This document shows, piece after piece, positions 1 to 64,000 of a DNA stretch of 64,000 nucleotides. The first letter of the stretch is position 1. Every line of letters starts with the position of its first letter. Origin of the DNA: Macrocybe gigantea. Taxonomy: Eukaryota; Basidiomycota; Agaricomycetes; Agaricales; Callistosporiaceae. The position numbers and the translations under genes are program-made. The notes below the pieces were generated by a model that did no database searches, was not told where the DNA came from, and saw nothing but the letters and a program-made list of their open reading frames with translations. The stretch spans positions 434,001 through 498,000 of the forward strand of contig SJRY01000228.1 of assembly GCA_011319805.1 (NCBI GenBank). Direction: 5' to 3'.

Positions 1-782
1 ATGCACGTACCTGTATGTCACTCAATAGATCCCTCAGGTACTATTGCTTCGAGTACATTTTTCCTGAATGGTCTGAAAAGTCCAAATTGTTGAATGAACA
101 TTCAATAGGTTTGTCTGGATCGCGCGAGGTCATTCGCTTTCCCGGCGGGTCCGTCATCTTGAAGAGCGATGGGCTTACTATTTTGCCTTCGGTCCGTCCA
201 TACTTCGTGTCACATAATTGGTGAGGGCTGACTGTCCGGTGCTCTCAGGGTTGCCGTCTGCAGCGGTTTGCACATGGGGAACTGGCTTGGCAAATGCGGC
301 TATTTTTGCTCTCATCTTTCCGGCGGTAGGTTTTTACGACAGCAATTGTTATCGTAGATATGACTGAGATCCGAATCTAGTATATTATTTTGGCCATGCA
401 CGCCCGGCCGGTGCCAGTCGACCCTTATAATCCTCAGCCCAATTCTTCGGGCACAGTTCACCATCCCTCTCCTTTTATTCCAATCCGACTCCCTGTTTTT
501 GCCCTTGTCATCCGGCTGAATGACCTGCTAGTCAGGGTGATAAGCCTTGGCGGCCGCGGTCCCCCACAGAATCCCAACAATACTACTAAATGGAGTGACA
601 CTGCGGAGAGCGCCGAGGAAGGCAGTAACACAGAGCATAAACCTACTCCCAGTCAACGAGCAACTGCTCGCACAGTGAAAAGCCGCGTGAACATTGGAAT
701 GCGTAAACTGGATTGATCCATATTGAAGACGGTAGAGAGCAATCTTCCTCCACTTCCTTGCAATCATATTGACTGGAGCCTA
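1..782. other. Non-coding flank, no gene recognised
   Basis: This stretch lies downstream of the SEN34 stop codon. It holds only short, non-conserved open frames (the longest about 108 codons at 390-716), and none reads as a protein family I know. A short hydrophobic frame on the minus strand around 530-770 was inspected but shows no signal-peptide pattern or splice structure I could defend. It may contain the end of a gene lying outside the window. No tRNA, repeat or array was seen. Confidence 0.5.
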
Positions 783-1982
783 TTATCCAAAGCCTGCCCA
801 TTCAATCGATAAATATGACACTTCCTTTTCCTTATTTTCGTCGTCCCAACAGCATAGGAGATGTGCCTTTTTGGTGGCGGTACCCAATCTCCCATGTGCC
901 ACAATCTCCATTGGTCTGAGGGCTGTCGATGGCCCTTCTAGCACTGTAGCCGCAAAATGGGAATGGTAACGCAAAGGATCACCTAATGGCGGAGTATGAG
1001 AGTCATTGTCAATATAACGGTTTGCACCTCAATACCTGGATAGACGAGATAATCCGCGCCAAATTTAATTCCGACCCCCATGAAGTATCCTTTTTCCCAT
1101 AGATCTCTGAACACGGCACATCGTGCTCGTTCCCGTAGAGTTAATGGATAGTCCCAGATGCCGGCCTTGCGTGCTGACTCGAGAGTATCGTATGATTTCT
1201 CAGAGTCACTGTACCATTTCAGACTGGATGATTCTGTTGGCACGACAATTGTGTGGGACATTGTAGCTGTCTTCGCTGATGAAGCATCCCGGTTCGGCGT
1301 TGTGGACAGCGAGGGACTAATTGACCCCGAGTTTTCTGTCCCGTTTCCTGCTGTTGAAGGTGTTGCAGATGGCAGAGGAGCAGCGGGTGTAATTTTAGCG
1401 CATCCGTCGCCTTCCGTCAGAGCTCCTACAAGATCATCCGAAGGCATTATTGCTAATTCTGCCAGCCGTTTCTCCTCTCGCCTGCGCCTCCTCTCGAGTG
1501 CCTCCGCAGAGATGGCACGAGTAAATTTAGCGCTCTCGGACGCACCCTTGGTCTCATTCATCGCAAGCTGCCGTCGCACGGAATCTTGGTATTCGGAATT
1601 CCATTCCTTCAATTGCTCGGTTGTCGGACGGTCATGGGCATTTGGATCGTCTACAAGAACTGCAATACCTGGAAATGCCGATGGAGATGTGAAAGATCGC
1701 ATTTCTTTGATTGTCGTACCTTTTGGATAAGCACGACGACCTCCTCTGGCATAAGAACCAGAGGGACTCCGAGGAACACATTTTGCTGAGACAGATGAGG
1801 CAAGGTTCCGACTAAGATGCCGCATATGTGGTGCTCTGAACGGAGCCGTGCAATGTCTGCGCTAGGGATGATTATGCATTAACCAGCGCATCGTTCACAA
1901 TCCATGCTTTACCATCAACATCCCAGACATACGCTTTCTTATTTGCTATCCGAAGTGGTATGGGGGGCGAGCCGACTGACAT
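783..1982 (-). CDS. SEN34: tRNA-splicing endonuclease subunit Sen34
   Basis: Catalytic subunit of the tRNA intron endonuclease, which cuts the 3' splice site of pre-tRNAs. The N-terminus reads MSVGSPPIPLRIANKKAYVW, followed by a domain with LRSEHHICGIL and LPHLSQQNVFLGVPLVL. The C-terminal catalytic domain has KFGADYLVYPG joined across an intron to DPLRYHSHF, then VAHGRLGTATKKAHLL. These supply the Tyr, His and Lys of the family's catalytic triad. Introns follow codons for VWDVD and for VYP(G). A third, 51-nt intron follows VLIQK, but the frame is one base short there (1719-1720): an extra G would give VLIQK-GIAVLVDD, as expected for the family. The start ATG at 1982 lies 131 bp from the divergent esterase gene, so the two probably share a promoter. 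The family assignment is secure; the frame break may be a sequence error. Confidence 0.92.
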
Positions 1983-2113
1983 GGGAAGACTGTGACAAGA
2001 AAGGTTGATCATGTGAGTCGCAAGGATATTGATTAGATTTATTCCCAGCCGCAACAGATATCCAGCTATTTATCAACTCTCCGCCTGGTGTATCGTCTAC
2101 AGTTCATTCGATT

Positions 2114-3043
2114 ATGGGCGCGAGAGTTCAGGATGTAATCATGCTCTTCGGAGATTCCATCACTCAAGGAGGTTGGGAAGATGGAAAAGAAGGATTTGGG
2201 CAACGGCTTTCACGTTTGCATCTAAACCAGTGGATATACGGTGCGAACTGACAGTTCAAACATATTCTAGACGTCTACGCAAGAAGACGAGATGTTCTAA
2301 ACCGTGGACTGTCTGGATACAATACTGAATGGGCTATGCCCGTTTTCGAACGGGTGTGTCCTATTCGCAATCCATTCCAAGTTTCGACTTGAATAAGCAT
2401 TCTTCGAGACTAGTGTCTCGTAAAGAAACATGAATCTGCGAATGTGCCCAAAATAAGGATACTAACAATCTGGTTTGGTGCAAACGATGCCTGTTTGAAG
2501 CATTCCGCCCAGCATGTTCCGCTTAACAAATTCACCTCCAACCTTCGCCAATTCGTGGACATGATCCAGTCTTCTGACTCACCATATCATTCGCCGGATA
2601 CGCGCATCATTCTCATGTCACCGCCCCCCGTGAATACATACCAGCGGGGAGCAGATCTGGCTTCGAGAAACCCGCCGCTGGCGTTGGATCGGGATTTTGA
2701 CACAACTAGGCGATATGCAAATGCAGTAAAGGAGGTTGCTGTAGAGAAAGGCGTGGCGTTTGTGGACATTTGGACTGCATTCTGGAAAGCTGCCGGGGAA
2801 GATGAGAGATCTCTAAGTAAATTTTTGTGGGATGGACTTCACCCAAACAGGGAGGGTTACGCGGTGAGACCCCTTCCGCAATTCCTGACATCGCCGATAT
2901 GCCCATTGACTTGCCGCGTTCTTAAGCTCGTCTATGACAAGATAATCAACTCCATTCGAGAAAGGTATCCCGAGGAGCACTACGACAACATTCCCTTTGT
3001 TTTCCCTCCCTGGCTTCAAGTCTTTCAAGATAGCATCGCTTAA
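2114..3043 (+). CDS. IAH1: SGNH-type esterase, isoamyl-acetate hydrolase family
   Basis: GDSL/SGNH hydrolase of the Iah1 type, which in yeast hydrolyses acetate esters such as isoamyl acetate; probably cytosolic, with no signal peptide. All SGNH blocks are visible: FGDSITQGG (nucleophile Ser) near the N-terminus, LNRGLSGYNTEW, WFGANDAC (block III Asn), and DGLHPN (catalytic Asp and His) near the C-terminus. Three short introns are inferred: after QRLS(H) with the acceptor before VYARRRDVLNRG, after PVFER, and after REGYA. Joining them gives the usual length of about 240-250 residues. The ATG at 2114 is the first in frame before the block I serine. It is transcribed divergently from SEN34. The in vivo substrate cannot be told from sequence. 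Confidence 0.88.
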
Positions 3044-4010
3044 TAGCTATGGAAACCGCTAGTCAAATTTCAATGACGCTTAGCCGCCGAGGACATGTCG
3101 TAACAAATGGTCCTTGCATTTCTGGGCAATTTCGAATCGTAGACTTTGGAGATGATAATATTCGGTGATAATCAAAAGAGACAAAGGGGATGATGGAACG
3201 GCGCGCTGAGATCTCCGTTCTTTACGAAATCGTCGCCAGGCACTTGAACACGGTCACGTGAGAAGTTGAACATGTGCCAACGCGGGCCAAATAAAAGACT
3301 GACATACCGGGAAAGACACTGCTGAGGACCGCCCTTCCGTGGCATTTCTGCATTCTGCACACGGGGGACTGGGTTCCGTTACTCTCCGCATCCTTGGCTA
3401 CCCGTAGACACCATTTCCTCGATTTTTGGGTGAGTATATGTTCGCTTGCGTGCTGATATCACATCGAAGCAAACTCATTTCGGCAGGGGCTGACGGTTTG
3501 GACCCACAGTTGTCCACAAGCTTGGTTCACTTACTCTTTTCGTTCGAGACGTGAGAATCTGTAACTTCAACTCGCTTGACCACAGCCTGCTTTGTCTTCT
3601 ATCGCTTCCCCGCTCATTCTCCTCTGTTTCCAACCAGGCGCGGCCTCCTCCGTGAACACGTTCTTTACGCCTCAAGGTTTGTCCATTTCGTGCCTAGGAA
3701 ATAGTCGGTGTGGCCATGTCCAACTCCGCTGGGCGAACCACATGGTCGGTCAACTTGTGGCCCACTTTGGTGGACAATGGTGCCCGTGTCCCGATCTCGA
3801 CTCTCCCACTCCGAAGAGGCCAAGTTACTGACATCCATTGTCTCAGTTGGCTCGTTATATAGTAGGCTTGTCTAGCGGCGTCCCGGTCTTCAGGGCCTCA
3901 GAACACTGGTCTGTCCCTATGGTCTACCATCTCTTTTAAGGACTGACAGACGCCCCCCTCTCCCTCCCTGATTCGCGCTCTTAAACAACTCTCTCACCTC
4001 GATCACCACT
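3044..4010. other. Intergenic region upstream of CDC25
   Basis: About 970 bp between the esterase stop and the CDC25 start. It contains only short unconserved frames. The part next to CDC25 is pyrimidine-rich with CTC and CCCTC runs (about 3950-4000), as is common for fungal 5' leaders. No TATA box, repeat or RNA gene could be identified with confidence. Confidence 0.5.
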
Positions 4011-6395
4011 GTGAACATCATGCGCCTCTTTCAACAACCTTCGCGAACATACTTCACTCCGGAAATCACTTTGATGGACTGGGATTTAGGAACGAGACAA
4101 CCTCGCAAGAAACAGAGACGGAGTTTTGAATCTGAAGCTGATTTAGAGGAAATGGCATTTTTTGCTCCATCTTCCGTAACACAGTACCTTCAGCCTGCTG
4201 CGCCATCGCGCAAGCGAAGCCAGCGTTTTCGTCAGCCCGACGACGTTGAAGACTTTTTATCTTCTGATTTAGAGGTTTCTTTTGCATCCACAGTTTCTCT
4301 CAATTCGCCGCCCCATGATAACCTGGCCTTGGCTGCTTCAGACGATTTCGCCATGGATATCTCTCCAATGCCCCCAACCAAGTCGACTGCAGCTCAGGCT
4401 CAAAACGGGCGAGGGAAGACGCGGCCCCGTGCCCTGACGAGCGGAGCTCGTCTCTTTGGCAGTGACTTGAGCAATCTGATGTCCAGTCCTCAGCTTGAAC
4501 CATCGCCCTCTTTCAAATCTACCGGCACCACTATGTCCCGAAAGACTCAACGTTCTGCTTTGCCGCTAGAATGGATGATGGCAAGTCGCTCGCCCGAGCC
4601 CTCTGAAATCGAGGTCTGTCTTTCCGTCTTTATCACCGCTACTGTGGCTGACTTTATTATGGACCCCCCCGCTAGCCGCTTCCCGAGCCACAGTCACCCG
4701 CCGATGATGCTATGGATATCGATTCATCCTATGCAGTGGACTCTAGCCCTGAGCGTCGCGATTTCTCAACGGCGCCGCATACCGCTGATCCCACCGTCGC
4801 CGGTTTCGATACCCTATTCTTCGGAACTATGTCCCCTGAACGCTCACTGGATGCTGCCATCAGTCCCGAGGCCAAGAAACGGCGTTCTTTGTCTCCTGAA
4901 CCCCTGAGGAGTTTCGAGCATGAAGGATCATCTTCCCCGATAGCGTCATCGCCTTCACAGTTGAAATTAGAGCGAATGGTCAACGCTGGCATGACAACTC
5001 GCCTTAACAAGCCCATGCTGCAAGGTCTGGGTGCTCCTTGCGCTCAAAGCAGGAGATCGAGGCGACCCGTTCTATCGGCGATGGTCAACCCATCCGACCT
5101 TAATCCATTGCAATCAGCCTACCCAGTTCTGACTTCTAACATGCACGATGAGAGTAGTCCGAAGGGTTCGCCTCCCGTTCGCCGCGCTTTTTCGGCCTTG
5201 ATCGCTCCATCTATCATGGAGCCCTCCTCCGACGAGTCCTTCGACGGGCCAGATATGTCATCGCCTGCGCAAGCATATGCGAAGCGCCAGCAAGTTAAGA
5301 CCATTAGGAGATGCGACGGTACTGAAGACTTCAGGCCGCTGACTGGTGCGACTGCGATGGTGCTGAGGGACAGCCCCTCCTCGCGTTTCTTCACCGCCGG
5401 CATGCCAGGTTTCGGTGACAATGAGGCATATGGCAAAATACTCCCTTGTCACAGAGTTCGCGAAGACGGTCTTATGCGCATCAGCAGCCAGACTGTGAAT
5501 CCCATCATTTGTTTTGCTCAATTTAGTCACTGATTACTTTGTAGCTGAATCAATTGCTAGATGGCAACTATGACGACAAAATAAACAACTTCTACGTTAT
5601 CGACTGTCGGTTCGATTACGAGTACGCTGGAGGACACATCCCTGGAGCTATCAACATCAACACAACTGCGGGCGTTGAAGAATTTTTGTTCTCCGCAAAC
5701 GCGAACAAACCCGCACCGTCGACAAGTGGAGATTCTGTCAGGAAGACCATATTGGTTTTCCATTGCGAATTCAGCGCTAAGAGAGCGCCGACCTTGTAAG
5801 TATACGCACCCGCTATTCACAGAGAGGCTACTAACCGGCTAGCAGCGCCAAGCACCTCAGAGCCAAGGATCGCGCAATGAACAACCACATATACCCGAAG
5901 ATTCACTTCCCCGAAGTCTATATCCTTGAGGGCGGCTACTGCCAGTACTTCAGAACATCGCCTCATCGCTGCGAACCCCAAGGCTACGTCACAATGGACG
6001 ATCCGACTCATGCTGCGTCCAGGAGAGAAGACCTAGATCAATTCCGTAAGGCCAAGTTCGGACGTCATAAATCTTACACTTATGGCGATGGCCCTGGCAA
6101 GACGTCTCTGGTGTCCCAGCCTCAGACGAAACGCAATACCGTTCCTACGGGCGGGCCTAACAGCCTCTTCGCAGCCGCTAATGCTGCCCGCACTCGCCGT
6201 GGTGGTAGTGGCAGCGGATTGTCAACATTGCCCGAAGACAGCAATACGACGGCCGACGGGGACGACACCGACACCGACATAGGTGACAGTCCTTGTCCTC
6301 CCCCCACGAAGACGAACATGTTCAAAGGCAAGAAATTAGGACGAGTTCCCCTCACACGTGCAGAGACTTACGGCGCCATGCACGTTCAATATTAA
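4011..6395 (+). CDS. CDC25: M-phase inducer phosphatase Cdc25
   Basis: Dual-specificity phosphatase that activates Cdk1 by removing inhibitory Tyr/Thr phosphates at mitotic entry. The first two thirds is a long Ser/Pro-rich regulatory region with many SP sites, typical of Cdc25. The C-terminal rhodanese-fold domain carries YVIDCRFDYEYAGGHIPGAI, then the active-site loop HCEFSAKRAP (Cys-X5-Arg), HFPEVYILEGGY and CQYF. Three introns are inferred: about 4614-4674 (acceptor before PLPEPQSPADDAMDID), one ending just before LNQLLDGNYDD (about 5496-5544), and one inside the codon after KRAPT with a TACTAAC-like branch site. The start at 4011 is the first ATG of the frame; a second Met follows three codons later. 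The tail after the catalytic domain is basic and Ser/Thr-rich. Assignment is firm. Confidence 0.95.
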
Positions 6396-7108
6396 TCGAC
6401 TCTCAAGGAGAATATCTCAGTGTATATTCTTTAACAGGCTAATCGCGAATTAGTTTCGCATCATGATATATATCAGGTCAATACTCGACGATCAAGGACG
6501 ATCTTACATGCTCATCCATCATCGCAAACCTTACAACATATTTTTATCTTGGCGACGACATTCGTTCATTCATTACTTTCAGTATGCGCCGTCTTCGCCA
6601 ACATGGAAATTCTGTCCGCCCCTGGAAGTGCAACCTCTTTCCCCTACAACCTCCGACTCCACAAGCATTGGCATACCCATATCTACTCGGGACTCTACCA
6701 ATCTTGTTGATATATATATTTATCCACAAAGCCTACGGCAGTGTATCTCGTTTCTCAACTGATGTCTCCTTAAACCTCGTCATGGACTCGTATCCCACTT
6801 CTTTTCCTTACAATCAGCCGATTCCATTTGACCCATTTACCGATTCCTCTTCTCGTAGTTTCGATTCCATCTCCGTGAACCGTTTTTTACCTTCTGTACC
6901 CTTCACCATCTACGCGGTATTTCTGCCCTTTGAGAGGACAATCAACACTCAAATAGTTTCTACCGGAGCTCAAATACATAGATAATTTGCTTAAGTTCTG
7001 ATGGGGTCATTGATTACGTACTTGGGTTAACGCGCTTCTGCACCTCAAGTGCTCACAGACTTGATCTATTTCTTTCGCGCTCAGTCCAGTCATCGTTTTC
7101 CTCACAAA
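6396..7108. other. Intergenic region CDC25-CCT1
   Basis: About 710 bp of AT-richer sequence between two plus-strand genes. It includes a TATATATATT stretch near 6711-6720 and several short unconserved frames, one of 133 codons at 6584-6985 with no family resemblance. It presumably holds the CDC25 3' UTR and the CCT1 promoter. No RNA gene seen. Confidence 0.45.
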
Positions 7109-9166
7109 ATGTTTCAACGCGACCCACGAGCAGGTGCTTTTCTGGGTGGAGATCGTGTTTCTGGTCAGGACATACGCGATCAGAATGGTTCGTCGCCCTA
7201 ATATGCTGCATTCGTCGCAATCGACTGAAATCGACTTCAGTCATCGCTGCCCAGTCAATCGCGAACATCGTCAAAAGTTCGTTAGGACCTATGGGGCTAG
7301 ATAAAATGCTAGTGGATAACATCGGGGTGCGCACTGTTTCCCCACACTCTCGAGGCTATTGCATCTTCTGAACCTCGATTGAAACACCTGACAGGAAGTC
7401 ACGATTTCTAACGATGGCGCCACTATCCTTTCTCTGCTTTCTGTAGAACACCCCGCGGGTCGTATATTCGTTGATCTTGCACAAAAACAAGACAAGGAAG
7501 TAGGGGACGGCACAACTTCTGTGGTTATCATTGCTGCAGAACTGCTACGCCGTGCAAACGAGCTTGTCAAAGCAAAGATTCATCCAACTACTATTATCAC
7601 AGGATATCGTCTGGCATGCCGTGAAGCCGTCAAGTACATGCAGGATCAATTGAGCATCAAGGTCGAAGCTCTGGGTCGGGAAGCCTTGATCAATGTTGCG
7701 AAGACCAGCATGTCTAGCAAAATCATCGGAAAGTGCGTTTTGTGACCTTGAATGTTGATACAAATTGCCAAAAGCTCTGCATAGCGATGATGACCTATTC
7801 GCGCCGATGGCAGTGGATGCAATGCAGGCCGTCAAGACGATCAACTTGCGAGGAGATATCAAGTACCCCGTTAAAGCTGTCAACGTTCTGAAAGCCCACG
7901 GAAAGAGTGCACGTGAATCTATATTCGTCCAAGGCTATGCTTTGAATTGCACTGTCGCAAGCCAGGGTATTGTGGAATTTGCCACATCTGAACGCGTTTC
8001 ACTGACTACTCTCCGTTTAGCAATGAAGAAGCGCATTGCTAACGCAAAAATTGCATGCCTCGACATGAACCTCACAAAAGCCAGAATGCAATTGGGTGTT
8101 CAAATATTGGTGGATGATCCGAACCAGCTGGAAGAGATCCGTAAACGGTATGTTTTCTGTTGGATAATGCCTCAGACATGTCTTGAATACTTTCCCATAC
8201 AGTGAAGCAGACATAACAATAGAGCGCATTCGTAAAATACTGGCTGCTGGAGCTAACGTCGTACTGACCACGAAGGGCATCGACGACCTCTGCTTGAAAG
8301 AGTTCGTTGAAGCAGGTGCCATGGCTGTTCGCCGATGCAGAAAGGAAGATCTCCGCCGCATAGCCAAGGCCACGGGAGGCACCCTGGTGTCTAGCTTGGC
8401 AAATTTGGAAGGCGAAGAAACATTCGAGCCTAGCTACCTTGGCACAGCTGAAGAAGTCGTGCAAGAACGGATCTCCGACGACGAGCTCATCCTCGTCAAG
8501 GGAACAAAAATTGTGAACTCTGCGTCCATAATTTTGCGCGGCGCGAACGACTACATGTTGGATGAGATGGAGAGGGCTTTGCATGATACACTGTCGATCA
8601 TCAAACGGACATTGGAGAGCGGAGCTGTAGTCCCAGGCGGCGGAGCGGTGGAGTCAGCATTAAGTATCTACTTGGAGAACTTCGCCACGACACTGGTATG
8701 CTGTTTCTCCATTCACTGAGCGCATTTACCAGATCGTTCTGATGTGTCTGTGCAGGGATCAAGAGAACAGCTCGCCATTGCTGAGTTCGCAGGTGCCTTG
8801 CTTTCGATACCAAAAACGTTGGCTGTGAATGCTGCGAAGGACTCGACGGAATTGATCGCAAAGCTGCGATCATACCACAACGCGGCGCAAAATGCACCAG
8901 CCGGGGATCCCAAGAAGATTTTGTTGCGTTATGGTCTGGACTTGTTGAATGGTGACGTGCGCGACAACGTCACCGCCGGTGTCCTTGAACCGACTATGAG
9001 CAAGATCAAGAGCCTGAAATCAGCATATGAAGCTGCGGTATCCCTACTCCGTATCGACGATGCGATTCAATGTGTACCTGGTGAGAAGTTTTTAGGCAAG
9101 AGAAAAATACCTTTTCTGACGGTTTCTTCAGAACAAAAGAATGAACCTGCTCCACATGGACATTAA
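7109..9166 (+). CDS. TCP1: T-complex protein 1 subunit alpha (CCT1)
   Basis: Alpha subunit of the cytosolic chaperonin CCT/TRiC, which folds actin, tubulin and other proteins. Family signatures appear in order: GPMGLDKMLVD, VTISNDGATIL, VGDGTTSVV (the ATP-hydrolysis aspartate motif), the alpha-specific NVAKTSMSSKIIG and VNVLKAHGKSARES, GGGAVESALSIYLE, and NGDVRDNVTAGVLEP near the C-terminus. The ATG at 7109 gives MFQRDPRAGAFLGGDRVSGQ, a normal N-terminus. Introns are inferred after DQN, after MLVDNIG, after SSKIIG, after LEEIRKR, after ENFATTL and after CVPGEK. Each removes about 50-70 nt with GT-AG ends. Length is about 555 residues, normal for the family, and no frame problem was seen. Confidence 0.96.
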
Positions 9167-9489
9167 GACTCTAGACGGGATGATATCCCTTGCGGCACAT
9201 CTGTAAGATAATATGAAAAAGCATAATATCAGCTGTATTTGAGTCAGTTTGTGGCCGCATTATAATTTGAGGTCACTCACATGGAACGCGTGGAGTCACG
9301 TGCCACTGAACGTGAAGAATCAACCATTTGCCCTCATCCTCATAATCCGTTCTTGGTCTGGAGTGCGTTCTCCCCGAACCTCCTTGCACTATCTCTACAC
9401 CGTCGGACTCGACCTTGCCACCGCGACTCGCCTAAACCCCCATTTGCTAGGACGCAAGGTCTCCATTTGATGAACTAGGACTGAACTGC

Positions 9490-12378
9490 ATGCAGCGAGA
9501 GTCAATCCCGTTCTTTTGGCACCAGCTATCGCAACGCTTCCATTCACTCGTCTGGTCGTGTCTGGACGCGGATCTCACGAAGACTGCCGTGTTTTACGCG
9601 GAGAGATATTTTGCCGCAAACCAGCACACCCATGATTCGCGTCACCTCTATGCCACGGCACTCCTCAAAGATGGCGTGCCTTACTCAGCGTTGAATCTGG
9701 TGGACAACCCGACGAGTGAACAGTGCAGCGGATGCTCTGAGATTAAATCCAAGTGTCTAGCTGCATTAAAGCGCTACAAGGATTCCCGTCTGGCTTTGCA
9801 GTCCGCTCTGGAAGACCCATCTTACATTCCCATCGGTTAGTCTTTCAACCAGGCGACCTGTCGTGCTTCGTCATCTCTCACATTTTGAACAATAGCGTCA
9901 TCGAGTACCCGCACGGCACGATATTTTCCTGACGAGGCATTGCTGCGCTGCAGATCTGGCGTCATGGCCGCCAAAGCTAATCAACCAGAACTGGCTGCCA
10001 ACTATTTTAGGGAAGCATTGACACTGAACCCGATGTTGTGGGAGGCGTTTGAAGGTCTATGTGCACTCGGTATGCCTGGCCATCGTGCATATCTTTGAAT
10101 CTGGAGTTCATCTGTGTCCTTCCAGGCGAAGCACCCGAGGTCGACGATATATTCCCTCCCCGACAATCACCCATACTTAAAATACACACCGACGAAAGCC
10201 AAGCAAGGGGTGGTCCTATTGCTACTGGTGCTGGATTTTTCACGCCAGAGTCGGGCAATGGTGGTGGCATATTTCGCAGTTGGAAGCCTGACACAACACA
10301 CCCTCAATCTTTCCGCATTCCTCCACCCTCGGGCCCTCGAGACTCAATGTACGGTTCTTGACGCTGGAACTTGTATAAGGAGCGTGACTGACAAGATTTT
10401 GTAGAGCAACCAATGACACGTCGTTTTATCCTGACAGCTCATTTCAGCAACTTCAACGCACCACTCGCACCCAGTCCTCCAACCTAGCACCACTACCCCA
10501 ACCCCACATATCACGTCCCCTTTCTTCTGCAGATGAGGGGGTCCTGTGACGAAGAGACAGCGGTCAACGGTACGACCGCCACAAGCTCTCAAGACGTCGA
10601 AGCCGAGTCAACCGACGGCGGCTGCAGACGATAGCTTGAAAAAGGCACGCGCACGCCCGGCCTTGATATTTGCTAATATCTTCTCATCTTCCGGTCGTCG
10701 TTCCCAGCCCACGACGTCCTCTAGGACAACTGGTCTCGGAAAGAGTAATGCCGTGCCTAAGCCATCTGGCGTACCTACGCGGCGTAGTACTCGATTGTTG
10801 AGCGGGGCAACAGCAAAACAGCCTGCGACTCAAAAGGTAAGCTATTGATATCTTACACTCTATTTGAAGTTCGGGTTCTGATGATTCCTGTGTTCTAAAT
10901 TTACGTAGCAGCCATCGACCCGAAAGCGACAACCAACACACGGCTCACGATCTGCCGAGTCAGAGATGGAGGAAGACCCTGCTACTGCTACCACCAGCGA
11001 GGTTGCTTATTCACAGTCGCCGCCTTCTGTAGCGCACACTCCACGGTCTGAAATTTCACCCTCCCCGACCAACAGGATTGCAGCACAAGAACAAGCAGCG
11101 CTACAAGAGCACGCGACAGAGCTAGCAGACTTCTACATATATAACATCATGCGGCAATTTGCTGCGGCGACTCGGGCGCTGGCAAAATTCGAGTGCCAGA
11201 AGTGTCTGGATGTGCTTGAGCTATTACCTCATCCTCACCAACACACGACAACGGTTCTTGCGATGGTTGGCCGGGCTCACTACGAGAAGCAAGATTTTGC
11301 TTCTGTACGTGTGTGATGAGACAATTCGTCGTACATGGTTCCTTACGTTTTCCTTTCAGGCTGAGCGTGCGTTTAAAGCCGTGCGAGCGCTTGATCCTTA
11401 TCGTTCAGCGGACATGGAAGTGTATTCAACACTGTTGTGGCACCTGCAACAGAGCGTAGATCTTGCCTTTTTGGCGCAGGAGCTGTTGAACATCAATCCC
11501 CGATCGCCACAGGCATGGATTGCTGTGGGCAACACGTTTTCGCTGCAAAAGGACCGATCACAAGCGCTAACGTGTTTTGGGCGGGCGACACAGCTGGATC
11601 CGATGTGCGCTTATGCCTATACTTTGAGCGGCCACGAGTCGATCGACGAGGACCTGGACAAGGCAATTGCGTTCTTCCAAAAAGCGCTGAGGAGTGATCG
11701 GAGACATTACAACGCATGGTGAGCAGACCAGACTCGGACAGGATCATGACAATGGGTCATCTGACCTCATCGCACAGGTACGGGTTGGGAACATGTTACC
11801 TGAGAATGAACAAGATTCGATTGGCCGAATACCATTATCGGGCAGCAGTCAAACTCTACCCAAATAATGCAGTCCTGCTGGGATGCCTGGGGATGGTAAG
11901 TGGAATCATGCTGACGTCTATTACGAGAAGCTGAAGGTTCCGAATTCTCTGACTGCGTCCGCAGACGGTTGAAAGACGTGGCGACAAGGATCACGCGCTG
12001 TCGCTGTTTGAGAAGGCGGTTGAATTGGCTCCCAATAACGCCTTGGTTCGTTATCGGAGGGCAAAAATTTTCATTTCCATGAAGCGATATCAGGTGAGTC
12101 AAGATACGGAAGATACGTGTGTATTAGCAATGACCCTGTGTCTGAACCTCCGACAGCCGGCAGCCAGAGACCTGGAATACCTGCGAAACACGACGCCGGA
12201 GGAGTCGAACGTGGTCTTCCAGCTGGCAAAGGTGTACAGACTGATGGGGGAAGAGACCAAGTCGGCGCAGACGCTGGCGGTGGCGCGGGATATTTCGCCG
12301 AAGAGCATCAGCAAGATCAAGAAGCTGCTAGAGACGGTGAAAGACGAGGGAGGGGAGGAGAGGATGGACGAAGGATGA
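9490..12378 (+). CDS. CDC27: Anaphase-promoting complex subunit Cdc27/APC3
   Basis: TPR scaffold subunit of the APC/C ubiquitin ligase, which binds co-activators. The N-terminal TPR half has LVWSCLDADLTKTAVFYAER and HDSRHLYATALL. A disordered basic linker follows (about 10,100-11,000). The C-terminal TPR array includes WIAVGNTFSLQKDRSQAL, AYAYTLSGHE, YGLGTCYLRM, AEYHYRAAVKLYPNN and LARRYQ-type repeats ending in ARDISPKSISKIKKLL. At least eight short introns are needed. In the linker the frame breaks at the G5 run 10537-10541: one more G joins PLSSADEG to GPVTKRQRSTVRPP. The true start may lie upstream, because a pyrimidine-rich acceptor-like stretch sits just inside this ATG (9490) and homologues differ at the N-terminus. 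The 323 bp before it shows nothing else clear. Confidence 0.92.
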
Positions 12379-12807
12379 TGCTATATAGGGCGATGTATTT
12401 AGAACACTGGTCTGATGATTGCGTCTTCGCACGCGGTTCGGCTGTGTGAAACTGAGCCGGTTCGTTCGGAGTGACTCGAGCTTATATAAACCGGCCGTTC
12501 ACAACCTGTCCTCCACTCAGTCTCAACTCTCCCCATGTCCGCCTGAGCACCTACGCCCTCGTCGTCCTCGTCTCTCCCCTTCCCCTATCGCGTCCTCCTC
12601 GACCGCCACTTGGTCTCTCTATGTGAGAATGGTCAATAAACTGTTCCGTACCTCCAAGAACGGATCCCTCTTATTCGAACCCGAAATCGTATACCGCATA
12701 CACCGCACCAGTCGCCACTGACTCACGTATGTCCAGCGTCTTTTTGCGTGTCTTTGCGCGCCTATTCACTCCCCAGCCCCGCAGCCGCCGCCCGTAAAGC
12801 CTTCCCA
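12379..12807. other. Promoter and 5' leader region
   Basis: About 430 bp between CDC27 and the acidic protein gene. It contains a TATATAAA box at 12483-12490 followed by a long C/T-rich leader, a typical layout for a strong fungal promoter. An upstream ATG at 12629 opens a short frame that ends before the main start, so an upstream ORF or an unresolved first exon is possible. Confidence 0.55.
12483..12490 (+). promoter_or_regulatory. TATA box
   Basis: TATATAAA, an exact match to the canonical TATA element, sits about 320 bp before the chosen start codon of the acidic protein gene and is followed by a C/T-rich stretch. The distance to the transcription start is not known. Confidence 0.55.
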
Positions 12808-13698
12808 ATGTCTGAGCCTGCGAATCTCTTCTCCATCGCCCGCAACAAGCTGAACTTGTCCATCGGCAGCAAGGACAATTACAGCTTGCATCGCTGGGTC
12901 TTGCTGAAAAACTCGATCATCAACTCCCCATCCAGTGCTGCCCCAAGCAACAACGCTACCCATTGCTCTAATTCAAACTCTGTATATTCCCTCGACGACG
13001 ACTCTGAAGAAGACCAGGGCCCCGACGAGACCGATTCTTTCATGTTTCCGGATGCCGGGAAGCTCGTAGGGTCGCGTGCTTCCGGCGGCAAGGCTACTGA
13101 AGCAGAGTGGCTTGATTCCCTCCTAGAAACACTTGGTGACGATGACGATGAAGACTTTGGCGTGGACTCGGAAGCGCAAACCTCGGCCGTACCCGCGGAC
13201 GACGACGAGGACCACTTGCTGCTGAGCCCTATCGTGTCACCGATGGCATCGTCAGACGATCTCTCCAATCAGTCTAACCTGTATCCTCATTCCATTTCTG
13301 TAACATATCCCTATCCCTACCCTGTTCCGTATCCTCCTCTCCTCAATTCATATGACTACGAGCCCTCTTTCGACTCGCCTCTTTCTTCTCTTCCAGCTCC
13401 TTGTGATGATCCCCTTCCTTATCACGACTCGGACGACTTGTCTGTGCCCGATGCCATAGAAGACACCTCGGATGACGAGTCGGACGCCCCTCTCACCCCT
13501 TCCCTAGGCAGGTCAAGCAATTCCTTGAGCTTGATTGACCCGGCCTCCATCCCCCTTCCAGCAGAACGCAGCAGCTTACGTCGTGCCTCCCCTCATATTC
13601 GTGTCGACGCGGACGACTCATACTTCTACCCCTTCGAAATCGACCCCTTGCCCTTCCCTGATACTCACAATTCATATAATACTTATCAAGAGTGCTAG
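12808..13698 (+). CDS. Acidic, disordered protein of unknown function
   Basis: I do not recognise a family. From the ATG at 12808 the frame gives about 296 residues starting MSEPANLFSIARNKLNLSIG, then a strongly acidic, Ser-rich, low-complexity protein with runs such as DDDSEEDQ, GDDDDEDFG and DDDEDHLLL, a Tyr/Pro-rich patch (YPYPYPVPYPP), and a SDDLSVPDAIEDTSDDESD block. No signal peptide or membrane segment is seen, and the composition suggests a disordered regulatory protein. The open frame extends upstream of 12808 through a GTG codon, so an extra 5' exon is possible. Codon usage and the TATA-containing promoter support a real gene. Confidence 0.6.
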   Translation: MSEPANLFSIARNKLNLSIGSKDNYSLHRWVLLKNSIINSPSSAAPSNNATHCSNSNSVYSLDDDSEEDQGPDETDSFMFPDAGKLVGSRASGGKATEAEWLDSLLETLGDDDDEDFGVDSEAQTSAVPADDDEDHLLLSPIVSPMASSDDLSNQSNLYPHSISVTYPYPYPVPYPPLLNSYDYEPSFDSPLSSLPAPCDDPLPYHDSDDLSVPDAIEDTSDDESDAPLTPSLGRSSNSLSLIDPASIPLPAERSSLRRASPHIRVDADDSYFYPFEIDPLPFPDTHNSYNTYQEC

Positions 13699-13932
13699 TC
13701 GCTTCATCTGCATTTGACTCACGTTATTCATCGCATGCATATGTTCTTTTTACTGCTGCTTTCGTCTGGGTTCTGGTTCTTGCATCTTACTGTTCATAAT
13801 TTTGTAGATCCATCTATGGCCATTGTGCAATATGATATCGTTTTTTGCGCGATGGCGCCATTGGGTATTGACTATCGATCATAACCGCCGTCGAGTTCAC
13901 CCCATGTATCGACCGCCACACAATAAAAAATT

Positions 13933-15043
13933 TTAGCCCCCATTAAGGAAGTGGAGACTATCAGACGCTCCCACGAACTGGATCGCTGTATTGTTGAAGG
14001 CATTGGGCCACGCCGTTGACGTAGGTAATGAATTGCACTTGAGAGAAGGCGCTTCAGAGGTGGGGTGAGAGCGTTCAACGTGCTCCGAGAGACTTGGAGA
14101 CCATACCTAGTCGGTACAAGTGCGGAGCCACCGCCTCTAATTTATGTCCGGGCGAGCTATATGGCATCGCCGAAAGGTCTAACGAAGAGGGAAAAAAAAA
14201 GTGACAAGCCTGCCAACCTTTCAACATAGTCGACGAGCCGATTTGCGATGAGAACTAATTTCGCCAGTCGTCCCGGGTCCCAGTTCGCTTTGATTATGTT
14301 CTCATAAAGCTCCAAGTCGCAATGGGGCATGAAACATAGCGTCGGCTTCTCAATAGAGTATTCTGCGTTCTGGAAGAAAGGCATATCGGTGCGCCGCGCA
14401 CGTCAAGGAAAAAGATCAACATTTTCTCTGCTCAGAGAGAAATCGTGGAGAGGGGACCTGCTTTGTTCTCGATCAGGACCTGGACTCGGAGTTCTTGGAG
14501 GAGCGCAATGTCTTCTGCCGTGAGCACAGGATCATAGACAAGCACATTCCCGCGTTCCTGAGCACAGGCCGTAATGTCGGACAGGCCGAACGGATAGGGA
14601 AACGAAAAAGAAGGAATGATCATTCTGATCCAGAGTACCGTTACGGACATCAGTGGTACACACTATGTTTAGATGATCGCTCATGCAGAGGAGGAACACG
14701 AGTTGAGCTCGTGCGTTCAGCGACGACGACGGACTACCCAAACCGAGGCAGAGGATCTCCCGCACACCTAGTGGCTTATCCTTCAGCGACTCGTGGAGTA
14801 TCCCTGAAAAAGGGTCCTTCGGTCAGCAATCGGAAATAGTGCGGAATCTCAAGAGAACGGGTGCAGACGTCGGCATTCGTCCATCCAATCATCCTGTCCC
14901 AGCTGCTGATAGAGCTGCTCCACGACCGTAATTATCGGCCTAGCTTCTCTCGTCCGTCCTCTGCGCTTCTTACGATGCTTGACCTGGGTGAATTCGTTGT
15001 ATGAAAACTGGGGTGATGCGCCTCGGTCGCTTGCTTCGGACAT
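13933..15043 (-). CDS. SRR1-like domain protein
   Basis: Member of the SRR1 family (named for Arabidopsis SENSITIVITY TO RED LIGHT REDUCED 1); in fungi linked to circadian or regulatory roles but biochemically poorly defined. Visible blocks: REILCLGLGSPSSSLNARAQ, ACAQERGNVLVYDPVLTAED, PTLCFMPHCDLELYENII, LVLIANRLVDYVE and a C-terminal WPNAFNNTAIQFV before the stop at 13933. The basic N-terminus (KHRKKRRGR) precedes VVEQLYQQL. Several introns are inferred; the first uses a non-ideal gtctgc donor to stay in frame. The ATG at 15043 gives MSEASDRGASPQF. The 230 bp between the neighbouring acidic gene and this stop is a tail-to-tail junction. Confidence 0.82.
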
Positions 15044-15405
15044 GGAGGAGAACAACGAACAAACCCGGATTTGGGTACATCAGCAGCTTTGATATCAAAC
15101 GGAACCAAACAGACAACGACCCGAACCAGTTCATCACTGACTTTTGCCTTGCCTAAACTGCTGTAGCGGAGAAGAAAAGCACAAATCTCGCAAGACCTGC
15201 CAGAAAACACGTTTAAGGGTTAACGGTTCCTTCTCTCATTTCAAAAGATGCCACATGATAGTAGTCAAATCTCAAATGAACGAATCAGAGTCATAAAGAA
15301 GGGACCCTGAATATTGGTTTCCTGATAGACAGCATCCACCCCCCACAACCGAGTCAGACATGATGACTCTGCGTGACACAAGGCAGCCTTCCTCTTCTCG
15401 ACGCT

Positions 15406-16203
15406 TCACAGCGATTGCAGGGCCCAGAGATCGTCCCCGAGGTAGGTGACCGTTTCCACGCCGACACCTTGGTTCACCTTTCGAATTTCCTCTGTGCCCA
15501 ATTTGGTGATCCCGACCGCCGCCGCATTGTCCTTGCCTTCAGCATGGATCGCGACAGGAGTGCCTGCAGGCAGAGCCGCATCAGCGGGAGGCAGGTATCC
15601 CCCTGCAGACGTAAAACCGGGGCACATCATGTTCGCACCGCCGAGGAGGAATCGTATAGCACCCCGATCGACCTTGACCATGGGCAGAATGTACGGATCT
15701 AAAGACGAAAAAAAAAACGCGCATTGTCAACGTAACCGTGAAAATCACGTCTTAGAGAACAGCAAGAAGCCAGACGTGTCAGAGTGCGGAATTTGTCGCC
15801 TCACATTTATGCAGTAGCCGGACCGTCGGCAGGAAAGGACCGTCGAAGTGTTGGAAAAACAGGGGTTCGTTGTGCACGGCGTAGATGGAGATGTGGTCTC
15901 TGCTAGCGGCGATCAGCAAGCATGTCAGTAAATTAAAAGATGACTCGGTGCAAGGGCACAGTTTCACAAGACTGAAAACGGACCATTTGGCAAGGACAAG
16001 CCCTTCTTTCTTGGGCCAGATGGCTTCCAGCGTCTCAGGCTCTATCTTCCACTGCGATAAGATAGCCGCGCGGATGCTCCGTTGAACAGACGACTTGACT
16101 GGCGTCTGACCAGCGATATCCGAGGTCGGACTGAATCTGAAAAGTATGTTCAAACTCGTAAGATCGGTCAAGAGGCGTGCCAGGAGGCATACTTTTTGAA
16201 CAT
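15406..16203 (-). CDS. TMA20: Translation machinery-associated protein Tma20 (MCT-1 family)
   Basis: PUA-domain protein that with Tma22/DENR recycles 40S subunits and promotes re-initiation. After splicing the N-terminus is MFKKFSPTSDIAGQTPVKSS. Next come EAIWPKKEGLVLAKC and RDHISIYAVHNEPLFFQHFD. A C-terminal PUA domain follows with VKVDRGAIRFLLGGANMMCPG, TPVAIHAEGK and LGTEEIRKVNQGVGVE. The first exon is only 11 nt (ATG TTC AAA AA) followed by a GTATGC donor. An intron after AAGTG splices to CAGAGACCAC to give the conserved KCRDHIS. Final length is about 185 residues, normal for the family. It sits between the SRR1-like gene (362 bp away) and XPO1, all on the minus strand. Confidence 0.93.
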
Positions 16204-16528
16204 GATGATGGCCGAAACAGAAAAGTTGATTGTCGCCACAGTCATCAAGTCCGTGATCGAGACCTCCGCGTCTGATAAGCAGAGGCCATGCCGCCTTGCC
16301 AGGTTCAGCCAAGTTCTCCAATTCAAGTTTGTTACATTATCTGTTGTGCTAATGGTACATAGGCTATTTAGAGACAAAACGCAGACAGAGAAAAAATCAG
16401 CAAGGTCAATCACAAAGGAAGATGCGTGCGTGGCGAATAGGGAAGGATGAAAGATGGTTTTACGTATGATAGTGATAGGGTCACAATTGCATGAAAGAAC
16501 AATAATCCTCTGGTCGGCGTCCGATAAA

Positions 16529-19500
16529 TCAAATATCCTCGTCCTTGTCCTCTAGTTGATCGGGCTTCAGCATGCCTGGAATCCTCATGGCTGCCTGGCG
16601 CTCGGCTTCTGCTTGCTTCTGGCTTTCTGCTTCCTTCTCTTCTAGATAGAGCTCTGTGTTATCTCCAGAGAACTCTTTCAGCTGGATCAGGAAGTCGCGC
16701 AGAGCCAGCTTAAAGCGCGTAATATCGTTGTGATTCTCGCTCATGGCGTTGACGGAAGCTTGAATTTGCGCGCTGAAGGGTTGGTTACGTGTTTCAATAT
16801 AGCACCAAAATAGCTGAAGGGGAATACACGGAATCACCTTTGAACATGAGGGAAGGCATTGGATAGGAGCTTGATACAATACTCCTTCATGTATGCTGCA
16901 TTCGAATTCGCGGGCTGGTTGGGATCAAATAGTGGTACTTGGATCATGTTTACTTCCACGAGCTGGAACATGCGCGCCAGCAGTAAGCTCTGGAGTTTGA
17001 ACCCGCTCTTATGGTCGGTATCAGTGAGGACATAGAAGATATCCTGCACTATGCTTAGGAAGTACTGTTGGAAGAAGGCGTTGCTAACCGCGGGTTCTGC
17101 GGCCCCCGCAAAGTTGTTGACGACCTCGAGGCACACTAGATAGGAGTCAGCAAAAAGTCGAAGATGAAAGACTGGATTATTCACAGTTCAACCCGGTATC
17201 GGCAATATCGCGCATCGTGTGCTTGATGGCCCAGATGATACTATCCATGAAGAGTTTGAATTGATTAGGAGGGATTCCAAGTAGAGCTGATCAAAGGGTC
17301 AGCACTTGCAATCCTTGTTAATACGTTTGCCATACCAGGGAAGCAGTTCAGATTAATGGCGCGAAGGAGCTTGAAGAATCCCACACGATGTTCGGGATAT
17401 TCGGCAAAGTCTTGGTTGATCATGCTTAGTGTAGGTTCGAAGACAGCGTCCAGGATAGCGGGTACTTGGGGTGTAAGGAGGGGCTAGAAGAAGTGATAAG
17501 AACGAACAGCCGGATTCCAGAGTCTAACATACGTACTCCGAGGCGGGATGTGATAGTGGCCATTACATTCAAAACCTCCGCGTCTCTTGCGGCAGGTACA
17601 TTGCGATTGTAGTCACCGAGGATCGCGTCCAGAAGAGGAGGCATAAAGTTGTTATTCACGGCTTCGAGATCCTCAGCCTTCTTGATGTACGTTTCCATCA
17701 ATTTGAGGATTTCTTTCTTGACGGTACGTAGTTGCCGGACTTTGGGCGTTTTGGTGGCGATTAGGCCTAGAGGAATGCATGAGTTAGGGCGAGATGTTAC
17801 AGCATAAGCCACTGACCCTCTTTTGCGACGGTTTCGCTGATAATACCGCTTACTGCCTTGTAAAGACCAAGCATGTCAAGGAAGATGCGTCCAATCTGGG
17901 GAAGGTAGAAGCTGCCGATGGAAGTGCAGGCAGCGACGTTTGTCTTTAGGACATTTGACAGAATTTTGATGTTATCAGTGCTTGATAGGACGTCCATGTT
18001 TTGGGCAGCTTGCGCCATTAACGAGTCCCACTACACGCCTAATCAGCAATGACGCATCGAGACTCCTAAGCATTGACTTACAGCGTTGTTCGGAAGCTCC
18101 ATCAGCTTTGCAATCAGCTTCTCTTGCTGTGGTTTGTTAGGCTGCGCTGAGATCATGTATCCTACAGCTTCGTAGAAAGTATGAACCTTCGATGAGGGTC
18201 AGCCAATAGCATGGAGGATAGGATAGACAGTATTTCACTTGTTGAGGCGACAAGTCCACGGTGATCCTGTGTAGAAGGCGGAGTATCTCGTCCACGAAAG
18301 GTTCCTGTTCACCAGATTGTTGCATCACGAAGTGTCTGCGACATTTCTGGGCGATCTTAATGAATGTGTCGCAAGCCATGTCCTGTACACCTATAAAGAA
18401 GTCAAGTCCATAAGCAACGAAAAGACAGTGTAACATTCCCAAGCTAACCTTCGTGCGTTTCGTGCATGAACTCGAAGAGTTTATTGACGACGGTCTTCAA
18501 GAACTTCCAATGGGCCTTGAGGAAACGCGGGTATTGGCCAACAATGTACATTATGTCAGAAGCGACGACCGCTTTGTTATCCTTTCCACGTTTAATCTCG
18601 CACAAGCCGAGGAGGTCCTTGATGACGGTCACAAGGAAGCGCTTCTCGGTTTCCTCATCTTGACAGACGATGTCAGGTGTAGCAAAGCCACATAGCATTT
18701 GACAAACTTACTCATGGCACCAGAAATGGAACCGATAGCCCAGCAGAGAGTGTTTAAATTGTTCCAAGACCATTCAGAACCGTCGACTTGTTTGGCGAGT
18801 TTCTCAGTCAAGATGGTTTCCGTGTCGGTGACGTCAAGATGGGTGAGATAGACGAGGAGTTCACGCATCGACTTGTAAAGGACAATGGTGTCGCTCTCCT
18901 TCATAAATTCACGCACAATTTCGCCTTCCTCGTTCTCAACAATGAGAACCTGTGAAAACAGAGTATTATTTCAGCTAATTCTGACGGAGGTATAACTCAG
19001 CACATACCTCCTCAGGCTTGACCATCCTCTCGATGACGACAAGCCGCAGGTTAGACAAGACATCGCTGTATATATTCTTCCGCAGAGAAATGCCCCCAAG
19101 CATATTTTGGGCTCCCCCGTTACCCCCAAGACTGAGGCCCATCAACAGGCCCGATTCGCCTATTGGTAGACCTTGAATTTCTTCATACAGCTCTGCGACG
19201 AGTTTGAGCCAATATTCGAGGCAAATCTTGAAAATTTCCCGTTCGTCAACTTGCGAAACCTTTACCATGTAAAGATGCGCATTCAGAAGAACGTCGCGGT
19301 TTTGTTCTGTTTCCACTGCCCGAAGATGGTTGGAGAGGAAGTTTGCGAGGAAGAGAGAAAGGTTGAGGACAAGCTCCTGTCCAGCATCGCCGGCATTAGC
19401 GTAGGCCTGGGCAATGTTGGTACTCGGCGGGATCATGCGATTGATGGACGTCATAACCATAGCAAAGAGGATGACGAACTTGGGGTCATATTCAGGCCCG

Positions 19501-20619
19501 ACATTGAGAGCAGCAATTTCGGCGAGGCATTTGAGGGTAATGTTTCTGAAGTCTGGAGCTTCTAGAAACTACAGCTTTTTCAGCCATATGTCCAGGATAG
19601 ATAGAATAAGCAGCAGACTCACGCGCGTCACAAGCAGATCAATGAGTACGGTCTCAAAGATATATCCTAGAGGTATCCAGTTGAGGAATCTGAGTAAGGT
19701 TTCTAGCGTGGCCCTGATCAAGGATGTTTTTTGAGCTTCTTCAAGAACCTCCAAACATAGCCTGAAGATCTCGGAGAACTCTCCACACATCTGATTCTTC
19801 AGGTTTTTGATCTTGGTCTGGGTCATCTGTTCCGCGGAATAATCAAAAATTTCTTCGGAAAGGAGCTTCAGTATGACCATGTTGTTCTCGCAAAGCGATA
19901 GGTTCGTTTTAGATGATTCAACCAGTTCCGTGATGAAAGTGGGCCAATTGTGTGGCCATTCTTGTTTAAGAATCTGGATTATTCGTCAGTGATGAGATTT
20001 CGTAGCTAATACCGATTGATTTCATACCTGAACCAGAGCAAGGTTGAGTTTGTTGAGGGATGCCTTCTGTTGTCGCATTTGAGATTCGTCGGACGCGATT
20101 TTTACGGTAATTCCGACAACGAAGTTGCGGATACCTGATACAGTCAGTTCTCTCGCAGTGTCCGTCAAACAGAAATCACATACCCTGCCTCTGTCCCTCA
20201 GGAAGCGTCTTCCACCGCGTTGTGACAAGTTTCTCCAAGATTTGCAGTGCGATATACTAACATAGCGCATCGTGGTCAGAAATGCCTTCGGAGCGAGATT
20301 TCATACGGTCTCTACCTTTGATTGGAGCTGAGTTGCGGTTTCGAGAATGTCGGGAACTCGGGTCCATGAGTCTGGGTGTTCCTCAAACTGGGTCAGGACT
20401 TGTTGAGCCATTTGTTGCTGGAAATCGCGCTATCAGAGACAAGTCGCGGTGCAATCAGTCTATATATCCTTCACCTCTTGACCTGCGCCGCTGTACATGG
20501 ACAAGACGACCTTGTCCAGGAGCCCGACATCGAACTCCCTCGAGAAATCAAGCAGACCCTGATGAAGTTGGCGTAAGATTGAGAAAGTGGATTGGACGAG
20601 CGGAAATGCCGACCTCCAT
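16529..20619 (-). CDS. XPO1: Exportin-1 (CRM1)
   Basis: Nuclear export receptor for leucine-rich NES cargo, working with RanGTP. The first exon is just ATG GAG, spliced to [18 protein letters not shown], the usual importin-beta-like N-terminus. Further landmarks: [109 protein letters not shown], and the acidic tail [10 protein letters not shown] to DKDEDI. More than ten short introns interrupt it, and no frame break was found. The cysteine in NTLCWAIG is at the position (Cys528 in human) that leptomycin B alkylates, so the protein should be drug-sensitive. The head-to-head distance to the pseudogene at 20810 is 190 bp. Confidence 0.97.
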
Positions 20620-20809
20620 GATGACGCGGCGATGAGAGAGTGTGTCGCCGTCAAATCGTGCAAGCAAATTGGGAGACAGACGATGAGGACGCGCAAGAGC
20701 TGTACGATGAGATAGTCTTCGGGGGCAGGGCAGAGGGCCTGAGGCTTGTTCGGTAATCTCTACGTCACGTGCTCATAGATGAGACCGGAGTTTGAATTCA
20801 CCTTCGACC

Positions 20810-22510
20810 ATGGTTTCCAAGCACGGTCCTACCGCCTTCGAAAGGGCGTCCTATTACAACGGAATCACCGGGAACGGCGAACACCCCGATCTCGTGTACC
20901 GCACCGACGCCCTCGTTAGGCCATTCCACAAACCCGCCGGCAGATTTTCTCACCTCCCCGTGAAATCACTTCGCGGAGTCTTCGGTACGGCGTTGAACAA
21001 GGTCTGGGACGTCGTCGGTCCCCAGATCCGCGACATCATCAAGGCGCGGGACATCTCGTGGTCCTCGATTGAGACGGCCTGCTTTTTCACTCATGGTCCG
21101 CCGGGAGAGGAGCAGAAGGGTGCTCTCGGACCGGTTGTGGTCTGGATTGGCGTCAAGCCCGGTCTGACCTCGCCCGACACCGCCCACGATGCCTCCCAGG
21201 AGATCCTTGCTCTTCTGAAGGAGAATGGAGTCGAGGACGTTGAGGTGGAATGGAGAGAGGCAGTCTCGTAGAGGCTTGCAGGCTCCCCGCTCATGGAACA
21301 TGTCGATTCCATCGATGCCACCCACTGCGTTCGCCGATTCCTGACTGTTCTTCTCGCCATTCCTCTTACCACTGAAGGCATGGAGAAGGAAGACTCCCAT
21401 GGCACCATTATGTTCTGGATGCACGAAAACGTAGACGAAAACGGCAATCCCAGCGACAAGGTGTACGGGATCAGCAACTGTCATGTTCTCCGGAAGGACA
21501 CCACCGTCGACTACGTGCTCAAGGGCGCAGCAGCCAAGGATCACGTTCGCGTCTGCGGCCTGCGTCACTTCCAGGCGGTCTGGATCAGATCACGCAGGCC
21601 GTTGCTGACAACGTGGTTGACGCTGACTTTTTTTGCTCGCGACATCGCTCGACTCCAAACGAATGGAGATCAGAGCGCGGCGAACGCGAAGAAGATAGAG
21701 CGGATCCAATGCCTGTTGGACGACAAGAATGAAGCCATTGCCGACCTCGAGAAGCTACACGTCGAGATTACGAAGTACTGGTCGAACATTACGTTTCATC
21801 GCAATATCGGCCACGTTGAATACGCACCCGCCATCAAGGTCGACCAAGGCCGCACCAACTATACCGCCGACTGCGGCTCGTTCTTGGCTGCGAAGGCCAA
21901 GATCCAGCCTGGCTTTGCAGGAAATGTCGTTGATCTCGGCGCGCTTTATCTTTGTCGCATTTCCCTCGTCTGACGAAGTCAACCCTTGTGCAGGAGCGAA
22001 GTACTCTGCTTCCGAGCTCACGAGCATGTTCTATCCCCAGAGTGGTGATCCGATCCGACCACGTTCAAGTATCCCGAGGCGAGGATGCTTAGGATCGTTG
22101 GTTGCGCTATGAAGGAGGAGCTTGCCGTCCCTGCGGAGTTCGATAATGAAGGCGATCGGTGTCTCATGGTCGGTAAAGACGGAAACACCACCGACTTCAC
22201 TGTCGGGCGCTACTCCGACCTCGAATCCTTCACTCTCAACGAAGTTGGCGTCGAACCCAGGGAGCTCGCCATCTACAACGCCGGCAACAAGGGTGTCGAG
22301 GTCTTCTCCGCCAAAGGAGACACCGGGTCTCTCGTTTGGCATATGAAGGACGGGAAGGCTCGTATCGTTGGTCAACTCCATTCTGGCAACAACAGAGGCG
22401 GTTCGACCAGCAACCACGTTACCTATTGCACCCCCGGCCGGCACCTCCTCGCCGAGATCAAAAAGAAATATAAGCACGCCGACTTCTATCGCACCACCTG
22501 GGACGCTTGA
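20810..22510 (+). pseudogene. Decayed trypsin-fold protein gene (basidiomycete family)
   Basis: Reads as a large fungal protein with a trypsin-like serine-protease fold. The His-site region is YGISNCHVLRKDTTVDY and the Ser-site region is VFSAKGDTGSLVWHMKDG, near the C-terminus (QLHSGNNRGGSTSNHV). The normal GDSG serine is Thr here (ACC, 22322-22324). Lesions along the same homology: an in-frame TAG at 21269-21271 between VEWREAVS and RLAGSPLMEHV; one G short at 21574-21575; one extra T in the T7 run 21628-21634, which restores the frame; and a 5-bp tandem duplication of GATCC at 22047-22056. An intron at 21939-21993 would need a GC donor (gcgcgc). The start ATG is 20810 and the stop is 22508-22510. 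Family identity comes from my recall of motif patterns. Pseudogene status is likely but partly depends on sequence accuracy. Confidence 0.75.
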
Positions 22511-23132
22511 GGACAGGTTCGTCTTTCTTCCGCCTCGTGCATATATGTCATTGACGAATGTTACAGCCTGTGCGTTGGTGGTTAGCTCCTCGTCGTCTCC
22601 ATCTCTGCTCTGGCCTCGTCACTTCCACCATGCCCCATTCCCCAGTTCTCGTTGTCGACTGCGAATCCATCTCTCCACACTCCCAACTGCCCTTACTCGC
22701 GTTTCTTGGCTCCCGGTTACGCTCTCGGCTCCCGGTTACGTCCTCGTCGTCGTTGGTGCATGGGCGTGTCTTGCTGGGTGGATCGCCACTCAGGTTCGTG
22801 GTTTTCTTCCATCTCGTCTTTCGCAACGATCACTGATGGCTTCATTCCAGTTTCTTGGCGATCCTTTCACGCTTCTGCTCCTTCGACTGTGTTTCGGTTC
22901 CCTGCTCGTTATTTATCGGTTGGTTGTCAGTAACGGCGGATGTTTTGATCGTTGAATCGTCGCCCTGGTACATTTCTCCTCTCTGCGTTGTTCTTTCGTA
23001 CTTCTGACTGACAACGTCGCGCCCAGGTCCTGGCTCGTAGATTCGTCGCATCTGTTACCATAGCCTTCGTCGTCGGACGCTCTCATCCTCTCGGCACTGC
23101 TCTTGTTTTCCTTGATACATATAAGGGTATTA
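22511..23132. other. Intergenic, short direct repeat
   Basis: About 620 bp of C/T-rich sequence after the pseudogene. A 17-bp unit containing GGCTCCCGGTTACG occurs twice in close tandem at about 22705-22745. Several overlapping frames of 60-90 codons are open but none resembles a known protein. The right end is the TTA target duplication of the inverted-repeat element. Confidence 0.45.
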
Positions 23133-23346
23133 CACTGCTGTGGCCGGAAGGTATAACCATGGGAAAAAGCCTTTAAAATCCACATCCTATTTACTCCAGA
23201 GTTCTATCAATAGAAAAAGTAAATATTTCAATAACTTGATTTTCCGGTAAAAGGACTGTCATTTTCCATAGAAAAACCTCCAGAATAAATAGGATGTGGA
23301 TCTTAATACATTTTCTCTTGGGGTCAAGACACCAGCCACAGCAGTG
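23133..23346. mobile_element. Non-autonomous TIR element (CACTA-like MITE)
   Basis: A 214-bp element that is nearly a full palindrome. The left end begins CACTGCTGTGGCCGG and the right end is its inverse (CCAGCCACAGCAGTG); the outermost 12 bp match perfectly. The inverted arms extend to about 70 bp, with a second well-matched block ATCCACATCCTATTTA (left) against its inverse near 23280-23302. The element is flanked by TTA on both sides (23130-23132 and 23347-23349), a 3-bp target duplication. CACTG termini plus a 3-bp duplication fit the CACTA (EnSpm) superfamily; PIF/Harbinger also makes TWA duplications but has different termini. There is no coding capacity, so mobility would depend on a transposase elsewhere. 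Confidence 0.8.
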
Positions 23347-23461
23347 TTAGCAGCTTTTGATCTAACTTATGAATGGAGTTCAACCAATCGCGTCTCGTCA
23401 CAGCACGTGTGTCGTGTCATGCGTGACGTGCCCTGTTCGGTGATCTTGTCCTCCATCCGCC

Positions 23462-24305
23462 ATGTCGATAGACGTTAATGAAGCAATGTCAATGCGTTTG
23501 CTGTCATTCCTTTACCTGTGACTGTAGCTGAAGCCGTACACCACCTCTTTAGCAAAGCTATACGTGATATGCTACCTATCATTGATCCAGAAGAGGATTA
23601 TCTTACTATAGTAGGAGCGGAGGAGAAAATCTCAATCGCAGAGGACAAACGGAAGAAAGAGCTAGAAGAAGCACATGCTAATCTCAAAGGCAAGTTATCT
23701 CCACTCAAGAAGCGTTTTGTCCGCCCACGAACTCATAGCCCATCATGGATAGCTCTGGCGCGGGTGCTCGAAGCGGCACGGGTGTCCTCCACGCGGCCCG
23801 CGTCCGTGCCTTCTGCAGAGACTCATGCAGCCGCTCTCAACGAACTCGACAGCAGCAGGCTCTCGTTAGCGAAAGCCATAAGCGATGCCGAAGGGCTCTT
23901 CGCAAGCAGGGAGGCGGAGCTCACCCGTTTGAAAGAAGAAGCACACAGTCTTGAGAACTACGATCCTGCCGTCGAACACAGCAGAGAACTTGATGGGACT
24001 GCGTAAGCTGCATTCGTTTTTTCTCTTTTTTTTTTTTAATTCCTTCCAGAGGAATCAAAAGCTCACGTTTGTTCTCGGTAGCCTTCGTCTCAAGCTATAT
24101 AAGGGGCTTGGTTTTGAACCCATCGTTGATAAGCGCGGCAATTTGATTAAATTACTCGTTCGTGAGTAAACTCTTTGCGTGTAGTTTGGAACGCACTGAC
24201 ATGTTCAAAGGGTCGCGATCAGGAGATATCTATCCTGTGGATATACAACCCAACCAATCGGACTTTGACCTCATACAGAATCTGTGGAGAATTGTAGCCT
24301 CCTGA
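23462..24305 (+). CDS. SPC24: Kinetochore protein Spc24
   Basis: Subunit of the Ndc80 complex, pairing with Spc25 to bind the inner kinetochore. Splicing gives MSIDVNEAIKAIRDM, then LPIIDPEEDYLTIVGAEEKI, a long coiled coil (ELEEAHANLKALARVLEAAR, ALNELDSSRLSLAKAISDAEG, REAELTRLKEE) and a C-terminal globular domain with LYKGLGFEPIVDKRGN and a last exon ending DFDLIQNLWRIVAS. Introns: first about 66 nt from GTCAATG to CTCTTTAG; second 23690-23752 with a GC donor (GCAAGT); third and fourth around 24003-24090 and 24164-24212. The GC-AG intron is 63 nt and lacks a stop, so retention would insert 21 residues into the coiled coil. About 200 residues in all, as usual. The start lies about 115 bp right of the transposon. 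Confidence 0.9.
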
Positions 24306-24408
24306 AGGCAATTCTACCGATGTACAACTATAATGGACCCATTTCTTATTATTTAACATTAATATAATAACGCCGTATGGATCTTGGCAATGGGAAGATG
24401 ATATTCCG

Positions 24409-27301
24409 TTAACAGAGAAATGTGTTATATCGATCCTATGGTCAGAAGAGAACAGCATGGTGAAGCCACAGCGGCTGAAGAACAAGAGAAAATACCCACC
24501 TGATAATCTGGTTTTACAATCCAAACTTTCTTTTCCCTACACTTTTCGCCGACTTCCCTGACTTTAACTTCAATTGCATTCTTCTTCACGTTGTGTTCCC
24601 GCAGATCTTGGTAGAGAGTCTCAACCAGCAAGGTAATGTTGGGGGCTTGCATCTTAGTGATTTTGTTGAGCAAGAACGGAAGATGCACGTCGGGGAAGGT
24701 CGTCTTAGGTGCGATCGGTGGCCTCTTCGTCGAAGACACAGCTGGTTTGACGGCTATTATCCGATCAGGAACATTCGGAACCGCAAAGCCGCCCGCAATC
24801 TGGGCAGTTCCCACTTTCTCCTGCTTGTCTTCGACATATGAAATGAATGTGAAAGGGTCAATTGGGAACGGAGTATCTGAACTCGTCTAAGCCAGGACGG
24901 AAATGAACTAGACTTCACATCCAAAAACTCACCATTGAATAGTTGAATTTGATATGGGCCAAAGAGGTCATTGTCGCGTTGCCCAATAGAGTTCTCCCAG
25001 CAAGGTCCCCTAGCAAAGGGTACAAGAGGGACAACAACCTTCCTCTTCTTCACTTTCTTGCTGTCTGGATCGTCCGGTTTTCGTTTGAGAGGTTGCAAGG
25101 GTATATCGGGTATCTGAGACGGATCGATACTGTGTATAGAAACCTCTGGTCCTTCGTCGTCGTCGTCAAGCCAGCTGTCCAGGTCAGAGTCGGCCTCCTC
25201 GCCGTCGTCTTCTTCCTCGCCGTCGTCAACAACGTCTTCGCCATCGCCAGCATCCTCGCCCTCCCATTCTTCTCCGCTGTCGTAGTTGTAGTCATGAGCA
25301 AGCACATCTCTGGCCAGAGGCGCGCGTGGTCCAATCAGGCGTGAATTCCTTGTCCATGTTCCATAATAGCCTGGCCGTGCATCCTCCGCGAAGATGAAAA
25401 CCTTAGCGGGAAACAAAGTACGGTCGCTCAACTTGTTTAAGAGTGAACGGACGAGCGGGATATCTCCAGCGAGCTCGGCTTCCGATAATTCGGAAATGAG
25501 GTTGCGAACGGTGTCGTGGCAGTTTGTCTTCATACCCGGTACACGTTTGCCCTGCGTGGAGGGTGACGCCCCTTCAAAGTTCGGTATCGACCTCAATATG
25601 GACCGTAAATGTTCTGCAATGGTCTTCTGAGTCCCAATAATTCACGAGTTGAGAGGAAGCCGGGTCAAACCTTGTGGACTGAGACTATCAATGTCAACAG
25701 CCATATTTTGCAGTGCAGATGGCTTGGATGTTTGGCATGTATCCTCAACCTCGTCGTCAATAATAATCACATTGTTGGAAGTCGTCTTGGTGCGGTTTCT
25801 TTTTTTCCTAGTTTCCAGGAACCAATTAATGGGTGCAAGTTCTGTATCTTTCTTCAGAGTGAAAGATTTGAACGATCTTTCAAATTCTGACAAGGCTGGA
25901 GCTGAAGTGACAGTGTCGGATGAGCTGCCCTTTGTCGTCGTTCCCACTTTGGCCTTGGAGAAGAAGTTGGCCATGAGGGATCGAGATTTATCCTGGGCGC
26001 TTTTCTCTCTACGATTCTTCTCAGCTTTGGCGGCCTTTTTCTCTTGCCTCTCTTTTTCCTGAAAAAGTTCGGTAGGCGTGTGCGGCGAGTAATGTGATCA
26101 ATACGCACCCGAGCAGCTTTCTCGGGATCCACCGCTTTTTTCATACGCGCACCCCTGGCTAATCCTTTCTCATGCTGTCGAGAAACGTTCTAGTACAGAA
26201 GTGCGATTCGAATATCAGATGCTTACAGAATCACTTTCGATGTCTTCATTTTCAGCGTTTTTCGTGCGCTGTTTTTTCAAAGTAGTAGAAATTGACTGGT
26301 CATTGTCTTGAGCGGATTTGACGAGTTCGGTTTGAGTTGTCGTGTCCAGATCTTTCGACGTTGATTTGTTACCCTTTGGATCCAGTATGACGGTCCTCTC
26401 TTTCAGTGGTAACGACTCGAAAATTTTGCGCAGGTCTTGCCTTGCCTAGGGATCGGGATGATTCGAGTGACCGATTCATAGACTCGGAGTAACTCACTTG
26501 GACGCGTTCCGACAGCCGGGCTCCCGCCTTCTCTTGGGCGTTTTTAGGCAGCCAATCCCAATGCTCCGCCTTGACTTCCCAACGCCAGATGCACAGCGCC
26601 GCAGGCGTTTTTGCGCTGCCTGTACTCTCCAACCCATAATTGCTACGGTTCATGACCTCCGTAATAGCATTTTCCACTACAGGAAGTGGAAGTGCGGCTT
26701 GCGCTAACGTCGTAAGATCGTTGTCTTCGTCTTGCACAGGCAGAAGCTCATGTCGAATGTATTTTGCGAGGCTCGGGAGAGTTTTATCACTGAGTAGGGC
26801 GGGAGACTCAATATTAGGATGCACACCAAACGGAATATTTTTGACCAACCTTTCGTGAGCAAGCTTTGCAATAACCGGCTTGTGATCGTCTGGGAACGCG
26901 TCCAAAGGCAGCTCTTGCTTGTCAATTCGTTCCTCCAACATAACTCTGAACCTGACAATCTCTGGGTGGTCGTCTCCCGACTGGACGTTGAAACACATCA
27001 GAGAAACCGAACTCGCCTTGAAGGGTCTCCGACTGCTTCTCGAGAGAAACAGGTTTCTGCTTAAAAATAACCCTCCCATTCTTCAAATCAACAAGAGTTG
27101 GTCTCTCGGAGAGTCCATGGACTATTTACGCGTCGTTAGGGGACATGGCGATAGATTTGTTAACGCGTCACAAACCTTGTCTGCTTGGTCCTGGAGCGGC
27201 TCCAGTGGCTATCAAAGTAAGTCAGACCTGCATGCTAAAAGGAATAGAAGAAAAAAGATACCTTTGCCGCTATCCGAGGAGAACTTGATAACCAAGTCCA
27301 T
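24409..27301 (-). CDS. Chromatin assembly factor 1 large subunit (CAF-1 p150-like)
   Basis: Histone H3-H4 chaperone subunit that deposits nucleosomes behind the replication fork and binds PCNA. Order: MDLVIKFSSDSGK, then RPTLVDLKNGRVIFKQKP; a region with VMLEERIDKQELPLDAFPDDHKPVIAKL; a charged Lys/Glu-Arg helix (EKERQEKKAAKAEKNRREK) typical of the CAF-1 KER region; MANFFSKAK, a PIP-like motif; VFIFAEDARPGYYGTWTRNS, the conserved CAF-1 A domain; an acidic stretch EEDDGEEADSDLD; and a C-terminal winged-helix-like part with LPFLLNKITKMQAPNI ending DYQDRYNTFLC. The intron at 26962-27016 uses a GC donor (GCGAGT). The ATG at 27301 is the first in frame; the reading frame extends upstream only through non-ATG codons. 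It faces the RFC gene across 101 bp. Confidence 0.9.
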
Positions 27302-27402
27302 GGTGTCGAGGAAAAGAGTCGCGGCCGACGATGCCGTCACCGTGGGAGTTGACGCGACGTGACTGCCATTTGTCACGCGTTGCGTGATGACCTGCTCATA
27401 CA
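27302..27402. promoter_or_regulatory. Bidirectional promoter CAF-1 / RFC with MCB motif
   Basis: This 101-bp gap separates two divergent replication genes. It contains ACGCGT at 27375-27380, the palindromic core bound by MBF-type Mbp1/Swi6 factors at G1/S genes in yeasts, and ACGCGA at 27352-27357. Two further ACGCGT copies lie in CAF-1 intron 2 (27128-27133 and 27163-27168). Factor binding is inferred from the motif only. Confidence 0.6.
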
Positions 27403-28792
27403 ATGTCTTTCTTCGATCTCAAGACGCCGTCTACCAAAACTGCCCAGAAACATGCAGTTGACCCTACACTGCAGCCATGGGTCGAGAAATAGTGCGCGTC
27501 TACTGAAGCCGCGCATATGACAGTTATTCAACGCCACATACAGTCGGCCAAAAACCATAGATGATGTATCTGCACAAGATCATACTGTCGCCGTTTTGCG
27601 CAAGACGCTGACCTCTGCAAACGTGAACCTCATCACCTTTATTGTGCGCTTTCCATGCCTTTAACGCCTTTAACCTATTCTAGCTTCCGCACATGCTGTT
27701 TTATGGCCCCCGGGAACGGGAAAAACGTCGACGATATTGGCATTAGCACGGCAACTATATGGGTGCGTCGTTGTATGGCGTGGTCCGCTGCTGAGTGTCC
27801 GACCTCTGAGCTAGCCCAGACAACTTTCGAAATCGTGTACTCGAGCTGAACGCGTCAGACGAGCGTGGCATTGCTATCGTCCGCGACAAGATTAAGTCCT
27901 TCGCCCGCCAAACCCCCGTGCACAAGCTGTGGCATCTGATGGCAAAACCTATCCATGTCCGCCGTACAAAATCGTAATTCTAGATGAGGCAGATTCCATG
28001 ACACAAGATGCGCAAGGTGCTCTCCGACGTATAATGGAAACTTACGCTCGAATAACACGATTTTGTTTGGTTTGCAACTACGTCACAAGGTTAGTCCTCC
28101 GGTTTGCTAGAGTCAAATATCACTAAGGACGTGTTAGAATAATAGAGCCTGTTGCTTCGCGTTGTTCCAAGTTTAGGTTTACTCCATTGGATCCGTCTTC
28201 CGCCTCAGCGAGGCTCGCCCAGATTGCAACAGCAGAGCATGTAGTGGTCGACTCTCCAGTCATAGATACTCTCATAAGCACGTCGGCAGGAGACCTTCGT
28301 CGTGCAATCACATATCTCCAGTCTGCATCGCGGTTGGCGGCGTCTACCGATCCCCCGACGCGAATCACACCCCGAGATGTACAAGAAATCGCTGGCGTCA
28401 TTCCCGACGCAATTGTGAAGGATTTTGCAAACGCACTAGGCATTGACGGCGGGATAGCGATGGATGTTGATGGTTTCTCGAAGCAGAAGAAAACGCCCTT
28501 TGAGCACATACAGGCACGAGTCAAGGAACTGATGCGTGAAGGCTTTTCAGCCAGTCAGATCCTATCACAGGTGCGAACTGGTCTGAATGAGATTTATATC
28601 TTGGCTGATGCATCCATACGATCACGACAGGTTCATGACCTAGTTATGTCACATCCAACGCTAAACGGCTGGCAAAAATCGCAATGCGCCTTAGTATTTG
28701 CAGAAGCCGATAAGGCATTGAACGATGGAGCAGATGAAGAATTATGGACTCTGGAAATTGCACTCCGTGTTCATAGGGCTGTTTCATCATGA
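27403..28792 (+). CDS. Replication factor C small subunit (Rfc2/RFC4 type), frame interrupted
   Basis: AAA+ clamp-loader subunit that opens PCNA onto DNA. The start gives [20 protein letters not shown], then [25 protein letters not shown] (Walker A start), [38 protein letters not shown] (Walker B), [35 protein letters not shown] (arginine-finger SRC motif), [13 protein letters not shown] and a C-terminal collar domain. Two one-base deficits break the frame: C5 at 27707-27711, where GPPGTGKT needs six C, and C5 at 27913-27917, between FARQTP and [11 protein letters not shown]. Because the motifs on both sides are perfectly conserved and the gene is essential in other fungi, base-calling error is more likely than inactivation. 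Four short introns were placed. Confidence 0.9.
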
Positions 28793-28944
28793 TGTCACAT
28801 TACATTGTAGCACACATTGTCATTGTCATACGCGTTTTATACAGACTTGACATACCGCATGGTGTGAGACGTCAGTTAAATGATATAAGGCAAATTAACA
28901 ACAAAACAGCACGTAAACAAGTCCGGTCTATGATGCCATCCAAT

Positions 28945-31226
<2,282 letters not shown>

Positions 31227-31359
31227 TTTTTTGCGAAAAAGAGGGGAAGGAGAAAAAATCTATTGACCTGGGTTGTGGTTGGTGGTGAAGAAAAAAATTT
31301 GATCGACTGAGGTAAGCAGAAGGATTGCAGAATTCTGCACAGCCACAACACAGAACCTA

Positions 31360-32334
31360 ATGTCCTTCCAGCCCACTCTCCGCTCATGGTTGGCTGCATC
31401 TGTCCGATGCCCCCCAGTCCGAGCCCTGCTAGGACTCTTTCTCGGTATTTTGGGACTTACGAAATCGACCCAAACAAGCCTCTAGAAACTGTGGAGGACT
31501 GGTCAAGACTCCAGAGACGACGCGCCGAGGTTCAGACATTGTGTAAAACGCTTTCCTTACAATTGGAGGCCCTCAAGCCACATCTGATGCTTTGCCCTAT
31601 TAGTTGATCATATGTCGCAATATGGCACTACGCAGACTAAGGACAACGCCTTCCAACCACGACAAATGTTGCGGCGGCCCGCTCCGCATGCGACAGTTTC
31701 TGCCCTTCTCGCGTCGGGAGCCCATTTTGGTCACGCGTCCACGCGAATGAACCCGAATTTCATGCCCTACGCATACGGTACTCGAGCCGGCATCACCATC
31801 ATTGACCTCGATCAAACATTGCCAATGCTGCGGCGCGCCGCGAATCTCGTTCGCGCAATCGCTATTGCAGGAGGCCAGATTGTCTTCGTGGGAACAAGAC
31901 CAGACCTCAGCCCTGTTGTACAAAAGGCGGCGGAGCGACTAGGTTCTCAAGGCTATCACGTCGGTGAACGTTGGTTGCCTGGGACGTTGACGAACAAAAT
32001 CCAAATGCACGGCCTTGACGTGGTCAGTGAACACAAGGTCGTCCCAGACCTTGTTATTCTTCTCAACCCCCTGTCAAACATGAATGCAATCCGTGAATGC
32101 GCAATTGAACACGTCCCGACCATCGGTATCGTCGATTCGAACACAGACCCAAGGATTGTGATGTATCCTATACCAGCGAACGACGAAAGCACAAGGACAG
32201 CGGAGCTTATCGCCGGATTATTGAGTGTTGCAGGTAGAGAAGGAGTTGCCTTGCGGACAACGGAGGAGCAGAAAAGACAAAAACGAGCCCAACAGCGGCA
32301 ATTACATCGACATCGAGCATCCCTAACTCAATAG
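31360..32334 (+). CDS. MRP4: Mitochondrial ribosomal protein uS2m
   Basis: Small-subunit protein of the mitochondrial ribosome. Conserved S2 blocks: VSALLASGAHFGHASTRMNPN, FMPYAYGTRAGITIIDLDQT, GGQIVFVGTRPDLS, WLPGTLTN, PDLVILLNP, ECAIEHVPTIGIVDSNTDP and MYPIPANDES. An intron at 31543-31603 joins AEVQTLF to DHMSQYGT. The N-terminus is uncertain. The ATG at 31360 opens MSFQPTLRSWLAASVRCPP, a good mitochondrial presequence, but it is out of frame with the rest unless the C6 run at 31410-31415 has one more C. The in-frame ATG at 31386 gives a less convincing presequence. I take 31360 as the likely start. The C-terminus is basic and Gln-rich. Confidence 0.9.
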
Positions 32335-32357
32335 ACATCTATGGGTATATACTCAAT

Positions 32358-34165
32358 CTAATTACCTGCAGCGCGCTTTGTCGGATTTCCCTTCTGAATC
32401 TCGTACCAGTACTCTGCAGGCGTTCAGTGTCACAACTTATCCTGATTCTATGTATGCAAACACGCAAAACTCACTTTCGGCCTCTTCCAGTGCTCTCACG
32501 TTGCCCTTGAGCTTGTTGATTGTTTCAAAGTACTCATCTTCTTCGACACTGTCGTATACAATACCTCCACCGGCCTGCAGGTAAGCAATTCCATCTTTAA
32601 ACACCATCGTGCGGATCGCAATGCATGTGTCCATCTCGTCCTCAGCGAAGTCGAACCGGCCGACGGCACCCGCATAGACACCTCGCTTTTCCTGCTCTAG
32701 GGACGAGACAATCTCGATGGCTTTGATCTTAGGCGCACCCGACACAGTGCCGGCTGGGAATATGGATCGGAAAGCATCAAATCTGAGAATGAGATGTGAG
32801 TTTCGGACACCATCACGATGCTCCTGACAGACCTTGTCTTCCCATCACGCAACACTCCTGTCACTTGCGATGTCAGGTGAATGACGTGACTAAACTTCTC
32901 AAGTTTCATGAGGTGATCGACTTTCACAGTCTTGGGCTGGCAGACGCGGTTCACATCGTTCCTTGCCAGGTCGACCAGCATGATGTGTTCAGCCCTGTCT
33001 TTCTCCGAGGCGAGAAGCGTAGCACCAAGCTTTTCGTCCTCTATAAGCATCAGATTAGTGTAGGTAGACCAAGTAAGAGTGGATCTCACCCTCTGGAGTG
33101 CTTCCTCGTCTTGTTGTTCCAGCGATGGCATGATTGTAGACCACGTTCTTCTGTACCTTGCATAACGTCTCTGGGCTTGCACCGACGATTTGAAGATCGC
33201 CGCAATCCAGATAGAACATGTACGGGGACGGGTTGACTTGTCGTAGATGCCGATAAGCATTGAATGGATGCAGCGAGGTCGGCCGGGCGAGGCGCTGTGA
33301 CGGCACGGCTTGAATAATGTCACCAGCGATAATGTGTTTCTTCAACGTCGTGACGAAGCCTTCATAGCCCTCCTTCCCGACGTTGGAAACGCTCTCATTT
33401 CCCAAGACAATGGGTTGCTGTGGTGGTTCAGGTATTGAGCCTATCAGGAGCGACTTTGCCAGCCGGCGAGCTTTTTCGACTGCAGTCTGATACACGAAGG
33501 AAAGGTTGCCCATGCCTGCGTTCTCTGGACAGAAAACATGGGAGACCACTTTGATGGTTTGGAAGATGTGGTCATAAACGAGAAGTGTGTCGACTAGCAT
33601 GAACACGGCTTCCGGTATGCCCTGTGAATCTTTCAACTCTCGAGCGGTCTTGGACTCGAAGTACTGAATGCAATCATATGAAACGTATCCAATTGCCCCT
33701 CCTGTAAATGTGGGTATTTCTGGTATCTTGACGTACTTGAACAACGCCAGCTCCTTCTGAAGAATGGCCATGGGGTCGCCCGTCGTCTCTTCGTTGGGGC
33801 CCGTCTTGATGACTTTGAATGGATCTAGAAGAAACGTTGTCGGTGCATGAACATGGTATTTGACGCGAGAAGGGAACGTACCCGCTCCAATGAAGCTGTA
33901 TCGAGCAACGTTTTCGCCCCCAATGACGGATTCCAGGAGGAAACTGTATTTTGAATCCTTGGCAACTCGCAAGTATGCCATGCACGGTGTTATGAGATCT
34001 GCAGGCAACTCGACATAGACTGGAACACAGTTTCCGCGTTTTTCGGTCAGGATAAGTTGTTCGACGACAGGAAGCGTCGGGTGAGCGGGCAGTTTCTGCA
34101 ATCGGATGCTGGAATAAGGCATGGATGAGGAATTAGCTGGATATCTAACTCACATGGGGGTCCAT
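32358..34165 (-). CDS. TRP2: Anthranilate synthase component I
   Basis: Converts chorismate to anthranilate, the first step of tryptophan synthesis, using ammonia from the TRP3 glutaminase. Visible: [36 protein letters not shown] (LLES is the tryptophan feedback site), [113 protein letters not shown] and AGGGIVYDS. The last exon ends [17 protein letters not shown]. The start at 34165 has an ACCATGG context and a perfect GTGAGT donor four codons on, spliced to [14 protein letters not shown]. An alternative ATG at 34122 is in frame without that exon. The open frame is intact. Confidence 0.94.
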
Positions 34166-34204
34166 GGTTAGGGCGTTAGGATACTCAATAGCGCCCTTTA
34201 ATAC

Positions 34205-34210
34205 TGACTC
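34205..34210 (+). promoter_or_regulatory. TGACTC general amino-acid-control element
   Basis: TGACTC, the core bound by Gcn4/CPC1-type bZIP activators, lies 40 bp upstream of the chosen TRP2 start (83 bp from the alternative one). Amino-acid biosynthetic genes of fungi commonly carry this element. The seventh base is G instead of the optimal A. Confidence 0.5.
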
Positions 34211-34506
34211 GATATTCCTGAGCGCAGCACAAACCTGCTAGATGAACGCGATTTATTATAACCTGTGCAGTGGCTGAGGTTGCAAGATAAATGATGGCGA
34301 TCCTGACGATCGTTGCAGACGAGCCCGCCTTAGTGTTATCCCAGTTTGGCGCTAACGGGCCCAACGCGTATATGAAATTTAACCAAATCCCGAATTCCGT
34401 TTGTTACTTGCTCTTCATCAACTCTTTTGTGTAAAGTTATTAAAAGAGCTCCTTCTCCACGACAACGACAGCCTCTTCTTGTGGTGTTTTACATCGAACT
34501 CACACC

Positions 34507-36163
34507 ATGATAACTCCTCGTTTCAGTTGCAGTCAAACACCGGAATCCGTCATCATCTCAATCTACTGCCCATCCATTCGCGTACGGCTATGCTCCATTC
34601 CCTCCCTTAGTGACTTACCGTTTGAGCATCGCATTGAAGTAGGCTGCAGACGTTGAGATACATGTCGATGACACGTTCGTCTCCGTCCACGTAAATCCGT
34701 ATTTCCTGAGGCTCAAATTTTCAAACTCGTTGGTCGAAGATGACGCTTCGTCTGCTCAATATGACCCTAGTACGGGGTATCTGGCTCTCACTCTTACCAA
34801 AGAAACACCGGGACAGGAATTCTCAGATCTGGACCTTCTAACGAAATTGCTTGCCCCCCGTCCGGCGCGCGCTCCGCCCACCATCGAAGTGATATCGGAT
34901 ATCCAGCCGACAAGTTCAGAAGATGAGCTTGTGGATAAACTTGATGATCTCACATTGGAGCACCAAGAAATTCTTCACGGTAAACCAGTGTTTAATCTCA
35001 GCAATGCCTCATCTCAATGCCTCGCCCCTCAGCTGCTCAAAACGACTGGCAATTACCACAGGGCGAACCGGAGCGTCCAATTGACATTTCTGTACAAAAA
35101 CATTATGGATTTCTGGACCTGTATTCAGGTTTCTTCAAACATGTTACGCACACGGAGAACGAAGTAAATGAGCTTGGCGCGGATGCAGAAACTTGCACAC
35201 TCGCTGAGAGGCGCAAACGGAGGCTGGAGCATGAAGACAAGAAGTTTGATGAAGACCACTACATGTAGGTCTTGCACACGTCGTCTGCGCTACTATCCTG
35301 ACCTTTCTCTAGGGCAGACTATGCTGACGATGGATACCTCGAAGAACTGCTAGAGTGGCAACATCCGCACACAAAACCCTCGGAAGCTTTTGAGTACACC
35401 GAGGATGAAAAATTAATGATGCTACGTTTGCCTCGAAGAGAATGTCAGTACTATCACAGTCTTACCAAAGATGCCTCTGACAGCAGGACTGCAGATCTAA
35501 TTAGTCCAATTCAAGCTCATGACCTATATCTAACGTTGGTTTCGCTCCTTTTCTCGTATGCGTACGAGTCTCGAATGAACCAATGCGATCCTACGCCGGA
35601 AAGCGCTTGGACTATCTGCAGCCTGACGCCAGCTTTTTCTGCCCTCGATCCACCGCACTCCACGGCTTTGTCCACCTCGAGACTCGCTTCTTTCGAAGAG
35701 GAGGAGCTTGTTGCAGTGACGGTGGCGTCTTATCGGAGATCACTAGCTTTCCCTTTGTACCGCTACTTCGCCTTTGCCGAGGCCTGTCGTCAGGACGTCG
35801 CTCGGTTGCTGCTCCGAGGAAAACGAACAGTGGTTCGGTGTTTGCTTGAAATGAAGAACATCTTGGACCACCATGAAGTTTATTACGTGTACAGTAAAAT
35901 CTGGGTGGACGATTTCTGCGTTTGGTGTCAGACATACGCTAGGTTATTTTCTTCTGTCCTGAACACTCTGATCATACGAAGCTGAAACTTGCCGTAGTGA
36001 TAATGCCCTTATGGAGCTGGGTAACGTAGTTTCCCGAACCCGCGTACCGAAGAGCTCCATTGGATGGGATCTCGATGCCCTAGAAGCCGCAACGCGGCTA
36101 GTCGAAGAACGAGAGGCCGATAGCGACGACGAATCAGAAGCTAGTAGCACAGCGCCGCTTTAG
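34507..36163 (+). CDS. SHQ1: H/ACA RNP assembly factor Shq1
   Basis: Chaperone that holds the pseudouridine synthase Cbf5/dyskerin before it joins H/ACA snoRNPs. The N-terminal CS domain reads MITPRFSCSQTPESVIISIY, then SIRAADVEIHVDDTFVSVHVNPYFLRLKF. A middle acidic region follows, then DHYMADYADDGYLEELLEW. The Shq1 helical domain has LYLTLVSLLFSYAYESRMN, SFEEEELVAVTVASYRRSL, YRYFALAEACRQD-type helices and LLRGKRTVVRCLLEMKNIL, ending with a DNALMELG block and an acidic tail. The first intron runs from the GTACGG donor after SIR to the TTGAAGTAG acceptor. Other introns lie near 34977, 35266, 35443 and 35943. The stop is at 36161-36163. The promoter is shared head-to-head with TRP2 (about 340 bp). 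Confidence 0.9.
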
Positions 36164-39100
36164 GCAAGGCATAAAAGATACTGCGTAGCCGCCGATCTCG
36201 ACATGTTGTCTGTTGGTCGCATTGCGGTCTATCTGCATACTATCGTTTCGAATGCACCTTGTGTGCAGCTACGTCATGCACGGGCATTGATCATGAATAT
36301 TACTTGTCGTTTCTCACCTGGACAAAAGATCTTGTGCTCTAATATCTGTCTTCTACTCCGGGAGGATAGGAGCCGCTTGCTTATGGCTGTCCGACGCCGC
36401 CATCAAGGCATGTTTGAGCATTATTCTTTTCCCCATCACATCGCCAGCCCCAAACAGGAGGCCAACCTCATCGTGATTGCCAGCTTCACTTGGCAGTCAT
36501 CTTACACGAGTCAAATGGATGGCCGTTGCCCTTGAATATGATGCTCGTTCGACTTGGCTATTCTGTCTGGTCATAGGATCACCTTGCCCCAGGCCCATGT
36601 GTATTTCTGAAACAGCGGTTACACCAAAGTTCAGGTAGGGTTTCGCACGTGCATGCAGAGTTGAAGGATTTCGCTCGACTTTCTGCACCAATCATCCGCT
36701 TACCCCAACTGTATCGAACGGCGAGTTATCGGATCCAAAGATGTGCTATGTGGTGGCAAAGAGCAGCCACCAGCGCCAGAAGAAATGACGAGCCCGAAGT
36801 GTTGCATTGCGATGCAATCCGAATTAGCCCAAGAATTTTGCGCTACACCAGACAAGATGGTATCAGACAGACATTCTATTCCCTCGACAGCAATCCTCCG
36901 CCAGCCGGACCGTTGTTCTACGATACTCATGGGACGGCAGAAGAGGATCTACAATGATATCAGCGTATCCATGAACCGAATGGGCAAGATTGAACAGGTA
37001 TGCATATCACCGAACACTTCGGGGCAACAAAACATGGGAAGGTGCCACGGCAGCTCATCGTGAGTTTCCATGGTGACTACAGTCGACTGACGGTCATGCT
37101 TTGTTCATATATGTCAGCACTAGAATCATCATCTAGCAGGAGCATAACGGCATTACATCACGATTGGAGAGTAGCAGCCGGTCCTGGCACCGTCACGCCG
37201 TGAAGAGGCCGATGTGACTCCGGGAAACGGTGGATCACAGAGGTTTCTGTTTCTTCATCTTCATTTGAACGATCTTCCATACCTAGTGGTTTGTTGAGGT
37301 CCCGCATCTATAACCGATCACACGAATCGCTTTCATCGTGCAAGCCTATTGAGTTGCCGTCGTGCGATTTTTTTTTCGTAACTCCATCGATGACATTTCT
37401 CAGGAAAACTTATGAACAGCTGGTTGCATTTGTCAGTTTATATCTTTGCTCGATCCTTCCAAGGTTAAACCTTGTCATGCAAAAACCCTTTCGCCTCATT
37501 CAATCCGGGGTCAGTCTCAGGCTTTCTATGCTTATCCGATAGCCCGGTGAAAGGACTTTTTCCTCAGAGGGCTGACAAGCTGTCAGATGCGATGGGCAAG
37601 CATCTGTCGACTCGTCCGTTCCGAAGCGTACTCCGCCCTGCCCCGTTTAAGTCTCGTGCATGTGCCGTAGGTAATTGGTCAGGACGACCATTCCACTCGG
37701 CTTTACTTATCGGCAAAAGGATGATCAACTCGCTAGACAAGAGCAGTTGACTTGGCCATTATTTGTTGGGGTTGTTTCCTTTTATTTTCTACGTTGCTGG
37801 CTTTCCATCTGCCCGGAATCGCGATTATTGCGCCTCAGCTTCGAATTTCGCATCCATTTCGGTGTCAGAATGAGACGCGGGCTTCGCCTATTTTGCCGAA
37901 CAGCTGGACCTCATCGCGTACTTTGTTATATGAAAGGAAGCGTCAAGGAGACAAGACTGAATAGAAGTGTCTGTCATCACACTTCAGGGCACTTTTACCT
38001 CCTCTCTCGTCCCTGTTCTGCCAGATTATCAATCGGTCAGGGATGTTCTGCGAACGCGATGGCTGACTCATGTAGACATGGTCATTCTCCAAGGACCTCT
38101 TTTTCGCCGCCCAGCATATGCCACCGTTCCTGCAGCATAAAGAAGAACAAGGGAGCCGAGGTCAAGAACTTTCATCGGCGTTGGCTATAAATTTCGTCTC
38201 GGCTAAACTACACCAGTGGAGTTGCCTGTGAGAGTTTTGTCATTCGTGCTTTAGATCTCAGCAATTGAACGCAGTCCTGTCGAGTAAAGGGACATTTATA
38301 GATGGAATTAGTTTCCGTTGTCGCTCATGAACGCAGACATACAAACATCAAGCCATGCAGCATTGGCAGGGCGCGGCTGGTATACAAGCTCCAGTCAAGA
38401 GCGACCCATTTAGACTCCTCTGGAGAGACGCTGGAAACATATCATCCGTATATCCAACCCTGTTCTGGCGTGATTCCTCTGGAAGAATGATGGGAGCTGG
38501 CACTTCTTTTTGAAAAAGAAGCTTGTTGTCAGCACAAACATGATGATTACTCTTCGATCGATCCATCTCTTTTTTAGCCTTTCCTTTTTCTCCTCTTGCC
38601 CATGATAAACCGTTCACCCGGAAGGCTGCAAAGTGCTATGGGCTATGGCAAGCTTACTTTGACAATCCGCCGAAATGCCCGGTCTATTGTGACTGGTGCA
38701 GTCAACGCATCACGATGTCCCGAACGTTGGGAGTTTGTGATGCTACACAATAGCGAACAATGGCTATAACGTAGCCTTTGACGCAAGTGGCACAAATGCT
38801 GTGAGGAAGATGCGTGTCAAACTGTCTCGGGCCGGGGAAGACATGGTGACAGTGCAAGTCCGATTCTTCTTGGCTCACCGTATGACTGTTGACCGAAACA
38901 GAGGGTCAAATCATACATAGCTCCGGTTCAGATGGGCGGCCCCATGAACGCTTGGGCGACGACTTGTGGGATGACGCTTCTCTTCAAGAATTGGAAATTC
39001 GGCTTTTCTACATGTTGCTTTCGAGGTTTTTGCACTGCAACCATCATCGAGTGCTATGTATTTTCTCGGGTCCGAGTAGGTAGCGGGGATACTGTTCGAA

Positions 39101-39279
39101 GCTCCACATCAGGATTGGTCATTGCCGACATATCTAGTGACATTATATGGTACAAGAAGATAAGCACGATGGTAACATCGTGACGGTCAACAAAATGGGT
39201 CCAGGCGCTGGTTAAATAATGATAGCCAAGAAGCAAGGGCGGATCTAAGGAATCCGAACAAGACGTCTAGGGCTGGCAA
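36164..39279. other. Gene-free gap of about 3.1 kb
   Basis: Long stretch without a gene I can defend, in a window where genes otherwise follow every 2 kb. Many frames of 60-110 codons occur on both strands. The longest (37675-38190, 171 codons) starts at a non-ATG codon and resembles nothing. No inverted repeat ends, long direct repeats, tRNA or conserved motif were seen by eye. It may hold long UTRs, a non-coding transcript or a strongly decayed element. Confidence 0.4.
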
Positions 39280-41338
39280 TCAGTTGTTATGCGTCGCGGA
39301 ACCATAGGATCTATGATGCTGAAGGTGATGTTGCTCGTCCTCTGGGATAACATCAAAACCGCTCCGGCCAAGTTCGGAGGGGAGCGCGGCTGTTTCATCC
39401 AAGGCGGATGCAGAGAGTAGGCCCTCTGATTCATCCTGTTCCTCGTCTGTGACATGAACATGTGATGGTTCTGGAGCTGGTCCGGGAAGACAAGGAGGCA
39501 CTGAAACAAGATTGTTGAACAGGAACTGCGGCGCATTGGATGGACATGAGAAAAAAAGCGTAATTTATCTTGTTCAGCCAAGTCAAATGAGAACTGAGGT
39601 GAAATGTTTACCGTGCCGTAACTAAATTCAATGTTAGCATCAGGACAGCCGCGATGCGTCACTACACTTACACCAAAAGCGTAAAGCCGAGGACTTGCAA
39701 AAGGGAAATCGGGAAAAGCAGCCTTTCCCATCCGAGGCCGAGACTGATCAACCAGATGGAAAGAGTCCTGCAAGTGTCAGTAAGGGAACGCGCGTGGCGC
39801 TAACATGCCGAGTGACGCTCAAGCCAAAGTAATTGAAGAGAGAGATGCTGCATGCGATCGCAACGGAGGACCAAAGTACCGTCGGAGTGCCGATCATCTG
39901 ATCCCAACCTCGAGGCAAGTCGAAGAAGGGAGACTTGGAAGAAATTGACGGAATGGCCAGAATAGGCATCAAAAGGACTATCGAAAGTGCGCCGAAGAGC
40001 CCCTCATAGCCTACTGCCACCAAAGGGGCCACGGAGAAGCGAGCTGACAACAGGGATCGATACGGGTTTTATGAGCGGTATCAATTTGAAACAGACCCAT
40101 GATTTTTTCTGGAAAGGCGGGTATATCAGATTTCGTTACGGGGTGACAAGAGAATGAATGAATTTACCTTCCACGACAAACTGAAAGGCGGTACTGGGAA
40201 AAAGCAGCAAGCAAGGAGTGTGAGAAGCTGAGTGACAGACCGGATGGTGACTCACAAAACTTGCGCAAAGATAATGAAGAAGACGCCTGTGCAACGAACG
40301 AAGATGAGTAAGGACGGCTGCAATGATCGGAAGAAATACTCGCCGACGAGGACCTGGGTTAGTGCGGGTTCTTCGACAGGTTCCGGAGGGGGAAGACCGG
40401 ACTTATGATGGCCAGTCGTAGATGGAATGGGCGCATCCTTAATGGCGTCTTTGATGAGTGAGCCGCTGAAACCAACCAAGCCCACGCCAGCCATTACGAC
40501 AATGAGGGATATCCATCTTGTGAGGCTGTCAGCAGAACAACGTAGATAAGATTCGAAAAAGACTAAACTGATAAAGCCAGAGGCGGCGTCGGAGGAACAG
40601 GACACTGAGAACCCCTACAAATAGAACGAGTGCACCACGAGTCATTTGATATATCGAGACGGGCGTGTAAAGGAGGCCAACGTTCATCAACTGGTGGGGA
40701 AGGTAAGCATGGTGATGAAGTCGACGTTAATGACCCTACCGTTGTACCCGTCAGATCGCATGCAGCCGGAATCCATAGAAGAAGAATGTTCCGTCCGGTG
40801 AGATGCTGAGATGATAGCTTGGATGGGATGGGAGAATCGCTGTCGGAGTCGGAGGGAAGATGGACCGAAGAGGGTGGGCGACGTGTGGCGAACCACGTGT
40901 AGAGGACTGGGAGAAAACCTTTGGACGCAGAAAAAGAAGGATGAGGGGAGCATATGGAGTGTTACAAAAACGTGACAATTACAGAGCATTTCTCCGACTA
41001 GTGCGGTATGTTAGGCGTGCGTCAAAGATGTGCAGGAAGAAAGGTTGTAACGCACGGAACATCTGAAGCGTCTGCCAGACCGGCTGCTCGAAGAGTACGC
41101 GATGGGTAGGGTCTGGATCTGTGCAGTTCTCGACGCATTGCATGTCCTGGGAGGTTAAGCGAATTAATGAAACCTGGCGGATAGAGAATGAGTGGGACAT
41201 GCCTGCCACTTGGTCCAGAGCGAGTTACTGGATCCCTGGGATACGGAAGCGGTGAGCAGGGAGATGCTAGGCATTTGGGAGACGTACAGTGAGGATCATT
41301 CCTCCAAGGAGGATGGGTATGTAGAACGATGAGGGCAT
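39280..41338 (-). CDS. SLC35F6-like membrane transporter (drug/metabolite transporter superfamily)
   Basis: Multi-pass membrane protein of the nucleotide-sugar/EamA type, related to human SLC35F6. It starts MPSSFYIPILLGGMILTGSS, followed by NSLWTKWQDMQCVENC. Helical blocks include LLYTPVSIYQMTRGALVLFVG, WISLIVVMAGVGLVGFSGSL, VAPLVAVGYEGLFGALSIVLL, FFDLPRGWDQ, NYFGLSVTRHVSAT and TLSIWLISLGLGWERLLFP, then a polar, acidic tail. One base is short at 39789-39795, where an added G gives SATARSLTDTCRTLSIW, the family pattern. The intron at 41147-41202 has a GC donor (GCATGT). About eight introns. Divergent from the arrestin-like gene, 253 bp away. Substrate unknown. Confidence 0.85.
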
Positions 41339-41591
41339 TGAGGATGAGTGCGCTGGCGACGAGAGACAAAACGAGACAAGGTTGCAAGCCGGCGCGTGAC
41401 CGGGCGTCCGGGCGGAGTGTGACTTAGTGTGACATGGATGTGACCGAGACGACATGATGGATCTTGGATGGATCTGAGGCCAAATTGGGCAAAGACTGAA
41501 GGAGAATCGACTCGTCCTTCTCAAATTCCAATGCCTTTTATCCACATCACTTCTTCTCTCTCCCTCTCCTCCTCTCCATCGAGGCCCGCTC

Positions 41592-43770
41592 ATGGTCCAT
41601 CTCATCCTCTCCTCCACCAAAGGTAGCGTCCTTTCCTTCTTTTCAGTTGTGCTCCCCTCACCCGCACATCCTACAGGCAACCAGGGCCTCCGCTACTTTC
41701 CTTACGGCGGTTATCTAGGCCTCAGCCCGGTCAAGGTCGAGGGAGGTCCGTCTTGATTTAACTTCAGCTCGCCACGGCCCCCCATGCTCACCTCCACCCA
41801 GTCGTACGCACGAAAATTGATGACGACGCGAAGCAGCTCCTCGCAAAGTCCATAACCATCTCCGTCCGCTGCTACGAGTCGCGTCTCGGACGTGTCAGCG
41901 TCCTAAGCTCCAACGTCCTCGTGGACTACACCCAGGTCCTCTGGTCAAAACCTGACGGAGTCGAATACACTCCCATAGATAATCTCGAGTTTCCGTTTCG
42001 GATAACCTTGCCTGCTAAGGTCGCTGGCTTCAGTACCGCCATCTTCGTCGAGTACCGATGCATGTGGAGAATTGAAGCCGGTAAGACACCTACCTTCTAC
42101 CTCGACTCGCTTTGTCCGACCACTGACTGGTCAACCCAGTCCTCAACCACATACCCATTGCCGGCATCGGTTCACGTCAAATAAAGCATTTTGAGCTTCC
42201 GCTCGTTCGATACGACATACCGCAGCATCCCCTGCTTACTTCTCCCGACAAGGAGCCATTTCTTTACCTCCAAACCACCAAACCCAGAGCACCCCGACTA
42301 CGCTATACCGTCAAGCCTCCAACACATCCAATTGGCCCCCTCGACATTGTATCTATACCCATATATCTATTGCCCATGGATCCTGAACTCGCCATCAGGA
42401 GCGCCACAGTAATCATCGAACGCCGCATACAGCTCACCGAAACTGCGGATACTTCGTCTGTACCCTTGACACCCACGACACCTTACACTTTTCCGTCATC
42501 ATCAGGCCCATCCTCTCCCTCCTTTCAAAAAAAAGAAGAGACCCATACCCTATCGTCCGCCGGTGAAGTGCGCACCACCGACTTTAATTCCACCGGTTCC
42601 TCCACCTCTATCAACTCTGATTCATCGTCCTCAAATCCCACCATCACGCCTCACTCCATCTACCCGAGTTTAATGTCGTTCGCATCCGACGCCCCTTTGC
42701 TTTCGCCCGCATCAGGATCAACAAACGCACCCACAAAAACCATCTTGACACCCGTCGCAGGCGCAGAATCCATAGGCCAATTTGTCAGGGATGGCAGGGG
42801 CGTCTGGAGCAAGACCATATCACTGCAGTGGCCTGCCTCCAAGTCGCATAGCCGCTGGGCCATTGGCGAAACCATCAAGTCGGACATGGTGTCGGTCAAA
42901 TTTTTTGTCCGCGTGAAGGTTGTCAAGCCTCTCTGACTGATGAAAGTGTCAATGCTAAATTCAGTTTCATTTCTGAAGGTTGTCGTCGTTTCCGCGGCCG
43001 GCACGGACACGGTCGATCTGGCCGAGAAGGAGATATTCGTGGTGTCGACGAACGAAGGGGAGCGCGAAGTTGCCATCACCAAATATAACGAATATCTTGA
43101 CAATCACGCGGCCGCTCGTTCTGCACGGTCAAAATCCAAGTCGCCACGCCGATCAAAACCGGATCGGGATTCTGAAATCCCCCCTCCACCTGCTCCTCAG
43201 TCGAGCACGTTCACTGTTACGGCCAGCAGCGCTGGAAATCCGAAGAATAACAAAGTCTCCGCTCCGAGACGGCCGCACACGAGCGCTGGCCCTCGGGACA
43301 AAGCCCTGGATTACGCGAGAGCCAAACTCGATGGCTCGTCGCATCATTTGGGCGAGGATGCTGACGTGTTCAAGAAGCACAAGCTTGGCAGGCCCGAAAC
43401 AAGCCAGAGCTCCAGCCAGGCTGAAGGAAGGCGTAAGAGCGGACTGGGGAGCAGAGGGTACTACAATTTTTTCTCTCCCGCCTCGCCGGCGCCTCGGATG
43501 AACGGCGGTGGTGCGGGGAGCAGCAGCAGCGCGAGCAATAACAGCGCGACGACGAGCAGGAGCACGTCTTCTAGCCATTCGGCCGCTGGCAACGAGGCGA
43601 AGGAGCAAAGCGACGTCGAGGGTAGGCTGAGAGAGTGGGAGGACGAACTGGCGAAGATTGAGATGAGAAGCAGGAAATCGAGCGACATGCTAGGTTTCAT
43701 GGGGCGGAAGCGGTCTATAGGCACGCCAAAGGTGCCGGGGCTTCCTGGACATCGCGAGCAGGACCCATAG
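41592..43770 (+). CDS. Arrestin-like protein
   Basis: Basidiomycete protein with an arrestin-like beta-sandwich N-terminal half; such proteins often act as adaptors for ubiquitin ligases or trafficking. After splicing the start is MVHLILSSTKGNQGLRYFP and the N-domain has YLGLSPVKVEGVVRTKIDD, ITISVRCYESRLG, VLWSKPDGVEY and LEFPFRITLPAKVAGFSTA. A C-domain-like part includes YTVKPPTHPIGPLDIVSIPI and AIRSATVIIERRIQL. Ser/Pro-rich insertions follow, then SDMVSVKFFVRVKVV, and a long basic and Ser-rich tail (SKSKSPRRSKPDRD) with a short predicted coiled coil near REWEDELAKIEMR. About five introns. The fold assignment is my inference from pattern, without a search. Confidence 0.65.
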
Positions 43771-44052
43771 CGAAAACGCCATTTATTTTTTGAGCGGATT
43801 CGTCTTTTCCGATGGCCATCCAGCGTAGGCCTGATTTTTTTTTTCCGTTCTCACATATCCGCAAAGTTCGAGGTAATTTTTATTCCTTCTTTTTCTCTCA
43901 TCGTATGCTACCAACATACGTTTAACTTGTCTTGCTGTATTATAGTCACCCAAGAGTACCTTCGAACCAGCTGCATAATTTCGTGTCATGTGTCCTGTCC
44001 CCAATTATATAAGCATGTGTGACATAACGTGTCTTTCTTCAAAAACATCACC

Positions 44053-45721
44053 ATGGCCAGCAGTTTTCCGTGGTTCAAATTCACCGGCGTCACCTTCAGC
44101 TGTGAGTTCTGCAAACTCCAATCGGTCAACATCCGAGTAGCTCATACGTTAGACCTCTTTATTTCCCGGTCTCGGGCCCTCTTCGTCCTCATGTTCGTTT
44201 TGTCCACGTCTCATTGTCGTCTCGGGCGTAAATGGACGTCTTTCCTTGCCTCGCGTTACTCGTCTCCCTAACTCATCGGAACCCGCGGCGTCAATTGGTG
44301 GACTATTCTCGTATGCATTACGGAAAACGCGTGTCTCCCTTGATCCTATCACCAACATCGAAAAACGCATTCTTGGATGGTTGTGCCATGCTGATGTGAT
44401 GCTTTGTCCTGTGCATCGCTGTATCGCGCCCCTTCTGACAATGGAACGCGGCATGTGATCGACACCGCGGATTGACCCGCTTGAAACCATCGCCCCCTTG
44501 CGCTTCTGCTCCCGGCCGTCGTCTTGATGCATGACTTACGTTCCGAAATGACATCAATTTCTGCCCGTCAAGTCATGGCTGTGGGCTACATGCTTATGAA
44601 AGGTGCGCATCCCCGGAATCCAGTCTTTCGTCTCGTTCTGGCATGAAAGCATGAAATGGGTCTCGTGTTCCTGCTCCTCGTCTTTCCGACCCGATTTCTT
44701 GCGTTAGATTCGGAGATCTGGTATGGAAAGTCACCCAGCCAACAGCATCTCGCGCATGTTTGGCGCTTTTTCGCATCTATCTCCAAAAATCCTAATTCTT
44801 TATACGCCAAAATTCTGCCTCTTGTCACGCATGCTTATCTGTCTCTCGATCTACAGTCACAACTCCGACGGAAGAACAGCTTTACAATGTGAGTAAATTG
44901 GAATTGCGTTCATCTGACCGAATGCCAGTTTTCCCTTTCGTTCTCGAATTTCTCAGTCCTCGTCTTCATCGGATGCCCGTTAGTCTGGGCACCAAAATTC
45001 GAGCCACGGTCTCTCTTCCCTAAATGACCGTTGCCGTGCTCAACCGAGCTACACAGGATTAAGAAAAGTCATCTCGGTTCAGAACTTGCCTCTTCGCTCT
45101 TCTATTCGGATGACTTGTAAAACTCCGCAATCGCAACTTTCCCCGAAACCGACTTTAGAATGAATCTAACTCTCCACACTGCACTGCAGGAAATGGCTCC
45201 GGACCTGCGGCGCAAGGTCGACGCCGCACGCGCAGCTAGGCTAGCCCGAGAAGCGGAGATCAGGAAGCAGATATCGGCGCAGGTTAGTGTGACTCTTAAT
45301 GCTCTTCGCGCCGTTGCGATCCTTTTACCTCTGCACACCATCCCCGGCTTCTTCTTTCCGTCTCCCGTGCTTTCACATAATTCGCCTCGAGCCCGGCTAG
45401 CCTTTCGTTCTAGCCTCCCGTCGGGACAGTCGCTGCTTTTCGCTTTCCGCATACCTTGACTACTTCACCCTTCCTCTCGATTTCGGCAACGCTCACGCTT
45501 TCATCTCTTAAATTCCTGCGCCAGAGGGCGAATGAAACAGGTCCAGAGGCGACGAAACCCATATGGGCCGATCCACGGCCTTCAAGCCCGAAATAGCTAA
45601 CCGTCGCTACATCTCGAAAGCAAGCGTCACGATCGCATTTCCATTTTTCGACGAGAATGCCAAATTCCGGCGCATGTGACCACACTGCTCCCTGTAGATG
45701 CGAGAGCTCAAGTTTCGCTAG
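44053..45721 (+). CDS. CBP4: Complex III assembly factor Cbp4
   Basis: Small mitochondrial inner-membrane protein needed to assemble the cytochrome bc1 complex, working with Cbp3/Cbp6 on cytochrome b. Five exons, 44053-44101, 44573-44602, 44857-44888, 45190-45282 and 45698-45721, join in frame with canonical GT-AG introns. They give 75 residues: MASSFPWFKFTGVTF, an N-terminal hydrophobic segment ending GYMLMK, the family signature TTPTEEQLYNEMAPDL, the charged helix RRKVDAARAARLAREAEIR, and MRELKFR. The introns are 471, 254, 301 and 415 nt, far above the roughly 55 nt usual here. No single open frame covers it, so automatic callers would probably miss it. Exon joins are consistent in phase, and the signature motif is strong. 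The last exon is the least certain. Confidence 0.85.
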
Positions 45722-46180
45722 ATGACGATGATATTCACTATATTATTGGTCCACATACTGCGTTGTAATTTCTTTGGCGTATCTTCGGCAGAAGATGTTC
45801 CGATCATCTATGTAGCAGAGGGATATCTGAGGGTTGCCAAGATCGGGTTCAACACATTTTCACCAGATCCCACTGCCCATGATGAATTTACTGTTCGTTT
45901 CGGGGCAATCCATTTGCCATAACAAACTGACGAAAGAGAGGAGCGTAAGGAAAGATGGACAGAGAAAACTCACGTGAACAATCACGACAAAGTCGATGTA
46001 CGAGAGGAGGGCGAGAAAACGTCTAAATAGGCTACAATGCATGATTGGTATTATAACAGATGAGGAAAAGGGCGAAAGAAAAAAACTGAAAGGTCGGCGG
46101 AGATGGTCGATTATACATACGACGCCCTGACTTGCTTCCAACCCGCTGCGCAGCGAGCGTAGGGCAGGGAGCCCACCTAA

Positions 46181-48146
46181 TCATGAAGTCTGCGACGACT
46201 CCATCTGCCGGTCAGATGCAGAACCGTTAGGCACCGCTCCGGAGCCTAGCAGTGGCTCATGAGCGAGATAAGACTCGGGCGAAGAGCATAAAGGATCGTA
46301 CGATGACATAGCCTCTGTCTGTCTATCGATCGAGGACGACGTCGACTTGACGGAGTCTTGGTGCTTTATTCGACGCGAAGGGTCGCCGTCATCATCAGTC
46401 GATATGCCGTTGACGTCGGATTTCGCATCGTCCCCAATGCTAATCTGCGGTATGGAGGACGCTTCGAGCACGGGGTACGGTTTGCCGTGGTGGTACTTGC
46501 AGCTCGGGAGTGAGAGGACGGTATGATGGGACTAGGGGTGGATGCTGCTGCCAATGCTGCTGTCCACGTATTGTAGGGCTCCGGAGACGGTGTCCGATGC
46601 TGCTCTGCGGCATTCGGCGCGTTGACGGCACGCGTGTCGTTAGGTTGTGTTGATGAGCTAATCACTCCAGAGTTGGACGACTGGATGGAATTACGTTTGC
46701 TAGCGGACGAGTTATGTGTTGTAGTAGTTGGTGCGGGGGATGGGGTGGATGAAGACGAAGGAGATTGATTAGAGGCCAGGGTAGAAGGCCCTGGGCTGCT
46801 GGCAGATTGCGAATCTGCATCAGGGGCACTAACTGACTGCGCTGTAGGTGCAGCTGCTTCTGCTTTCCTCTTCTCTTCAGCCTCCTTTCGTTGTCGTTCC
46901 TCATGCTCAATCATTGAGAGGCGCATGGCTTCCATTATCATCAGCTTCGTGGAAAAAGAACAATGAGGCCGTGTCACATAGCTGGCTTTCCGCTTGACTC
47001 ACCTCTTCCAGGTCTTGGCCACCCATTCCTATAAACTGCTCGTACTGTTGGTTTTGAGCGCCATGTTGACGCCTTCTCGATCTTCGGCTTCCGCTGGCCT
47101 CGCCACTATCAGCACCAGCTTCCTCTGGGCTTAGGGCATGGACGCGTCCACTCGTGATTCCGACAGGAATCAACCTATCTCCAACTTGCCGCATGATAAT
47201 GCGTCGGTTGGCACGTCTCGCAACCGCGGCTTGGACAGCGGCGAGTTTGGCCTCCCAATCGGGGCGAATCTGGTCTGTAAGAGATTCGTTATACAGGCGC
47301 AGGTTCACAGACTGTGTACTTGCCTGTTGTGACGACCTCGGGGCTGTCGGCTCCGAAGCTTTTCTGACGTCTTTTGTGACCAGGCGTAGAGGACCCCTCG
47401 AGTTGCTGATGAGCTCTCGATAAATCCGCCCATGAGGGAGACTAGTGAAATATAACAGCACTAGTCTTAGTTTGGAAGGAGTGCAGATAGACGTTGATGA
47501 CTTACGGAACCGTCAGCGCCAATGCCTGCGCGCCAAGGGGGAGGCGTATAGACCACCCCAAAGTTCTCTTGGACACAGTATGGGCATGCAGCAGGCTCGG
47601 ATACGAGATGTGTCGTAGTCGGCTCGTTTCGCTTGATTTGGACAAAACACTCCGTGCATATGGCTTGGTCACAACAGCGGGAATGATTGATATTTGGAGG
47701 GTAGTACTATATAAAAAATTAGGGTAGTGCCATGCCGAGAAAGACACAAGAGAACCAGCGACGCACGAGGAAGCAGATGGGACACTCGACGGCGCCTCTG
47801 TAGACGGCGACCTCCGGTTTGCTCGGCTCCTTGAGGTTCGCTGGCTTCTTGCTGTTGCTGGATCTCGAGGAGCTTGGGGACATGGTGGCTTCGATACGCG
47901 TGACGGTCTCATGCTCAGGAGAGGGAAACTCCTTTCTGGCGGTGAGGATCTGGTCATCATCCCAGGAATCGTCATAATCCTCGAGGGGCCTGTAGAAAGG
48001 AGCCAGCTTGCGTGCGCAGATGAGTTGTGTGACGATTGCCTGGTTCCAATCTCGAGGGCCGGTGTAAACACCCTGGGAGAGAGATAGCCATGGTCGACGG
48101 TCTCCTCGTGGTGGCCTCGGCCTGAAGAGGAGGCACTATTGCCCAT
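46181..48146 (-). CDS. SIP5: Sip5-like RING-type protein, frame interrupted twice
   Basis: Homologue of yeast Sip5, which interacts with the Snf1 kinase and the Reg1/Glc7 phosphatase. The start is [20 protein letters not shown], then [20 protein letters not shown] and [20 protein letters not shown]. The zinc-binding region is [31 protein letters not shown] and AACPYC. Next come [21 protein letters not shown] and a Glu/Lys helix with [20 protein letters not shown], and finally a long Ser/Thr/Pro-rich tail. The frame is one base short at 48075-48077 (after HGYLS) and again at 46472-46475 in the tail; one extra C at each restores a continuous protein ending in MESSQTS. The intron at 47275-47322 has a GC donor (GCAAGT) and is 48 nt with no stop, so it could be retained. 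Confidence 0.87.
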
Positions 48147-48401
48147 GGTAAACTGTGGGGAGGGGCCTTGTGGATGCCTCGGATGAACAGGGGACGACAA
48201 CGGAGTTGGTGGGACGGATGGTGAACTGTGTCTCTCCGAGTCTCGTCAGCGTCCCATGCAATGATCTCAGTTTATGTCTGTTTGGCTTGTGGCGGGTGGC
48301 ATCCTCAAGTAAAACCCAAAAACATTCCGATTCTGATACAATCCGATATTACACGTCAATAGTCCTTTTCTCAACACAAACGAAAGCGGAAGGATCCGTA
48401 G

Positions 48402-49368
48402 CTACAATACAGGCTCAATGTACCATTTCTGTCACGCGATGGTCACGCGAAAGCATAGAGATACATGAAAACTAACGCACCTGATTGGGATTGGAGTAGT
48501 TGCAATCCCACATTTGTATCTACCCATGTTTTGTTTGAAATAAGCATGTAGACGGACAGACCAAAGGATCATCACATACAGGGGTGCCGTTGTCGAGTCT
48601 GCCATCTGTCAAATCCGTGCACTTCCCCGGGTGTGCCATCCAACTGATGTGGTCTTCTGGCACGATCACGAAATCGTGTACCCAATGATAGAACTGCTGA
48701 TTTGCATTCAAATCCGTGCAAGTCCAAGTCTGCAGCCTGGCTCCGTTAGCCGTATTGCCGTCCTTGACGTCTAGACATTTGTTGCCCTGCCGGATATTGG
48801 ACCCGTCAAAGAACCACTTTTGCCCCGGGTTCCCGTGCCGATAGTCGCAGTCCTGTCCAGGATTCGAATGTCAGGTCAACAAAAAGGTGTATTGGGCAGT
48901 CGTGAAATGCATTACCCGAATCTGCACTGCCGCACCACTTTGGTCGCCTGTCATGGTCACGCATTTTCCCGTGTTGGAAGTCTTGATCAGGTATGTTTGG
49001 GCGAGAGGGACGGTATCTGGACAGTTGGGATTGCTGTCAACAGGAATGGGAGTATTGGGGTAGTGATACAGTGTGTGGTTCTGGTACTAAGAGAGGACAT
49101 CAACGGGAATGTCATGCGAGGGCATTGAATGGACACTCACGTCGTAGAAACAGTAGGCCGTGGACGAACTACCGCCGCCATTATCATGCAAGTACCTGCA
49201 CTCCCAGTACTGGCTGTAAGTGGACGAGTACACCAAACGATAAAGGTCTCCGTTGGAAAGCAGTGAGTTCTGGCAGCCATATAGTATTTTTTGCCATGGC
49301 GAACGCATTACAACAGCGGCGAACACGCCGTTGACCGCGAGTGCAGCAGCGAGGAGGCTAAGGATCAT
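48402..49368 (-). CDS. Secreted ricin-B-fold (beta-trefoil) lectin
   Basis: Extracellular sugar-binding protein. MILSLLAAALAVNGVFA is a clear signal peptide, followed by a beta-trefoil domain with Q-x-W type repeats: GQKWFF, LQTWTC, VQMWDC-like (IQMWDC) and repeated blocks such as GKCVTMTGDQSGAAVQ, NKCLDVKDGNTANGARLQ and GKCTDLTDGRLDNGTP. There is no linked catalytic domain, so this is a lectin only. The last exon (KWYIEPVL) follows an intron of about 52 nt; without it the frame stops just after NPNQVR. Four introns inferred. Promoter region shared with SERCA (545 bp). The sugar specificity cannot be read from the sequence. Confidence 0.85.
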
Positions 49369-49913
49369 GTTCACTGACTGGAGAGTGACGTCGGATCTTG
49401 CTCCACATCGGCTGGCCTTTTAAATTGGGCGGGAGATTTCTATCAAGCGTCCCTGTCTGGACTGTGAGGTCCTTGGCCCCAGTATGTGCGGGCAGAAATC
49501 GCCGCTACAAGGGACATTACAGTGGAAATGAAGTTCTTCAGGTTGTTCCAGAGCTGTAGGCCTGTGTTATAGGTCGAGAGCCTTTAGATAAGATTAAAAC
49601 GATGGCGTGACCGAGCTGATCATGACCATCCAAGACAATGGCGTGATTCCTCGTCGAAGGGACGCGCAAACGACGCACGCCGCCGCCGCTGGCGCACTGG
49701 AACGACGTGCACGTTGACTCAAGACGCTTCAAGACTGCTCCAGATGCTGCAAAAACGGTGACGGAGAGCGTCCAATCAGTGCCACGTCATTCCCGTCGGA
49801 GCACGTGCATATCCAATATTTTTGCCTCGACCGCCGCAGAGAGGCACCCCCTTCGTCAGCTGCCGCCTCAGCATCTCGACGATATACATACCCACCTAGA
49901 TCCCAAGTCAGTC
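49369..49913. other. Divergent intergenic region, lectin / SERCA
   Basis: About 545 bp containing the promoters of the lectin (minus) and the calcium pump (plus). There is an AT-poor, mixed sequence with a TTTTAAATT patch near 49418. No recognised upstream element, repeat or RNA gene was seen. Confidence 0.45.
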
Positions 49914-53559
<3,646 letters not shown>

Positions 53560-53728
53560 AAGAGATGTTTTAGTGTAGAATGTGATTTATATTGGACTTG
53601 ATGACATAACAACGTGCAATTCTTTTTTTTGGGTCCAATCCTCACCAACCTCCCCACCCCCTCTTTTTCATCATAATACCCGTCTTTTTACGTTCATTAC
53701 CCCAGTACGCTCCTTCTATACTGTCAAA

Positions 53729-54649
53729 ATGCGTCTCCTTGCTTCCGCAGTGATCGCCTTCTTGTCTCTCGCTTTAATTGATACCGCTTTCGCGTCCCAT
53801 GGTCTTCAGACCATTCCCAGGAAGCGCCACTCTTCTGGCGAACGCACGGCAGTCTCGCGCCGCCTCGCGAGCGACCTTCAAAAACGCTTTGACAATACGA
53901 GATTCTCGTTCTTCGACACTGGGCTAGGCGCGTGTGGCAAGGTTACCAAAGCGAGTGATTTTGTAAGTCGCCAAGAGATGTGCACCATAATTATTTCCAT
54001 TTTAATATGTCTGTTCGCCTGCGTCTAGATTGTAGCTATGAATGTGCCAGTAAGCAAACCTAGAGTGCTGTGGGACGACTCTGGATTTAATGGTTGACGT
54101 CGCGTGAAAAGCAATTCGCTGGCGGAGCTCACTGCTTCGAGACCGTGACGATTCACTATCAGGGCAAGACCGCCCAAGCGCAGGTCGTAGACCAGGTGAG
54201 CAACAAGACATCCACGCATCCGTTCAATGGCTCAGGAAAGTCGCATGACGACGCAGTGCATGGAATGTCCCTACGGCGCTCTGGACTTCTCGCGCGGTCT
54301 CTTTGACTACTTTGCGTCAGAGTCCGCGGGTCTCATCTACGGCTCTTGGACGTTTGGCGCGGGCGACCCACCCCCGCAGCCCAAGCCCAGCACGACCAGC
54401 AAACCTCCTCCTCCGCCACCAACGACGACCTCGAAGCAGCCGGATACGACAACGACGAAGCAGGCGCCCACGACCACGTCCAAGACCACCAGCACGAACA
54501 CATCGGCCAGTTCGACGTCTTCCCAGGCGACTAGCAGTGCGACGCCCTCGCCGACGCCGACGCCAACACCGACTGCTGGTCTCGATCTGGCCAATCAGGT
54601 GTTCCTCAACCTGGGCGTGATCGCTGCCAGAGCTGCGTTCCCCAACTAG
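53729..54649 (+). CDS. Secreted double-psi beta-barrel (RlpA/expansin-like) protein, copy 1
   Basis: Small secreted protein common in basidiomycetes. MRLLASAVIAFLSLALIDTA is a signal peptide, followed by a short pro-region with a dibasic site and the barrel domain: FSFFDTGLGACGKVTKASDF, then after introns CFETVTIHYQGKTAQAQVVDQC and CPYGALDFSRGLFDYFAS, ending YGSWTFG. The rest is a Pro/Ser/Thr-rich tail (PPPPPP, TTTSK repeats, TPTPTP) and a short hydrophobic end. Such proteins loosen or bind cell walls in some systems, but no catalytic role is established here. It forms a tandem pair with the next gene. Confidence 0.82.
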
Positions 54650-54907
54650 ACACGACTGTTCTCATAATCTGGTTTTCTCCTCTAAGGATTTAGTTATTAG
54701 ATAGACAGACATATACCCGGGCGCTGTGTCCACGCGACGGTTGACTTATTTTTTTTTGACAATGACACTTGATACGATTTGTTGTTGTTTTTTCTGTTGC
54801 CAATTAATTGCCATTGTGCGCCCTCACCTCCCTTTCTTCATCACCTCCATCCAGTCTCTTTCATAGAAAGATCCAACGCTCTTTACTTCTTGCCGTCTAG
54901 ACGTGAT

Positions 54908-55952
54908 ATGCTGTCCAATCTCTTCAGCGTTTCCCTCCTCGCCCTCCCATTGGCCGCGCTTGCCAACCCTCATGGCTCGGCCCACCATGCCCGTCATCAG
55001 GAAATTGCGAAGCGTCACACTGGCGACGTCCAGCTTCACAAACGCTTCTCCGGCGCCAGGTGGACCTTTTACGATGTTGGCCTGTGAGCGTTCACCGGCA
55101 TTGCCTTTAACTCTCTGAGAAGTCACTGATCCATCACCACCTTGTTTACCCAGTGGTGCTTGCGGAAAGTATAACGTCGAGTCCGATTTCGTGCGTATCT
55201 TTCACTCCTTTCCCCGGCACAGGATGACCAAGACTGACGAGTATTGAATATCAGATCGTTGCATTGAACACTCCTGTACGTTTTCAGTTTCTGGCAAACT
55301 TGTCGTCCGTTCTCACTCTCATCTCTCTAGCAATACGGAGGAGGCTACCCGGGACCCAACTGCTTCAAGAAGATCACCATGACATACAACGGCAAGACAA
55401 CCCAAGCCACAATCATGGATCAGGTGTGTCCATCGCGTTTTTTTTTTCGGCCACGAAGTTGCCTACCTGACCACACGTGTTTGCCTTGCAGTGCCCTGGA
55501 TGTCCTTACGGCGGTCTTGATCTCTCCCGCGGCCTCTTCCGATTCTTCGCATCTGAGAGTGAGGGCGTTCTTTACGGTACTTGGTCCTTCAACGATGATG
55601 GCGGCAGCCCACCTCCTCCTCCCCTCCTCCCCCAAAGCCAACCACTAGCAAGTACACCCCTCCTCCCCCTCCCCCTCCCACTACGACCTGGAAGCCTTCG
55701 CCTACCTCGACTTGGGAGCCTCCCAAGGTCTCTATCACGATTGCACTCAGCAGCAGCTCTGCGAAGCCCTCGCCATCTTCGACCTCTGCTACTCCATCTA
55801 CCTCCTCTGCGAAGAGTTCTTCGTCCTCCGTCAAGCCCTCTTCGGCCTCGAGCAGCGTCATTCCCGTTCCGACTGGTCCTCAGAACATCCAGGCTGCCAA
55901 CCAGGCCATCCTCAACATGGGACAGCTCGCCGTAGCTGGCGCTGCGGCTTAA
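54908..55952 (+). CDS. Secreted double-psi beta-barrel protein, copy 2, frame interrupted
   Basis: Paralogue of the previous gene. It has a signal peptide (MLSNLFSVSLLALPLAALA), a pro-region, ARWTFYDVGLGACGK, a short exon, then CFKKITMTYNGKTTQATIMDQ and CPGCPYGGLDLSRGLFRFFAS with YGTWSF. After that the frame is one C short in the C4 run at 55621-55624: adding a C gives PPPPPKPTTSKYTPPPPPP and a Ser/Thr-rich tail ending NMGQLAVAGAAA with a stop at 55950-55952. In the frame as given the tail would be a Leu/Arg/Pro-rich nonsense sequence. Introns follow the same pattern as copy 1, which supports duplication. Confidence 0.82.
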
Positions 55953-56526
55953 ACAAAGTGACAGGTACTCTGTTCGGTTCACTCGTTTGAACTTTTGCTT
56001 TCGGGAAAAGTTTGGGTGCTTGTTCTTTTTAAATGTTAAGGTGATCTCTGTTTCAAGGACCTAGCTTTTTTCCCGTCCCCTCCCTGCCGCGTTATCATAC
56101 GTCCAATAATTATATATACGTTACTAACGTCGCGACATGATACCCGTCTGCCTTTTTTTTCCCTTTCCATTTCCTACAATTTCGCCTCTTTTTCATCCAT
56201 TACTCGGCCGGAGTTTGTGACAGGTTTTGTGATCATATCAACTTTGAATGAGGCATGTTACCAGGGTTCATAAGAGTAGCTAGCTATATAGGTTTGCAGA
56301 GCTTACCTTGTCGGTTCCGTGGCTGTTATAAAGTATCTATTTGGCGTATCAGAAAAAAAAAAAGTATATTCTGTATGTAAACATTTAGTGCTATAGGTAC
56401 ATGGAGCAAGATAAGCGATAAGCAAGGATGTACTGGGCTGAGAATTACAATGTTGTATAGGCAAAAAGCCAAGAAATGCGAGCAGATTACAAGCAGGAAA
56501 TTGCAAGACTGGAAAAATGAGGAGAC
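55953..56526. other. Tail-to-tail intergenic region
   Basis: About 570 bp between two convergent genes, AT-rich with several poly-T and poly-A runs and TATATATA near 56113. It presumably holds both 3' UTRs. Nothing coding or repeated was seen. Confidence 0.45.
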
Positions 56527-57631
56527 TCAGTGATAGCAGGCGACAAGCAGGACCTGCAAGCCGCTCTCTTTCACCCACGCCAGAGAAGCCTTGTTGCCCT
56601 TCTTCTTGATGTCCTTGATAAGCGCGCTTCGTGTGGGATGCATAATCTTGCGCACGGCGGCCTGTCCCTGCCCGCGCACAGCCATGTATTCCCTGATGTT
56701 CAAGAAGGCACGAGACTTGAGAAAAGCCCGCGCGGCCGTGAGAGTGCGTGGAAGAGACGTCGTCGCCAGCCCGAGCTCGATGATGAGCGACTGCAGCAGT
56801 GTCAGACGACAAACGGTGTCCTTGCGCGCTTCCGGATTGGAAAGGAATCTAATCACGATGTCAGGAACCTTCATTTATTTTTTTGGCTGTCACATACGAG
56901 GATATAAATTCGACTGCTTCATGGTACAGCGACGGCGGTGTCTCGCTGTCCACATTCTTGAGGACGGATTTGGCAGTCTCCTTTGCCGCCGCCTTTTTCT
57001 GGGCCGTCCTCCTCTTCTTTCGCCTCAGCGCTTTCGGGCTGGGCTTGCTCTTAGCGCCGACGGCCGGTAGAGGGGCAGTAGAAGAGGCGGTCGGAGTCTG
57101 GGGCGACTCGGCTGCGCCACTGGCAGCGGATGAGGCGGCCTTCTTCCGCCGAGCTTTCTTCTTCGGAGAAGCGGGCTGAGCGTCAGGGGCATGCGGCGAT
57201 TCGTGGGTATGCGGAGCGGCACCCGAGTGCTGCCCGTCCAAGGTGAGCTCTGCGAGCCTCGAAGACACAGAGTCGACGCTCGGCGTCTGAGCTCGGACGC
57301 TACCGCACTGGCTGCGTTCGCTAGGGGTGGAGAGGCCGCTACCGGACTGTGAGACCGCGAGCGAATCGGAGGACCTCGGCGGACTCAGAACGACAAAGTC
57401 GTCGTCATCATTGTCATGGCTCTTGGACGACGACGACAGCACGGAGAGGTGAGATATGGATGAGGAGAGAGATGCTACTTCGGAAATGCTGTAGACAATC
57501 TCGTCGTCCGAGTCGTCGGGCGAAGATACGGCTCCGCGGCCCGACGACGGTGTTCCGGAGCTCGAGACTACGACGTAGCTGGATGACGACGACCGAGGGG
57601 TCGCTCTGGCGTTTGTAGACGATGTCACCAT
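56527..57631 (-). CDS. Conserved basidiomycete protein of unknown function
   Basis: The N-terminal two thirds is low complexity: Ser-rich segments, an acidic stretch (DNDDDDFVV) and a Lys/Arg/Ala-rich segment (KKKARRKKAASS, KALRRKKRRTAQKKAA). After one GT-AG intron comes a folded-looking C-terminal region of about 110 residues: FLSNPEARKDTVCRLTLLQ, SLIIELGLATTSLPRTL, RAFLKSRAFLNIREYMAVRG, IMHPTRSALIKDIKK and GLQVLLVACYH at the end. I recall this C-terminal pattern in agaricomycete proteins without an assigned role. ATG at 57631; upstream codons in frame are not ATG. Basic composition suggests nuclear or nucleic-acid association, an inference only. Confidence 0.65.
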
Positions 57632-57875
57632 CCTGGCAATCACTCGACGGTTAGGAAAAGGGGTATCGCCTGAGTCGGCAAGCGCAGCCGCGAGGACGTC
57701 GACAAGGCTACGGTATCACTGCTAGGTGGAAGTGAGCACAGTGCGATGAGGTTTGAGGAGGAGGAGCAGAGATAAGACTGCGGAAGGTGGGGAGGAGGAA
57801 GACTCGGATGCCTCATTGCACTTGGCAACGAAACTAATTAATTATAATACAATTAATTTTGTAATTTCCTACCCG

Positions 57876-60017
57876 TCACGAGACAATCTTCCAGTAAACT
57901 ACACTACTTCCGAACCCAGTCGTCGCAGTTTGTTCCACTCGGACGTCATGTTTCCAAGTCTTGCCATGAAGATCCTTGACGTCGTTGGCCGTGCGCGTCC
58001 GTAACATGAATCGCCCACCCTCCGGAGTCTCAAGCGACGTCGGCACAGGCACGCTTGTTTTCTTGCCGTTTCCAAGCTCATATTCGTAGTTTTTGCCCCA
58101 CAGAATCAAATCACGGCCTCCGACTTCACCTGTCGTGGCCAGAGTCAAGAGGACATGCCCCGTAGGAGATATTGAAACAGCATCAGGTCCAAGTGGCTGC
58201 AATGACTGAGCCTCTTCGCTGACTGACCCTGGTGTTAACTTCACGTCATGAGCAACGCAGCCATGGTGCTTACATTCGACCAAACCGCTGACGTTTCTCG
58301 CTTTCAGAGGTGTACCCTGGGCATTGCTGTAGATATTGCTCCCTAAACCCCCCACTGGCCGTTGCCACACATCAACAGGTCTATGGTGGGACAGGAGAGT
58401 GTTCATCGACGTGCATCACGGTAAATGCAGTCAAGTCACCGCCTTTGGTTATTTCAGCTGTCAAAACACCTTACAGCAGACTGGAGAATGACAAGAAGGT
58501 TCACCTGCGGTCACATCTACACATATCGTCTGTGTCTGCGGAGGGGCTGTCCGCCAGAGGATGACTTCGGTAGGAACAGTAATTGTGTTCACAACAACTT
58601 CACTTCCAAGCCCAATCTGTCTGCAACGCATTCGTCAACCACAATTGTAAAGAACGCAACGCAAATCTGTTACCCGTATTCGTTGGCACCCCAACCAAGA
58701 ACTCGACCTGTCTTCGTACGTGCAAAACTATGTCTCGCGCCCGCAGCAACCTGAGCAATCTGAACGTCCTTGAGAATCGGGATCTCATAGATATGTGTGC
58801 AAAATCTGATGTCATTGTCATTAATCTCATCGAGGTTTTTGGACGGTTCCGGAGGAGTGGGCCGGACAGAGCGAGAAGACCTGGCATAAGGGTCCATGAT
58901 TGCCTGTGGAACAAGCTCGACGTCGATGTATGTTTTCTGCGCTTTTGGATGGCTTTGCGAGTCGGGGTGGAGGATCTGGAACCTTCGGAAACCCAATTGC
59001 GCATAAGTGTTTGCCTTTTTGGTGACGGGATGAGCAAACGCTCGGCCATTCGAGGTAACGGCAAGTAGATGATCGTTCCCTGCTACAATCGACGTGAACC
59101 TATGGCGGAGGGCTGATAAGCACGATTGCTCTCTTCTGACGAAATGAGGTCTAACCTTTCTCCCCACGCAAGTGGATCTTTGGGGGCAATCTCGACGAAA
59201 TCAATGGTTTCTTCCTCACCCCAAAGCCACCCAGTTCCCCACCACGAGTCACTGGCAGGGGTTGGCATTCCTGGTTTGAGATTTTGTTCCGCTGAGAATG
59301 CGGACAAGGCGTATATTTTCCCAGAAGCTGAAAGGGCGTAGACTCTACCCTCTGTCAACTTCAGTTGTACGATGTTCTAAAGTGTTCCAAACGGATGCTT
59401 AGAAAACTGTAAATAGGCGGAATGGAAAAAAGGTGACGCACTTTGTTTTTCAATGTGAGAGTGGCTCTGCCTCGCTTGTCGGGATCATCGCCCGCAAAAG
59501 TAGCACCCCATTGGTATACGTCACCGCGTGCATCAACGCATGCAGCATGGTTCCGGTGGAGGCAAAGGTCACGGAGCGCGACACCGTCAAGCCATTTCGC
59601 GATGGAGGGTGTGCGAATGGAATCGCCAGCAAGTGGTGTCAGTGTATTGGATCTGGGATGTCATGGCAGTAGAGGGCAAGTCGGCGTAAACTTTTATTAT
59701 TTCCTGCCAATCGAGCGGAAGGCATCATACCTATTAGAGCCCCAGACCACGGTGAGAAGTTCTTCCGACTCTCCCGCCGCGCCGCCTGGAATGAGCTGCG
59801 GTTCAGCGGATGACCGCTGCCCTCTGACGTCTCCACTGTCATTGTGGATATTTCGGGTATGCGCATGCCACAGCAAGTAGGCGACGACGGCGGTCGACGA
59901 AAGCGCGATTCCCGGAACGGTTCTGAGCCGTACGCCGCCCCTCGATGCCGACGAAAATGCTCTAGACCGAAGTTGGGCAAATGATGGTCGGAGTAGAGGA
60001 GCCAAACGCTTCAGCAT
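57876..60017 (-). CDS. FMP25: Mitochondrial RCC1-repeat protein (Fmp25-like)
   Basis: RCC1-propeller protein of mitochondria; its yeast homologue Fmp25 is needed for complex III assembly. N-terminal presequence MLKRLAPLLRPSFAQLRSRA, then a membrane segment (GIALSSTAVVAYLLWHAH), then propeller repeats: LTVVWGSNRSNTLTPLAG, DARGDVYQWGATFAG, KLTEGRVYALSASGKIYALS, DHLLAVTSNGRAF, ARHSFARTKTGRVLGWGANEYG, QIGLGS-type turns, and ending RDLILWGKNYEYELGNGKK and VVYWKIVS. About six introns, all in phase where checked. The 60,017 start is the first ATG with the presequence. The 191 bp to the next gene is also minus strand. Confidence 0.87.
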
Positions 60018-60208
60018 GAGGCAGTTCGTTCGTCAAGACGTACAAAACGGACGGTTGGTAGAAACTGATCCCGTTTAGAGCCGGATGAAACATGGTGGTG
60101 AGACACCGTGTTCAGATCACGTGTACAGCTCACTACACCCTACAGTACAGTACATAAAATGCGGAAAAATGGTCATCTAGCTGCGATGCGAGGCTCGATC
60201 CATACGGC

Positions 60209-60893
60209 CTAGATAGGAAGACAGAAACGATATGCATTCTGTAAATTCAAAAAAGAAACGAGCAAATTACCTCCATTGTAATCGTTTCTTGTCCATCCTT
60301 GTCGACGGTCCTCGAAGCCGACCCCGCCTGGACGCTCGGTGTGCTCACAAAACGCGTCAGACTCTCCAACTTTGGCACGTCAACCCCAAAGCGCTCCGCT
60401 AGGCGCTCCTGCTCTGTCCGTGTTTTGACCGCCTTTCGTGCGTCGAGCAGGTTGCTCAGGGTGGCACCATGAAGGTGATTCCGGGCAGGTTGGGGGCAAA
60501 AGCTTCAGATTCAGCCTGATTTCGTGATTCGAACAATTTAGCCGTGTTCCCTGCCTTGTGTAACGACACGAGCAGTGTAAGAATGTTATAGAGACCAATC
60601 AAACAGATAAAAAGGGAACCGCGTACTGTTCGAATGGTCTGCATATGGTGGTCCACTCGGACCGCCCCCAGTCTATTTAAGTTCGCCATGAAGTGAGGAT
60701 CCTGGGCATCCCTTTCAATTGCTGCCGAGGTGTGAGCGGAGCAATGGGTCTGAGTGACGCCGAGCGTGCCTTCATTTTTCACTTCGCTAGCAAGTGGTCT
60801 CGGACCGGCCTGTTCGCCAACGGAGGGCGTTCTTGCGCCGGCCCACGAGGGTTTAGGAAACTTACGCGCTGCTTTTGAGGTCGAACTTCCCAT
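60209..60893 (-). CDS. Conserved fungal protein of unknown function, frame interrupted
   Basis: Starts MGSSTSKAARKFPKPSWAGA, with a glycine at position 2 (possible myristoylation site MGSSTSK). It continues with ERDAQDPHFMANLNRLGAVR and VDHHMQTIRT, then AKLFESRNQAE, then NHLHGATLSNLLDARKAVKT, EQERLAERFGVDVPKLES and LTRFVSTP. The pattern is shared by fungal proteins I recall without a named function. The frame is one G short at 60481-60482: one more G joins APNLPG to NHLHGATL. Two introns: one after QTIRT and one after TITME, the latter leading to a short last exon ending FCLPI. Confidence in the last exon is low. Confidence 0.7.
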
Positions 60894-61396
60894 AGTGTTC
60901 AAGGCACACTTGCGTGTAATTCACTGGGGGAAGAAACACGAGCTCAACGTGGTGGTTGTTATTGACGTACTTCACTCCAATAGGCAATAGAATCCTTCAT
61001 TAGCTTCGCTTACTGGTAGGGTAAGTTAGTCTATTATTTTATGACTGATCTTACAGCCGCTATTTGTTGTACAGGTCAGAAAGTGAGAGCTGAAGAAAAC
61101 TTAGAGTAAATATACGTTGAAGAGGAAATAGGAGATCATATCAACATCAACCACCGCGTCAACGTACGCCTTTTCTGAAGAAAGTAACATCAAAGAAAGG
61201 GTAAAAAAAAGAGAGAGAATGTCGGGGAGGCGTGAGGATGTTGCGAGAAGGGTATAAAATGGGCAGATAATCCAGAATAATAACCAAACGCGTCAATTGA
61301 GAGGAAGAAAGGAGGAGATAAAAGGTGATTCGCAAAGAGCGTGATGCATAGCATAACTGACAAGGCGAAGTTCGTGAGGGTCGTATGATTGGCATT
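60894..61396. other. Intergenic region
   Basis: About 500 bp upstream of the conserved unknown gene and downstream of the RRM-PUF gene. It contains A-rich stretches (AAAAAAAGAGAGAG near 61203) and a few short frames, none conserved. Probably the 3' UTR of the PUF gene and the promoter of its neighbour. Confidence 0.45.
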
Positions 61397-64000
61397 TTAC
61401 GCGTGGAAGGTCCCCATATTGGAGGGTCCCTGTTGATATGGTTGATACATATATGGTTGATAAACATGCGGCGGAACAGACTGCGTTGCCATGTTCCCGA
61501 AAGCAGGTTGACTCATTCCAAGTAGCGTATTAGTTGACGGGATGTTAGTTGCTTGGTTACCAAAGTGGGTGGTTGGCGTTAATGAACCGTTAGTTGGTGG
61601 CAAAGTGGCACTTCGACGGACATTACCACGGTTATTGGCGTCCGGGGAACGCAATGCGAACGGGTTGAAGGGATCAGCACTAGGCGAAAACGCCGCGCCA
61701 TTGTTCGCACGTCTCGGCGGTGGTGCAGCGGCAGCAGGACTGTAGACCGGATCGATGTGCAAAGAGGGAGGACCAGCTTGTGGGTTCTGGCCGCCCATTT
61801 GCAATGCCGCCATCATGGATGCCAAACCTTGGTCATTGGCAGGGTAGCCCGAAGGAAGGCCAGGAACGCCAAACGACGCTTGAGGGACTTTGTTCTTCCC
61901 AGGCGTGGGCGTATTTGTATAGGTCGGCTGGAAATTGGGGACAGGGAGTCCGACTTCCTCTATGAGTCTGCGATAGGCTTGAGTAGCAATGACCTTCAAC
62001 TCGATGAGTACGCGCTTCGTGGCTTCAACGTGATCCAATTTCGCAGCCGGATCCAAGAAGGGGCTAGTAAGGATCTTGTGAACGACGGCGACGCCATTGA
62101 CTTGGTCGCCCAACACATCAGTCAGGACATGATCGCCAGGTGAGGAAAACAAGGCCTCGACAATCTGACGAGAAGCTTCAGGCTCGATCTTTTGGTTCAC
62201 AATTCTTAGGACGGTGAGGGAAGCGAGCTTGTGAGTGCAAAGATGGGAAAGGTGAGGCGTAAACCGAGGAGCCAAAAGGTTGTATCGCGAAGGGAAGGTT
62301 GAGGTGTCGAGCAACCAGGTAAGGAGCAGAGCGCCATTGGGGTTGGTGGCCAGCGGGATCGAGTTGAGAATAATAGCGGTAGCAACTCGACGCTGTTGGC
62401 TAACAGTGATATAAGTGCTTTCCAAACAAGCCCTCATGCTGCGAGCGCCAAAGCGACCTTGAGCAATCTCCCACATTCGATCTACAATAGCGTCGAAGAT
62501 GAAATCATTGGCAGGTGCACCAAAGCGTAAACAACATCTGCAAAGAAAAAAAAAAAGATTAAAATTAACCCTCGCGCCACCACAGCATGACTTACTGGAC
62601 AACATAATTTCCAAATTGATCTAGTAATAACGGAGGGCAATAGGGACGTAAGTTCTGCGCAATCAGTGATATTTCTTCCGGGTTGGTCACACATTCTATG
62701 ATTTTCTGGGCAGCCCATGTTCCGTTTTTATGGATGCCAATCATAGCGAGATGGGGTGCGAGGCGCTCCAACATGGCATAACGAGGTCCAGGCGAACATC
62801 GTTCAAAGAGTTTTTGTACAACCTATGAATAGGGATATGAAAACGTGACCTCGACAGAAACATGATGCTGAGAGCACGGGACCACTTACAGTATTTCCGA
62901 GCCAATCCGAAGCAAGGTCAACAATTTCACCGTCAAGGAAATCAGCCGCAACCTGATCAACATCCTCAACCGACATATTGCCCGAATCCAATCGCTTCCG
63001 CAGTTCTCGCAATTTCGATGCATCCCAACGTCTGTTGTGCGGTCTGTCAGAAACAAGCGGAATAGTTGTATAGTACATCGTAGGAGGGCGGAACTCTGCA
63101 AGCGCAGTCAGATCGCAATCGTGGTCGACAAAAAAAAAGACTCAGAACTGACCCGCAAGTGCCTGAACATCAGCCTCAGCATCGGCACTCCCACGGCTGA
63201 GCTCCCGCATAATCATCTGTTGCTCCGTAACCGAAGGGACCCAACCCGAAGGCTTCGACAAACCATCCGACATGTAACCCGCTGTATGTGCACCCGAACC
63301 AATCATGCTGAGCAGGAGATTGGAACGGTAGTTCTCAACAGCTCCACCGAGGACTTGTTGTTCCGCCGGAATTGTAGATGCACCCTTGACAGAGCGGAGC
63401 GCGTGTATAGTTGCTCCGACGCTGAGGTCGCCGACGCCCTGCACAACAGCATTTGGATTTTCCTCGGATGCGCCGCTGGCTTCCTGGCCGTTCTTGACTG
63501 GCACCTTAGCAAAGCCAATCCTGATAGCACCGACATCGCTGCCCAAAACGTCTCGGCCATTCAAGGCTTTCCGAGCGCGAACTGCATCGTCAAGGCGTTC
63601 GAAATTGACTGTACGGCGGAACATGAGGTCAAGTAAAACAACGACGGCGACGGCGAAACTCACTGAATCCGCAATTTTTATGGGTTAACACACGTGCAGA
63701 TTCGATTGGTCCATACGGACTGAAGACGCTAAGGATAGTGGCGGGCGTCGTCGTAGAAGGAATGGAACCGATCCACAAGGCACGCGTGGGAGTGGATTGC
63801 AACTGTGCGTCCATTGAACCCAAAGCCGCACTGGACCCAGAAGACTTCGATCCGTTGCCGCTGGGAGAGGTTGTTCCAGGACTGGTAGGAGTTCCTTTGG
63901 CAGGCGCGACAGGTGCACTGTCGGCTTTACCGAACCCAATACGGACGGTTTGGCCGTTGGGCATCCCGATATCGCCTCCTAAACGGTTGAGGACATCATC
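61397..64000 (-). CDS. RRM and Pumilio-repeat RNA-binding protein (Jsn1/Puf2-like), 5' end outside window
   Basis: mRNA-binding regulator combining RRM and PUF domains, the architecture of yeast Jsn1 and Puf2. Visible from the truncated end: RLGGDIGMPNGQTVRIGFGK, a Gly/Ser/Pro linker, a second RRM-like block ALWIGSIPSTTTPATILSVF with FVNFERLDDAVRARKALNGR and IRIGFAKVP, then PUF repeats (VVQKLFERCSPGPRYAML, GIHKNGTWAAQKIIECVTNP, PLLLDQFGNYVVQCCLRFG, RFGARSMRACLES, NPNGALLLTWLL). The C-terminal tail is Pro/Asn/Gln-rich and ends PYQQGPSNMGTFHA. Four introns were placed and no frame break was seen. The stop is at 61397-61399. The N-terminus lies beyond base 64000. Confidence 0.9.

What the first reader, a model, noticed from the sequence alone, without database searches (positions are those of the whole stretch)
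1719..60482. Recurrent one-base deficits, mostly in G/C runs, break conserved genes across the window
In at least nine loci the protein homology continues perfectly if a single base is added, usually in a short G or C run: SEN34 (1719-1720), CDC27 (G5, 10537-10541), the trypsin-like locus (21574-21575), RFC (C5 at 27707-27711 and 27913-27917), uS2m (C6, 31410-31415), SLC35F6-like (39789-39795), SIP5 (48075-48077 and 46472-46475), DPBB copy 2 (C4, 55621-55624) and the conserved unknown gene (60481-60482). All ask for one more base, never one fewer, apart from a T7 run in the pseudogene. The same direction and run type, hitting essential genes, points to homopolymer under-calling in the assembly rather than pseudogenisation. 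It means automatic gene models here would be truncated or mis-spliced.
Basis: partly seen in the sequence, partly recalled or inferred. Interest (0 to 1): 0.8.

Follow-up and report, generated by a model that had tools for sequence, protein, structure and literature searches.

The report
Missing bases from assembly errors
Genes in this stretch of a fungal genome look broken because the assembled sequence drops single bases, mostly beside or inside runs of one letter; a sister copy of the region is one base longer at nearly all of these places, so this is a data-quality problem and not biology.

Summary
The window lies in a partly diploid assembly of an agaricomycete fungus; a collinear copy, about 94% identical, lies on contig C75. 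At 9 of the 10 claimed sites that align to it, C75 is one base longer and the frame runs on across the site. The trypsin-like site has no C75 counterpart, but a paralogue on C249 is one base longer there. The first RFC site is short in both copies; orthologues match its two sides in different frames. A codon-phase model over 160,192 aligned columns finds the broken copy is the shorter one in 25 of 26 confident coding cases, 14 in the window copy and 11 in C75; simulated insertions are detected as well as deletions. Disagreement between the copies climbs with G/C run length in coding sequence: 4 of 37 at five, 3 of 6 at six. Best reading: deletion-biased homopolymer under-calling in both haplotypes, not pseudogenes, recoding or splicing. 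Corrections: two sites are misplaced by 2 to 14 bases, one is an A/T run, and at five the copies also differ by a substitution. No reads were available.

The parts
1719..1720 (-). SEN34: A/T run at a probable exon end, one base shorter than in C75
   Evidence: Alignment; frames by eye; model posterior only 0.07; tRNA_int_endo domain downstream
10537..10541 (+). CDC27: G run one base shorter than in C75
   Evidence: model 0.53; TPR hits on a later piece
21574..21575 (+). Trypsin-like locus: one base shorter than the C249 paralogue; no counterpart in C75
   Evidence: no Pfam hit for three pieces
27707..27711 (+). RFC, first site: C run inside the Walker A motif (motif name recalled), same length in both copies; orthologues show a frame change in both
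27913..27917 (+). RFC, second site: C run one base shorter than C75, which is in frame
   Evidence: model 0.99
31410..31415 (+). uS2m, near the N terminus: one base shorter than in C75
   Evidence: by eye; model 0.001, called noncoding; family
39789..39795 (-). SLC35F6-like: one base shorter than in C75; C75 in turn is shorter at about 39735 (by eye)
   Evidence: model 0.74
46470..46475 (-). SIP5, second listed site: one base shorter than in C75, just outside the stated G run
   Evidence: model 0.97
48075..48077 (-). SIP5, first listed site: one base shorter than in C75
   Evidence: model 0.99
55621..55624 (+). DPBB copy 2: C run one base shorter than in C75
   Evidence: model 0.998
60492..60496 (-). 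Conserved unknown gene: G run one base shorter than in C75 (reader placed it at 60481-60482)
   Evidence: model 0.99

Best explanation
The assembly is of a fungus with two differing nuclear haplotypes (probably a dikaryon), and both were kept for this region. The consensus carries length errors of the long-read kind: runs of one base, mostly G or C, are written one base too short. Each haplotype is hit separately, at about 2 to 3 confident cases per 10 kb of coding sequence, so genes look frameshifted although they are not. Shown: the sister copy is one base longer, the broken copy is the shorter one, the load on the two copies is similar, and disagreement rises with run length. Inferred: that the reads hold the longer runs, and that the data are nanopore-like without accurate short-read polishing.
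For: 9 of 10 alignable sites one base longer in C75 with the frame running across; the eleventh site longer in a C249 paralogue. Broken copy is the shorter in 25 of 26 confident coding events (p = 4e-7 against an even split), 14 in the window copy and 11 in C75 (p = 0.69 for a difference). Control: simulated deletions 385 right, 1 wrong, 84 unsure of 470; simulated insertions 418 right, 0 wrong, 71 unsure of 489. In coding G/C runs the copies differ by one base in 1 of 144 runs of four, 4 of 37 of five, 3 of 6 of six, 1 of 1 of seven; in A/T runs 1 of 171, 1 of 41, 0 of 6. Where the sister has another base, it lies on codon position 3 in 9 of 11 and a transition there would lengthen a run of the short copy in 10 of 11, against 43% at ordinary third-position differences.
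Against: No reads or platform information were seen. 11 of 25 confident cases are not plain run-length differences, and several plain ones are in runs of one or two bases. At posterior 0.6, 8 of 42 events point the other way. In noncoding sequence A/T runs disagree as often as G/C runs, so the G/C preference rests on coding runs only (8 of 44 against 1 of 47 for runs of five or more, p = 0.013). A fungal nanopore study reports more over- than under-long runs after polishing (PMC7500977).
Confidence: 0.92

Rival explanations
1. Consensus drop-out at places where the haplotypes differ: reads of both haplotypes were mixed in polishing and the conflicting base was lost. Also an artefact, but driven by mixing and not by run length.
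For: In 11 of 25 confident cases the sister copy has a different base at the missing position.
Against: 14 of 25 have no such difference; the different-base cases lie beside a run that a transition would lengthen in 10 of 11, against 43% expected; coding disagreement depends on run length.
Confidence: 0.05
2. Real frameshift mutations: the two nuclei carry different broken alleles and cover for each other.
For: The differences sit on two separate contigs, and each copy is intact where the other is broken at 9 of the 11 claimed sites.
Against: Nearly all events are one-base losses, 25 of 26; frame-breaking one-base gaps outnumber three-base gaps in confident coding sequence, 26 to 8; the first RFC site is short in both copies; SIP5 and the SLC35F6-like gene appear broken in both copies at different places.
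Confidence: 0.02
3. Programmed -1 frameshifting or unusual splicing restores the frame.
For: The first RFC site has the same length in both copies; the SEN34 site is at a probable splice junction.
Against: At 9 of 10 alignable sites the sister copy needs no such event. The doubly short RFC run is expected by chance if about a third of six-base G/C runs are under-called (own arithmetic).
Confidence: 0.02

Closest known systems
Homopolymer-length errors in nanopore-only fungal assemblies (Drechmeria coniospora, PMC7500977; passages seen)
   Same: Conserved genes appear frameshifted because of run-length errors in a long-read consensus; short-read polishing repaired them there.
   Different: There errors were more often over-long runs after polishing; here the confident cases are losses.
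Gene-fragmenting errors in long-read assemblies (Kastor, PMC12007338; passages seen)
   Same: In one nanopore-type bacterial assembly most indel errors were false deletions, most often after runs of four to five bases.
   Different: There A/T runs gave about twice as many errors as G/C runs; here G/C runs dominate in coding sequence. That tool uses reference genomes; here the sister haplotype is the reference.

Membership tests
Homopolymer under-calling in a long-read assembly | Errors are losses of one base | tested here: met
   25 of 26 confident coding events; control for insertions; 34 of 42 at posterior 0.6
Homopolymer under-calling in a long-read assembly | Rate rises with run length | tested here: met
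   Coding G/C runs: 1 of 144, 4 of 37, 3 of 6, 1 of 1 for lengths four to seven
Homopolymer under-calling in a long-read assembly | The missing base belongs to a run | tested here: inconclusive
   14 of 25 repeat a neighbouring base, some in runs of one or two; 10 of the other 11 fit a run lengthened by a transition
Homopolymer under-calling in a long-read assembly | Reads of the isolate hold the longer runs | not testable with these tools
   No reads available
Pseudogenes | Damage concentrated in one lineage, by insertions as well as deletions | tested here: not met
   14 against 11 between the copies, 1 of 26 not a loss
Programmed -1 ribosomal frameshifting | The frame break is conserved between alleles | tested here: not met
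   Not conserved at 9 of 10 alignable sites; conserved at the first RFC site
Programmed -1 ribosomal frameshifting | Slippery sequence followed by a stable structure | not tested
   Not searched for

The most novel reading that the evidence does not exclude
The RFC deficit inside the Walker A motif, the same length in both copies, is real and is overcome by recoding or editing, which would be a new way to make an essential clamp-loader subunit; the other sites would still be errors.
Probability: 0.02. Interest if true: 0.75.

Novelty: not a real feature. Interest (0 to 1): 0.15.

Why it matters
Claims of gene loss, pseudogenes or truncated proteins drawn from this assembly would be unsafe. At 2.1 to 2.7 confident cases per 10 kb of coding sequence per copy, roughly a quarter to a third of 1.5-kb coding sequences would carry a false frameshift (own arithmetic, assuming random placement). 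It also shows that an assembly that keeps both haplotypes can be checked without reads: the codon phase of the differences between haplotypes tells which copy is broken.

Tried and rejected
The first settings of the codon-phase model penalised gaps in coding sequence and gave 12 confident one-base events (8 in the window copy, 4 in C75); they were relaxed, keeping the codon usage, and one search is what is reported. A first hand count of run-lengthening substitutions, 11 of 12 (tested), had left out three rows; it was redone by script as 10 of 11 (posterior 0.9) and 13 of 15 (0.6), and only these are used. Shortage of long runs against synonymous shuffles: G/C runs of six or more, 4 seen and about 21 expected in the window copy, 3 and about 19 in C75; A/T runs 7 and 10 seen, about 21 expected in each. 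Both classes are short, which selection alone could give, so this is not used as proof. In the Fisher test one A/T run that differs by two or more bases was left out. No Pfam hit was found for three trypsin-locus pieces, for the DPBB, unknown-gene and 61400-62500 pieces, or for the SLC35F6, SIP5 and unknown-gene pieces. Paper searches did not identify the assembly.

Full report
What the window is. It is C227:434001-498000 of an assembly of 41.2 Mb in 333 contigs. A collinear copy lies on C75: 61,080 aligned columns in the window with 5.0% mismatches. Elsewhere the chaperonin family PF00118 shows at least two further contig pairs with near-equal scores (C66/C126 and C68/C228) beside loci seen once, and PF00562 shows three loci on three contigs. 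I read this as a partly diploid assembly in which C75 and C227 are alleles. A large segmental duplication is not formally excluded, but would not change the argument. The best named relatives of the RFC C-terminal piece are agaricomycetes, first Hypsizygus marmoreus at 68%, so the organism is inferred to be an agaricomycete, probably of the Agaricales.

The claimed sites. Ten of 11 align to C75, and at 9 of the 10 C75 is one base longer. Translation of 120 bases either side shows a frame that runs across the site in C75 where the window changes frame. At SEN34 this needs a probable intron that starts directly after the run, read by eye; a tRNA endonuclease domain follows further on. At the first RFC site both copies have the same length. 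Orthologues P0003 and P0010 match LPHMLFYGP in one frame and PPGTGKTSTILALARQLYG in another, in both copies, so both appear to lack a base inside the Walker A motif. At the second RFC site C75 runs on in frame and the window does not. The trypsin-like site has no counterpart in C75, but a C249 paralogue is one base longer there; that paralogue is itself one base shorter than the window about 200 bases away.

Which copy is broken. In the window, one-base gaps are about equally common in the two copies, 83 in the window copy and 91 in C75, most of them outside confident coding sequence. To judge the coding ones I built a hidden Markov model that uses the concentration of differences on codon position 3 (rates 0.015, 0.010 and 0.098 at positions 1 to 3 in the first round), codon usage and stops, and decides for each gap whether the frame follows the longer or the shorter copy. 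It was run on C227:434001-598000 against C75, 160,192 aligned columns. At posterior above 0.9 there are 26 one-base coding events; the broken copy is the shorter one in 25, 14 in the window copy and 11 in C75. The exception, 54498, and one of the 25, 54503, form a pair five bases apart that cancels out; without that pair the count is 24 of 24. At posterior 0.6 it is 34 of 42. Simulated gaps show that insertions would have been seen: deletions 385 right, 1 wrong, 84 unsure of 470; insertions 418 right, none wrong, 71 unsure of 489. By region there are 8 and 5 (plus the exception) in the window and 6 and 6 in the next 100 kb, so it is not peculiar to the window.

What kind of error. In confident coding sequence, aligned G/C runs differ by one base in 3 of 4008 of length two, 3 of 747 of three, 1 of 144 of four, 4 of 37 of five, 3 of 6 of six and 1 of 1 of seven; A/T runs in 3 of 3213, 0 of 710, 1 of 171, 1 of 41 and 0 of 6 for lengths two to six. 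In noncoding sequence both classes rise with length, A/T no less than G/C, as real polymorphism would also give. Counting the first RFC site as a seventh six-base run that is short in both copies, a miss rate near 0.36 per copy would give about 3 unaffected, 3 discordant and 1 doubly short run among 7, as seen; this is my arithmetic on tiny numbers, but it means that the doubly short RFC run needs no special cause. Of the 25 confident events, 14 repeat a neighbouring base (10 of them G or C). In the other 11 the sister copy has a different base: 9 of 11 are on codon position 3, and in 10 of 11 a transition would lengthen a run of the short copy, against 43% at ordinary third-position differences (p = 0.0014 for each). 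The simplest reading is that a mostly silent substitution lengthened the run in one copy and the longer run was then written one short.

Both copies of one gene. The SLC35F6-like gene is short in the window copy at 39793 (model 0.74) and, by eye, in C75 at 39735; a third gap at 39343 is short in C75, but the model assigns the break to the window copy (0.84) and the frames do not settle it. SIP5 is short in the window copy at 46470 and 48075 and less surely in C75 at 47282 (0.52 against 0.05). Damage to both copies at different places is expected of random error.

Verdict. Run-length errors in long-read assemblies are well described (PMC7500977 and PMC12007338, passages seen; the other papers were seen as listings only). 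The sequencing platform here is inferred, not known.

Noticed in passing
window 23133-23346: A 214-base element with inverted ends (CACTGCTGTGGC... / ...GCCACAGCAGTG) flanked by TTA on both sides, where C75 has a single TTA; similar sequence on 10 other contigs. It looks like a CACTA-type miniature transposon (class name recalled).
   Followed up: partly
window 20799-23132: A block with the trypsin-like gene stands where C75 has about 1.06 kb of unrelated sequence, so the gene differs in presence between the copies; a 95% match to its first 800 bases lies on C249.
   Followed up: partly
G000, contigs C66 and C126: Chaperonin hits with identical or nearly identical scores and exon lengths on both contigs, perhaps an unresolved duplicate; the sequences were not compared.
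   Followed up: no
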